DNA of 64,000 nucleotides from Dictyophora rubrovolvata. Taxonomy: Eukaryota > Basidiomycota > Agaricomycetes > Phallales > Phallaceae. The notes under the pieces were generated by a model. It searched no databases. It was not told where the DNA came from and saw only the letters and a list, made by a program, of their open reading frames with translations. Of the stretch, positions 1-64,000 are shown piece by piece. Location of the stretch: NCBI GenBank assembly GCA_029959195.1, contig CP114118.1, positions 1,984,001 through 2,048,000 on the forward strand. Reading direction: 5' to 3'. Position numbers and translations under genes: made by a program. Numbering within the stretch: the first letter of the stretch is position 1; each line of letters starts with the position of its first letter.

Positions 1-1202
1 CCGTTCCTACAACGCCAGTTTCATTTTCAGTCCAAAATATTACGCGAGCCTCCGACCCGAATCGGAGGCTGGAACGTTTCGTGCTCTGAAGCGTAATTGA
101 CTCCCGCTTTATCTGCCGCAAAGCACCCTCTGACTCCTTTAGATCAGCCGAGACAGTCAGATCAGGAGCCAGATCATCGAGGCACAAAGGAGGATCCTTT
201 CGATACCAGTGCCTGAAAACACGAATTTCACTGTTGCAGAATAACGGATTGATGACGCGATACTCTATGGTATTGCATGTGAATCCTTTAGGCATATATG
301 CTTGGATGATGTCGAGTATAATGGACAACTGTAAAGACGTTCCCACCACTAGATCTATATATACCATAAGAAGAAAGTTATTCATAATTTAGACGAAGAA
401 TGTACCTGGATAACCTTCAGATTTAGCATAGTCGTAATGGTAGTGTATTTTATGGGTATCTTGGGAAAACATGGCGAAATCACGAATTCGCCGTCGTGTG
501 GGCATAAAACTGTATGAAAGGAATCTTTCCGTCGAGCTCGGCAAGCCATCAACTTTTACGTGTGGTTTACGACAGTGGGTCAAATGAGGATTGGAGTAAA
601 AACTCACATATGTTGATATTGCCGTCGTACTTATCGTAATAAAAAGCGGTGATGCACTCCTCATTTACCAAGTCCGTTTTCATAGGGAACCACTGATATG
701 TCACCATTTTGCGGTTGGTATGCAGAATAGGTGTGTCAGCTTTTTGGACTCTGTGGACTCTTTTCGATTCAAGACGAATAGCCTTTTTGACGAAATTCAT
801 TCCTACTAAAAGAGGGGACCTGGAGGACATGACAACAAGTCCGCTATGTCGAAGCCTGCGAGCGAATGCATGAGGAGCATGCCACGCCGGAGCACCATCC
901 GTCTGTACGGGCGCATTGTCATATAGATCAGGAAATAAGCTGAAGTAGTATCCCAAGGATATTGAGTTCCCAACACGTGGTGGGACCGGACGGAGATTCA
1001 TAACTGGGAATTCGAAACTACGAGTAGGCAAAAGAGTAAAAAGCTCATTGAGTTTGAATCGATGAAGTGTGTGTAGCGAAAAATGCGGTCTTTCTTTGGA
1101 GTTCAACCATTTTCGTATTGATTGCTCAGTGCGTGAATTAGAAAAAAGACTTTTGGAGGACGGCGGCGACAGTGACTGACAAGTTGGCGCGAAGACCCGC
1201 AT
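1..1202 (-). CDS. HTD2: 3-hydroxyacyl-thioester dehydratase type 2 (mitochondrial FAS II), C-terminus cut
   Basis: Dehydrates 3-hydroxyacyl-ACP in mitochondrial type II fatty acid synthesis, which feeds lipoate formation. Exons read 1202-608, 552-406 and 354-<1, with 54 and 51 nt introns that restore one continuous frame. The N-terminus is rich in Arg and Ser and poor in acids, as in a mitochondrial presequence. Conserved blocks are SPLLVGMNFVKKA near residue 130, then HKIHYHYDYAKSEGYP followed by DLVVGTSLQL across exon 2-3. The second block is the hot-dog helix and hydratase-type motif, with His and Asp in catalytic-like positions. The family's closing region (EYRVINPLF, then RVF..WYRKD) follows. 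The gene is divergent from eIF3j with only 109 nt between start codons, so they probably share a promoter. The family call comes from motif memory; a bacterial-type mesaconyl-CoA hydratase relative is the main alternative. Confidence 0.78.
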
Positions 1203-1311
1203 AGGGTATCTTTTTAAACTCCGATAAACTGTTTCCTAGTCCCATTTACTAGATCCTGCACTTTTTGTTTCGTCTCCCATACCTTCATTTCCCCTTTGAA
1301 TTATTGTTTCG

Positions 1312-2274
1312 ATGGCAGACGATTGGGGTATGATTGCAAACTGAACAGGCTACATACATGGAATTGATATCACTGGTAAACAGAGGCCGAGTCCAGCGAA
1401 GAGGAGGTCAAGCCTGCAAAGGTCGTGCCATCCAAAAAATGGGATGGTGAAGATGAAGAAGAGAACGAAGCTCCCGTAAGACATTCTTCGTCCCTGCACA
1501 CATTGATCTCATGGTGTTTAGGATGACTGGGAGGAGAGCTCAGAGGAAGAGGAACCATCGAAACCAGCCGCTCCGGTGGCTCCTCCTAAAAAGAAAGGCA
1601 CCCTTAAAGCCAAAATTGCCGAAAAAGAAGCTTCCAAAGCTAATAGAGGCGACACACTCGAAGACAGTGAACTCGAGGATGTCATAGATCCTGCCGAAAG
1701 AAAACGACTCGATCAAGAGCGTGAGCTGAAAGCAGACCTTTCCCATGCGGCGGATCTTTTTGGGGGGATGGCTGTATCATGTACGGTAATCTCGACTCAA
1801 TTATTGACACAGGAATTTGAGCAATTGATATTGCCTATGAATTTAGCCTCAAACGATATCAATACATTACTCAACTTTAATCCCAGGACTAAAGATGATT
1901 TTCAAGCATTGTCTTCAAAAATTATTGAAGTCCTCCTTAAACACCATGAAAATAAACCGCTGTACGCCTCGTTTATTGAACACCACGTTAGAGCCCTGGC
2001 GATGCCTTTGAAAGACGTTGAAGTCCGAAAAGCTGCCAGTGCGCTTACTACCCTTGCAAATGAAAAACAAAAAGAGCAACGGGACAAGGCAAGTGGAAAG
2101 AAGAAATCGAAGGCGACATCAAAGCCCACTCTAGGCAGTAGCAAGGTCGTCAAAAAGTAAGGATTTACCATGCAATTTATGACCAAGCGTGCTAACCGAC
2201 AATCCAGATTGGATGCCACCGTCTACGAAGAAGCATTAGACGATTTCGGAGCGAATGAAGATGATTTCATGTAG
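1312..2274 (+). CDS. HCR1: Eukaryotic translation initiation factor 3 subunit J
   Basis: eIF3j binds the 40S decoding centre and helps start-site selection, ribosome recycling and 20S pre-rRNA processing. Exons are 1312-1327, 1384-1475, 1522-2156 and 2208-2274, giving about 269 residues. The start MADDWG, an acidic N-terminus (KKWDGEDEEE, then DDWEESSEEEE), a basic stretch after PPKKKGTLK, a central helical core and the classic C-terminus LDATVYEEALDDFG...DDFM are all present. The last exon is needed, because reading through its donor would stop after KVVKK and lose the conserved tail. A 39 nt GT..AG stretch in exon 3, right after AADLFGG, is divisible by three and could be a retained or spliced mini-intron. 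Removing it would delete a non-conserved insert. HTD2 lies divergently upstream and PWP1 converges downstream with 67 nt between stop codons. Confidence 0.93.
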
Positions 2275-2341
2275 CAGGTCTGACTATTGTCTATGTGACT
2301 AGAATGCATCGAGCGCAGCTAATTAAACTCCTGTATCATAT

Positions 2342-4330
2342 TTAATCCTCGTCACCGCTCTCATCTTCATTATCGCTGACAATCCCAATAATACCGCCAT
2401 TTGAACGCTCCTTGACCGTAATGGAAGCCTGGTTTAGTTTGTGACTCAGCGTTTTTCTTGCACCAGCATTCGAGGCGACATCCCAAATTTGAAGTTTACC
2501 GGTCGAGCCGGCAGCTGCAACCGTTAATGGGTCATCGGGGGACCAAATGGCGGAAAAGACTCGTCCCTATAAAAATCATCAATTTACAATAAGTAGGGTT
2601 AGTAATATGGCCACATACGACTCCAAGGTCACGACTGGTAACCAAACTGACTTCCAATTTTGTGTTGTCGCCATCAGCAATATTCCAGATTTTCACCAGT
2701 TTATCTGTCCCTCCTGTCACCATGCATCCCCGAATATGTGGGTTAATGTCGAGAGCCGAGGCGGCGCCGTCATGAGCAGCAAGCGTGAAGCGGGGTCGGG
2801 CCAATGAATTACTGTCTGATGGTAGCGTCCGTGCATCGTAACATAGAATTAAACCGTTTTCTAATGCAACCTGCCAATTGATGAGATGAAAAGAAGAAGA
2901 ATGGTTTAAAGAAAGAGGATACTGACAAAAAAAGTATGAACTTCCCATGGATCCCAACAAATAGATTCTATTTCTGCACCATGAACCGCAACCAAACCTT
3001 TTTCGGGCGCTCGAGAATCGAATGTCCGGACCGTACGGTCGTAGCTACCAGAAAGCAATATGGATGGTTCTTTATCATTCCATCGAACGCTTTGAACTTT
3101 ATCGCTATGGACCTGAAAGCTCCGTAAAGCTCCGTTGGATTCCTCGGAGGATTCTTTTGCTGTTGCGCGGGTCAAGTCCCACAATTTTATAGTCGTATCC
3201 GCCGATGCACTAGCTAATAGATTTCGGTGTGCTTTATTCCAAGAAAGTCCGAGGACGGCATCCACATGGTAATCCGGCGAAGTTTTCCTTGATTGGTTTT
3301 TTTTGCGTTTCTTCTTCCCCGTTCCAAGCGACAGCGGGGTATGAGCTTTTGTTAAATCCGGTCTACCAAGGATAGCGGCCGGGTATATAGCATCTAAAAC
3401 ATCCAAAGACCAAATTTCGATTTCAGGTTCCATGGTTCCGAGAGCGATATAATTCCCTGTTGGATTGGATAGCGTTTGGGACGTTCCAGTATTTGGATGA
3501 AAATTCAGCCACTCCAAACAAAGCGGGAACGAAGACAGCATGATATCGTGATGGACATAGAGGCTTTCTTGAGTTTCGTCATACACATATACGTCGATAT
3601 ATGATATTTCATCCTCAGTTCTGGCAGAAGCGATTAGATTGTCTGTTGGTAAAACCTCGACTTCTTCACGTTCCTCCGCATCTACCTAGAAGAGGTTCAC
3701 TATCGAATGTGTAAACGCTTAAAAAGGCATACGTCTTTCAAAATAATATGTGGATCTTCGTTTATAGACTTATAATATGTTAAGCCCTTGATGTTGCTGA
3801 ATAAGCCCGTTTCTATATCGAATGAACTCAGTCTCATCGACCTTTACTTTTGGTGTAACATACACACCTGCTTCTTCCTTGTCGTATTCGTCAAGATTAT
3901 ATACAGATAGGTCATTTGGGTCTGCTTTTTTGGGGGGAGGAATTGGATCTTGGTCCATTTTATCGTCATTATCACCTGTCATATTCTCTTCTGCGTCTGA
4001 CTTTTCACTGGCAAAGAAACTTCAGAAAAAGGGCAATTCTTTCTGATGCATTCATACGCACTCCTCCCAGCCTTCTTTGTCATCACCATCATCTTCTTCT
4101 GCCATAGCCTGAGCAGCTTTATTGGCACGCTCTAATTCGATTCTGGCATCTTCAAGCTCTATTTTCGCTATAGAACTTATTCGTTTTAACTCGTCTTCAT
4201 CAAGATCATACTTGACCGGTTGCTGCAAACTAGCGCCCCGTCTGACCTAAATAAACTCATTCAGGAGAAGAAAAAAAGTACGATAGAGAATCATATATAC
4301 CCAAGCAAGACTAGATATTAGGCTGGTCAT
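2342..4330 (-). CDS. PWP1: Periodic tryptophan protein 1, WD40 ribosome-biogenesis factor
   Basis: Nucleolar WD40 protein needed for 60S subunit assembly and rRNA synthesis. Seven exons read 4330-4301, 4246-4062, 4007-3868, 3812-3733, 3685-2942, 2870-2619 and 2566-2342, giving 551 residues. The opening MTSLISSLAW plus VRRGASLQQPVKYDLDEDEL matches the family start. The acidic linker DDGDDKEGWEE and the family block DLSVYNLDEYD follow, then FSNIKGL. WD repeats run from about residue 200 (GLSWNKAHRNLLASASAD, SVRWNDKEPSILLSGSYD, ALDINPHIRGCMVTGGTD, AIWSPDDPLTVAAAGS). The tail is acidic (SDNEDESGDED). What first looks like a frame shift near 3812-3868 is a 55 nt intron. It sits tail to tail with eIF3j; both are translation-apparatus genes. 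Confidence 0.95.
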
Positions 4331-4550
4331 CCAGGAGCCGGTGCTGGAGGCTATTGGTCAAATTATAACTTGTCCAAACAAGGAAACCGGCGGGCGACTA
4401 ATATCGTAGCCGAAACCAAGTCCTAGTGAGAGTCACTGTCTACTCAGTACGGGCATTCTTTGGGCATTTTGTCAAAGCATAATATTTTTCAAGACATGAC
4501 AATACAAAGTATCAATATATATAATATATATGTACAACAGTTGTTTGTGA

Positions 4551-6627
4551 TCATTCCATCTTCAGAGGTGCAGCCCTTGGTGGAGTAGGAATCATGATAG
4601 CTTTCTGCGTCTTAGTCTTACTGGGAGAACCTTGGGGCGTCCTATTGCTGGAAACAACACCAGGGAGGCATAAATGTGATGGTGGTACCCCAATGTGTCG
4701 TATCAAAGACCAGGGAAGCTCATATCCAGATTGCTTCGCGATTACAATATAGCGAGAAATTTCTAAATGCAGTACACCATAATATGTCGTTGACGCTTTA
4801 CGGGCAGTCTAAGGAGAGTTTAGACCATGATCATTTATAAGACGTCTTCGTCAACGTACCAGGATTATACGCTCAAAGCCGGAGGCGAATAAATCGGCAT
4901 GAAGTCTTCGAGCCGAAAGCTCGTTGTCCGGAGATAACTTTGAGCTTTCCGCCGCTCTTGCAAGAGAGTTAATAAATTGAAAGTGACTAGTCTGTTAAAA
5001 AATGGATTCTCAAAAAGGTTATCTGCTATTGATGAGTGTACGGACCAAATATGTCATTGCCTCGAATTCAACGCCACCAGTCATTCCACCCGGCGCCTTT
5101 GGACGCTCAACTTTTCCTTCGTCTGTTTGTTCCAAGTTCCAAATAGCGTTTTGGGGATGACAAAAAATCCAAAAATAATCTCGACAGACATCTGAAATCT
5201 CTTTCAAGTATGTTTTATAAATTCTGGGTGTATGAAGCGATGCTATGAACTCGTGAGGTGAGAGTGGAACGGACTGAACTTCTGCTGGAGGAGGAGCGGG
5301 AGTCAAAAGAAGTGTGCGAACAAATGAAAATAGTGATAAGTGAGGCGAAGGCAGAGGTATTTCTTGAAGAGGAGTTTGAACGCTTTCCAAGAAATCGTGT
5401 GGTCGCTTCACGCTTTTCTTAGAAGCGAGTGAGGACGTGGGGTAAATTTCAAAGAGGATAAGCAGCAAATCAACGATCAGCTGTCTTGTAGAAACATCTC
5501 CAGGTTTCTTGTCGCTGAAAAGCAGTTTCATCAATTGCGCGAAAGGTGTTGAACTGCAGCTGCGTAAAGCAGCGCACCCGATGGACGATGTAGAAAGAGC
5601 TTTGAAGCAACGAAGAAGCTCATGGAGTATTTTATCATCATGTTGTTCTTCTCTGTAGTCGATGAGCTGTCTAAGTTACAAATTCAGTGTGGAGACCTTA
5701 CCGCCATTCGACTTCCAGTATTTCGACCAGTCTCGTCAGAAGAACGGTATATCCGCCATTTCCCAAAAACCCTTCTGACCAGCTAGAAACGCCGTAAGCT
5801 CTTCCGATTAGAATAGATAATGAAACAAAAATGGCGCACCTCGCCGATTCGTTGCGTAATAGTAATCGAAGCTTTTTGACCAATTCAATATCTAATTGGA
5901 TAGTCGACGTCTCCGACAGCATCGTATACATTGCCATAGGTGATATATCTCTAACTGTTCCTTTAACCAACTTAGAGTTGTTCTTATTTGCGCTTGATGA
6001 ATAGGAAGTTGATTGGGGTGCGTCCATGGAAATCCCTCGAAAATGCGAGCGGCCGGAGGGACTAGACGGTCTACTAATACCTTCACTTATAAAAGGTGCT
6101 CTAGGAAGGGGAAGTGGTGTTTGGTTATCAAGTTTCGGAAGAGTCAACGCATCCGGTACTTGAAGGCCTTTAAGCGCGAAGTCTATGTGGTTACTGCTCA
6201 GAGATCGGCGAAGCTTGGGCCGCTTCGAAGGTGCGAGGGTTGGCTCTTGGGGAGCCAATACATGAGACGACCGTAACATGGCTGCTTTTACTGGTGTATC
6301 TAGCGAGATTAGTTTTGGTCGCAAGGTTTCAGGGATCTGTAGTTCATCCTTTATTAAGAATTAGACTCGTCAGCGAGTAAAGAAAGGTGCAATGTTTCAA
6401 AAGCATACTAAAAGTTTTTCAAATGCTTTATCGGTGGACAACTTCTCAATTTCCTTTGGATCTTGAATTCTTATCATTTGGCGGTTCCGAGAGTTGGTAT
6501 GGGCGGGAATTGAGCTTTTCTTGGGGCTTTCTGTGTTAGGTATTGCGTTTTCTTTTCCTTCATAATCGGTGCCCTTTGATGGCAAGTTAGAGGAGGGACG
6601 TTTCGGTGGTAGGATGTTCTTGAACAT
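4551..6627 (-). CDS. GBD/FH3 (formin N-terminal type) armadillo protein without FH2
   Basis: Resembles the Rho-GTPase-binding and FH3 armadillo regulatory half of fungal diaphanous-type formins (SepA, Bni1), but is a free-standing protein of about 626 residues. Exons are 6627-6409, 6348-5702, 5670-5046, 4991-4860 and 4808-4551; all phases join. Recognisable blocks are FEKLL then DELQIPETLRPKLISLDTPVKAAML (GBD entry, residues 70-95), KKLRLLLRNESARCAIFVSL, ILEVEWRQLIDYREEQHDD, LHELLRCFKALSTSSIG and KAPGGMTGGVEFEAM, then TSHFQFINSLARA. There is no proline-rich FH1, no FH2 and no DAD; the protein ends ...APLKME. The N-terminal 70 residues and the C-terminus are polar and probably disordered. It may compete with formins for Rho or Cdc42. 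Two CACGTG sites lie 72-102 nt upstream of the start. Intron 3 uses a weak GTCCGT donor, chosen because it restores YLTSHFQFIN. Confidence 0.82.
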
Positions 6628-6698
6628 CAGAATAGAGTGTTGAACGAGTCGACGAACCCTTGATCACGTCGCGTAACGGTTCAGAACAAAAGTTGGGT

Positions 6699-6729
6699 CA
6701 CGTGAGTACTTATATAATCTAATCACGTG
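6699..6729. promoter_or_regulatory. Paired CACGTG E-boxes flanking a TATATAA
   Basis: CACGTG occurs at 6699-6704 and again at 6724-6729, with TATATAA at 6711-6717 between them. The pair lies about 70-100 nt upstream of the minus-strand GBD/FH3 gene. CACGTG is the core bound by fungal bHLH factors (Cbf1, Pho4 types). Function is inferred from position only. Confidence 0.45.
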
Positions 6730-8616
6730 CCTTCCAACTCTTGGTCCCTGTTTGGCTTAAGCTAGTCTCTCCTCGACTATAACATTATTCCTTATCCTGA
6801 CACTAAAACAAACGATTAGCTCAGCAGCGCTTGACTTGCAGTCCGGTAATTACTTACTTCCCAAGTCTGGAGGAAGTCTCGATCATTATTGCGCGATATC
6901 ATCATGATTCAGGTTGTTGTCAGAACAGACAGCTCAGACACACGTAACAATAATTGAATGTTACTTAAATTAAGCCAAAGTTCAAGGCTAGGCTTTACAT
7001 AACTGAGATTTGAATTTCTATTCAAAAATACATGTCGAGGGCATCGCCTTGACAAACATCACAGCATCGCTTCTTCAAGAGTTAGCACGTCTGGTTTCTC
7101 CATACATGAGTAACCCGTATAGTGTTATCCAACTTGCAAGTTCCTCCGACCGGACGCGGGAAGCCCTTGCCTGGTTCTTAGACTAAAATGGCTGAAGATC
7201 CTTCGCGAATAGCTTTCTGTCTCTTCTGATGGCACCCCTTTGACGCCATGATGATTATGCTTTCAAGTTACTGAGCGTACGGCATTTGAGTCTTACGCAA
7301 ACTCTTCCGGTATATCCGACGGGTTCTTGTATGGCGTATATGCTCCATCAGCGAAGGCTCGGTAGTGTGAAACTTGATCAGTTCACTCTGGCTCTTTGAG
7401 GGGTTCCCGGTAATATTTTTTGTAACACCTCTTTTTTTTTCGAATTGGACGTCAAGCCTCGAGGATGTGGCCATCAAGATGGTTTCCAGGTTCACTTCAT
7501 CAATTATAGAATGATATCGCGATTTGCTTAGAATCCTGCCAGTGAGTGGAAATGGTTATGTATTTAATTCACGCGGATGATTTGCTGCATATTTCTTCGA
7601 GTGGCCGAATCTGGCTATCATCTTTGGATAGAATGTGAACCACGCTGACACGTTTTGGCCTTCAGATTCCGGTCAATTTGGAGTCCCGAGTCATCTGCAA
7701 CAGTCACGGTAGTCATCGCAGAGCGAAATTCGATTCGGAGCACACGGCGGTGGGACCCAATGAGAATAAAGAAGGATATCAGTATGTTTCGATCTGACAC
7801 TTGCGGAGTCTCCGAGTCTGAACTATCCAAAGATGAATTCTTTTCGCGTTCCCTCCCGCCGAGCTCACCGGCAAAAATTGGATTGAATCCCACGAAAAAC
7901 ATTAATTGGGGTATTGTCTAAAGATGAAAAAAATCTTGAATGCTGTTCACTTTAATGTAGTACCGAAAAGCATGTAACACGTGTGTACGAAGAAAAAAGG
8001 TTCAAATACACCTTTCACACTACATATCAGAATATTTTTAATTTGTAATTTTTTAAGGTCATATAAGGTTTTTGTTTTTCCGACTTGAGAGAAAAAACCT
8101 TATGTCTAGATTTAAACTAGTGCGCGTGTGACTTATTGAATATCCCGAACATCTCACGATTCTGAGCTATGATCTACATATATCACGATTATCTTTAATA
8201 GATGCTTTTGACCTCAGATTTTCAAAATGCAAGTGCACTATGCAATCAAAGTATTCCAGCGAAGATAAATAGGGTGCAAACATACATTGAAAGCAAGAAT
8301 AAAGTACAGGAATAATCTCGATGTATATGTATGTATATGTGAGTGAAATAGATTTTCAAATTGGATATCACAATTAGGAAGTTAAATGAAAGGGGAAGAA
8401 GGAAAATGAAAAAAAAAATTTGTATGCAAGATAATTATTTTGATCAAACAAGGTATAATAAGTCAGATATTGATTAGTTTTCAGTTCTTTGGTGGAGCAG
8501 TTCCGTGGAAAAAAATTCAATCATTGCCAAAAGGAAAAAAAAAAAAGATAAAAACAAATGGAGGATATGGCACCTTGGTATTTGGAAATGTCCCGGTTCG
8601 TTTCGTTCGGACTAGA
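6730..8616. other. Gene-poor intergenic stretch
   Basis: About 1.9 kb between the start of the GBD/FH3 gene and the stop of the first zinc-cluster gene. Open frames here stay below 95 codons, lack recognisable motifs and do not join through convincing introns. The right part (7900-8600) is AT-rich, with A-tracts and a hairpin at 8063-8103. A candidate reading of 267 nt at 7655-7921 has Ser/Arg-rich composition, but I cannot support it as a gene. No transposon ends or target duplications were seen. Confidence 0.6.
8063..8103. repeat. Inverted repeat, 11-bp perfect arms
   Basis: ATAAGGTTTTT at 8063-8073 is exactly complementary to AAAAACCTTAT at 8093-8103, with a 19 nt loop. It lies about 510 nt beyond the stop of the minus-strand zinc-cluster gene, in AT-rich DNA. 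It could be a chance hairpin or part of a 3' processing region. Confidence 0.5.
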
Positions 8617-11600
8617 CTAGATAACAAGTAAATGCCCGCACGTTTCTTCTCGCACCTTTCGCCAATCGACTTGGATTGTTCCGGGTTTCGTTATTTGTGA
8701 ACTTTCATTATCTCTGCGCCTCCAGACTTCTTCCATTAAATCAAGGACTTGATTCCGACCTTTCATTAAATTAAAACCGCTCCTGTTCCGATCCAATTGC
8801 TGTTGTTGTTGTTCGGGGGAATTTCCATTCTCCAATTTAATAACTTCTGTTGCATTACCGAGTCCACCCAGCTGTAGTCCCTGAGCGTAGGTCACTAACC
8901 CAAGCACCTCTTTCACACAATTTCTGAAGAAATCGCGATGCTCCCTTGTATCAGATAAACAACCAGCTAGACAGATCGGGAAAAGTAATTCGCGTCCGGA
9001 CTGATCAGGAAGAGCGTCAAGGCGTTCAAGTTTATGCAAGGAATTGACGAGAGATTGGGTTAAATCTGCGATCTCGGGTATAGCTTTTAAACGTAGATCC
9101 CGTCAATATAATTATGAAACGTTTTTTCAATTTCAAACCAGGCTCACCAGGAAAATGACCACTAACAGTACTCCATAAATATACCAGTGCTGCTTCATAA
9201 AAAACGTTCGATATGAGCATCATCTGTTCCGTGGTTGACGTGGGAGAAATAGGTGTCGTGACGGACAGACCGCCGGACAAGTCCATGGACGAATGAAGAG
9301 TTGGACTTGGGGTTGGATATGTTGTTGATGAAGAGGAGCCACTAACTAGATTATTCACTCCATGCCCCATTCCAATCCCCATGGACAAAGGTGCCAGACC
9401 AAGACCAAGAGTTGACAGACTCGACCCCATAGGCAAGTCAAACTGCTGAGATTGTGAGGATGGAGTAGAAGGTCCATGTTGGTTTTGATAAAAGCTTTGC
9501 TGATGGATTCTTTGCCTCTGCGCCGAATGCTGTTGCGAAGACCGGGACGACTGAGACGATGCCTGTTGCTGAGAATGCGAGTACAAGGAACTACTGTGGT
9601 GGTGAGAATGTTGGCTGAGCTGGTCGGAGAAGTACATCCCTAGTGCCATTCCGCCGACTCCAAGAGTCACTTCACCCCCTGTTGCCCGATTAACGGCCCA
9701 CCCGCACCTTGTTTTCAATTCACTTTCGATGTCTTCAGCTTTCCGAACAAGCTCTCTATAACTCAGACATCCGTTTTTGATTTGAGTGTCTTTCCAATGA
9801 CTGAGGCAAGCAGTTTCGGCCAAAGCATACATGACACCGTCTGGGCATCTACTAAGAGAGAGCTGAAGAGGGAAGTTCGTGCGAGGGGAAGAGGAGTGCT
9901 GTTGTGAACTATGGTGGCGGAGAGGAGAGCCGTTTTGTTCATTGTAGAATAGCCGTCTATACAACTCTATGAATTGTGGGGTTCGACCAGTATTAATCCC
10001 AGCTATGATGTCGAACCACTAGAAAAAAAATAAACAATGGTCATTTCTTGTTTCCCCTTCCTGGATTAAACGAAACAGCGGGGGAAAAAAAAGAACGTAC
10101 CATCGTCATTTGAGCCGTGAACCGAGCAGAAAGACTTTGTTGGAGCCATTGAAGACGAGGGTTTTGGGAGGTATTGAGAGGAGTTTCAACCAACCACTCC
10201 AGAGCGACATTCAGGGGAACTTGCCAGTCGCCGGATCCATCGGAAAGAAGAGAATACGTGACAAGATGTATGGCGGCAGTCGCATCCTGTTCGGTATATC
10301 GCCCCATTCGTTGGCGAGATTGCTGTAGCAACCACCATGTATGCTCATGAAACTGTTTTGAAATGGCGTTTTGGGAGTTATCAGCTGAAGGATCTTCAAG
10401 ACCTTCTGCTGATCGGATTATACTCTGGTGGAGAGCTGCGACGGCGCAAATAGAGGTGGCAACGACGCCGTTTGGCTCGCGGACTATGAGATCCCGAAGG
10501 ACAGACTCGACGTTGGGTCCAGAATACAAGAAATGGATTTGTCGGATTTGGCGGAAGAAGTACAGGATATATTGATCGCGGTTCTGAAGGGATAAACTTG
10601 GTTTGTGTGAAGGGGTCTGGGGTGCTGTCGGACTGACGGGTTGAGAGGGCAAGGCAGAGATCGAGTCATAGTATTGCTGATGGAAATGCATCATCGAAAG
10701 GTCGGAGGGAACCACATGAGGGCTTGAAGTTGAGTAGGTATTGGGCAGAGGTGTTAAAGGAACACCAGGAGTTGCGAATAGATGCAAATCCAATGCAGAT
10801 AGGCCGTGGGATAGGTCTTCGTGTGGGTGGGTGGGGTGCGTGCACAAGCAAATAAGGTAAGTTACAGATCCATCAACTTCAAAAAGAAAGAAAAAAGTAA
10901 GAACCTGGAGTGGCTTGTGGCATTTGTACAGTATGATACGTAGGAGAGGTGGTCGCGGAAGTGGAATGAGAATATACGTTGTAGTCCTCAGCTTCGTCGC
11001 TGGGAGAGTCATTATTGGCGTGACTGTTAGTATAAGATGGTTCGGAATACGGGTATTGCGACGGGGAAGCATTTGGCAATTTCCTCTGACCACGAATCAT
11101 GCCTTGGTTTGAGAGTTGGTTCTTGATACGAGCCTTGTACGCATCGACCTGGGACTTGTCCTAAACATAATGATTTTTTGAGAACGCGTATCTTAAATTA
11201 ACCTGTGGCAAGGAAGAAAAAACAAACCCTCATCCAGTCCTGAGGAATAAACCATGAGTGTTACGGCCGAACGGAGAGAGTGTGTGTGTTGTATATGACA
11301 TACCGGACGTTTAATGCCCCAGCCCAAACACTCGATTTTGAGTCTGCGACATGTCTGACACGAGTCATTTTCGCGCTGTTCGTCGCATTTCTGAATTAGA
11401 ATAAATAATAAAAAAGTTTTTAGAAGAGCCTGGTGTGGCGGAGTAGTTGGGAAGACACCTTTCTGCGTAATCGACAAGTCCTGGAAAACACGGAAGAAAG
11501 GAGCTGAGTCTCGATCACTTTTTTCTGCGTTCGCGGCAAAGATTACGTACCAACAGCCTCCCTTTCCTTGAGAACGGTAAATGTCTAATGTGAACTGAAA

Positions 11601-11707
11601 GGAAAAGCAGTGCAGCGACGAGAGAGCTCACCTCTGGGCAGAGAAGGGTCTGGGGAGGTCATGGTTTTGCTGCTGGCTGCAGGAGCAGATCTAAGGCGGA
11701 CAGGCAT
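8617..11707 (-). CDS. Zn(II)2Cys6 transcription factor, Moc3-like, paralog A
   Basis: Fungal zinc-cluster regulator. Starting at 11707 (MPVRLRSAPAASS), exon 1 runs into DIYRSQGKGGCWTCRLRRK, and the next exon gives KCDEQRENDSCQTCRRLKIEC. Spacing is C-X2-C-X6-C-X8-C-X2-C-X6-C. LGWGIKRP, DWMR and DKSQVDAYKARIKNQL follow, separated by introns. A Ser/Pro-rich linker leads to a helical effector domain starting near LQNRDQYILYFFRQIRQIHF, with DLIVREPNGVVATSICAVAA, then MTM|WFDIIAGINTGRTPQF at an intron, and a Gln/His/Ser-rich insert (about residues 480-570). It ends VDWRKVREETCGHLLVI. An in-frame ATG at 11779 is a longer alternative start. The paralog upstream has the same order of motifs and shares intron sites after RRK and after DWMR. 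Targets are unknown. Confidence 0.88.
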
Positions 11708-12031
11708 AACAGTAATAATAGTAATATGATGCACACTGGCCAAAAAACACTGCAGTGGCGATAATCCTGGGATTATCAAGTCGCTGCTTAGTATTAGTAT
11801 TAGTATTAGTATATATTGGTATTATTATTATTGTTATTATTATCATCATCGTTGTTATTATTATTTGTTATTTGTTTATACATAGAATTGTTGTAATTTG
11901 TCATGTCATCATATACAATACATACACGCTTACACGTTGTTTGTTTTGTTCAGTCCGGAGATAGCGTACACCGGGCGTCTATTTACTTTTTGGTACAACC
12001 TGCATAAGGTAAGTCCCTCAATTACACGCAA
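11708..12031. other. Spacer between the tandem zinc-cluster genes
   Basis: About 320 nt serving as promoter of paralog A and 3' end of paralog B. It is dominated by the simple repeat described separately. I see no gene. Confidence 0.6.
11791..11875. repeat. ATT-type microsatellite
   Basis: Three GTATTA units at 11791-11808 run into imperfect ATT/ATC trinucleotides up to about 11875. It lies directly upstream of the paralog A start, so length changes could affect its promoter. Confidence 0.8.
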
Positions 12032-13766
12032 TTACACAAGCAGCAGCGATACAACGTAGTCCCTCCAATCAACTGCTTGCTTGCCTCCGTCTCGCAGCTC
12101 CCAAACACGTTCCATCAGCTGCTTCGCCTGTCGACAGTTGCCGAGCACTGACACTTCTTGTCCCGCCAACGAAATGAGACAGCTCGACAGAAATTCTCGG
12201 TGCTCTGCCTTGTCCGTCATGCACCCACAGAGCGCAATGCTCAGCCTGTTTTACCAATTTTAGAAAGAATTAAGTTAGGACTAGGAGTTCTCTTCCTCTC
12301 CCTCTCACACGGAGATCATATAAAAATAAAAAAACAACAACGTACACGACGCTTCGAATGACACTCCCGGAGGCACCTGCACTCGTTGGTATCATTTGCA
12401 GGAACCTGACCGTCTCATCGACCGCACTGTGTATTTCTTCCACCTGCGGCATACAGCCAGAGAGTACACTGTGGAGGTACACCCGTGCTGATGATCGAAA
12501 CACATTCGCCGCTAGTCGCCGTCGAGTGTCAAGGTGATCTCCAACACCGTCCAAAAGCGTCGCATCATGTTCCCGTGACAGGTATCGTTTTTCAATCTGA
12601 AAACAGGTCCCACATTGAGAAGAGAAGAGAGATCCACACACCCCCCCCACCCCCCCCTGAAAAATTACTCGCTCACCATTCGACCACGTTCCACCAATCT
12701 CGGCATACTTAGTGTTCCTGAGAAAATACAAAAATCACATAAGTACATGCTTATACTACTACCGCCAACAATAAATGTCCCACTCACCTTGTTTCATCTC
12801 CGCATCCTTCCAGCACGCAAGAACAGCTATCTCAGACATGGCCAGCACCGTTTCGTTGGTGCACCCCATAACAGACAACATATCCACCTCACAAGATTGC
12901 CCATTATTATTATACCCATGCTCCCCATCAAACAACTCCCGGTAAATGTCTTTGAAATGCGGCTCCGCCTTCCCGGTAATCGCAGACCAGACGTCGAACC
13001 ACATCGTCGTCCGAATGATAAACTTGGCAGACGTACTACAATGTCGATACGCCTCCGACGGATGAGGATACCGCTTATCTCTCAGGACTTTATCAACCCA
13101 TAATCGGGAAAATTCTAAAAAGTAACCCCAGTGCCCTTGTCCACCCATGAAAAGGTAACCGGACACAACGTGCAAACCAGCCATGGCGTCCCCCTCCGTC
13201 ACATCGCGCATATTCTGCTCCAAATGATACTGAGTGAGCGATAAAAGCTGATCCACTAATTCGTCATTAACGAACGACGCTTGATCCTCCTCTTCCTCCC
13301 CTCCTCCTCCTTCTTCTACTACTACCACTTCAACTTCATTCTCCCCCGTTACACCCGCCGCCGCCACCGACGTCGTCGTCGCCGCTGCACCAAGCATCCG
13401 CCCTTGTTGCTGCAATTGTTGCGCAATGGGACCTCCGATTCCGCCAAGTTGACGCATCCTTTGCAAATGCACAGCCGCAAGAAGACACATGGCACTTCTG
13501 GCTGATGGAGATGTCTGGCCCAAATGATATATGAACCTCCCGATCACGCTCGAGTCCGCGAGCAAGTACTGTATTTTTAATACGTTTTCAATGTAGTGTC
13601 GAATATACGTTTCTTCCCTTGGCTGTTCCGTTCGAGGGTATGAATAGAAGACCAATTCTGCGGATCTACTGTCTGCAGCAGTAGCAGCAGTCGTACCTGC
13701 TACGATGGTGCCGTTGTTGGTATTGGTACTGGTGTTGTTGTTATTGCTGTTGCCGTTGCTGTTGCC

Positions 13767-13803
<37 letters not shown>

Positions 13804-14340
13804 ACGTGATGGTGGCTGTGATGGTCATGCTGATAATGATGGTGTTGATGGTGATGGTGATGATGGGAATACTGTTGTCGTTCCTGATCCTCCTCCAGCT
13901 GACGATGCAAATGATACTTGCTTTCCTCCAGAAATTGGTTTTCGAAGTATTCATTAGTGATATTATACGATGCGCCAAACGAGCACGGTTGCAGGGAAGG
14001 CGCAGAAGGCCCTGCAAGACAAAATAAAAACAGAATATAACTTCAACATCTAATATCGAGACACTAACAACGAAACATAGGTAGAAACTTAGACTAACAA
14101 GAAGAAGCCGGAATAGAAGACATGGGATGTGTGCTATTCGCCTGCTGCTGCTGCTGCTGCGACGAGGGCTGTGGCTGCGAAGCAGGACCAGACGAGGAAG
14201 GAGGCGGCCCCTGCCCGGACTGAGCAGTGGGAGGAGGCGGCGGCTGCGCCGATTGTTGTTGAGGTTGTTGTTGTTGCGGCGGTTGTTGGGGTTGTTGGGA
14301 TTGCTGTTGGGATTGAGGTTGTTGTTGCTGCGGCTGCTGT

Positions 14341-14375
<35 letters not shown>

Positions 14376-15680
14376 TTGTTGCTGCTGCTGGGATTGAGGA
14401 GCCTGAGGCTGCGCTCGCTGATGCGACGGAGCAGGCGGCGGCGGCAACTGTTGCTGATGAACAGCGTGTGGATGTTGCGGATGATGTTGACCGGGGGGAG
14501 GAGGGATGGCGTGAGGTGGTGGTGGTGGTGGTGGTGGACCGGGATGAGGTGCATGAGGATGAGGATGAGGCGGGTGAGAGTAGCCCGGAGGCATGTACAA
14601 CTCCGGATCTAGATGCACGGGCATCATATGTGGTGGTGGTGGTGGATGAGGGCCTGTTGGTGGAGAACGAGAGGCGGAAGGAGGACCCGCGCCCGGAGGC
14701 ACAGGATGGTAGATGAGATGCATGTTTTGTCCGTGAGGTGGAGGAGGGAAAGGATGGCCTCCGGGGAGTGGGGCGGGGAAATGATGCATCATATGATGAC
14801 CATGTAAAGCATCTGGAGGAGGGGGAGGTGGTGGAGGACCACCGGTAGCATCTCTTACTGCAGACATGGGAGGAATTCGCTGACCTGGAGGTTGTGTATG
14901 AGGATGGTGCGGGAGTGACGGAGGTAGCATCTGGAGTGGGGATTGAGCATGTTCAGTAGAAAGGTTGAGCACAGAAGGATCACGTCCTCCTGTTGTCGAG
15001 CGCACACCACTTCCCGAATGACCTTTGATCATTCCTTGAGAAGCCAAGAACTGTTTAATTTTTTCCCGTAATTCTTGTACGCTATTATTTTCCTGTATGT
15101 GGGGGTTGGGGGTTAAGACACAGTTTTCTTTTTTCTTTTCCTTAAATTAAAAAAAAAAAAAAAAACAATCTCACCCTCATCCAATCTGGTCGTTTGGCAC
15201 CAAATCCTAGACATTCCAAGCGTAGTCGCACACATGTTTGGCAATTGCCATCTTTATCGGGTTGTTCATCACATTTCTATACGTTGATCAGGAAAGTGTG
15301 TGTGTGTTGTGTAGCGCGCGCGGGGTAGGAAAAGATATGGGAAAAAATTGACGAAATCACAAGGATCGAGACGGGCGTTTCGACAGGGCAAGAAATATGC
15401 ACGAACAGGCGCAGGAAGCGGGGTACAGAAAACGAAAAAAAAAGACAAGGAAAAACGCCAAAAAGCAGGTGTTAGCACAGAGAAAAGAGTGGAATAAACG
15501 GGTGAGACAGACTTTACGACGGATTCTACACGTATAGCAGCCTGATTTCGCGCGTACTGCGCCTTTTGCTTTCGGTGCGCCGCCTTTTTTCTTCTTGCCG
15601 CCCGCAGAAGAAGAAGCGCCGGGGTCGAGCGCGGGGTCGGCCTGGGGAGGTGGCGGAGGGGGAAGGGGCAGACTGGACAT
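12032..15680 (-). CDS. Zn(II)2Cys6 transcription factor, Moc3-like, paralog B with polyQ/His/Asn tracts
   Basis: Starts MSSLPLPPPPPPQ at 15680, followed by a basic stretch and AKSGCYTCRIRRK. A roughly 235 nt intron leads to KCDEQPDKDGNCQTCVRLRLEC, spacing C-X2-C-X6-C-X9-C-X2-C-X6-C. LGFGAKRPDWMR and then ENNSVQELREKIKQFLASQG follow. About 300 residues of Pro/His/Gln-rich sequence with a long glutamine run come next, then poly-His and Ser/Asn repeats, and then the effector domain (YIRHYIENVLKIQYLLAD, SARSAMCLLAAVHLQ, GHWGYFLEFSRLWVDKVL, TTMWFDVWSAITGKAEPHF). It ends VDWRDYVVSLLLV. TTMWFD and the closing VDWR match paralog A, supporting tandem duplication. An acidic insert (GEEEEDQ) is unusual. 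The low-complexity segments make long meaningless open frames on the other strand. Confidence 0.88.
13747..13870. repeat. Coding GTTGCT hexamer repeat and His-codon repeat
   Basis: Inside paralog B, about nine near-perfect hexamers (13747-13803) encode alternating Asn and Ser. The adjacent ATG/GTG-rich stretch (to about 13870) encodes a histidine-rich run on the minus strand. Both are likely length-variable. Confidence 0.85.
14335..14396. repeat. Coding polyglutamine tract (CAG/CAA mix)
   Basis: The minus strand encodes about 19 consecutive glutamines in paralog B using mixed CAA and CAG codons, flanked by Gln/Pro and Gln/Ser stretches reaching about 14130-14460. Such tracts are common in fungal activation domains. 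Confidence 0.9.
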
Positions 15681-16139
15681 GCAGGAGGGGACAGTAATTA
15701 CACACGAGTATTCACTACAACAAAACAAAGGCGAAGCGATGGGGAGGGGGGGGGAAGGGGAGGGAAGGGAAGGGAAATAAGAAAATAAAAAAAGTATCAG
15801 ACAGGCTTGTGGAGGAGTGCACACGCAGGCGGGACGCACTAAACGGAGACAAAGAGGGGAGCAACTCCTCCTTGGCCCATTTGCTCCTCTAAATAGCGCC
15901 CAACTTGCTTACCCACTCCTCACTTCACACTCCGACCCGGCGAATTCCACCCGGCGTCAACACGTTTCACGCCGGCCACATGCGAGACCCGGCTAAGGGT
16001 CCTTCGGGGTCCTCCTTCATACTATTCAGTCTTTTGTTTATTATTATTATTTCAATTACTTGTCATGTCCATGGCATGCATATGATTGCATTATTGCTAA
16101 TTGAAAATATAATAAAACCGTGATTCTTTCTCTGATTCT
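15681..16139. other. Upstream region of paralog B / 3' side of the PH gene
   Basis: About 460 nt. The part nearest paralog B has G-rich tracts on the plus strand (15748-15775), that is C-rich on the coding strand. The rest is mixed with CCGGC-rich patches near 15960. I see no gene. Confidence 0.6.
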
Positions 16140-17798
16140 TTATTCCCCGTTTATACTGCCTCGTCTTCTCTGCGATTGTTGTTGTTGTTGTGGCGGATGA
16201 TGCTGCGTTGCTGGTTGTTGGCTCCCGCCGCTTCCCAATTCAGTACGCCCAAATCGACGTGCTATCAACGCGCGAACCGTACTCAGCCATCGGATCTCTT
16301 CTTCTTCGCTTGGCGCACACAGTAGCAAGCTTCGTTTCGTTGTCACTACCTTAAATGTATGCTTTTCTCCATGGCTATCTCCCCGGTCGTCCGGTGTATG
16401 ATGGTGACTTGACGTCGCAGAAGACGAAATCTGATTCAGCCCGTGTCGCGTTGCAAGTGGCGATTCCATTGCATCCAGTACTTGTGATAAAGGTATTTCT
16501 CGTTGGTGTTTGTGATCCTATCAAAGGCTTGTTGGAGCCGGGGAACACATGGATTGAAATAACAACTTACCATGTGGTTACCACAATACGTCAGCTTCTC
16601 TCCAGTCAAAACAAACCAACGCTTCCTCCATGACTTGCGTTTACCGCATTTCATCAAATACCCAGATAACACAACCTTAGTTGGGTCGTTTACAGAACCA
16701 GAACCAGAACCAACACCACCCACTCCCGCACCAGTCGCATTTGAAAAAGTGCGAGCGAAGCTCGGTGATGTTGATGACATCGCACCGCCGCCAAGATCCT
16801 CTTCATCACTACTCGTTACTGCAGGTGCACTCGGACTCCTGCTGAAATCGTCCCCATCTCTTCGACCTGTTGTTCCTGTTGAACCTCCGTCCCGGTGCTG
16901 AGGTATTGGAATAGGAGGCGTGGGTATCGGTATAATGCTTGTTGTGCTTTGCAATTGCTCCCTAACCTGATTCATCGCTCTTATCCAAGATTCAACTTCT
17001 TCAGGTGGCTCTGTCCTTAGGTACAGTGTTCGGTCGGGCAGTACAAGTCCAAACGTGTTTTCGTGTTTCTTTAGTGCAACGGGTGTAACGGAGTGTACCT
17101 CATTCATATCGAGTAATCGAAGTAGTTTATATTCGGCAGATGTTTTATAATATGCCAGATGAGGCGACCGTAAAACGAACCAACGTTTTTTCCATGTCTA
17201 AAACGAATACCCAATCATAAATATTGGATACGCGTCATGATGAAACATCATATTAGGTTAATGACAATTACCTTGCGACGAGTTCCCTTTTTCCATAAAT
17301 AACCTGACTTTACAGCGACTTCATCTTGACCGACGACCCTGCTCCGATCGGCGGCGACATGACCCCATGCACCTTCCTCATCGTCCTCATCTGACTCGTC
17401 CCCACTGATGATAGACCGTTCGGCGATAGACTGCAACGGTGGCTGAGAACTGGATGCAAAATGGCTTCCACCGGCTTTCGGCGAGTGAGGAGACACGTCG
17501 TTCAAGAGCTGAGAGTCTGAGTCTGATTCTGCTCCCGATAATGATGGGCCGATACGGGACTGCTGGAAGAAAGAAAAGAATATAATAATAAAAAGGGAGG
17601 GGGAAAGAAAGATGTCAGCTCAAACTCAATTAAACAAAAAAAGGACGATCATATAGAAGAAGTCCGCGCCGAGAGAGTGAAAAGGGAAAAGGTGGGTGAG
17701 GTACTCACTTTTGGTTTGGCATGCACGGAGAGTCTTCTGTGTATTTCCTGTGGAGAAGGAGGAGGTAATGGTGGTTTTGCAGCTATGGTTGTGTTCAT
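16140..17798 (-). CDS. Dual pleckstrin-homology domain protein
   Basis: Two PH domains predict binding to membrane phosphoinositides and a signalling-adaptor role. It starts MNTTIAAKPPLPPPSPQE with a proline-rich N-terminus and an acidic SGDESDEDDEEG patch. PH1 opens VKSGYLWKKGTRRK, then TWKKRWFVLRSPHLAYYK after an intron, and ends at EEVESWIRAMNQV. A roughly 90 residue Ser/Gly-rich linker (including DEEDLGGG) separates PH2: VLSGYLMKCGKRKSWRKRW, FVLTGEKLTYCGNHM, then DHKHQREIPLSQVLDAME, and the C-terminal helix EEEEIRWLSTVRALIARRF. Each domain has the K-x-W-K/R-K-R-W signature and the closing Trp helix. The tail is a short Gln-rich run. Three introns. No catalytic domain, so enzymatic activity is not expected. 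Confidence 0.85.
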
Positions 17799-18141
17799 GA
17801 TGGTGGTTGGAAACAGGAGAAGTCTTTTAATAAGTAGCTGGGTTCGAATATAGAGGCCAGTGCAAGCCGCTTACGTCCAGCACGAGTGAGCGCCGCGACG
17901 TCACACACAACCGATGGAATTTCTTGTGAACGAAAGATCAGAACATGTAAATTCTTATACTAAGGGGCAGGGGACGAACTATGATTATTGTTCCTATCTT
18001 TTTATTTGCAAATCGCGTCACCGATAAACAAATTATAATGATATGTAATTGGTGTTAGATGTGTCTGAATAAAGTAATCACTGGCACAACTCCGAGTCGT
18101 TTCGGGGTTTACTTCCACCTACCATCACCGCACCTGCCATA
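17799..18141. promoter_or_regulatory. Shared upstream region of the PH gene and ACB1
   Basis: About 340 nt between two divergent start codons. Pyrimidine stretches lie near the ACB1 start and CGACGTCA occurs at about 17897. No other element stands out. Confidence 0.45.
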
Positions 18142-18739
18142 ATGACATCTGTTGAAGCTCAGTTCGAGAAAGCCGTAGCTATCGTACAAGGACTTCCCAA
18201 GGACGGGCCTGTCAAACCCTCCGACGAAGACAAATTATTCGTACGTTATCCTCATGATCATGATTCCGATTCCTGATTCTGTTTTATCGTGACATCGGGC
18301 TGAAAATCTGTTTTATCATTGCAGTTCTACAGCCACTACAAACAAGGCACGCTCTCACTCATTGCTCTGATCCCCGAATTTGCGTGCGATTATGTCTGAT
18401 ACACTTGTAACCTTACAGCCACAGTTGGAGACGTAAATACATCCCGACCGGGACTGCTGGATTTCGTCGGGAAAGCCAAATGGTATGGAAGCACCGGGAA
18501 ATCCACTTCTGCATACTGACCACTTGGTCCCTCGAAGGGATGCATGGAAGAAACTCGAAGGAACATCCAAAGAGGATGCGAAGAAGGCTTACGTCGCCAA
18601 GCTTCTAGAGGTATGCAAGATAAAACATCTTCTCAATGTTTCGCAATTTAATAACGACGACGCCATGACAATTTAGCTTTTGAAAGCTGCGGGCGACGAC
18701 AATTCGAAGAAGCAAGTTGCTGAGATAGAGAATGCCTAG
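18142..18739 (+). CDS. ACB1: Acyl-CoA-binding protein
   Basis: A small cytosolic carrier of long-chain acyl-CoA esters. Five exons at 18142-18240, 18325-18346, 18419-18482, 18538-18610 and 18677-18739 give 106 residues, slightly longer than the usual 86-90. The family blocks [39 protein letters not shown] and [19 protein letters not shown] are all there, including the Tyr and Lys of YKQAT and the Lys of KAKW that contact CoA. The tail KQVAEIENA is short. Intron 2 (18347-18418) begins with GC, not GT; the only join giving HYKQATVGD uses that GC donor. It is transcribed away from the PH-domain gene. Confidence 0.95.
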
Positions 18740-19646
18740 TGAAGCCAGCGGAGCATAATGTATACTACAAGTACGTACCGCGTACCGCATAGAATGCTCC
18801 TCCGGATACGGATCATAGTTCCGGGGGTCTTGTTTGTTCGAAGTTACACATGATATACATCTCATACATCCGAGTCGACCGATCTCATTGTGCCAAGTTC
18901 AGTCCTCTGAAAGGTTTAGTACATGTGTGCATGTACATATGTAGTGTGAGCTGAGAGCTGAGCTGGCTAGCCTCGTGTGCCACGACCATAATGTTGATAC
19001 TTGCAAAGTACTAGGTACTAGGCACTAGGCACTGATGGTGCCATGACTTTTGAGTTTTAGTTCAACGCTGTCACTTACAATGGATGAAATAAAATAAAAA
19101 CTAAAATAAAATAAAATATTTTTAGAAGAAATTCACATCCGTCCTCGCGTCGCGTTCGCCCCACCCAATTGCAATTTCGCAATCCCCGGAATTCCCAAAC
19201 CACCACCATGCCCCAGACGCAGACCTCTCGGCTTTTCGACTCTCACCATCTGATTTATAAAAGAAGCTATGATTGACGAGTCTCGACTACATTTAAGTAA
19301 AAGTCAAGAGCTCTCCCGAACCTCCAACTAGTCCATGTCCATCCTCGACTCCTTCAATACTAACTCACCGCCTGAGCGATGAACTCTGTCACGAACGTCG
19401 TCACGAAGGAGAGACAAGGGATGGCGACCGATTCAAAGTCCGGCTACCCCCAAACGATCTGCCTCCCGCTCCCCGGTCGTCCTCTCTCTTCTCTCCCATA
19501 TTTTCTTTCTTCTTCTCTTTGTCTTCTGTTCCAGAAGCTTGGAAGCGTTATAATAAACATTTAAATTGTCCTCTTCTTTCTTCTTTTCTTTTATGTCCTA
19601 CGTCTTTTGAGTGACACTTCAAACATTCATTGCTTCGCATATAAAA
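18740..19646. other. Intergenic region upstream of the G-alpha gene
   Basis: About 900 nt. It holds a 7-bp tandem repeat near 19008, an A-rich block near 19083-19125 and pyrimidine-rich tracts (19485-19600) just before the G-alpha start, typical of fungal core promoters. No gene is supported. Confidence 0.55.
19008..19033. repeat. 7-bp tandem repeat, 3.7 copies
   Basis: GTACTAG occurs twice, followed by GCACTAG and a partial GCACT. Purpose unknown; it lies in the shared intergenic space between ACB1 and the G-alpha gene. Confidence 0.7.
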
Positions 19647-21743
19647 ATGGCCCCGTCAGCTCAGTCCCGCTATCTTTCATCTACAGATAGCACAGATGAT
19701 CCTTTAGCTTTCGCATTGAGGCCCCCGGATGGCGAGACAGAGGAAGAACGTAGAGAGCGACTTGCCCAAGAAGCGAGGAATAAAGAACAGTCAGACTTGA
19801 TTGACGAACAGCTCAAAGCGGAAAGAGAGACCCTGCGAAGGCGCAAGGCTGCTGGAGAAGTCAAGTTACTTCTCCTTGGTCAAGCCGAAAGTGGTAAAAG
19901 TACTTTGCAAAAACAGTAAGTAACAGAGAGAGCTCCCAAGCTCCTTTCGGACTGTTTGATCGTTTGTTTGTTTTTTTTACATTAGGTTCCAACTCATGCA
20001 TGCTCCAGCCAGTCTTGAACAAGAGCGGAGCAGCTGGTCCACCGTCGTCTACCTCAACATTGTCAAGTCCTTACGCGCTGTACTCGACTCCTTCGACAAG
20101 TTTCCCCTCGACCCTGAAACTCTCGATGAATCTTCTTCCCTGTGGCCAACCAGGCTCGCCAATTTGAAATTACGCCTATCCCCTCTATTGGGGATGGAAA
20201 ACGCCCTGACCTCCCGTTTCAGTGCGGGCGGTGCCATTGCTATGCAAAGCGGCAAAGAAGGCGTCCTTGTGCGCAAGGGATGGCAAACTACAATAAAAAC
20301 CACTCCTTTTTTCAGCAAACACCACTCCCAGTGGAGAAACCCCACCATATTGGATGACAATGCACCCTCAGATGATCCAGTCGGAAGAATGGTCTGCGCG
20401 TGCAAGGCACGTACTACAATGAACTCTATTATCAACTTGTATTAACGGCACATCTCTGTTTTATTTAGGATGATATCAAGGAGCTATGGGAACATCCAGC
20501 CGTCAGGGAGCAAATACGTGCTCGTCGTTTGCGATTGGATGATAGTGCCGAGTTGTAAGTGTTTCATTTATCCGACAAGGCCGAGCTGGATCTGAATTAT
20601 TCGAAAAGCTTTTTGAACGATATCTTACGGATTGGGTGTCCGGGCTACTTACCTGAAACCGGTACGTTCTTCCATTACGGAAGCGCACATGGAACCATCT
20701 TTGCTTAAAAAAAACTTTTTGTTTCTTAAGATGACATCATGAGAGCCCGAATTCGAACAATGGGAATTGCTGAGCACGAGTTTGAGGTTTCAATGGGGTC
20801 GAAGGCCGTCCGGTGGCTATTGTACGACGTCGGCGGTGCTCGAAGTCAGGTTTGTTATAGGGAAATTTCCTTTTTTTCTTCTTATCCAGTATATGACATC
20901 TCCCCTTTCCCTTTCACTAGCGCAACTCCTGGATCCCTTACTTTGACGACGCGAATGCAATCATTTTCCTGGCACCAATTTCTGCTTTCGATCAAGTAAT
21001 TCCTCTGTTGTCCCTCCATTGAACCTTCAGCAAATTAAATTGATTTTCATTTAGTATCTAGAAGAAGACTCGCGCACAAACCGCATCGACGACTCATTGC
21101 AATTATTTACTCAAATATGTTCTCACCCCCTGCTCAAACATGTTCATATGGTTCTATTCCTGAGTACGTGTTAGTCCTACGAAACTTATTACTTTTCTCA
21201 CTTTTCCTCCCGCTGCCTACTTAGACAAAACGGACTTATTAAAGGCTAAACTGGAAACTGGAATCCTCGTCAAACGCTAGTAAGCAATGTTTCCTTTGCA
21301 TCTCTTTTCACTCATTTTGTTTTTCAACACTGACATCCGACCGTTGCAGTATAACGTCCTATGGAGAGCGACCTAATACATATGACTCTGTAGCAAGCTA
21401 TTTTAAAGCCCACTTTGCTCAGGTTCATAGGCGGAACAATGATGCAAAGCGTGTACTGTATGTTCATATGACTAGTGTAGTTGTACGTACCTCTCTTTCT
21501 GTCCTCTCACGGCCATGTTCAAACATACCACTTGCCAGGACACAAAAGCCACACAACAGATAATTATAAATGGTAAGTGAAATGTCTCCTTGTGGGTTAG
21601 ATATATATCCATCCCCTCTTCATTTCCAACTAGTGCGAGACTCAATTTTCCGTGGATATCTAAAGGTCTGTAATGTTTCACACTTTAATGGTGATGGATG
21701 TTGAAGTGTGCCTTATTACTTTTAGGACGCAGCATTGGTTTAA
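19647..21743 (+). CDS. Atypical heterotrimeric G-protein alpha subunit
   Basis: Twelve exons give 467 residues, longer than the usual 350-400 because of an N-terminal coiled region and an insert in the helical domain. The P-loop is GQAESGKST (78-86; canonical GxGESGKST). The switch I segment RARIRTMGI keeps the catalytic Arg (R283) and Thr (T286). Switch II reads DVGGARSQ (309-316), so the catalytic Gln is Ala (A313). NKTD is split by an intron (NKxD, base recognition), and the C-terminus is DTKATQQIIINV...YLKDAALV. The N-terminus MAPSAQSRYL lacks the MGxxxS myristoylation signal. Intron 2 (20407-20468) has a GC donor, needed to read CACKDDIKELW. The in-frame ATG at 19647 best fits the context. 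It likely belongs to the expanded basidiomycete G-alpha group. Low GTPase activity is an inference from A313. Confidence 0.92.
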
Positions 21744-22121
21744 GGGACAAAAAAGCAGAAAATTCTGAGCCTTTATACACACATTAATGCTTACTATTAT
21801 TAACCCGGTTTGTTTGTGATTTTATTTCTTATGTTTGCTTTTGAATTTTACGTTTTCCTTAACATAATTAGTATTCATATTTGTATGATCATTGGATACA
21901 TACGCGGAGGCATGGAAATGATTTTTTGTGTTCAAATATATAATCCCATTTTTCGTTCGTCTAGTTTTGTATGCGCTGTAAATAAATTAAAACATTACGT
22001 CATTTGGACAGCGGACCTTGTTCAGCTGCGGTGCGATATGTCCACTAAGCCAAGCCCTATAAAGGTTATATTATCTCCTATCCAATTCATCCGCATCCAG
22101 TCTGTCACTAACTCTTGAGCA
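21744..22121. other. Intergenic, AT-rich
   Basis: About 380 nt between the G-alpha stop and the small conserved hypothetical. AT-rich on the left, with CCTATAAAGG near 22053. I see no gene. Confidence 0.5.
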
Positions 22122-22617
22122 ATGTCTACTCCGTCGTTTTATATTCGTCTGCAAAAAGGTAAAATAAATTTCTTTATCCCCCGCATCATGATATCGCTTA
22201 TCTATAAGGTGCATACTACCAGGGATCACTGGTGGCTTTAAACCCCCAACACCAAATGAAGTTTACTTTATCTCAAAGTCAGACAACAAACTCGTTATCA
22301 ATTCACAAATCCGACCGGATGGAACTCCTCACTTGCTCCCTGAACCACCCAGAGAAATCTCCGCCAGCGAACAGAGCTCTAGAATCGAGGAGCTCGAGGC
22401 GATTCTTAAATCGCTTCCTATAGAAAACCCCGTTGGTGTTCAGGATATTTATGGGTTAGATACGAGCATCGCGTTTGGTAATGGCGATTTGCAATGGATG
22501 AATGGCGGACCGAATGGCTGTGGTACTGGAGAGAGCGATGTTCAACCTACGGACGAGCAGAAGGCTGCTTTCCAAAAGGCCATTGCTCTGATCAAGGAAA
22601 TTGTTGCGGCAGCATAA
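22122..22617 (+). CDS. Small conserved hypothetical protein (143 aa)
   Basis: Two exons (22122-22158, 22223-22617) give 143 residues starting MSTPSFYIRLQKGITGGFKP. No known domain, signal or membrane helix is visible. The middle has a helix rich in Glu (SSRIEELEAILKSLPIE). The block VQDIYGLDTSIAFGNGDLQW and then MNGGPNGCGTGESDVQPT looks strongly constrained, with Asp, Trp, Asn and Cys. The tail EQKAAFQKAIALIKEIVAAA is an amphipathic helix. I recall similar unnamed proteins in other mushroom-forming fungi but cannot name a function. It converges with GTR2. Confidence 0.8.
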
Positions 22618-22914
22618 GCAAATAGAGAACATAATGTATACTCTGTAACAATACCGTATATTGTGTTACCCGTATTGTTGCCTGCCACGCAAATATAAAT
22701 ATCATCAGCTATTTTCGAAATATGTTTCGTCAAACTACCGTGGTATATTTCTTAAAGTCTAGATGAGAGTCTTTTTATGTAAAAATGCAAATATATTGTG
22801 TGAAAGTAGCGATTAATAGACAATTGATACAATTTGTTGAGTGGGGTATTTTGATGCTTGGGGAAAGGACAAATGATGTTTTATTTTGTAGCAAGAAACC
22901 CAAATTTGCGAAGG

Positions 22915-24407
22915 TTATGGAGGCGGCCTCAAGTCATCAGGTTGGCGCCTTCGTTCACTAGCGTCCACCTCTAGGATTTCTTGAACACCCTGTCGGAAGA
23001 AAACGAGATTGTATTCTACCAGACCTCGTCGATTTGAGTAGACTTCCGTTGGAATTATGACGACGAGACAGAGGTTTCTGAAGAAAGAAAGAAAGAAAAT
23101 TAGTCAAATCGCGCCTGTACTTCTTTTGAATAAGTAATACTTCGTGATTTGCCAATAAACGAGGGAAGTATCGGGGTTTAATCTGATAGAGCCATTAGAC
23201 CAAGTGCTGGCATCCCGTGGGTTATCTTCTACACTTTTACTAAAAGTGAAATGAAAAATTGCGGCTGGATGATTCGTAACGGAGAAAGATCTACCTGAAT
23301 AGTGGTGCAAAATCCGAGTGCATTCTAACGTAGTCACAGCAGAGATTGTGTGTATGCCCGTCAACTGGGGATACATCTGTGGCCACGTATATGCGAGAGC
23401 TGCTATCGAACAGGAAAGATTTGAGTAAACGTGAATTCTAATCGAGGAACAAATGAGTAATATGTAGATCTGAATAGATTGGCATACACACAGCGCAAAA
23501 GACGTTGAGTAATTCCTCAAGGTACGGTAGCGGCTCAATAAGTCTCTGCACGAGCTGGGAAAACGACTCCAGTATTGAATGATCCCATATAGACGTAAGA
23601 TGGAATTGAAGCTGAAGAGCGTCTACGTCTACAGTTGTGTCTGTTAACTCGTCAAAAACACGTTGTTGGACGTGGCGATAAGTTTCTGGGAGAGGGAGGG
23701 TAAGTAACATGATAAACGGCTGCAAAGGCGTGAAGCAATCAAACCGATTCTGTAATCATCAGCCAAGGCATCGGCCTTGTGCACAAACACCTCAATATTA
23801 ATTTCAGGGTTAGATTGATACATGATGGTTATGACATCGATCAATTTTGGAATGGAATAGGTGAAAATGTCCTTTTTAATCAAAAAAAAAAGTTACGGTT
23901 AAACGGTGATTCATATTAACATGGCAACAATAGCCTTGCGTTCCGACAAACCTGCATGTCAATGACAAATAACACGGTGGAGAAGTCTTGTAGTGGTAGT
24001 GTGGACAATGTAACGCTGCTGGGACAATCCCAAAATTCCAGTGGAATAGCGGAGCTAAACAGAAAAAGAAACCGTGTCTGCTTAACAAAGGAGCCCCGAA
24101 GCCATGCGAAATGCATAACATGCGACGTACTTGATACGCAGTCTTTGTATTCGGATGGATGGGTCTATGTAGAGGGTGTCCTTTGGGGGTAGATTTTTGA
24201 AAACGACCTCAAGGATAGATGTTTTACCGCTTCTGCAAGACGAACAAACATGAACATGAATGATCGCAAGAGCTCGTGGAAAGCAAAACAACAGAATTCC
24301 GACCTTCGCAAACCGAGAACAAGGACATTAGACGTTCGAATGTAGGGGGTTGCGACAGGCGTTGCATCCGCTGAAGTCGCATTTCCATTTGACTCAATGG
24401 GTGCCAT
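22915..24407 (-). CDS. GTR2: Rag GTPase RagC/RagD type (Gtr2)
   Basis: The C/D half of the vacuolar Rag heterodimer that tells TORC1 about amino acids. Eight exons. It starts MAPIESNGNATSADATP at 24407. G1 is GLRRSGKTSI across intron 1, and VVFKNLPPKDTLYIDPS follows. G3 is LEFWDCPSSVTLSTLPL, then DFSTVLFVIDMQ. G4 is VFVHKADALADDYRIE. The conserved FHLTSIWDHSILESFSQLVQ and LPYLEELLNVFCANS follow. The C-terminal roadblock-like domain has FLFDSSSRIYVATDVSPVDG and LVEYNLVFFRQGVQEILEVD. The last exon starts at 23077 after a GTATTA donor (intron 23140-23078) that restores ITKNLCLVV; reading on without it would stop early and lose the RagC-specific tail. It works with Gtr1, absent here, and is inhibited through SEACIT, whose Npr3 is encoded at 49.5 kb. 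Confidence 0.9.
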
Positions 24408-24572
24408 TCAACGTGCAAAGCAGACTGAATCTGACACGGATCTTCGACCTAGGAGATGCCCTTAAAAAAGGAGCCAGCGCCAGTAAGAGTCTGCCGTCTG
24501 TCTGCCTTGTTGAAAAAGCACTGCAGTGCCAAAGTGCGCCAAAAATAAAGTAAGTCCCCCGCAAAATTTAAA

Positions 24573-24779
24573 TTACGTTCGTGCCCAAGACAACGCGAGT
24601 GAAATGACGAAAGCAATAACAGAAGCAAAGAACAGCCGAAGCCGCAGAAATCTCGTCTGATGAGTCGCTTGAACCTCACCACCAGCACCAGCACCAGCAA
24701 AGTTTTTAGGCGCCCAATCTTTCCGCTCATTTCTAAGTGGGTATCGATGACTTGAAAAAGGAAAAGCCCAAGTTGACAT
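24573..24779 (-). CDS. Possible 68-aa tail-anchored microprotein
   Basis: An open frame begins MSTWAFPFSSHRYPLRNERK and ends with a 19-residue hydrophobic segment (LRLFFASVIAFVISLALSW) followed by ART. That is the shape of a tail-anchored membrane protein. The preceding Gly/Ala stretch (NFAGAGAGGEVQATHQ) is polar and flexible. It lies between tRNA-Gly and the 5' end of GTR2 on the same strand, so it could instead be upstream leader or chance. An upstream exon cannot be excluded. No family recognised. Confidence 0.3.
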   Translation of the reverse strand: MSTWAFPFSSHRYPLRNERKDWAPKNFAGAGAGGEVQATHQTRFLRLRLFFASVIAFVISLALSWART

Positions 24780-24873
24780 TAGAAGCATTTTAGTATTTAT
24801 ATGTAGTACAATATGAACCAATAACTCTAAAACGCGGTGGTTATGGCTCACAGCAACCTTAAACAAAAAAGGC

Positions 24874-24959
24874 TACTGGGACCGGGAATCGAACCCGGCG
24901 CTAACGCTCAATTACTTCACTAGTGGGAAGCGTTAAGGTTACCACTACCCCACCCCAGT
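24874..24959 (-). tRNA. tRNA-Gly (anticodon CCC) with a 15-nt intron
   Basis: The reverse complement folds as a tRNA: acceptor ACTGGGG pairs with TCCCAGT (one G-T), the D stem is GGGT/ACCT, the anticodon stem AACGC/GCGTT and the T stem CCGGG/CCCGG. Box B reads GGTTCGATTCC. The 22-nt anticodon loop becomes the normal 7 nt if a 15-nt intron (24909-24923) is removed one base after the anticodon, which then reads CCC (24925-24927), decoding GGG. Mature length is 71 nt plus CCA. The discriminator base is A. The isotype comes from the anticodon only. Confidence 0.9.
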
Positions 24960-25166
24960 CACAAACGGTCCTCAAACCAAATACTATTCGACTACTATTG
25001 CATGAGTACCAAAGTCCACAGGAAGTACCGAAGAGAAACTACTTGATAATTCTACAGCACCAATGAAAAGGGAGAAAGGAACAAAGTTATGGTACACTGT
25101 TACAAGCGTCCAGCGATAAGAATAAAAATAACACAGCGTAGATCAAGCTCATTCCGTTCTAATTGT

Positions 25167-26751
25167 CTATAAAATCCTCTCTAATTCTTGTTTTTGTTCT
25201 TTGGTCAACCTTTGGGGGAACTGAATATCCCAGCTAAAGTTCCACGTTATTGCTCGCTTAAATGAACGGATAATGAAATAAAGCCTACCGTACGACCAGG
25301 TCACCTCTACCAACAACTCTCCCATGCTTGCGAATGGGCATCCCTGCTCCTCTGATAACGTATTCGTCCCCAGGTCTAATAATGTCAAAGGGGACCTCGA
25401 ATGAAACAGGTCTGGAATCTATGCCAACCAAATGGACTGTGCGTCCTCCCCCAACAAGCGCCTCTCGAAGCGAGATTGGAACATGTGTAATCAGTGTCGA
25501 ACCCTCTCGAGCAAATGAATGATGTGGCAATTCTTCGACAACGAAAACCACGTCTTGTGGCGTATTATTTCTCCGCTCATTTCCCGCTCCGGTGAACCTG
25601 ATCTTGGTCCCTTTCTTCCAGCCTGAACCAATATCAATGTCCACCATCACATCTTTCTTTTTGCCGGATAATAAGTGCCGCGTTATTCGGTAACGGTGTG
25701 GAGAACCTTCGTGAAGTTCTTCCAATGTAAGTGGCAGAGGAAATATCCATTCAGCAGGGATTTCAGTCGACGCATACGTAGTGGTATGTAGCTCTGACCC
25801 CGTATCTTTCAGTGGAACATACTCGTCGCCGTCGTCGTAGATGGTAGCCTTTTCACTTGAAAACGATGGTGGTTCTTGGTGAACCTTTTGTGTTCCGCCC
25901 GACATTCGACGAATAAAGTCTTTCAAACTGCATATAATAAGAATGTCAACACGATGCCTATCCTAGGGATATTTCAGACCTACTCTGCTTCAATTTTTCC
26001 TCCAGAGGACTTTGCTCGACTTTTCGTATCAGTCATGGGGACTTCGGTGGCCGGTTGCGCCCGAGCTCCCTCTGACGTCGACCGGACAGATGAATGGGAG
26101 AAAGAAAAGGTGGGTAGGTTCAAATCCTCGTATACTTTTTGATGCCTTTGGTACTCGTGAAGACCGGCTTCAGATGTGGTATGCTGGGGTGGTTCATGAG
26201 GGACCTTGAGCCCTTCATCTTTGATAGCGTCTCGGAAACCAGGATCTGACTTTGCTTTTGTTGACGAGAACGCACTCATACTGGGAACCTTCAATCCTCC
26301 GCCTGCAGAGAATTGTTCAGGTTTCGATGGCTGGTGCGGTTTCTCAGTCTTAGTGGAGTACGTGCTCGTGGTAGTCGGTCTTGGTCCATGTCGACCGCGA
26401 GCCCTCTCGGTCGTCAATGAAAAGTGATCGCGCCACTCTCGACGACTTTGGTCGATGAGAAATTTATACGCTTCATTTATCTATTCAGTAAAAAATCAAC
26501 ATCCCTTTCTTGTCCGTTAAATGAAGAATTACACACCTCTATAAATTTACGCGCTGCGTCTTCTTTGCTTGTTGTGTGGCGATCTGGGTGCCACTGCAAA
26601 GCCTATGAAGCGGCATCAAAATTAAAGAGATCCGATTAAACAATTGTTATCGTACGAGGCTTTTATAGGCTGCTTTGATATCTTCTGGCGTGGCCGCTTT
26701 GGTCAGTCCGAGAGTACCGTAGTAGTCTTTGAGGTTGGTTTGAGCAGGCAT
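25167..26751 (-). CDS. Class II J-protein (DnaJ) with extended linker
   Basis: Hsp40 co-chaperone that stimulates Hsp70. The J domain starts MPAQTNLKDYYGTLGLTKAA and continues AAYKSLALQWHPDRHTTSKE (HPD present), then EINEAYKFLIDQSRREWRDH. A roughly 130-residue charged linker replaces the usual G/F region, with few glycines. The C-terminal substrate-binding domains follow: FPLPLTLEELHEGSPHRYRI, HLLSGKKKDVMVDIDIGSGW, TKIRFTGAGNERRNNTPQDV, VVEELPHHSFAREGSTLITH, VGGGRTVHLVGIDSRP and GAGMPIRKHGRVVGRGDL. No CXXCXGXG zinc repeats, so not class I. The next gene is also a class II J-protein on the same strand, with clearly related C-terminal domains, which suggests an old duplication. The final intron is read with a GTACGG donor. 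Confidence 0.88.
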
Positions 26752-27600
26752 TGCAAGTCGTTGAGCCGCAGAAAGGAAAAGAGAAAGAAGAAACTAAGAG
26801 AGTGAGCGGACAGTGCAAAGGGAAAATAAAGAAATTTATGAGGATGGCAGAGATCAGTCCTTGGAGCTGCAGTGAGATATATAAACTCGGATAAGGAGTT
26901 CCTGTGCAAACAAAATTGCTGAGGTAAAAAAGAAAAAAATAACGCCACAGATTAGCTGAAAAAAGGCGACACGAGGCAGGGGTTTGTTTAAACCATGATC
27001 TCCGAGCTGATAATGACTCCATCCACAACCGTAACAGGTGGTCTACCAGGCCCATGCCTATGAGATCGAACAATTTTCAGTGGTCCATCATTTTCCGGAC
27101 ATTCTGACTGCGGCACGTTTAGCCTTCTTTCGGGTCCAAAAACTGCACCTTCGGGGACATTTCGGGGGGGATGTTAATTGTATTGGCACTGGATCATTCG
27201 TGAAGACACTGGTCTTTGTGCCTCGCGCATGCCTCGTTTCAAGATGAGAAGTTCGCAATCGCATGATTACGAGTCAAACACGTGATCAGCGAATGCTCCT
27301 GACAAAGACGGAAGAAGTCTCGTCTATGCCCGATTATCTAGTACACAGTTTACCCTTTGCCATCAGTCTTTTTTTCCTCCTCTTTATCCAATATAACTGG
27401 TTCCAGATTTATACGTATGTGTGTTGAATTGAGAATCAATCAAAGGTTTTTAATTTATACTGTATCTAATGTAAATGCCTCGCGAACAGGGTAAAAATAC
27501 ATAATTGCAATGTTTAGAAGTAGAACGAAACAGAAGATAAGAAAGAAAAACTATGCTAAAACTATGCTAAAAATACCACGGTGAATAGAACATAAAAAAA
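26752..27600. other. Intergenic between the two J-protein genes
   Basis: About 850 nt between the start of the first J-protein gene and the stop of the second. The part near 26760-26830 is purine-rich on the plus strand. Open frames here (for example 27038-27247) have no recognisable motif. I see no perfect heat-shock element in the proximal 200 nt. Confidence 0.55.
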
Positions 27601-28993
27601 TCATGTCAGGAGCTTCTTCAGCCCATCTTTCTGACTCTGAGTTAGACGATCTGGGAAGACAACGTTCCATTTGACAAGAAGATCCCCTCGGTTATTGGCT
27701 GTTCCTGCCTTTCGGATGGGCATTCCTTCACCGCTGACCCTGCTTTCCGATCCTGGTTTCACAATGCCTGACGGTAGCGGGACCCGCACTTTCCGACCAT
27801 CTAACGCGTCAACGGTTCTGCTTCCTCCCCCTGAAGCAGTCAACGCATCGACAAGGGGAATATCAATGTTCACGATTAGATCATTTCCATCCCTTGTGAA
27901 CCGAGGGTGCGGCTTCTCTTCAATGATAAACACCACGTCCTGAGCTTCACCGTTTGCCTGCTCATTCCCTGCGTTGGGAAACCTTATCTTTGTACCAGCC
28001 TTCCACCCGGGCTATGTATATATATGTAAGTATTACTCGCACAGAGAACCTAGAGAAAATCGTGACCTGTACCTGAACTTCAACTTCTAGGATCTTTTCC
28101 TCAACCCCACCCGATAATAATTTCCTACCGACTTTGAGTTTTTTGGTGGTTCCAGTGTAAAGATCCTCTAAAGAGACTCTCAGCGCTCGATTCACTTCCG
28201 ATGGACCACCTCCCCCATTTTGTGTCCCCGGGGTTGCTGCACGAGGATGGGAAGGCCTCTTGCGCGATCCCACCCCTCCGAAGCCACCTGGCGTTCCGAA
28301 AATATTCGCAAACCGTGCGCCTCCCCCACCATTTCCAGACATATCATCATCGTCATCGCCAAAGGATGCACCCATCCCACCCATTCCGCCAAATCCCCCT
28401 CCGAAAATCTGTCTGTTTTAGATCAGGATCAGTGAACAAAGACCTCGTGTTCGATCATTTTACTTACTCGAAAATTGCATTTGGATCGCCCGGTCTGAAA
28501 CCACCACCACCACCACCACCACCAGTGGTGGTGAATGTAAATGTTCGAGAACCACCTGGGAATCCGCCAAACGAGCCTCCTGATGGGAATCCACCTGCAA
28601 ACCCTTGACCTCCTGGAGGGGGCGCTCCTCCACCTTTCAGTCCTTCTTCACCGAATTGATCATAGACTGTTCGTTTGTTCTTATCACTAAGAACTTCGAA
28701 TGCTTCTGAAACCTAACATGAATATGTTCATATATCAGATTAGAAAGTATTAAATGTCGGTCACGTACTTCCTTGAACTTTTTCGATGCTTCTTCTGTCT
28801 TTCCAACATTACGATCGGGGTGCCATTTCAGAGCCTTTCAAATTTCAAAAAAAGAAACACAAAATCAGAGTCAGTTCGATAATCAATTGTCTGTATTTGC
28901 TCAAATACCCACCATCTTTTTGTATGCCTTCTTGATAGCCTCCTCGTTTGCATCTTTGGGTACTCCCAGGATTGCATAGTAGTCTTTTCCCAT
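27601..28993 (-). CDS. SIS1: Sis1/DNAJB-type Hsp40 co-chaperone
   Basis: Starts MGKDYYAILGVPKDANEEAI and continues KKAYKKM then ALKWHPDRNVGKTEEASKKF across introns. The J domain has the HPD motif (residues about 33-35) and ends DKNKRTVYDQFGEEGLKGGG. A long G/F region (GGFPSGGSFGGFPGGSR, FTFTTTGGGG, GDPNAIFE) leads into QIFGGGFGGMGG. The two C-terminal beta domains contain VNRALRVSLEDLYTGTTKKL, GWKAGTKIRFPNAGNEQ, DVVFIIEEKPHPRFTRDGND and GRKVRVPLPSGIVKPG, closing FPDRLTQSQKDGLKKLL. No zinc finger. It partners with cytosolic Hsp70 in translation and disaggregation. A perfect heat-shock element lies about 120-135 nt upstream, which fits Hsf1 control as known for SIS1 of yeast. Confidence 0.93.
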
Positions 28994-29113
28994 AATTGAG
29001 AGTTAAAATATGTGTGAGGCAAGTTGAGTGAGATGAGAGTAAATTGCAGCGGTGTGGTGCAAGCGAACTTGTTATTATACAAAAGAACTGGCAAGCTCGT
29101 ACGTGCCGGGGTC

Positions 29114-29126
29114 TTCCGGAAGCTTC
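29114..29126. promoter_or_regulatory. Perfect heat-shock element (TTCnnGAAnnTTC)
   Basis: TTC (29114-29116), GAA (29119-29121) and TTC (29124-29126) are spaced exactly two bases apart, the consensus Hsf1 site. It sits in the 221 nt between the divergent start codons of SIS1 and VTC1. Binding is inferred from consensus and from known Hsf1 control of SIS1. Confidence 0.65.
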
Positions 29127-29141
29127 CACTCAAAGTTGACG

Positions 29142-29149
29142 TGACGTCA
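29142..29149. promoter_or_regulatory. CRE/ATF palindrome TGACGTCA
   Basis: A perfect 8-bp CRE 16 nt from the heat-shock element, in the SIS1-VTC1 divergent promoter. It is the consensus of bZIP factors of the Atf1/Sko1 type that respond to osmotic and oxidative stress in fungi. Confidence 0.55.
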
Positions 29150-29214
29150 AAACAAAGGTGCCTACCAGGTATCATACGCCGCGGAGCCAAATCTCACCTG
29201 CACCGTACTATATC

Positions 29215-30184
29215 ATGTCCGCCAACCGTAATAGTAATGACACGGAGGAAAACCAGAATATAGAATCTGCCTCTCATAAGTCTATGAGAAGATGGTTTGC
29301 TTCAAGCTCGTTGTCTATTCGAGATTTGCTGTTCCCAACTGGCAATTTACCGAAAAATCCTGAAGGAAGGAGACAACGGGCTATGCGTGCGGATAGGATA
29401 CCGGAAACGGAAGAGGACGAAGATGGTCAGCGACCCACTGTCCGAGATTATCATTCCATCAATGCTATACCACCCCAGGTCAGAGTACCAAAAAAAATAC
29501 CAACCCCCATACAGGTGGAAGGCAAGGTGAGGGCTTCCGAGTATTTGTGCTCTACAGGGCTCAGTACTCATGGCGTTGTATAAGGTTTGGTTTGCGAACG
29601 AACGAAGTATGGAATGATTTGTGTTCGTGTCCTGCATGATGATAATTGCTTTCTTCTTTCTAGCATGGATTTCTTATTTGAATGTCGCCATGCTTCTTGG
29701 AACATTTGCCCTTGCCCTGTTTAATGCTTCGCGAGATCAGATTGCGTTAAATTTTGCTTATTTCTACGCTATAGTTAGCGTCGGAATTATGGTGCGCGAA
29801 AATGAAGTGACATAACAAATTTTTAGTGGTGACGGTCCTTTTCATTTAGATCTATGGCTATATTATTTATCAACAGCGAATCACGATGATTAAACAGCGT
29901 TACCCAGGCAAGCTTTTTTTATAACAGTTATTTCATTCGCTTTGTTGATTAATTTGTACTACTTGTAATAGGACATTTCGGTGTGTGATAGAAAACCAAG
30001 GTTAACGGGATTTTTTCATACTTCTTTTTGAAGATCAAATATTGGGACCCGTTGTTATTTGCATCCTTCTTTTTGTCGCCGTGCTTGCGAATTTCATTAT
30101 TCGAGGTGCGAATATATCATTTAGCTAAAAAAAAAGCAAAGAATTGAAGTTTTAATCATAATTCTACTAGTGAAAGAACTGTAG
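29215..30184 (+). CDS. VTC1: Vtc1-like vacuolar transporter chaperone subunit (DUF202)
   Basis: Membrane subunit of the vacuolar polyphosphate polymerase/translocator. Exons are 29215-29526, 29585-29606, 29664-29791, 29850-29907, 29972-29980, 30034-30105 and 30171-30184 (204 residues). The signature IQVEGKVWFANERTWISYLN begins the domain, and MLLGTFALALFNAS, FAYFYAIVSVGIMIYGYIIY and GPVVICILLFVAVLANFIIR form three membrane helices. TMIKQRYPGHFDQILGP lies before helix 3, and the protein ends VKEL. The N-terminal ~105-residue hydrophilic extension (RRWFASSSLSIRDLLFPTG) is longer than in yeast Vtc1 (129 aa in total). Intron 4 (29908-29971) has a GC donor and exon 5 is only 9 nt. The Vtc4-type catalytic subunit lies 6 kb away. 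Confidence 0.86.
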
Positions 30185-30449
30185 GTTTGGATTTCAACGC
30201 AAATGCTTAGTAAAACCGTGGATTCTCATACGTTTTATTAGAAGGAAAAATTAACTGTAATATATTACATTTTCAGTTCAGATTGTTGTCGACAATTTCC
30301 CGAATACATTGTACTTGATCTCACAGATCACTCTGCGAGTCGGAGTTCAAAATAAAATATTGTAATTTCCACTTCGAAAACATTACCTTTGCATAGTGAG
30401 CTTAGCTGGTTTGCTACATATTGCGGTTGATGCCACCGATTTATTTAGC

Positions 30450-31343
30450 ATGGAAACTCCATTGACTGTGCGTCCATTACCAGAAGACGCAAGTCCCCGA
30501 ACGAAGCCTGTGCCGCAAGTTTGCACCCCTTTGGACTTTGCCTATCTACCAAGTGATGATGGCACTGATGAAAATTTGTTGATTCTCTTTCATGGGTTGG
30601 GCAAGCACCTCCTCTTTCCAATCGCGACATCGAAAACTAAAATCCCGGTCTTCACAATTGATATTAGGTGATACACATCTACCATTTTTAGACTTAGGCA
30701 GGTGGTTACGGTTGCCGCAAACTGCTACTTTATCCGTAAGAGCGCCAGAAAGGTAGTAAGAGCTTTACCACAAAAGTGTTTGAGTTTGTGGTTTGATTTC
30801 CGGATTAGGGTACCATACCTAGAGGAAGAAGCGTACCAGTGGTATGAATCATTCACTCTTTTGGGTGATTTACTCGCCAATCCGAATCCAACAAAAACCT
30901 TGGAGCTGCTACAGAAGTTGCTGGAACACCTTGTGGATGACGCTAAATGGCCGGCAAATAAAATTCATTTATTCGGATTTGGGCAGGGAGGAAGCATAGC
31001 CTCCGAACTGGGTCTCAGGTGGTGGAGATGCTATGATGACGCCAAGCATAAACTTGGCTCCATAGTGAGCATTGCGGGCCCACTATTATCATATCCGACC
31101 TTGACATTATCCTGCACGACACCCGTGCTCGTATTTCATCGACCACAATCAGAACAAACTGGGTTGTCCGCAAGTGATCTAATTGCGTTTAAGAAGGGAT
31201 ATGGAGAGAGTATCCAAGAGGTTAAAGCGGAAACTCAAAGTGAAGGAATGCCGAGGTCCAGAGAAGAATGGGAACCGGTAATGAATTTTTGGAGTTCATT
31301 TCTGAGTAGGAGAGGTGGATCTGGGTTGTACCAAGTTTTATAG
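30450..31343 (+). CDS. Alpha/beta-hydrolase fold protein lacking the nucleophile serine
   Basis: Resembles the carboxylesterase/phospholipase-like family of yeast YDL057W. Exons are 30450-30600, 30668-30752 and 30809-31343 (256 residues). Motifs are ENLLILFHGLGDTHLPFLDL, LPQTATLSVRAPERVPYLEE and EAYQWYESFTLLGD, then the nucleophile elbow HLFGFGQGGSIASELGLR. In active esterases the elbow is GFSQGG; here it is GFGQGG (G137), so catalytic activity by the usual mechanism is not expected. Strand SIVSIAGPLLS and TPVLVFHRPQSEQT complete the fold. Intron 1 (30601-30667) has a GC donor; without it the reading would run through a non-homologous stretch. The ATG at 30450 is chosen as the first in frame. 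Possibly a structural or regulatory pseudo-esterase. Confidence 0.8.
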
Positions 31344-31739
31344 TGTACGGATGCGATAGACAAGACGTGACAATTTTCGAGGCTTATGTAAACCCCTCCT
31401 CTTCGTTCGCCTAGAAACATTTTCATTGCTACTTTTAAACCCACCACCACTTTCCGACATAAACTGCGAAAGGCTACCGAAAGAACGACGTCATCTTTTA
31501 CTCCAGGAGTATCTTGGTCTTGCCTGGGGCCGCATAGCTTTACGGAACTTGTCACTTCGCTACTGTCACTCTTGTCTTTTCTATTTGCAATTTAGTGAAC
31601 TCCGGACGGTTCAATTATCTTCGTTAACGAACTCTTGTATAGTATATATACAACCATTTCGTCCCTCATTCGATATCTTCGATCTCGTTCAGGAACATCT
31701 AAATATTCATCCCGACGAGAGATTCTACCACCTCGGAGT
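31344..31739. other. Intergenic upstream of the RhoGAP gene
   Basis: About 400 nt, with TATATATA near 31640 and pyrimidine-rich stretches. No gene seen. Confidence 0.5.
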
Positions 31740-33408
31740 ATGGCACATTTAGGTTCTCATGATTCACTCCCCTCATCAAAGGCTTCTTTAAAAGCATGGT
31801 GGAAGCAATTTACGGCCAACCCCCGAAATAGGAAGACAGACGATGAGGAACAGTCTGGTAAGCTGCCATTTTATTTTATTATAATATCCTCAAACCCTCC
31901 GAATGCCAGAGTTGCCCCAAAAGAGAGTTTTTGGAGTTCCTTTGCGACAATGTCTTCAATATGCCAGCGTGCAGATTTCAACTGCGAACGCAAAGGGGGA
32001 TCTTTATGTGTGGGGATATATTCCAGTTGTCGTAGCCAAATGGTTTGCATATTTAAAACGGTTTCTTATTTATATAAAATGAGTTCATTTTTTCTATATA
32101 GTGGTCTTTATCTCAAAGAAAATGGTTAGCCCGCCTTTGTGTCTTGGGTATTTGATAACTGGCTCAATCACTGAAACCGAAGCTACCGAAGTCCCGGGAA
32201 CCTTTCGCGTTAATGGTTCTGCGAAACGCATGCGCGACCTTCAGGCGCTCTTTGAAGAACCGCCGAAAGTATGTTTGTGCTTAAGCCTTAAAAATCGTCT
32301 AAGAGTTGTCTTAAATCGAATCTCAGTTCGGTAAACATCTTGATTTAAAGCAAGGTTCCAATACAACACATGATGTCGCTAGCGTTTTTCGTCGATACTT
32401 GACCTCAATGCCGGTGAGACAGTCGTTATATCACAACTTTCCGTTGAGTATTCAAAGATCGTTAGGAACCCGTTATACCCACCGACCATTACCATGGGGT
32501 AAGCCTTTGTACTTTCTCGCTTTGGATGATGACCATTGACATGCCAGATTGATTGATACGTTAGTTTAGGCAGGCCGTCGGTAAGTGCTTACAGCTTCGA
32601 CAGCTTCGATCCCAACAAACAAAACGCTAATTTGCTTACGGACCACAGCTAAGACACCATTTAATCAAGAAGAACGTATACAAACATGCAAGCGACTAAT
32701 TCACTCCATGCCGCGGGCGAATCAATATCTATTATTATACGTACTAGACCTCTTATCGGTATTTGCACGCAAATCAGATATAAACCTCATGACGGCAGCG
32801 AGTATGTGGATAATTTTTGTCCCTTTGGTGTCCAGTATAAATCTTCCTGTTCAGACCTGGCCGTTATTTTTCGGCCTGGGATTATATCGCACCCGGACCA
32901 TGAGCTCTCTCCTGAACAACATAAGTTGAGTCAGGACGTTCTGGAGTTTTTGATCGCACATCAGGACTGGTTCATGCTGGACATGCCACCGCCACCACGG
33001 GATGTTGCAGAACTTTCGCCGTTTCCAAAAGAAAATCTATCCGATTCACCTGTTATGATTAGTCCACCTTCGAGCGAGGACTTGATGGGCGGTCGTGGTC
33101 GTGAACGAGACGAACGAAGAAGCAGGCGTGGGCGTAGGAGAGCGACGTCTGCGGCAGGACGAGCCTCGCGGCCTTCATCACCGATGGCTTCTTCAGTGCG
33201 GTCATCGTCTATGGAACGACCTTCAAGTCCTCCGAATGCCTCGACGGTGGCTACACCTTCGAGAAATGTTGTCCGTAGTCGAACAATGCCTGCACGGCCG
33301 CGGAATGGAGTGCAAGGCGAAGAGCGTCCACGTAATGTTCTTAAAAAGAAAGCGCCTCGTGCGAACGGCCCTAGCATAATAAAAGTTGACGTGCCTAGCC
33401 AGCAGTAA
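31740..33408 (+). CDS. Rho GTPase-activating protein, Sac7/Rga5 type
   Basis: GAP for Rho1-type GTPases in cell-wall and actin control. Nine exons. It begins MAHLGSHDSLPSSKASLKAW. The RhoGAP domain runs from VFGVPLRQCLQYASVQISTA and VWGYIPVVVAKCGLYLKENA to TEVPGTFRVNGSAKRMRDLQ (the arginine finger is the Arg of TFRVNGSA), then FEEPPKFGKHLDLKQGSNTT, HDVASVFRRYLTSMPEPVIP and FNQEERIQTCKRLIHSMPRA. The conserved NLAVIFRPGIISHPDHELSP and LSQDVLEFLIAHQDWFMLDM close the domain. The C-terminal 140 residues are Arg/Ser/Pro-rich and disordered, with likely phosphosites. The closest well-known relatives are Sac7/Bag7, GAPs of Rho1, which fits a cell-integrity role. The Mid2-like sensor of the same pathway lies 14 kb downstream. 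Confidence 0.88.
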
Positions 33409-33882
33409 TACATAGTTATACTCTGGCTGACATGCGGCTAGCTGTCCAGGAACTTTTCCTCTTTTTTCAACCCCCATGTCTCCTACACTTATTTTCCCCT
33501 ACTCTGCTAACCCATATGTGTCTTTCTTTTCAAGCGGACGTTGCGACGAGATTATATCATTAGTTTTTTGTAGATGGTACATCTATAATTTTAATCTGGC
33601 ACTATTGTAGTTTGAGTCAGAGACATTTTTTCAATGTACTAATACAAACTTTGAAGCGGACGCCTTATAATTAGTATGCGAGACCTTAAGTATTTTAGAG
33701 TATATGTACTATATTTATATTTTTGTATCTAAATTTACATTTGAACCCTTTTTCTCACTCCATCAATGGTTTGAACCCTGGTGACTGAATAAATCAGACT
33801 TCCGCTTCCGACACCAACCGTGGCTTTTACTCCCTTTCCCTCCTTCATTCTCTCCTTCACCACCTCACCTTTCCCTTCGATC
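33409..33882. other. Intergenic upstream of the GH17 gene
   Basis: About 470 nt, AT-rich on the left (33540-33730). The segment just before the GH17 start is pyrimidine-rich. No gene or repeat of note. Confidence 0.5.
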
Positions 33883-35682
33883 ATGTCAGCTTATACAAAT
33901 ATTGAGTCCAGCAGCGGCAGCCCATGGGTGGAGAAACCCAAGAACAACCGTCGTCAAAAATTCACGGTAAGCCATGCGGTTTCTGCCAGCGCAAAAACTA
34001 ATTATCCCTTCCACATGCATGAAGGTCGTGGGTTCTCTCATCGCTGTCGTGGCTATCATTGCAGCCGCCGTCGTTGTTGGGGTCGTCGTTGCTAAGCACC
34101 ATAAAAGCAGCTCTTCATCCTCATCAACAGCTGACGATAATGGATCACCGACCCTCTCCGATCCTAACGATCCAAGTAATTTTGCAAAGGATCCCCAACT
34201 ACACAAGTCCTTCTTTGGTTTGGCTTACACCCCCGAAGGCTCACAGCTGCCGAGCTGTGGTGCGACGCTAGGTTCTCTTCTCCCTTTGTCGTTCTCCCTT
34301 ACTTCCTCTGACTCCACATTAGACTCAGTCATAGTGGATATACAAATTATGTCGCAGCTCACTGATGTAGATTCCCTTTCTCTCTCTCTCTAATGTTTCC
34401 ATAAGAAACCACTGTTGACATCTGATATCACACAGAACATCCGCTTGTACGGCCCAGATTGCAACCAGACGTTTCTTGTTATGGACGCGATTCAGCGCAC
34501 CAAAACTAACATGAACGTTTACGCCGGTCTCTATCCAGTTCCAAACAACTTGACTGTCCTTTATGATCAGCTTGCTGAACTAGAGATAGCCTTCAAAACC
34601 TTCGGTGTTGACAATGTACCCTGTAAGTGTTAATCATTATGTATCCAGTCTCCCATTTATCGCATCTTCGTCAGCTATTACCGTCGGTAATGAATTCACG
34701 TTGGACTATCTCACAGCCAACGGCGGTTCTGGTCAAGATATCAATGATGCTGCTGGCAACGAGGCTGCAGAGCAGCTAATTAACATGTTGAATATCACAA
34801 AAACATGGTGGAATGGTCTTGGTTTTAACAAGCCGATGTCCTTTTGTAATGCCGATGCTGGTTCGTATTTCAACAAGATGGTCGTTGAAGCGTTTGATTG
34901 TTTGGTGAGGGAAGAAGTTTTTCGTGAAAATGCACTATTCATCTAATCATCGAACAAGTTTGCGAACGAGCACCCTTATTTTGCTGGCGTTCCTGTAGAC
35001 CAAGCAGCTGCATGGGTCGATGAATATAATAACAGCACCTTTGAGGCATATTTCGAGGGCCTCACTACAACTCCCCCCGAAGTTTTCATTGCCGAGACCG
35101 GATGGCCTTCTGTAGGTTATTTTCCATCATTATTGATCATGACTTTGATGAGCGTTTTTCAGGGTGCCAATGATTCAGCTCATGATGCGTATGTTTAATA
35201 CGACTGTTGTGGTGCTTTATGCTCATAAGGTCTAACAATTCACCAGTGATGAAGCTGCCATTGCAAGTCCACAAAATCTTCAGGTGGGTGTTCTTCTATA
35301 TGGTGGTCAGAAGCCGACATAAACAATCTCGTATCAGGTCTTCTTAGATACGTTTGTCTGCCAGGCGAACGTAAATAAGACGAAAGCCTTTTTCTTTGAA
35401 GCTTTTGACGAAACTTGGAAGGTATGACAATTCGATCTATATTGGCATATTGTTTTCAACTTATCAAATTGTTAGAATGAGTTTGGAGGTGTCGAGGTAT
35501 ATAATCACTTAATCCCTATCCTATGTTTCAGCTTGATCTGTCCATTTGTAGGCACACTGGGGTCTTTTTTACGCCAAGTTAGTAGGCTACTTTTTGATTC
35601 CTCGTGCAATGATTAATCGACTTTAAATAGCAAAACCTTAAAACCCATCACCATTCCGCCATGTTCCTATGTTCCTTCGTAA
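33883..35682 (+). CDS. GH17 glucan endo-1,3-beta-glucosidase, membrane-anchored
   Basis: Family 17 beta-1,3-glucanase/transglycosylase of the wall. It starts MSAYTNIESSSGSPWVEKPK. Exon 2 has a membrane anchor GSLIAVVAIIAAAVVVGVVV preceded by a basic cytosolic stretch, that is type II topology, then a Ser-rich stalk and KSFFGLAYTPEGSQLPSCGA. IRLYGPDCNQTFLVMDAI and NMNVYAGLYPVPNNLTVLYD are the barrel strands. VGNEFTLDYL carries the acid/base Glu (usual motif VGNE) and FIAETGWPS the nucleophile Glu. AFFFEAFDETWK, GGVEAHWGLFYANKTLKP close the fold and IPPCSYVPS ends it. About ten introns. Glycosylation sites are present (NNSTF, NKT). No GPI signal. Confidence 0.88.
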
Positions 35683-36354
35683 AACAGTTGCAGGTCAAAC
35701 TTTTTTCAAAATCGGATTCACAACCACCTAGTCACTCCTTTGAACATTGTTGTTTCGGACCCAATAGTATTCTCAGTTCGTATTATGTTATATCCTTACC
35801 GCGAACCCACCTTTCAATTCGATTGGACATTTTCACTTTTTACGTACAGCCGTGTTGTTTTTCTTGCATATTCGTTTTGAGAATTAAATCATTCCAATGT
35901 GTGGTCCAGTGATCTGAGTCTTCCCACTAATCATGACGTCCTCGCCTGCGCCAATGACCTCATTATTTCAAGTAATGCTCGAGCTCTGCGCTTTCGCTCC
36001 ACTGTAGACAGGGGAAGATTGGTTTGAAACAGCGACCAGTCACTGACTGATAACACGCAACATGACAGCTTGAATACAAATTTGATGATCATCTATGGGG
36101 GTTGCTGCGGTTTACTACCCAGCCAGAAATGATTTGAATTAAGTCACGTATAAAGATATCGCTCAAACAAAATGTGGGCAACTGATTCAATTTTTTTTTT
36201 ACAATCAGGAGGAGCAAGATTTTACTAAGTTCAATCACAAGAAAAATTGGAGATCAGGTACTGATTGTCCGTATAATATAGTTTTTATTTTATACACCGT
36301 AACGCTCCGCATGAGAAGAGTCGCCGAAAGGAAGTAGTGTGATATTGAGGGGGT
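35683..36354. other. Convergent intergenic region
   Basis: About 670 nt between the stops of the GH17 and VTC4 genes. A T-tract lies near 36192-36201. An 83-codon open frame at 35661-35912 has no homology I recognise. I see no gene or RNA. Confidence 0.55.
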
Positions 36355-39300
36355 TTAACCACTCATCCTGAGTACCAAATTAGTACCCAGGGCACCAAAC
36401 AATACGATTACAAGAACGGTAGGCCCAAATTTATCTTCAGCCATTGTCAGTTTGATAATTAAGTGACCAAGGAAAAACACACCATAATATAGACCGTCCG
36501 CACGTCGAGCACGAAGCCTATAAGCCCTATACACAAAGATAACACAGGAGTATGCAATCGATAACAGAGCCGCTAGCGTGAAAATAGTTGCACTAATCAA
36601 ACCACGATTATCTTCCGGCGCGGTGAAATTAAGTAGGAGGGTGGCTATGGACCCGATAACGACACTAAATTGCAACCAACGCTACGGAACATGAGAAGAA
36701 GACTCGAAACCTAAGATATGTAACCTACCAAAAACGTTCGCTCCGCAGCGAAGTACACTTTGGGCTCAATGCGAACAGGAACCGCAATCCGCTTTCCATC
36801 CTGGGCACGCCATTCCCGAACATATTCAATTTCATTTTGATGACTCGAGGCTGGTCCCGGTGTAGCACCGTTCTCTTGCTCTTCCGACCTTGTTTCTGAA
36901 GGAGCTACGGCTTCATCGTGGCCCTGATTCAATTTAGATTTGAAGTTCTTATCAAATTGAGATGATGGTGTAAGGGGATATATGGAAAGGTTTCGAGGAC
37001 GTTCACCAGTTGGCATACTGGCTCGCTTTGTCCGGAGAAATGGCGTTCTACCGTCCTCTTCATCGGTATTATCTCCGTCTCTGGAGGTGACCGGTTTTGG
37101 CTGTCCAACTTTCTTTTTTTTCTCATCTTCTTCAGCTTTTTGCCTAAGGAAGGATTCCCGATGAGATATAGCTGCTGCTGCTGCTTCGGGATCTAGTCCG
37201 GTAATCTTATTTTCGTTTGGAGCAATGTGAATGGCCACCTCTTCATCTTCTTCTCCTTCACTCAATGGCTCAGTGTAATAAGGCGGCGTCGGCGTGGGGG
37301 TAGTTGGGGCTGGTCGTTCGAAATGTGCAATGCCAGTATCGGGTTTTCGGATGTCAATGTCCACTTGAAACAAAAAGGTTCGTTATTTGACTAGTGGTAC
37401 CTAGAACACCTAACATACTCTGAGGCAGCCAGAAAGGGACTAAATCGACACGATTGGGTAACAATGTTGCGCAGCCATGAATAAACTTGCTAAACAGGGA
37501 CTCATAAGCTTGAAACGGGCATCCAAATAAGCCTCACCTAAATTTAGGTATTGCCTCAACAAGGTGACTATTAACAAGTTCTGTAACCCAAGAGGGCGGT
37601 TCTTGACCAAGCTGTGTCTGCAATTTTACCTCTAGCACGCCGTATCTAAAATATCCACCTGTCAAAGACAAAATCGCAAGGATTTATGTAAAAGTAATAC
37701 TTAAATAGCTCCTTGTCTTCGGGAGGAATTTGATCGAACGGATGGTCAATGCCAATATCCATTCGTCGCCAATTGTTATCTGATCTTTGTTTACCATCCC
37801 AATTATCCTCCCGAATCATAGTGAGTTCAGTATCGAGAGAAATCCGAACCTCAATATATTTCGAATCAGGGATCAAAACCCAGAAAGAAGGTGACTTACT
37901 CTAGCATCACCAGGTAACTGAAAAGCTGTGCGATTATAGAAAGTTCGCATAACTAAAAAAGTTTAGGAAACGAGCAATTAGGTTTCGTAAAAAAAAGTAA
38001 CCAGCTTACCTGGCTTAAGCTTTCTTTCCAAAATGGTGTATTGAACTTCATTCGCAAGCTGGATCATACTTTCCGCTTCTTGAGGAGTCTTTTTCCCTTT
38101 ATCGACAAGGGCTCGAAATTCTTCATCCATTATATATTCTCCTCGAAGAAAAGCATTGACATTTTCCTCTTTAATAGGGAATCGAGCCTACAAAAGAGAT
38201 AAGCGTCTGATCCTTTTAGCACTGCATGTATACGAACTTTGACAGACTTTTCTCCAGTCCAGTCTTCGCGATGAGTCTTTCTTTCTACAAATATCTAAAT
38301 TACAGATATATTTAAAACAATAGAGCATATAACAACGAAAGAATGACCTGTTTGACGCCCATGTCGCCATACCATCGCAACCGGATGGCTTCGGCTCCTT
38401 CAGTTTTCTCCAGTCGGCCGAGGTATAGTTCCAAATCATCGTTATCAAAATAGATAGATGTTATGGCTTATAAAGTAACGAATGAAAAACAAGAGCCGTG
38501 AAAAATGGCGGTATACTCACCAGCATCCTTTAATTCAAACTCTTTATTACGGTTAAATACTAAGTAAGAAGTTAGCGGACATCTATGGTTAATATTCAAC
38601 TCAAATCACCAAGAACGGGTAGGTGCCGCAATATGGCAAGCTTCAGCGCTACCAAATTGTCCGGATGAACCTGAGGTTTGGTAAGTGTCTATAACAGCAA
38701 TTTCATTGTTTGACGAACCCAATACTTGGTAGTTTGCCTAATGAATGCGCTTTGGGAGCCGCCAGCTGACGAGTCTCCCTTGACAGGATGGCCTCGATTT
38801 CGTACTAAATCATATAACTTTGATAACTTGACGATGATTGAATCCCAATTATAACGATAGAATGGGCGCTTTTCGAGGAAATCTGACACGAAAGTTGGAC
38901 GCAAAGAGAGGCCTGTTTGTTTATCGTGCTTTTTTACGATTCTGAAACAAAGGGGTCAGTCGCAATTTGGATAAATTCGCACATATAAAATGATCCTGAA
39001 CTTGATGAATCCGGTGAAACACAATTTAGAATACAAAGCCAAATCGTGGACATCTAGACTAGGTTACCAGGAGTATTTGATAAACAGGAGTTTTTTAACA
39101 TACCCGCGATCAAAACTGCAACTTCTTCTTCCAATTGCCTGAAGCTGTCTTCGAACGTTGACGCATCATCACTCTCATCGTCCATATGCTCATATTCATC
39201 GTAACCTCCATTCCTTCCCTCCTCCGTATGTGCTGGAGACCCATGGCTATCACCGTCGGGACTTGGGTGTTCCGAGGTTTCCACCAATCGTTTGACCTCA

Positions 39301-39641
39301 GCCTCCGCCCTATTGATTCGTTCTGCAAATTCACGTGTCTGCCTGATGTAAATCATTTCGACCTGCAGCTAAAATACCTCCAAAACTGACCTTGTTTTTC
39401 TGAAAATTATATATCTTTTCCAGCTCTCTCTCCAACTTTTGAGTAAAGTCATGTTCATCTTTCGCATTCCAAGGTCGTCTTGCCGTCCTTTTCTTCAGAT
39501 CCGTTTTTAATCCATTATAGTCCAAGTACTCGTCCTTCCACGCTCCGTACATATCCTCCTGTAACGTGTCATAGTCAGCCTACGTGAGACGTTCAAAAAA
39601 ATTGAAAAAGATCGAACAGTGATCTTGCGTCCAAACTTCAT
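36355..39641 (-). CDS. VTC4: Vtc4-type polyphosphate polymerase (SPX-VTC-DUF202)
   Basis: Catalytic subunit of the vacuolar VTC complex, which makes inorganic polyphosphate from ATP and feeds it into the vacuole. It starts [28 protein letters not shown] (SPX, with the inositol-pyrophosphate-binding Lys region [11 protein letters not shown]). The tunnel domain has [59 protein letters not shown] and [20 protein letters not shown]. The Arg/Lys and the Glu of LEVKL that bind phosphate and Mn are all present, so it looks catalytically intact. [15 protein letters not shown] follows. About 170 acidic/Ser-rich residues link it to the DUF202 membrane part ([20 protein letters not shown], two more helices, ending NLVLRMSG). 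About 13 introns. A Vtc1-like gene is 6 kb upstream. Confidence 0.92.
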
Positions 39642-39930
39642 TTTGAACGAATTGAATCAAGGATACGAAAATAAATATATCTCAAATAAATTGATAGCAA
39701 TGAGCACTGCCAAGATCCAACTGCTCTGGGAGAGACTCGGAGTAATCCCGGGCTCTCGTGACATCACTCACGCGTTCCGGGTTTTAATTACGTAATGTGT
39801 GACAAGATTTTTAGATTTTAACTCGAATACAGCAAATACCAAGGCTACAAATCAACTACAAACGATGAGGATAGAAAAAGTAATGTGCTTTCAGTCTTTA
39901 CGCTTTACAGAAGACCTCAAGGGGTATCTC

Positions 39931-40713
39931 CTAAAAGATATGAATAAGCCTGAAATCCCGGCGTACAGGACCACCGATAGATAAAGACATGATACGCGTC
40001 CGCCAATCTGTATTCCCAGCCGCTAAGTGTTTTGGTCCTCCTAATCCATTATCTGCAAGGTACTCGTGCAGGGCCATGTACTGAGTCAAATCTGAGTGGG
40101 ATGCGGTCGTTTCTTCAAATAAACGACTCCTCAACCAACCAGGCACTTCCGCCAGCATGTCGATGTGCTCCTTGGAATTTGTGATTTTGATAATCTAATT
40201 CGTTTCTGTAAAAAACGGTAAAGCTTACTTTTTCATACCAATTCTCTAGTTCCTTGGCGTTGACCGAGGGTATCAACAGACGGACCATTATAAGAGTAGT
40301 TCCAATTGCCGGTTGGAAGTAACCTTTGTAAAGTACATTTCGATATATACTGCGGCCGACGAACGAGGTACGCTCCATGATACGTGCCCCCTCGATACTG
40401 CAGTTGTTACTGGGACCGAGATAATCGGGTGTCTGCAACACAGAAATATCCTCGACTTCATAAGTAGCAAGCCATTTTGGTGTTGATCCATCACTCGCTT
40501 CGTATCGTAATCCACTTCGGAAACCCTTGCTAAGATATACTAGTGAGTCAATATAGTCTCACTCTAAAGCATTGTGGAAGCCTACGTAGTCATTTGAGCT
40601 GGTCCATGCTCATGATTATACCATTGGTGGAATTCTTCTTCAGACGGATTGGATCCGACATCCATTAAAACATGTAAAACTCCTGGGATAGAGTCATTTT
40701 TGCCTTCTGCCAT
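39931..40713 (-). CDS. EthD-like dimeric alpha/beta-barrel protein
   Basis: A small fungal protein with two ferredoxin-like halves. It starts MAEGKNDSIPGVLHVLMDVG and contains PSEEEFHQWYNHEHGPAQMT, the EthD-type WYNHEHGP motif. After an intron comes KGFRSGLRYEASDGSTPKWL, ATYEVEDISVLQTPDYLGPS. The second half begins TLIMVRLLIPSVNAKELENW and ends WRTRIMSLSIGGPVRRDFRL. Three exons, about 235 residues. Such proteins are often monooxygenase-like or of unknown function; the substrate cannot be predicted. It is divergent from VTC4's upstream neighbour layout: starts facing the carrier's 3' end 218 nt away. Confidence 0.72.
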
Positions 40714-40931
40714 TATAGGTTTTCAAGAGGCAATAGGAAACCTAGATGCGTCTTGTCGCAACAAGTTTCTATGATTGGAAGGTATAAATAGTGAATGGTA
40801 GCAGTGGGAAATTCTTGAAATTTTGCTCTAAACAATAATACAATTTCCTCGACCCTAACGGCGGTGAAGATGGAACACACTCTGATTTATTTGATCATAG
40901 AACAGATTAACAAGAAACGTTACACTATACA

Positions 40932-42227
40932 TCAACCAAAAAAACGTTTCCAAACTATCAAAATAAACAAGGCGTATTCTTCAAATTTGTCCTTAGATAC
41001 GAATAATAAAGCCTGGGTCAGTACTGCCTTTAATATCTGCGTACCCATACCCTAGCAAATGATGAGTAACGGCCGTCTTATACACATGCAAAACATTACC
41101 TGGTACCATCCCAGGAAGCCATCCGAGTTCCAAACTTTCTTTAGTACATCCATCGAGCCAGAGTACTTAGGCTTATGCACCATATTCGTTTGGTCTTTCT
41201 CTTTGCCCTTGCCCTTTCCTTTTTCAAGATCTTCCAGCGTATCCTCGTCTTTGAGACTCGCCTGTACCCTCACTTTCGCCATGATATACGGATAAGTTAC
41301 CTAGGATACGTGTTATCAAAAAAATTACTATCTCATTAGTGGAAAGTTACGATGGTAGCCAATGACTTCGAAAATGCGCCTAACAAGAAAGAGTGTCCAG
41401 GAGAAAGTTTTGCGTCTGTATTCCCCGCTAACGCGAGACCTTTCACGCGTTCAAATACTCCATAAGTTATGGCCGGATTGGTAGTCAATAAAAGGCCAGG
41501 TTTTATACCCAGCCATAAACCGCCAATACCGTGCTCTCTGACAACCTGTCGACCCACGTCCAGGAATGAATCACCGGTCTGTTTCGTAGATGAAGACGAC
41601 ATTGTGTTTTCTTTGGAATGTCCAATCTGCTGTCGGGTTGCAATTACCGAAATGGGAATTGTGAGTATTTGCGCAAGGGCACCAGCGATTGCCCCCAACA
41701 GGAGCTCCATGCCAGTTGAAATGAAAACCTTGGAGGATTTTCGTATGCGCATCAATCGCTTTAGGTATGTTTGCCGAACAAATGTGTAGAAGAAGAAATA
41801 GGCATATTCTACAAAGGTTTGAGCTTTCTGTTCCGTGCTGCGAACGTAAAAAAAGGAAACGTACGCTGAGTGAATACGCTAACCATGTTCATGCCAAACC
41901 CCTTGTAAAGTTCCGAGGTACCCTCCTCTTTCATAATCTTGAATAACAACTTGAGGATCGATTTGTGGGCTTCTTTGCCATGACGTCGAGATCCGGCCTG
42001 GATGTGGGTTTTCACTCTGAAAAGGAGAAATGGTGGAGGGCGAATTTGGTGATGAATTCAAGCAAACGTACGTATCAAGAGGATAGACGACTCTAACAGA
42101 ATACTTAGAACTTGCGGCGGCGTTTCAAGAATAAAAAAACTTACGCGTTGCTGAAAACACCGCCGAGAGCACCTGCTAAAGCATGTCCAAACGCAGTGAG
42201 CTGGAAGACCTCCTGAGATTCGGGCAT
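40932..42227 (-). CDS. Mitochondrial-carrier family protein, peroxisomal Ant1/PMP34 type
   Basis: Solute carrier with three repeats of about 100 residues. It starts MPESQEVFQLTAFGHALAGA and has LGGVFSNAVVYPLDTVKTHI (PxDxxK signature of repeat 1). ELYKGFGMNMVSVFTQQYAY and FFFYTFVRQTYLKRLM follow. Repeat 2 shows MELLLGAIAGALAQILTIPI with a divergent PISVIATRQQ. Repeat 3 has GHSFLLGAFSKSLATIVTYP and YIMAKVRVQASLKDEDTLED. A Lys/Glu-rich insert (GKGKGKEKDQT) lies in the matrix loop of repeat 3. It closes FLGWYQGMGTQILKAVLTQA and LLFVSKDKFEEYALFILIVW. The best match in memory is the peroxisomal adenine-nucleotide carrier Ant1, needed for beta-oxidation of medium-chain fatty acids. Six exons. Confidence 0.85.
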
Positions 42228-42539
42228 CGTGAACAAGTCAAAGGCTGAATGAGTACAGTGACGGGTATTAATGCTGACAGTGACCGGGGATATAGACCTG
42301 TGGGCCGGAAGCCATGTGAAATTATCATTATTGGTAAGCTTGCTGATGATGTTGAGATGTAATATGTCTGATTGACGTGGGAGCGCAGTAGAATCATATT
42401 ATTATACTGGCTGGCAATTTTGAAGGGGGAGTTATCCGGGTCGGGATTGAAGTTGAAGTAGGAGATTAATCGACTCTTCCAGCCAATTTTTTTTACAGTA
42501 TGAGTTATTTACCATATAGAAGTTTACGATTAATACATG

Positions 42540-43920
42540 CTATCGATTGAGACTGAAGCTCCCTAATCCATTCAACAAACCTTCACTGTCCCCTGGTCGT
42601 CGATCGAGTTCGTTGAATGGATCCCGAGCACTTCCAGTATGAGCTTTCCATAACTCCCGATACTGACTTTTAATCTCCTGCAGTTCCCCATCTAGTTTTG
42701 CAGTTTTCTGGGCCAGGGCGAGAAAAGTCATGTTCTGTGCTTGAAGGGTCGAGCTGATGGCTGTTAATTAAATAAAAATTCAGAATCCGCCGAGATGAAT
42801 GAGAGCGATGTCGCAGACGCCTACCTTGAGGGGTATGCTGAGCCTGAGTCTGGGCAGAAACCAGACGTCTCTCAATTTGCTACAAATCGTTTAACTTAGG
42901 GACGGTGACAGTGTGGATCAACGCACTTCAATGGTCGACTTGTACCATAATAACTTTTGCCGTATTTCTTCAGCTGCTCGACCGAAATACCTAGCAAACC
43001 CTTTGAGTTCAAAGATCTTTGAAAAACTTTATATGTACGTACTCTAAAGGAAATGTAGAATGGTCCTTGAGATACATTCCGTTCTGCTGTGGATTTTTGA
43101 ATCCATCTATGATCTTCGCGGTAGTTATGGTATCCTGAACACATTGATCTACTTTGGATCGAATTTCCTCCACTATGCTTCTATCTGATTGCTGAGAGGT
43201 GACAACATTGACAAGGTCCTTATTTGAAGAGATAAGATGAGATGGCAGTGAAAGGAAAATAAGGCTGGAAATACATTGTGAACTCGTCTCAGAGTTTCAG
43301 CCGCTTTCGTAGGTTCATCAGCTAGAGACCGAGACTTCAAAGCACGACTAATTTGGATTCGCCCTTGAATATGAGCGCTAAAGAAGTCAATATTTATGAA
43401 TAACAGTGTGCAAGGATTTCAGAATCACTCAATAGTTTCGAAAACCTTTTGTACCGAGTCGGGAAGATCATTAAATCTGGTGTTACGAGTAAACAGAATT
43501 GACGGCTGTTGCGGTCCTTGGACAGGACTATTAAAATATTGCGTTACCGGAAGGTTGAGAATGATGAACTAGGACATACGGAACAGGTTGATTAAATGTT
43601 GAATTATTCGAGGCTAAAGGATTTGCCCATGAAGAGCCACTTGCTGGTTGCGTATTTGTGTTTCCAAGCTGTGCGAAAGAAGACTGAAATGTGGGTCTAG
43701 TACCGAAGATGGATGTATTTGTTGTGCCAACAGTGTTTTGAGGAGCCATAGAAAACAAATTGCTCCCAAAAGATCCTGTTGACGATTGTTGCCCCTGGTT
43801 TTGGGCGTTGCTGGCACCGAATGTACTGGGAAATAGACTTCCTCCTTGATTCATAGGTTGTTGAGTGCTTATACTATTGTAACCACCGGTGGTTCCGCCA
43901 GAGGAAGTATTTTGGGAGAA

Positions 43921-43951
<31 letters not shown>

Positions 43952-44136
43952 GTTGGATTGCCAAACGCGCTGCCTCCTAAAGGGGGTGCAGATGTCTGTT
44001 GGGGAGCTGCTTGACCCCAGGTCATTCCTGTGCCGGGAGCAGCATTACTGGCTACATTTGTGCCCCACGAACTAAAAGCATTCGTCCCAGACGCTCCTGG
44101 CTGTTGTTGTTGAGATTGTTGCGGCTGACCAAACAT
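42540..44136 (-). CDS. NUP57: Nucleoporin of the Nsp1 complex (Nup57/Nup54)
   Basis: Central-channel FG nucleoporin. It starts MFGQPQQSQQQQPGASGTNA, with a roughly 190-residue N-terminal FG/Gln-rich region holding FG, GNPT and several Gln runs, including a 10-Gln tract near 43930. The structured half begins SPVQGPQQPSILFTRNTRFN and continues DLPDSVQKVFETID, AHIQGRIQISRALKSRSLAD and TKAAETLRRVHNDLVNVVTS. The helical Nup54 part KIIDGFKNPQQNGMYLKDHS, YFGRAAEEIRQKLLWYKSTI and EQIERRLVSAQTQAQHTPQA ends in a coiled coil and FLALAQKTAKLDGELQEIKS, QYRELWKA. About eight introns. It lies divergently from PPIL3 with 226 nt between starts. Confidence 0.87.
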
Positions 44137-44362
44137 GCGTCTCAGTTCGACTTGGGTTCAAGGAGTTGTGTAAGCGAATAGACGATTATTTGGATTGATT
44201 CGAATAGCTGGAGTTTAGAATCTGCAAAACGTCGGATACCGTAAGTATAAACCGCGAGTATAGACCGCGACTGAAGGCAAAAGGCAAGAGCCACAGACGC
44301 GATATGTACCTCTATGGGCGCATCAGCTTTTTACTTTGACCTACATTACTCTCAGTCGCAGC

Positions 44363-45241
44363 ATGGTAAGCATGAAGTTTTGTTTTCGTTATAACCGAAC
44401 AATCGATTTTTTAGTCCGTGACTCTGCATACAACGCACGGCGATTTGAAAGTTTGTTTCATGTTCACCTGCAATGCGTCGGCATTCTAACCGTACCAAAC
44501 ACCCAGATCGAAGTATTTTGCGAGACTGTCCCTAAAGCGGCAGAGGTATGATAATAATTTTCTACCCAATTCCGGAGTAACTTCAATGTTCTTATAGTCT
44601 ACGTAGAATTTCTTAGCGTTATGTGCCAGCAACGCATACGACAATACTTTGTTTCATAGGTTGTGCTGTCCGCTTACTGTTGTTTATAAGAACACCCAAC
44701 TCAGCGCGTTCACTGTAGGAATATTAAAGGTTTTATGATTCAAGGCGGCGATCCAACAGGAACAGGAAAGGGTGGTCAGTCTATTTGGGGAAAACCCTTT
44801 GCGGACGAAATTCGAACTACTTTGAAGGTTTGCATGATCACGATTTGTGTCAACTTTCGTCAATTTACATACCCAGTTCAGTGCTCGGGGAGCCGTAGCT
44901 ATGGCGAATTCCGGCCCCGATTCCAACAAGAGCCAGTTTTTCATCGCGTATGGCAAACAACCACATTTAGATGGCAAATATACGATATTTGGCAAGTAGG
45001 TGGTGTCACCATAACATCGGCAATAGGATTCCCTCATCTTTATAGGTTGATTGACGGAAGCGACACATTGGAAACGATGGAAAAAGCTCCCGTGAACGAG
45101 AAGAACAGGCCTTTACAGGAAATAAAACTATTAACTGTAGGAGTCCATTTCTTCGATCATTCAAGCATCGTCGGCTCAATTAGTTTGAACACTTAGGTTA
45201 CTATTCATGCCAATCCAATCGCGGATTCCACGTTGCGATGA
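44363..45241 (+). CDS. Cyclophilin-type peptidyl-prolyl isomerase, PPIL3-like
   Basis: Single-domain cyclophilin of the PPIL3 type, a spliceosome-linked isomerase in other eukaryotes. The ATG alone forms the coding part of exon 1 (44363-44365); the next exon gives [12 protein letters not shown]. The sequence then reads [60 protein letters not shown] and [60 protein letters not shown] and [20 protein letters not shown] follow, ending [11 protein letters not shown]. The catalytic Arg-Phe-Gln cluster (FHR, FMIQ, QFFI) is intact, and His replaces the active-site Trp (GKQPHLDG), as is normal for PPIL3. Eight exons, about 165 residues. Confidence 0.93.
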
Positions 45242-45292
45242 GTCAATTCATGTAACTTATTACAATTAGTCCTTAGTGTACATTAGTTACGT

Positions 45293-46322
45293 TCAACGCT
45301 TCATCAAACCCATTAACTCTCGCTGTATCTCTCTCTGTTTTCTTTCTTGTTCAAGGCTTGGTATACTTCTCAAGTCATTGACAACATCTTTTGTCTTTCC
45401 AAAATAGACCTCTTGGAGTAAATTGCGCATTTTTATTTCCATATCTTCAATCATACGCCCTATATTGGTGACATGGGAACTCGGGTCTGGTAATGCAGCG
45501 TCTTGTTCATGCTGAATACAAAAGAAAAAATATTTTGTATTGATATTCAGGTGTGAGGGTGCGGATGAAGAACATACTTGTCGAGTCATACTTCCACTCA
45601 AATTCATTTCTCCAACGGTATCTTTGTTAGAGACAATATTAAGCATAATTGTACTGGTTAACTTGTAGTGGGCTTGTCGACCACGCTCGCTGGTTTCAAA
45701 AACATGGATGGAGTCCCAAGAGCCCGTAGGTTGGGAAGAGTCGGGTGGGTTCAAAACTGGAATAATCATTGTAGAGCAGCCTTTTAAAATTTGAACGGAA
45801 ATTAATCAACCTTTCTTTAGAAGGACAACGCCCGCGAAGCCTCCGTCGTCCAAATCCCATAGAAAAGAAGAGGATACACCTCCTTCATAATACCTGAATC
45901 ATCCAGAATAATTAGCGAGAAAAAATCACGTTAGATAAACCATGATGACATTTCTCGATAGGTATCAAACGCCTCATTGGTAGCTATCTCTAGCTTTCTC
46001 AATTTTGACGATGGAACCGTGCCGTCTTCAAGTGGAGGATCATATTCATTAGACCAAGGCGACCTGAGCCAAATAAATCACAATACTATATTAGTTAAAA
46101 AGAAACATGCCTATATGAAGTTCCATCACGATTATAATCGCAGGCCAAGTAATCCTTGCCGGTCGCTCGATCTGTCATAAGCTTGAGAGGTTGATCAACG
46201 CTTCCGAGTAGATCGTCAGCATAATCTGGACAGATAGAAATGAGACAATTGACGTTGTCCTCCACGGAAACTGGTGGAAGACGTCTCATTAAATCGAGCA
46301 TGCTGTCTAGTAAGTCGCCCAT
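45293..46322 (-). CDS. CAP2: F-actin-capping protein subunit beta
   Basis: Caps actin barbed ends as a heterodimer with the alpha subunit. From the Met at 46322 it reads [20 protein letters not shown], then [40 protein letters not shown] and [60 protein letters not shown] and [20 protein letters not shown] follow, then [40 protein letters not shown] and a basic tail. A longer in-frame start at 46382 adds 20 residues and is possible. Intron 1 (46110-46064) starts with GC: RSPWSN is only recovered by splicing there. It ends 51 nt beyond the PPIL3 stop, tail to tail, and starts close to the TAN1 stop. Confidence 0.93.
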
Positions 46323-46466
46323 GGATGCTGAATGTGAGCGGAGGTGCCGTACTATTGACCAAATTGCTTCCGCGGCATTCATGCCCTATAAGACAACACC
46401 AAGTGTACGAGGTCTATTCGAGCATTATACCATACAGAAAAAAGCAACCTCGCGTCTACAGTTATT

Positions 46467-47641
46467 TTATAATTTCTCCATGTCTGCTTTCCTTCTAGCT
46501 GCTTCTCCCACCTGTATTACGTTGAAACGCTTAAATCTCTCGTAATGTTGCACAATGCTAATACCACAAATGGACTGTAGTTGCAACGTCGTATAATGTT
46601 TAGCACAAAAAAAGACCAAAAATTACCTCACTTACTTTCAGAATATTGACTATAATAACAACTTCTGGATGTTCCAGGTCGACTTTGTGGCCACCTTCTG
46701 CAGGAACACAAGCCGCAAGAAGTGGTACTAATTCTGACTTTTTGATTTTGTCATGATTGCGAAGTGTCATCTCCAACTTGAACTAAGAAGGATGAGATCT
46801 CAATATTTCAATACATGATTTATGATGAATACTCGATAGCTCTTGGATCCATCTGGTTTGACTGGCAGGGCGTTGAAGGCAGGAGGAATAAATTTTTTGG
46901 ACAATACTAGGATTTCGGGAGTGCTTGCTACACAGGTGTACGAGACAGGATTCAAACGAAGCACATGTCTGTGCGAAGGTGAGACGGAACACATGCTTTG
47001 CTTTTCAGGCTGACTCACTTGGTCCTCGTAACTCCTGTTTTCTCAATACTTTCGAAATGGTGTTCCAATAGCCGTACTGGATCAACAGGGGGTTTACATG
47101 AAATAAAGACAACTGAAAGTGTCATGGGGATCACCAAGCCAATTTCACTAGCACAAAAGCAACTCACCACACGGTGTCCCGGTCTGTACACTAGCTGAGC
47201 CTACAATTAATGAGATTTACAGTTGATAGGTAACCCGCACGGTACCAAATCGTTTTTGTAACCTAGGTTTCTTGAGATCTTGGATTTCTTTCGCAAATTG
47301 TGAATCTATGTCGCTCGCTGAAGTTGGGCTTGGACTATCTTTGATTGTTTCTACCTCAGGGGACCATAACTCGTCCGCTAGCTATTGACGAGGATAAGTG
47401 GTTACACATCCAATTCTTGCAATCGCACCGATTCAAAAATGTCATACAATTCACCAATTGCTGTTCTTTCCCTGCCTTTGTCGCAAGTTGCCCAGATGCC
47501 TGGTCCATCAATGTTCAGTCGAGAAACAAGAGGATAATTCTAACGGTTGCGAGTTCAAAGACCTCAGATGTATTGTCGACAAAAATTAAAGATAAAAAAG
47601 GGTTTACGGACTGCACGCTTTTTTCCGTTTCGCAGTGGCAT
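46467..47641 (-). CDS. TAN1: tRNA acetylation cofactor TAN1 (THUMP domain)
   Basis: THUMP-domain protein needed with Kre33/Nat10 for N4-acetylcytidine in tRNA-Leu and tRNA-Ser. Seven introns. It starts MPLRNGKKRA, continues NYPLVSRLNIDGPGIWATCD, KGRERTAIGELYDIFESLAD and ELWSPEVETIKDSPSPTSAS. FGSASVQTGTPCVVFISCKP and PVDPVRLLEHHFESIEKTG lead into the THUMP domain, RHVLRLNPVSYTCVAST being read KHVLRLNPVSYTCVASTPE here, then FNALPVKPDGSKSYRFKLEM and TLRNHDKIKKSELVPLLAAC. It closes HPEVVIIVNILKSICGISIV, VQHYERFKRFNVIQV and EAARRKADMEKL. Intron 1 uses GTCCGT, chosen by the join into the conserved block. It shares 142 nt of upstream DNA with a divergent Mid2-like gene, and a perfect inverted repeat lies there. 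Confidence 0.85.
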
Positions 47642-47664
47642 TTTGAAAAAACCACTCCAGTCGA

Positions 47665-47691
47665 CCCGGGCGCTTCAGCACAGCGCCCGGG
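47665..47691. repeat. Perfect 10-bp inverted repeat in a bidirectional promoter
   Basis: CCCGGGCGCT (47665-47674) and AGCGCCCGGG (47682-47691) are exactly complementary around a 7-nt loop. It stands 24 nt upstream of the TAN1 start and 93 nt upstream of the Mid2-like start, in otherwise AT-rich DNA. GC-rich palindromes of CGG/CCG type are typical of zinc-cluster dimer sites, but this one is longer than usual. Confidence 0.6.
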
Positions 47692-47783
47692 CCTTTGCAA
47701 CCACCATCAAAAGGAACAGCATTCTTTTGTTTTCGTGCGTTCTTTCTTCGTTTTTTATTCTTCGTTCTTTCCTTCATTCTGCA

Positions 47784-48994
47784 ATGCGCAACAATATTTT
47801 TTTACTGCTTTTTGTTATTTACTCTGTCGCTGCGGTATCCCAGCGGACCCCAACCGATGTCCATCGTCGTGCTCTACCGATAGAGCCACCTGGTAATGGA
47901 GAAAACACAGGAAACCAGGGAGCAGGAAATACAGGAAATACTTCTCCCAATACAGATTCTCCTGCTTCACCCTCTGATTCGACACAAACTACATCGACTA
48001 CAACCACTACCTCATCTATATCCACCACTTCTTCGTCCTCAACTACTTCAAAAACAGATACCTCTTCGTCGCAGTCAACCACGTCGACTGGCTCGTCCAC
48101 CTCGTCTTCGATTACAAAAACTGACAGTACTTCGTCGACATCTCCCCCCCAGTCAACCCCTTCAACGACCCCTTCTCCTACCATATCGTCTCCGCAAGAC
48201 ACAGGCACAGACACTTCGACTCCTGCCTCGACCCCATCACCAAACGGATCCACACCTTCCTCTTCTTCAGATTCTCCGTCTGGTTCTGGTCACAGCTCAT
48301 CGGCATCGGGTGCCGCCTCTAGCAGCGACAGCGATTCCACCGTTCCCACTGGTACCATAATTGGTTTGTCAGTCGCTGGTGGTGTTGCCGTATTGGCTTT
48401 TGTAGCTTTTCTCATTTGGAAGCTCACACGGAGGCGGTTCCATGGTCTTGAAGATATTGATGGTAAGCTGGTTCTTTCGGCGTGCTGTTTACGACTTAAG
48501 ACTCATGCAATTTTTGTTTCTCTTTGTCGCTTACAGAAGCCATAAAGTGGCCGGAAGTTGGCCGCGACCCCTCCAGCAATGTAGGGTATGCGACGGGCCC
48601 TAGTACTGATGCCCTGTCGCGTGATGTTTCCACGACTAATTTTGCTCCGTCCCGCGATTATTTACCCGAAACTAATGATCCCTACGCAGTCCCACCACTC
48701 CCTAACTATAATCCTAACCTTCCTTACCGAGACGATCCCAATAATGTCGGTTATTATGATCCTTATAGAGGACCTTCTCCCGCCGCATTGTATGAAGGTC
48801 CAGTTGACGGCCATGAAAATATTCCCCTTGACACGTTGCCAAACAATGCACGAACACGAAGTCCTGCTCCCCATGCTGCACTGGATGCCACCGGACGAGG
48901 TAGTCCCGTCCCCGGAGCCATAGGATATCAGGCCCAGACAATGGGGCAGTCCACTTACGGTCAAGGTGGCGCGGCTCCGTATCGAGGCTATTGA
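47784..48994 (+). CDS. Mid2/Wsc-like cell-wall sensor
   Basis: Type I single-pass membrane protein. It starts MRNNIFLLLFVIYSVAAVSQ, a signal peptide with a likely cut after VAA. About 160 Ser/Thr-rich residues (heavily O-glycosylated stalk) follow. A membrane helix at GTIIGLSVAGGVAVLAFVAF (about residues 190-213) is followed by a basic stop KLTRRRFHGLEDID. One intron (48463-48536, GT-AG) separates the membrane part from a cytoplasmic tail rich in Pro/Tyr/Asp, with PYAVPPLPNYNPNLPYRDDP and QSTYGQGGAAPYRGY at the end. No cysteine-rich WSC domain, so it is closer to Mid2/Mtl1. In yeast such sensors signal through Rho1; a Sac7-type Rho1 GAP is at 31.7 kb. The exact family cannot be proven from composition. 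Confidence 0.78.
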
Positions 48995-49467
48995 GAAATC
49001 ACCGGACGTTGATGAATTTTCCCTTAGTTGACATCATTTCTGGGTGTCTCGGTAAGCCTTTTTATAAGATCAGGATATGGACCATTGGTTGCATTCCCTT
49101 CATATCTCAAGGCATTTCAATCACCCTCGCATCTTCCATACTGCCTTCACTGTTTCCGCCTTTTGTTGATACACGTTTTGTGCTGCTAAGAACTACGCAT
49201 CTATCCTAGTCATTTGTTTTTTTCCTATACACAGTCCATCTATCCGTGATTACTCTATATTATCATATTTTCTACATTATTTTCCTTATCACTGTTGAGA
49301 AGGACAAGTGAATGTTGGGTTGATTTGAATGTATATTGCGTTGAACGTATATATCATCCGGAGATACTTGAAACCCATACACTACTATTACCTCCCTTGG
49401 TTTTGCTCAGAATGGCGTGTGATGTTGAGGCGCGCGCCGTGACTCTTGTCATGTACCGCGACGCTCA
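48995..49467. other. Intergenic between the wall sensor and NPR3
   Basis: About 470 nt in tandem orientation. AT- and pyrimidine-rich near 49190-49290. No gene or notable motif. Confidence 0.5.
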
Positions 49468-52126
49468 ATGGCTCAGACCCTACTTGGTATCTTGTTCGCA
49501 ACCTCTTCAGCCAAAGACCAAACAATTGCGTTCCGATGGCCGCCATCTATTCATTCCTCCCCGCGATTAGCACGTCCTCGGCCATCTTCTCAACTAAATC
49601 TTACACATGTGGATGCACCATACCGAGCTGCTACTTTCCTAAACACAACTCCAAACGATCAGGAGATGTTCACAACGGTTAGCGATACCTTTGAGTTTGA
49701 ATGGCAGCGTCCCTCTTTGAGACGGTTCAGGTCTCACTCTTTTGCTTCGTCCAGACGCAGCTCCAGCGGCGGCCGCCGTTCACCGGCTGCTCAGCGGAGC
49801 GAACATGCATCTATGATCTGTTCTCCGGAGTATGATGTTGTTTTGGGCTACAACGTGGACTTGTTGGCGCATTTTTTGTGTCCTATGAAAAACAATTGTC
49901 ATCAAAAGTTTGAACTCATTGTCGACGATTTGGTCTTCATTGGTCACCCAGTATGCGTAAACGAGTCTGGAAAATGGGACGTTAAAACGGAAGGAGATAT
50001 CTATACCGAAAATTCGCGCAGTAATGGGGATGATCTTTCGAGCGAAACAGAAGCTGACGCGTGTGATCATGACGAGAGCACACTGAGGCTTTTTCATGTC
50101 GTTTTCGTCTTGGACCTTCCTGACCCCTCTTCATCGGCGTCTGGAAATATCAACAAATATTTTGATACTATTTATCGCACCGTTGTTTTTCCCCTCACCG
50201 CGGTACTCTTCAACGAGCAAGTCCTTCATAATTATGTTGAGCAACAATGGGATATACTTGTCAAAATAAAGGAGGACTGTATTTCCAATGGTCAGATATT
50301 CTCCATCGTTTTCCTTTTCTTTTCTAAGTTATCACCACAGGTGATGCATATGATCGTTACATGGATCAGTGTTCACAACAATCCTCTTTAGCTCAAGGTC
50401 TCCAGCGAATTCATACATCCATACGATCCAACTCTTTAGCAAGGCTTACCTTCAACAACATCACTTTCGATTTACAACTCCCACCGTTTTTAGACGAATT
50501 ATTACGGGCCGATCAGTCTACTTTGAACACGTTCTATTCAGTAGAGGCGGAAACGCTTTACAATGAGGAGGACGAACAATCCGATCGTCCGTATGTGACA
50601 TGGGGGCCCGAGCTATCCTTTGGATGGAAACTGCCAGCGTTCGCTCCATGGAAAGCGCTCTTGTTACTAGATGTTGAGCTCACCGGTCACACACGTCAAC
50701 CAGATCCCTTATTAAATTTCGACGGAGCATATTTCAATTCTCAAGAGCATGAAGTTGCAGAAGGAATTTCGAGGTTTTTAGACTGTGCTTCTGTTTTCGT
50801 ATCGTATGTTTAACATATCGTGTTTATTTCAAAATTGATATGCTGACGATTTATATTTCAAGATTAAACGATATGGCTGTTCTTTTAAATTGGAACCTCG
50901 AAGAGAAGATCTATCCAACCGTCCGATACCTGGTTCAGCGTCGGCGGGCAAAGCTCGTTGATACTGTTCGATCTAGCCTGAAAAGCGTTTTCGCACTGAC
51001 CGCTCAATTCAATAGTCCATCAGTCGCTCAAACACTCACGTCTCAGTTTGCCGACGCATTCCCAACATTACCTGCGCTCCCGGTTATTCTATCCAGACTA
51101 TCCAGTTCTCAGAATAACTTTTATGAAACAGTGGTCCGCTCTAAAGACCTCATCCCCATTTACAGGAATGTTATTGTCTGGTGCCTCAAACGCGACTTAT
51201 TGATCATGCTTCATATGCGTTTTCGACTAGTAGCTTCGCCCACTTTGAAACGCGTAGTCGCTGATAGACGTCGGACAAGGCTTGACAGCCGCGAACGTCG
51301 ACGTATTTTATCTGATGGCCTTTTCAAGCGTAGCAGAAGGCGTCAAAGCAGTGTGGAAAATGAGAGAGGCTTAGGTCAACGTCGAAATATAATACTTGAG
51401 CATAACAATGAGGAGGCTGTTGAAGATGAATCTGGAGATGACGTACCGGCCTCATTGTCAATGCTAACACCCAGCCTACAATCCTCCCCCTTGCGCAACA
51501 GGGAAATGATGTCACGAAGTTCATTTCTTTCCACACCATTAGAGAAAACCCGATATGGAAATTTGAATCCCACAATATCACTTCTGTCAGGGGAGTATCG
51601 GCACCGTCGCTATTCAGACATGTCTCCGGCTTCAAGAGTACGGCTGAGTCCCTTTCCCCTGCCCCCTGGGGAAGAAGAGTATTTGGGGAATATTGAGTCA
51701 GAGTCAGAGTCAGACCCTGAAGATAAGGAAGACTTGGGAGTTGCCAGTATTATAGCAGACCCTGAAAGGGCAACGCCGAAGGAACGACGGTGGTTGCGTG
51801 GCATGACGTTCGGGAAGAATAATATTGTAGCCAAGCAATTCGAAAAGTGAATTGTTATACTTATTCGACTTAAATCTGCTGACCGAATTTTTACAGTTTG
51901 TATAAGTACTTCGATGGTAAAGTCATAGTCGACGAGATACTTTACAGAGCTGAAATTTCTCGCAAAGATCTTCGCGAGGTTTTACAAGAATTCAGCGAGC
52001 ATGTAAGTAGATGTTTTTGTCGTCTTTTTTTCAAACAACTAACTCGCCACCTAGATCATCATGTTCCTGCATGCATAATGTTTCAATAATATCAATTAGG
52101 AGGACATGCTAGCTATTTTCTGGTGA
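49468..52126 (+). CDS. NPR3: Nitrogen permease regulator 3 (NPRL3), SEACIT/GATOR1 subunit
   Basis: Part of the GAP complex that turns off Rag-TORC1 when amino acids fall. It starts MAQTLLGILFATSSAKDQTI, the longin-type opening, with FRWPP. DEYDVVLGY-like VVLGYNVDLLAHFLCPMKNN, FELIVDDLVFIGHPVCVNES and FHVVFVLDLPDPSSSASGNI follow. Exons continue DAYDRYMDQCSQQSSLAQGL, WGPELSFGWKLPAFAPWKAL, LNDMAVLLNWNLEEKIYPTV and FADAFPTLPALPVILSRLSS. A middle insert of about 180 residues is Arg/Ser-rich and acidic and is probably disordered. The C-terminus LYKYFDGKVIVDEILYRAEI, SRKDLREVLQEFSEH and EDMLAIFW (last exon after an intron at 52003) completes it. Five introns at most. It acts on Gtr1; Gtr2 is encoded at 22.9 kb. 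Confidence 0.9.
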
Positions 52127-52328
52127 AGATTGTTTGTAGCTTACATAGCAATGCGGCGCTGTAATACACTCGCCCTGTGCACCACGTACCGCTCGGGGTA
52201 CGGAAATTAACGAAGCGCCACGCTTATAAGTAATGGACCCAATTTGGGCGCCAAATATTGTATATAATAAGTTGCTCGGATTTTCCGCTCAACAGTTTGG
52301 TTTCCCCATAATAATTGACTAGCACTCG

Positions 52329-55161
52329 ATGGCACCACCCACACATCCTTCGGGGGTTAATTTTCTAGAAGACAACCCGCAGTCTGATTATGTTGAATCT
52401 AGCACCTATTATGGTCTTGACCGGTTTCCTCGCAACCGAACTTACAGCAATGTAAAGAAGGCATCTTTTACCCTAAGCTCGCTAACGTCATTGACCACAT
52501 TGTAGGCTCATCTCTATGGCTATAACCCAAAACGACGCCAGTTTGAGCAGGACGATATTCCACGAACACGTAGACTTTCTCATGATGAGAAGTCGACGAC
52601 TGCTCCGCGTCGGTTCTTAATCGATGTGGATGAAACCATTCGTCTCGTTTTGGAGCAGGAAGACACAGATGGTGACTTCCAGATAAGTATCACTGATTCG
52701 GGTCCTAAAGTGATGTCCCTTGGAACGGCGACTAGTAATGGCTTTAAAACCTTTGACATACGTGCAAGTCGAGTGTACATCGAAATCGGAATACGTTGCT
52801 GATGCGGTGGTTCACAGGGGACTTATATGTTGTCCAACCTTCTCCAGGAGCTTGCTTTGGCACGGGATCACGGAAGAAAGCGTATAGTTTTGGATGAAGC
52901 TCGTTTGACTGAAAACCCTGTGTCCCGTTTGTCACGTATGATACGGTCCTCGTTCTGGAATTCCCTTACACGTCGGATTGATGGAGATGGATTGGAAATC
53001 ATATGCGCCGACCCCAAGAACCGAACCGGGAAGATTACACCACGCATATACATTCCATACGGTGAACCAAAAATGGCTGGATATTATCGCAAAGTCGCCA
53101 AGGAAAAACCACATTTGGGCTTAGATGTTCAGGTTTTACCCGAGAATTGCGACGATCCAGCCTTTGTCAAGAGTCTCAATAACAAACCGGGTCTATTGGC
53201 TTTGGCGATGGAAGAGATAGATGACGGTCATGGCGGACGAACAATGAAAGGCATTCCATTTGTTGTTCCCGGAGCCCGATTTAATGAGGTATGTCCTAAA
53301 TAATGGCGCGTATGTTGATATCTCATATCAATTTGCTGGACAGTTGTACAATTGGGATTCATATTTCATATCCCTTGGGTTGCTGGTTGATGGTTATGTA
53401 GAAATGGCAAGGGGGATGGTAGAACATTTTATATTTGAGATCAAACATTACGGGAAAATATTGAACGGGAGTCGTAGCTATGTAAGCTGTTACATTCGCT
53501 TTTTCTACATATTCTAACATTTTCTTCAAAAGTATCTGTGTCGATCCCAGCCACCATTTTTGACCGATATGGCTTTGCAAATATACAATCAGCTTGATCG
53601 TGGTAAATTCCATGAGAATCGAGCTTGGTTGAAACGAGCAATACAGGCAGCTATCAAGGAATACCACACGGTCTGGATGGCCTTGCCGCGCTTGGATCCG
53701 AAGACTGGCCTCTCCCGCTATCGTCCTGATGGACTTGGTATACCTCCCGAAACAGAGGCAACCCACTTTACGCACATTCTCCAACCTTACGCCGATAAAC
53801 ATGGCATCTCCGTTCTAGAATTCAGCGAGAAATATAATGATGGAACCCTTAAAGAACCTGGTCTGGATGAATATTTCTTACATGACCGCGCTGTACGTGA
53901 GTCCGGTCATGATACGACATATCGGTTCGAAAAACGTTGCGCAAATTTGGCAACTATCGATTTGAACGCTCTTTTATACAAGTATGAAATTGATATTGCA
54001 ACTGCAATTCAAGACGTGTTTGATGATTATTTGGAGCTGGAAGACGACTTCCCCCTTTCTCCATTTCCGCCGACCCCTGACGCTTTCAAAAACCGTCAGA
54101 GAGTGTCTTCCCTTGCTAGGGTTCAGACAAGCGATGAATGGTTCAGTCGTGCTGAGCTACGCAAGGAAAATATCGATCGATACCTTTGGAACGATTCGAA
54201 AAATCTTTATTTCGATTATGACACCGCCAAGGGCAAGCAAACGCTCTATGAAAGTGTTACTGCATTTTGGGCCCTTTGGGCCGGGTGTGCCACTGAGGAG
54301 CAATGTTGGAGAATAGTGTTAGTGGTCTGTTCTGACTATCCCACTAATCTCACACCTATATCAGGGAGCACTCCTTGAAGAAGTTCGAAGTCTTAGGTGG
54401 CTTAGTCTCGGGAACAGAAGAATCAAGAGGCAAGATATCCCTTGATCGACCCAATCGCCAATGGGATTATCCGTGAGTATTTTCCATGAAGTCAAAACCA
54501 CTAACGAAACTTTCGTTTTAGCTACGCATGGTATGTCTTCATTCATTATGATTCGACCTTTGTAACTGTGAAAGCAGGCCTCCACACCAAATAATGACAT
54601 GGGTTGGATTAGAACGCTATGGGTACTTAGAGGATGCCCAGCGTCTCGCCTATCGGTTTTTATACATGTAAGTTATATCCTGTTTATGCTCCACGTTATA
54701 GTTTTATATCAATGGCTTTTAGGATGACAACCGCATTCGTTGACTTCAACGGCGTAGTTCCTGAGAAGGTTTTCTTGTTCAAGATGCTTGATTCGAAAAT
54801 TCATATATTAATTTTTTTAAAATTTTTTTCTTCTTCAGTTCGATGCCGTGAAGCTCTCCCATCTGGTTGACGCAGAGTATGGAAATCAGGGGATTGATTT
54901 TAAGCTCATTCCTCGCGAGGGATTCGGTTGGATGAACGGTACAAATCTTGGTTTTTATTTGTTTTGCAATCTGACGGGTTCCTAGCTGCTTATCAAGTTG
55001 GACTATCGTTCTTGACCACACACATGAGGCGTGCTATAGCCACTTGCACAAGTCCTGAGGTATTTTTCCGATCCGGGACAGTTATGGGAGAACTGGCTCC
55101 TATGAAATCTACGGCTACCGATCCATTAGGCATCGCAATGCAATCCCTTAGTTTACAATAA
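52329..55161 (+). CDS. NTH1: Neutral trehalase (GH37) with Ca-binding domain and PKA-type site
   Basis: Cytosolic enzyme splitting trehalose to glucose after stress. It starts [31 protein letters not shown] (about residues 70-80) matches a PKA/14-3-3 site. The Ca-binding domain has [22 protein letters not shown]37 blocks are [44 protein letters not shown]-type [20 protein letters not shown] and [39 protein letters not shown] is read as [60 protein letters not shown] and [20 protein letters not shown] close the barrel. A 9-nt microexon (54522-54530) carries part of PYAW. Intron 2 (52764-52817) seems to have a GC donor; a GTGTAC donor 9 nt later is the alternative. About 10-11 introns. Confidence 0.93.
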
Positions 55162-55524
55162 AAGCATATTTTTTTAGATTTTGTTTTCCGCCCCGCACAA
55201 GGCTCTATATATAAATTTCGCATAATCCTTCAAAATTTCATTTGTAATTACATGCACTTTGGCAGTCATTTAGCTTCGATCTACTAGTCTCCCTCATGCT
55301 TAATGCTGTTCTAATGATCATGTTGTGCACGCGAACACTGCCAACACAATCCCATTTGACCAAAGAATATAACTGCGTAATTTTGACGTAATTGGCGTCT
55401 TGAATTAACTCTGCAAAAAGCCCAAATTCCGCGGCGAACTTTGAAGATGTGACATACATGTGACAGGAAGGATGCGTAACGTAATCATTAGGGACTTTCT
55501 TGCTGCCTAAACCCTAGATCTTGG
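55162..55524. other. Intergenic upstream of the ABCG gene
   Basis: About 360 nt with no open frame of note, TATATATAA near 55206-55214. I see nothing else. Confidence 0.5.
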
Positions 55525-58500
55525 ATGGCACGGAATCTGGCGAAATGTTTTCTTATCTTATTATCACTCTTTGGTTTATCTACAAGCAAGGGTAACTCGA
55601 CGTTTTCGACATGGCCCATGAGGGATCAGTTACAATTATATGTATGTGTCATTTGAGTTCTTTGGTGAAATGCAGTAGATTCACAAACTTTATACAGGCT
55701 CCTTCAGAAGGTTTGAATTTCATACCTCCCTAACAACTGGGATAACATAAGAAAATAGATTGTTTCAATTGTCTAATTCCTAAGTTCAAGTGTGCGCAGG
55801 TGATTAGCCATGGATTTTGACCCCTACTTCTATCTCCATAATTCATTGTCTTATTTGTCCAGTTTGGCGCATGCAATCCGTACGATGGTCAGTGTGAATG
55901 TCCAGAAGGTTGGGGTGGCATTGATTGCCTAATGCCTCGTACGTAAAACACCACCTTGCTCATTCTTCTCGGAAAAGCTAACGTGTAAATCCACAGAGTG
56001 CGGATCCCTCGGGGACGGCCCTAACAGATTTCCTAGAGGAAATAGTGAACACTGTGAATGCAAAGAGGGTTGGGATGGTATTAATTGCAATGGTAACCGA
56101 CGAATTTTATTGTGCAAGCGGATTTCCTCCCTAATTGTTCATCTTCAAGTATGCCAAACGGACGCAGCTTGCTCTAACTTCCCTTTACGACAACTGCCAG
56201 ACCGTACTTCACTTGATGACACTGAGGAAAATAATATGACTTGTTATCGTGATGGTTCTACAGTTATTGAGAATCACCAGATGTGTGATGTTACCAGTAT
56301 GTCACTTCCCTTGATATTTGGACAATCATTGACGTGTGCTAGATAGGAAAATTCTGGAAATGCTCCCAGACCGCAAGCCACAAGTAACGTTCAGCTGCAA
56401 TAAAAGCTCTTCCACTTGTCGGTTTCAGTTCTGGGTCAAAGAAATAGAATCGTTTTATTGCGCACTTGATACCTGCGAGATAGGCTCGAAAACTCAATAC
56501 GATAAAAATGTCACGTATTATACTTGTCAACATATGCAATGCAGATGCGTTCCCGGTAGAATGCTTTGCGGTGAAAACGGAAGCATAAGTACGTTTTCAA
56601 GGAACCTGAACTTGTGCATATAAATATCTCTGACTCAACCTGAAGATATTGATGAGTTTCTTGAAGAAGAAATCAAAGGACCTGCGACATTTTCTTGTCA
56701 AACCGGATCCGATTGCAAATTCGAAGAAGATGCCATGAATACCCTGATTTCTGGCGTATTCGGTGACACATACATTACATTGACTTGCGGCGGTGGAGAG
56801 TGCCTACACTATAGTCAAGTTCCGGGCTATCAAGTACACTTATAGTCTTTTGTTTTGATCCACAACTGACGGATTTTTAGCGACCTTCTGCCCCAAGTCA
56901 TACCATTTGGGTCGCTCTGAGCGCCGCCTTTGCAGGGCTAATATTCGTTTTAGCGTCAGCTGGTATGCAATTCCAATCAGAAGCCTTAATAATGCTTAAA
57001 ACGTTCTAGTTTTTTGGTATCTCGGCCGAACTCATTCTGATAGACCAGGCCAAATACGTCTACCCGAAAGCGAGGCGGCAAAGCTTCTCAATGACCACAA
57101 TCCTACCAGTCTTCACTTCCGAGATCTTTCGTATTCCATTGCCTCTCAAGAAATTTTGAGTGGAATAACCGGAAACGTTAACTCTGGAGAAATCTTAGCT
57201 ATAATGGGATCCTCAGGTTCAGGGAAGACGACGCTTTTGGATATCCTGGCCCGGAAAAGCAAGAAAGGGGTTGTTACGGGGACGACTCTTGTAAATGGGC
57301 AGCTTGTTAAAGATGAAGATTTTCGCGAAGTGGTCGGGTTTGTGGATCAAGAAGATACATTGATGAGCACGTTAACCGTCTACGAAACTGTTTTATACTC
57401 TGCCCTCTTGCGTCTTCCTAGGGAGATGAGTATTGAGGCGAAGAAATATCGAACCCTGGAAACATTAAATGAGTTGGGTATCCTTAACATTCAAGATTCT
57501 CGTATTGGGGAATCTGGTAAGCTTTCTTAGTATGACTGAAACCCCAGATTTAATTTTTGTAGGCAAGAGGTCTATTTCAGGCGGGGAGAAACGTCGAGTT
57601 TCTATAGCCTGCGAACTAGTCACAAGTCCTTCCATACTTTTCCTTGACGAGCCTACAAGTGGTATTTATAGTATTTACTTATATTTCATCTCCATTTTTA
57701 TTTTTATTTTTTAGGTCTGGATTCATACAATGCCTACAACGTTATTGAATGTTTGGTTACCTTAGCCAGGGACTATAAGCGAACGGTCGTATTCACAATC
57801 CATCAACCTCGGAGTAACATAGTAGCCCTATTCGACAAGCTAATTTTACTCGCACGGGGAAGACTGGTGTACTCTGGCCCTATGAGCGAATGTCATCCTT
57901 ATTTCGAACATATTGGTCGACCTTGTCCTCCTGGTTTCAATATAGCGGACTATTTCGGTTGGTACTTCATGATTTTTGTGGATATAAACTTATCAGTTTT
58001 ACTGTAGTTGATTTAACAATGAAGACCGAGGAAAAGAAACCTGCTTCTCTGTTATCGACCAATGAAGTTGTATTAGATGACAACACATATGCAGACGAAG
58101 AACGTGGTGTCGGCCTGCAAACCGCTCCAATTCATCGACATCCTCCTATAACCGGGAATGGCGAAAACGCTGCAACAGATGGGGTTGAATCTCCTCCTCC
58201 TACTGTATCTTCTGGAACGGCAAATTCACCCGGACAATACTTGAAACATAAAACATCTCAACTACTACAGGCTGTTTCCGGCCCAAGCAAATTTGTAGCT
58301 TCTTTATCTCCCGAGTTGACTATATTGGTGGATAAATACGCCAAGAGCAACATAGCAGATTCTCTATCTCGGGAGATAGAGGGTTTAATTAATAACATTG
58401 GCAATGCCCCCATGGGTGCAACTTTGAATCCCTTGCGCGGTCGACAACGAGCTAGTTGGATCACCCAATTCCGCATATTGAGTGGAAGAGCTTTCAAAAA

Positions 58501-59710
58501 CTTATATCGTGATCCGGCGCTGTTAGCTGCTCACTATGCATCATCTATAATCATGGCAGGTAAGTTATGACACGTATTGCATAGCCTATATTTTACAAGA
58601 TAACATATAGTACTATGTTCAATATTATTCCGGGATGTCCAGTAAGATTTCTCATACACTCATGTGCTTCTTAGCATCCTAATGTTTTCCAGGAATGATA
58701 TACCTGGTTTTCAAGATCGATTAGGTTTAAACTATAACTTTTTTCTCTTTTAAGAAGCTGATCACCTTCATTAGGTCTCTTTTTCTTTACATTGGCATTA
58801 TTTGCATTGTCGTGTCTGTCCAGTTTGGGTTTGTTCGCCGGGGAGCGTTTGCTATTCATGAGAGAAAGGTCTGTCTCCTCCTCATTAATAAGGATTTCAT
58901 AACAAACGATATTCAGAGCGAACGGGTATTACTCTTCTTTGACATACTTCTCTTCCAAGGTAAGCATTATCGGAATTGAACTTTTGTGAGATCTCACCTT
59001 AAACACGTCACGCTAGATAATGTTCGATATGATACCGCTTCGGGTAATACCTCCAATGGTCTTTGGTGGCATTGTTTATGGCCCTGTTGGCCTCCTTCCC
59101 ACTGTCCCCGCCTTTTGGAAATTCCTTTTAATCCTGGTTCTTTTTAATCTCACGACTGCAAGCGTTATCCTTCTCATTTCAATCGCCATGGCTAGTTCGA
59201 GTGTCGCTAGCCTGGTGGGGACGACTGTGATACTTTACAAGTATGTTCTTCTTAACTGGATGCTACGCTTAGTTACCTTTCAATATTATAGCCTATTATT
59301 CGCCGGTCTACTCATCAACCGTGAGACCTTAGGTAATTTAAGTTGGCTGCTCGACACGTCCATTTCCCATGCAGCGTATGAGGCATTGGTTGTGAACGAG
59401 ATGCGATATCTTCAGCTAAAAGAAACTAAGGTAAGTGTAGGCTACCGTGAATTTTCATACTTACTTATGTAATTGAAATTTAGTACGGCGTAGAAATTGA
59501 CGTGCCAGCTGCTGCCGTACTGTCCTCGTTTGGATTCCGAGCACAGGTATGTATATCTTACCTTCTACCGGTGTTCAAGTGGATTGAGTCTGCCATTTAT
59601 TTTATCAGGCGTTCTGGTGGCCTGACATAGGCACATTGGGCATAATGTTGGGCGCCTTTATCGTCATGAGCTATGTCGTTTTACATTACTATGTTGTTGA
59701 GCAAAGATAG
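55525..59710 (+). CDS. ABCG-type ABC transporter with lumenal EGF-like region (Adp1-like)
   Basis: Half-size ABCG (white) transporter, as yeast Adp1. It starts [20 protein letters not shown] (signal peptide). Exons 1-3 (55525-55641, the 13-nt microexon 55698-55710, 55759-55799) give [18 protein letters not shown], then [23 protein letters not shown]-like cysteines continue [20 protein letters not shown] and [19 protein letters not shown] membrane helix [20 protein letters not shown] lies before the nucleotide-binding domain: Walker [11 protein letters not shown], signature [16 protein letters not shown], Walker [10 protein letters not shown], then His-loop TIHQPRSN. A linker of about 120 polar residues follows. 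The membrane domain starts at [20 protein letters not shown], with [54 protein letters not shown] and [20 protein letters not shown]. Ends VVEQR. Well over ten introns. Substrate unknown. Confidence 0.9.
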
Positions 59711-59871
59711 TTCTGCTCAGTCCCGATTTAGGAAGAAGAATGACTGTGACGTATACAATCTCACATGATATTATTTACGTAATCTATATATATCCTCAAT
59801 ATGTAAATGCTTGAAATGCGTTTGAACTAAATCCTCTTCACACCACATTTCAGCCCAGAATCCCCAAGGAC

Positions 59872-62800
59872 ATGGTGACACCGCAATTGCACTCATCCGG
59901 GTCATCTTCCCCAAGAACTCGTAATCAATATGTCAATAGTGTCGCTAGACCGACATACATTGATTCCACTGCATCCCATCTCATTCATTTAGAAAAAAGT
60001 ATAGTCAAAACGCGCACAGGCAGCGTTCTCTCCCGAGGGATGATACTTAAAAGTGATCACTATCCGTCCGGTCGCGCTCTACAGTTAGATATTACATTGC
60101 AAGGCGCTCCGAACTTTAGAGCTCCCAAACAAGGAGGTCTAAATGTCTTCGGTGTTGCTCAGCCTCGTTTACAAGGTCTTAAAGCAATCCTCTCTGTCCT
60201 CGGTTGTCGGCCGTATAATGATAATCTATCGCGTTGTATATGGTTCTCAACCAGAGAAGAACCGATCGGTTAGTTTCGAGTTGACCCCGGTATATTCTCG
60301 GCACGAGCATTAATTATTATTTACGTCCAGTTTACATTTCCGGAAGGTATCATTGATCTTCATTGTATCAATAATTTTCTTCTGAGTTGGATGGCATAAT
60401 TGCTAGACCTTATGTTCTCCGAGACGCTTCAGAGCCAATGAAGAATTTGGCCTTGTCTGACCGGGCAGAAAATCTTGAAGACATTGAAAAACGGTATACT
60501 TTTAATTCGTCCATGTGCATCCGGTATTCATAAATTTCAGTCTCAAAAGTGATATTATACAAGAAGCCTCTCGGTGTGTTGTGTCTATTTATCGGTTACT
60601 CTTGAGTTTAATGTTTGAGCTAGGCAGGGCGGCGTAATTCTTACGCACTTAGAAATAGGTGAGTAATGTTTTTGCTTCTTAGCGTATGCATGATTGTGTA
60701 TTATTGTAATGCTAGAAACAGAGGATAAGGGTGCTATTGTACCAACTTGGACGGCGATTGAGCCCCACAACGTGCTCACACTATCCGAGCTATGGATGGA
60801 ATTACTGAGTAATAATTGGAATATTCAGGTACGCGTCCGTACTCCTCTTAAGACGTTCTGACATCCGAAATATTGCCAGTATCACCGGTGTGTCATATAG
60901 CGTGAAAGAGCATCATGATCTACTGATAATTTGGAATGTGCATTTAGAATACCTATTTCTAAGACACATCCCATAGAGGACAACTATCTGTAAGCTGTGG
61001 TTTATTTCTTAGAATTGTTTTTGACATACGCGTAGGGACGCATATGTTCGTGTCCTGTTGCAACCTGAGGCCTGCGCCCAGGGTTCGTCCTTGCTATTTT
61101 CATGCGGTATGGGGGCTGTTCGAACGACGTTTGCGATGTGCGCCGCTAGTATTGTCCGAAGGCGTCTACTCATGCTGGAAGGAAACCCTGACCCTTACGA
61201 GCCAAGTTCCTTCCCTATGGGAAACATCACTCCTCATAGTGTGGACAGCAGTCGTTCCTCTACAGTATGTGTTCTTTTGTATATGGCGGTTTAGACGTTG
61301 CTTGACAGTTTACATTAGCCTTTAGGGGTTCAAGCAGCAATGTCAATCGGAAACCTCAATGCCAACCAAGACCTGAGCAAGTCCTTACTGCGGTTAACAT
61401 TGATTCTACAGCATTGTAAGTAAACCGTGCATTAGCGTTAAGATATTAGACAACTTAGACCTGTCAGGCTTTAAAACTCGACAAGCTGACTCTGCCATCC
61501 ACTGGCTCTTATTGCACCCTTCCATTACTGATAATCTCCGCAAGGCCGCCAATGGGAGTTATAGCATCATTCTAAGTCTTTTAGGATGTTTGGATAATGG
61601 GTTGGCCATTAAACGTCTGGTCGATAAAATCATAGATTCTTGTAGGTTTCTTTTGCAATAACGCCTATATTGAGTATCTGAAAATTGGTTCATTTATCAG
61701 GTGACCATGTTATTAATTTACGTGAAGATATCTTGATAAACCGCATAAAGTATTCACTTACAACTTTAGAGGATAAATCTAGGGAAGAATTTCTGGACAA
61801 AGCTACTAAAGCTTTGGAGAAATAGTATGTAAAGTTGTTGAAGTTTTGATATCCTTTTTAAAAAGTATTTTAGCTTCTTCTTAATTGCATTTGCAAGTTA
61901 TGTAGAAGGTCAGAAGAATTTCAAAGAATCTTTTGAAGAATGGTTGAAGGTTCGTCACGACTCAACAGTTACATGTTTGCTTATAATTTTATTAGGCCCG
62001 TATTGAAATTTGGAAGTGAGTCTATTTAGCGTTTACCAAAATATAAGCCGCGAGACATTTTTCAGTCAAGTAACCTTTCTACGACAAACACGGGGATCTC
62101 GTCTTAACGTCTTCGCCCCCGTTAGCGATTTATCAAGCCTAGCTAGGTCCGAATTTGAAGGCAGCATGTTGGAAGTTGGTACCAAAAATGATGTTGCGAT
62201 AACCGGCGGTCAAATTCTCGGTGATGAGTGGACTGCCCATGTTGTGGAAGTAAGTTTTAGTCCCTCGACGGCTCGAAAATCAGGTAACAGCCCCTTGATA
62301 GAATCGTGCAGGGATTGTGTTGCGAGCAAAGTATACTTCACACCTTCCTTCTCATGTCGTCTAACTAACTGAATATTTGTATAGTACTCTATTGAAATCT
62401 GATCAATGGTTAACCGAATCCGATCCTTCCGAAATCAATATCCGCGGAGCCATCAACTTGAGGAACATACCAGAAACAAATATATACGCATTGGGGCAAC
62501 CTTCACATGATGCTATTTTGAGCGTTATATCACGAGTGAAAAAACATCACTTGCAGTCAAATAAAATAATCTGGATCACGCTGCGGGAAGAACCCATTGT
62601 ATACATCAACGGTGAAAAGAGAATCGACACCAATTCTCGCAAAATATGTATGAACTCAATTCTTATTAGGTACTCCATTTTGCCTACGGCGAGATAAATT
62701 CTCTTTGCGCAACATGAAAGTCGGTATTTATAAGTTGCACGTCCATCTCTATGGTTTAATTTTTTTTCACATAGGACTACTCCGGTGTAAGCGCGGACCG

Positions 62801-64000
62801 TCTAGAAATTTTAGAAGGTAATTTCAATTTTGAGGACAGCATTCCGATCTCAAAGGTTTTTAGAACGACTGAAGAGTGATGTAATTTCTGGTGAAGCATT
62901 GTGTTGTGAATTTTTGCATTTGTTGATTTTTCCACTAGAATTACACGCCTTTGGAGGCTAGTGAGTAAGCTGGCATGCTGTAAATTTCCTTATATCAACT
63001 TCATTTAGCCTCCTCTTGCATACCGAAACCCGAGACGGAGCTGTCATCCCCGTTTGGGAAAATGTACGCGCGGAGGACGTATGTGTGGTGAAGGATATAA
63101 TGGCTCGTCACAAGCGCATTGAAGGCATAGAATTACATTATCGTCGCATACCTATTACTGCAGAGCTCTCCCCAGACTTCAGTGATTTCGCAGAGTATGT
63201 ATTCTTACCTTGAATGAGCCTTAATGACGAAGTTCCGACAGGCTTATGGACGTAGTCTTGCAAGCTGGGAGGGATACACCAATTATCATTAATTGTCAGC
63301 TTGGGCGTGGCCGCAGCACACTCGCCTCGGTAAGTTTGTGTCGACCTTGATAAATGTGCCTTACCCGGGTTCAAAAGATAATACTTTGCATGATACGGCG
63401 TTGGCTCGACGTTCCAACCAGTGTCGCTCCAGGTCTCTTAACCCCTTCGGACATGTCGTCTTCGTTTATTGCCGATCCCTTGGAGATGAACCGAGATCAG
63501 AATGTTAAGCGTTATTCGTACAAAGCTATTAATCGTACGGGGCTCCAATGTCTGAACATTAAGCATCTGACTTACTTTTTTAAGATCTTCTTCGAGTTAT
63601 CCGACATGGCTTGGAGGTTAAAGCCGTCGTTGACACTATAATCGATCGTTGCTCTAAATTTTTCAACCTGCGAGAGTCTATAGAAATTGCAGCCACCAGT
63701 GCGGAAGAATCAGATGATCCCCAACAGAAGCGACGGTGTATAGAAAGAGGTGAGTTTCGCCATTCTTCGTGAATCCTTAATTCACACAAACATAAGGTCT
63801 GCATAATTTGGAGCGGTACTTCAATCTCGTATTATTTCAAGCTTATCTAAATTCCAATCACCCCGACACAATACGAAATCTTGAGTCATTTGAAACCTTT
63901 GTGAAGTCGAGGCCAGGTATTTTACCCGTATACCGTCATTGGGAAGCTTATTAATTAATCCAGTTTTCCGGACGTTTGAGCATGAAATGCATAGTGATGG
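59872..64000 (+). CDS. Paladin-like PTP-like phosphatase, 3' end outside the window
   Basis: Resembles paladin (PALD1) and PTP-like inositol-phosphatase domains. It starts MVTPQLHSSGSSSPRTRNQY. Repeat 1 has EKSIVKTRTGSVLSRGMILK, NVFGVAQPRLQGLKAILSVL, WFSTREEPIVYISGRPYVLR, then the P-loop FSCGMGAVRTTFAM (C-X5-R). Repeat 2, from about 62.1 kb, has VVENRAGIVLRANTLLKSDQ, RNIPETNIYALGQPSHDAIL, ITLREEPIVYINGTPFCLRR and the P-loop IINCQLGRGRSTLAS. The Cys and Arg of both P-loops are intact, so both domains could be active. Between them lies a helical region of about 250 residues. The protein continues past 64000, so a third domain cannot be excluded. Many introns, several read by restoring repeat-to-repeat alignment. 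The substrate may be phosphoinositide or phosphoprotein. Confidence 0.83.

What the first reader, a model, noticed from the sequence alone, without database searches (positions are those of the whole stretch)
18347..52817. Excess of GC-AG introns scattered over unrelated genes
Six introns begin with GC by the only join that recovers conserved protein sequence: ACB1 18347-18418, G-alpha 20407-20468, VTC1 29908-29971, hydrolase 30601-30667, CAP2 46110-46064 (minus strand) and probably NTH1 52764-52817. In each, the exon before the GC ends in AG or GT and the next exon gives the family motif (HYKQATV, CKDDIKE, YPGHFDQ, HGLGDTH, RSPWSN, IRGTYM). I count roughly 170-190 introns in the window, so about 3% are GC-AG; fungi usually show around 1%. 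That suggests a relaxed U1 match, or splicing factors that favour these donors.
Basis: partly seen in the sequence, partly recalled or inferred. Interest (0 to 1): 0.72.

Follow-up and report, generated by a model that had tools for sequence, protein, structure and literature searches.

The report
Ordinary GC-AG introns in a mushroom-type fungus
A stretch of a fungal genome holds six introns that begin with GC instead of the usual GT; they look real, but their share is close to what curated mushroom genomes already show, so no unusual splicing machinery is needed to explain them.

Summary
The six GC-AG introns look real. PDB homologues align without a gap across the GC join in ACB1, hydrolase, CAP2, NTH1 and VTC1. 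G-alpha is only favoured: an in-frame GT donor 15 nt upstream fits Pfam equally well. A gene finder trained on 324 kb of this genome recovers five of six and adds no other GC intron in the window. At posterior >0.9 it GC introns against a mean of 0.36 for each of 14 control dinucleotides. Nine GC candidates outside the window gain Pfam support. Share: 15 of 791 (1.9%, CI 1.1-3.1); outside alone 9 of 578 (1.6%, 0.7-2.9). Detection-corrected estimates are higher, 3.2-5.7%, with wide intervals. My judgement is 2-3.5%: above the fungal mean (1.0%), near the curated mushrooms Ganoderma lingzhi (1.85%) and Coriolopsis trogii (1.72%). GC donors match U1 better elsewhere (5.1 of 8 positions against 3.9), which fits ordinary compensation and speaks against a relaxed U1. 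U6 is canonical; U1 was not found. Ordinary; low interest.

The parts
18347..18418 (+). GC-AG intron in ACB1 (acyl-CoA-binding protein), donor AAG|GCACGC
   Evidence: PDB alignment without gap across the join; Pfam ACBP 111.7 bits against 78.9 for the GT-only model; model posterior 0.973
20407..20468 (+). GC-AG intron in a G-protein alpha subunit gene, donor AAG|GCACGT; favoured, not settled (in-frame GT donor at 20392)
   Evidence: model posterior 0.955; Pfam cannot tell the joins apart, 336.8 against 337.0 bits; donor scores close, 3.25 against 2.6; PDB alignment block begins at the junction
29908..29971 (+). GC-AG intron in VTC1, donor CAG|GCAAGC
   Evidence: alignment to VTC1 chains without gap at the join; posterior 0.999; in-frame GT at 29899 has a poor donor score, -1.13 against 3.03; Pfam indifferent
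30601..30667 (+). GC-AG intron in a phospholipase/carboxylesterase-like hydrolase, donor TGG|GCAAGC
   Evidence: HGLGDT aligned without gap to acyl-protein thioesterase 2; Pfam Abhydrolase_2 62.1 bits; retention gives a stop; posterior 0.77
46064..46110 (-). GC-AG intron in CAP2 (F-actin capping protein beta), donor TAG|GCATGT
   Evidence: DGTSYRSPWSN aligned without gap to capping protein beta; Pfam 283.9 against 187.5 bits; posterior 1.0
52764..52817 (+). GC-AG intron in NTH1 (neutral trehalase), donor CGT|GCAAGT
   Evidence: [14 protein letters not shown] aligned without gap to neutral trehalase 5jta; retention gives a stop; the model alone prefers an in-frame GT at 52773 (0.53 against 0.11)

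Best explanation
These are ordinary introns of the major (U2-type) spliceosome whose second donor base is C. The single mismatch to U1 at +2 is tolerated because the rest of the donor pairs better than average. They occur across the genome at roughly 2-3.5% of introns, near the level of curated mushroom genomes, and the window holds no special cluster. Shown here: presence, joins, occurrence elsewhere in the sampled genome, stronger flanking donor bases. Inferred: actual splicing, U1 recognition, and the exact share.
For: Homology joins. A gene finder with a 2% prior for GC recovers five of six and no other GC in the window. With GC allowed throughout, the 14 control dinucleotides give 5 calls at posterior >0.9 in all (AC 1, CT 1, GA 3); GC gives 14, or 12-14 in the runs. 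Nine GC candidates outside gain at least 6 bits or a whole Pfam domain. 15 GC donors match U1 at 5.13 of 8 positions against 3.88 for 776 GT donors (p = 7e-5) and 4.15 for GT donors that pass the same penalty (p = 5e-4). Published curated shares: 1.85% Ganoderma lingzhi, 1.72% Coriolopsis trogii; fungal mean 1.009%.
Against: Detection-corrected estimates lie above the mushroom level: 3.6% per GT at posterior >0.5 (1.9-6.1) and 5.2% at >0.9 (2.8-8.8). No RNA evidence. U1 of this genome not read. The sample is 324 kb of 28.2 Mb; half of its twenty 10-kb stretches lie on C1 and C2, and 60 kb (L001-L020) was brought in by a strong-donor word. Three of six introns have in-frame GT alternatives. Four of the nine Pfam gains outside come from sequence restored downstream of a truncated GT-only model, so they show an intron and its frame more than the exact donor.
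Confidence: 0.86

Rival explanations
1. The genome has a truly raised GC-AG share (about 3.5-5%, twice that of other mushrooms) because U1 or a U1-associated factor accepts C at +2 more readily.
For: Detection-corrected estimates of 3.2-5.7%; raw model count 27 of 803.
Against: Homology-supported count is 15 of 791, outside alone 9 of 578. GC donors carry stronger flanking bases, the opposite of relaxed recognition. The U6 copies read are canonical. The corrected figures assume that GC introns are no easier to detect than GT introns, which their stronger donors contradict.
Confidence: 0.1
2. Some of the six are misassigned: a nearby in-frame GT donor is used in G-alpha (20392), NTH1 (52773) or VTC1 (29899).
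For: All three GT joins keep the frame; Pfam is indifferent for G-alpha and VTC1; the model prefers GT in NTH1.
Against: Homologues align without gap to the GC joins of NTH1 and VTC1; the GT versions themselves were not aligned to PDB chains. The GT donors match U1 at only 1-2 of 8 positions, though their model scores are close to those of the GC donors in G-alpha (2.6 against 3.25) and NTH1 (1.01 against 1.36).
Confidence: 0.15
3. The GC donors are weak sites kept for regulated alternative splicing, with GC and in-frame GT donors as tandem alternatives.
For: Three of six have an in-frame GT within 15 nt. Regulated GC donors exist in animals (passage in PMC7242645).
Against: The genes are of unrelated function; in NTH1 and VTC1 the GT alternative disagrees with the homologue's length. 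That such in-frame GTs arise by chance is my estimate, not computed.
Confidence: 0.05

Closest known systems
GC-AG introns of Ganoderma lingzhi, curated annotation (PMC11590231; passages seen)
   Same: Mushroom genome; GC-AG the main non-canonical class at 1.85%; non-canonical sites on all 13 chromosomes without significant functional enrichment of their genes.
   Different: Share measured with RNA data and manual curation; here 1.9% by the homology-supported count and 2-3.5% as my judgement, from sequence only.
GC-AG introns of Coriolopsis trogii (PMC13395996; passages seen)
   Same: Manually curated mushroom genome with GC-AG at 1.72%.
   Different: Some sites validated experimentally; here no RNA.
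Fungal average GC-AG share (PMC7072748; passages and Table 1 seen)
   Same: Same intron class.
   Different: 1.009% over annotated fungal genomes; annotation can miss GC donors (in G. lingzhi 1.26% before and 1.85% after correction).

Membership tests
U2-type GC-AG intron | Intron starts with GC and ends with AG | tested here: met
   All six
U2-type GC-AG intron | The GC join restores the conserved protein | tested here: met
   Five of six by alignment without gap; a GT-only rival was scored in Pfam for ACB1, CAP2, VTC1 and G-alpha, and lost clearly only in ACB1 and CAP2; G-alpha inconclusive
U2-type GC-AG intron | Strong donor consensus at the other positions | tested here: met
U2-type GC-AG intron | Length like that of GT-AG introns of the same genome | tested here: met
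   47-72 nt; GT introns at posterior >0.9 span 47-82 nt (2.5-97.5 percentile)
U2-type GC-AG intron | Spliced RNA at these donors | not testable with these tools
   No RNA-seq at hand
U12-type intron | Donor of the type RTATCCTT (recalled) | tested here: not met
   None of the six donors resembles it, by inspection
Genome with a relaxed U1 | Changed 5' end of U1 snRNA | tested here: inconclusive
   U1 not found with RF00003 (no match at E 0.001; one weak place, 17.8 bits, E 0.33), nor by Rfam in 20 of the 26 places with ATACTTACCTG; 4 of these 20 have an Sm-like word within 330 bases, not followed up

The most novel reading that the evidence does not exclude
The genome carries 3.5-5% GC-AG introns, about twice the share in other curated mushrooms, through an adapted U1 or U1-associated factor that tolerates C at +2 when -1 and +5 are G.
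Probability: 0.09. Interest if true: 0.4.

Novelty: already known. Interest (0 to 1): 0.14.

Why it matters
It matters mostly for annotation. At about five introns per predicted gene (803 introns in 162 genes) and a 2-3% GC share, a gene finder that allows only GT donors would break or alter roughly one gene in ten (inference). GT-only models here truncate the PALP-domain gene in L015 and the Sld5-domain gene in L008, and drop residues in the Dynamin-domain gene in L024. It gives no reason to postulate new splicing machinery.

Tried and rejected
First gene-finder versions were overfitted (5th-order coding model; held-out test) and gave noisy non-GT calls. Their numbers are superseded; the GT-only rivals of ACB1, CAP2, VTC1 and G-alpha scored still stem from that version.

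The first control, in which a decoy dinucleotide stood in place of GC, overstated the background. Of its 33 decoy calls at posterior >0.9, 29 sat on or beside sites that the model otherwise calls GC, 21 of them homology-supported (recount). It was repeated with GC always allowed. A 16-class fit gave GC 3.7% (locus bootstrap 2.7-4.9) but AC 3.65% as well, so I do not rely on it. The GC call L021:776 is not specific: AC and GA score as well there.

Of 18 GC candidates outside the window at posterior >0.5, 14 were put to Pfam. Nine gained at least 6 bits or a domain over the GT-only model: L003:1414 (+10.0), L003:2112 (+11.0), L008:1008 (33.1 against none), L015:1780 (+48.1), L023:6787 (+7.2), L024:7845 (+6.1), L030:794 (TPR_2 +15.4, no stretch passing on its own, the weakest case), L030:3377 (+14.7), L039:2866 (44.1 against none). 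In L008, L015, L030:794 and L039:2866 the GT-only model is truncated, so the gain comes from restored downstream sequence. L039:4655 gained 4.1 bits in Patatin but lost in DUF3336, where the trimmed ends differ. L037:226 was uninformative (TRI12 18.3 against 18.8). L021:776, L021:3639 and L036:7082 had no family; only their GC version was scanned. L039:2382 lies in a scanned protein outside the domain. L016:575, L021:9601 and L024:9959 were not put to Pfam. The proteins were trimmed to 130 residues on either side of the junction.

U1 was sought and not found. Rfam over the window gave no match at gathering thresholds. Paper searches.

Full report
Observation. The window is G000:C2:1984001-2048000 of a 28,239,528-base genome in 11 contigs. 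The six listed introns begin with GC and end with AG (read). Alignments to PDB chains run across the GC join without a gap for ACB1 (3fp5, 148 bits), CAP2 (capping protein beta, 261 bits), the hydrolase (acyl-protein thioesterase 2, 30.9 bits), NTH1 (neutral trehalase, 218.6 bits) and VTC1 (53 bits). Against the GT-only models, Pfam scores are higher with GC for ACB1 (111.7 against 78.9) and CAP2 (283.9 against 187.5, with a longer N-terminus in the GC version). For G-alpha the GC and an in-frame GT join score the same (336.8 and 337.0), so that intron rests on the gene model (posterior 0.955); the two donor scores are close (3.25 and 2.6). VTC1 and NTH1 also have in-frame GT alternatives. Pfam does not separate the VTC1 joins (26.0 and 26.2). 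The gene model alone prefers GT in NTH1 (0.53 against 0.11). The homologue alignments favour GC in both, though the GT versions were not aligned to PDB chains themselves.

Is it more than chance? I wrote a two-strand gene-structure model and trained it on the 324,220 bases held at that point: window 64 kb, twenty 10-kb stretches from all 11 contigs (ten of them from C1 and C2), and twenty 3-kb loci brought in by a donor-like word. After correction of an overfitted coding model it predicts 162 genes and 803 introns, 776 GT and 27 GC. In the window it predicts 207 GT and 5 GC introns. With the GC class kept and each of the 14 other non-GT dinucleotides given the same 2% prior, these reach posterior >0.9 five times in all (AC 1, CT 1, GA 3), mean 0.36 per class. 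GC does so 14 times in the two-class run and 12-14 times in the runs. GC therefore stands out as a donor class; GA with 3 is next, and one of those 3 shares the doubtful site L021:776.

How many? Nine GC candidates outside the window gain at least 6 bits or a whole Pfam domain over the GT-only model; of 18 candidates at posterior >0.5, 14 were put to Pfam. Four of the nine gains come from sequence restored downstream of a truncated model. These are low figures, because GC introns outside known domains are not counted. Correcting for detection with GT introns that carry the same penalty gives 3.6% per GT at posterior >0.5 (1.9-6.1) and 5.2% at >0.9 (2.8-8.8). Stratified by donor strength the share is 3.2% at >0.5 and up to 5.7% at >0.95. 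Leaving out the twenty word-selected loci changes little (3.4% at >0.5, 5.3% at >0.9). These corrected figures overestimate if GC introns are easier to detect than GT ones, as their stronger donors suggest: five of the six window introns were recovered at >0.5, against 477 of 776 (61%) penalised GT introns. My judgement is 2-3.5%.

Comparison. The mean over annotated fungal genomes is 1.009% (PMC7072748, passages and Table 1). Curated mushroom annotations give 1.85% for Ganoderma lingzhi (PMC11590231, passages; 1.26% before correction) and 1.72% for Coriolopsis trogii (PMC13395996, passages). Six of 213 in the window has P = 0.022 at 1.009% but 0.20 at 1.85%; 15 of 791 has P = 0.016 and 0.50; 9 of 578 outside has P = 0.13 and 0.74. 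The choice of a 1% baseline is a large part of what made the window look odd. That the organism is a mushroom-type basidiomycete is my inference from intron density and the closeness of ACB1 to 3fp5 (from Moniliophthora, recalled).

Mechanism. The 15 GC donors match the U1 complement at 5.13 of 8 positions other than +1 and +2, against 3.88 for all 776 GT donors (p = 7e-5), 4.01 for the 558 at posterior >0.9 (p = 2e-4) and 4.15 for the 477 GT donors that survive the same penalty (p = 5e-4). G at both -1 and +5 occurs in 12 of 15 against 34% of GT donors. Position by position (with L037:226 in place of L003:1414, uncorrected for eight tests) the gain is clearest for G at -1 (13 of 15, p = 0.004), then A at -2 (p = 0.02) and A at +3 (p = 0.03); G at +5 (14 of 15 against 437 of 558) is not significant by itself. 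This is the compensation expected when the standard U1 must tolerate one mismatch; a relaxed U1 would predict weaker or equal flanks. U6 has four copies above the Rfam cut-off; the three copies read carry the standard ACAGAGA region. U1 was not found, so its 5' end is untested.

Verdict. Low interest except as a caution for annotation.

Noticed in passing
window 24874-24959, minus strand: tRNA-Trp (anticodon cca) between protein genes.
   Followed up: no
L043 1149-1264 (+) and 1501-1616 (-): Two full-length U6 snRNA copies in opposite orientation about 240 bases apart on C10; two more copies on C4 and C7 have the same score.
   Followed up: partly
L021 about 5-954, minus strand: A predicted protein with an aspartic-protease-like motif resembles part of a retroelement; the GC intron called there is not specific. 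The likeness is recalled; Pfam found nothing at E 0.01.
   Followed up: partly
window 20392, 29899, 52773: In-frame GT donors 9-15 nt from three of the GC donors, possible tandem alternative 5' splice sites.
   Followed up: partly
L039 2119-3091, minus strand: One PUB-domain gene with two predicted GC-AG introns (2866-2812 and 2382-2329), posteriors 0.99 each; only the first is supported by the Pfam domain.
   Followed up: partly
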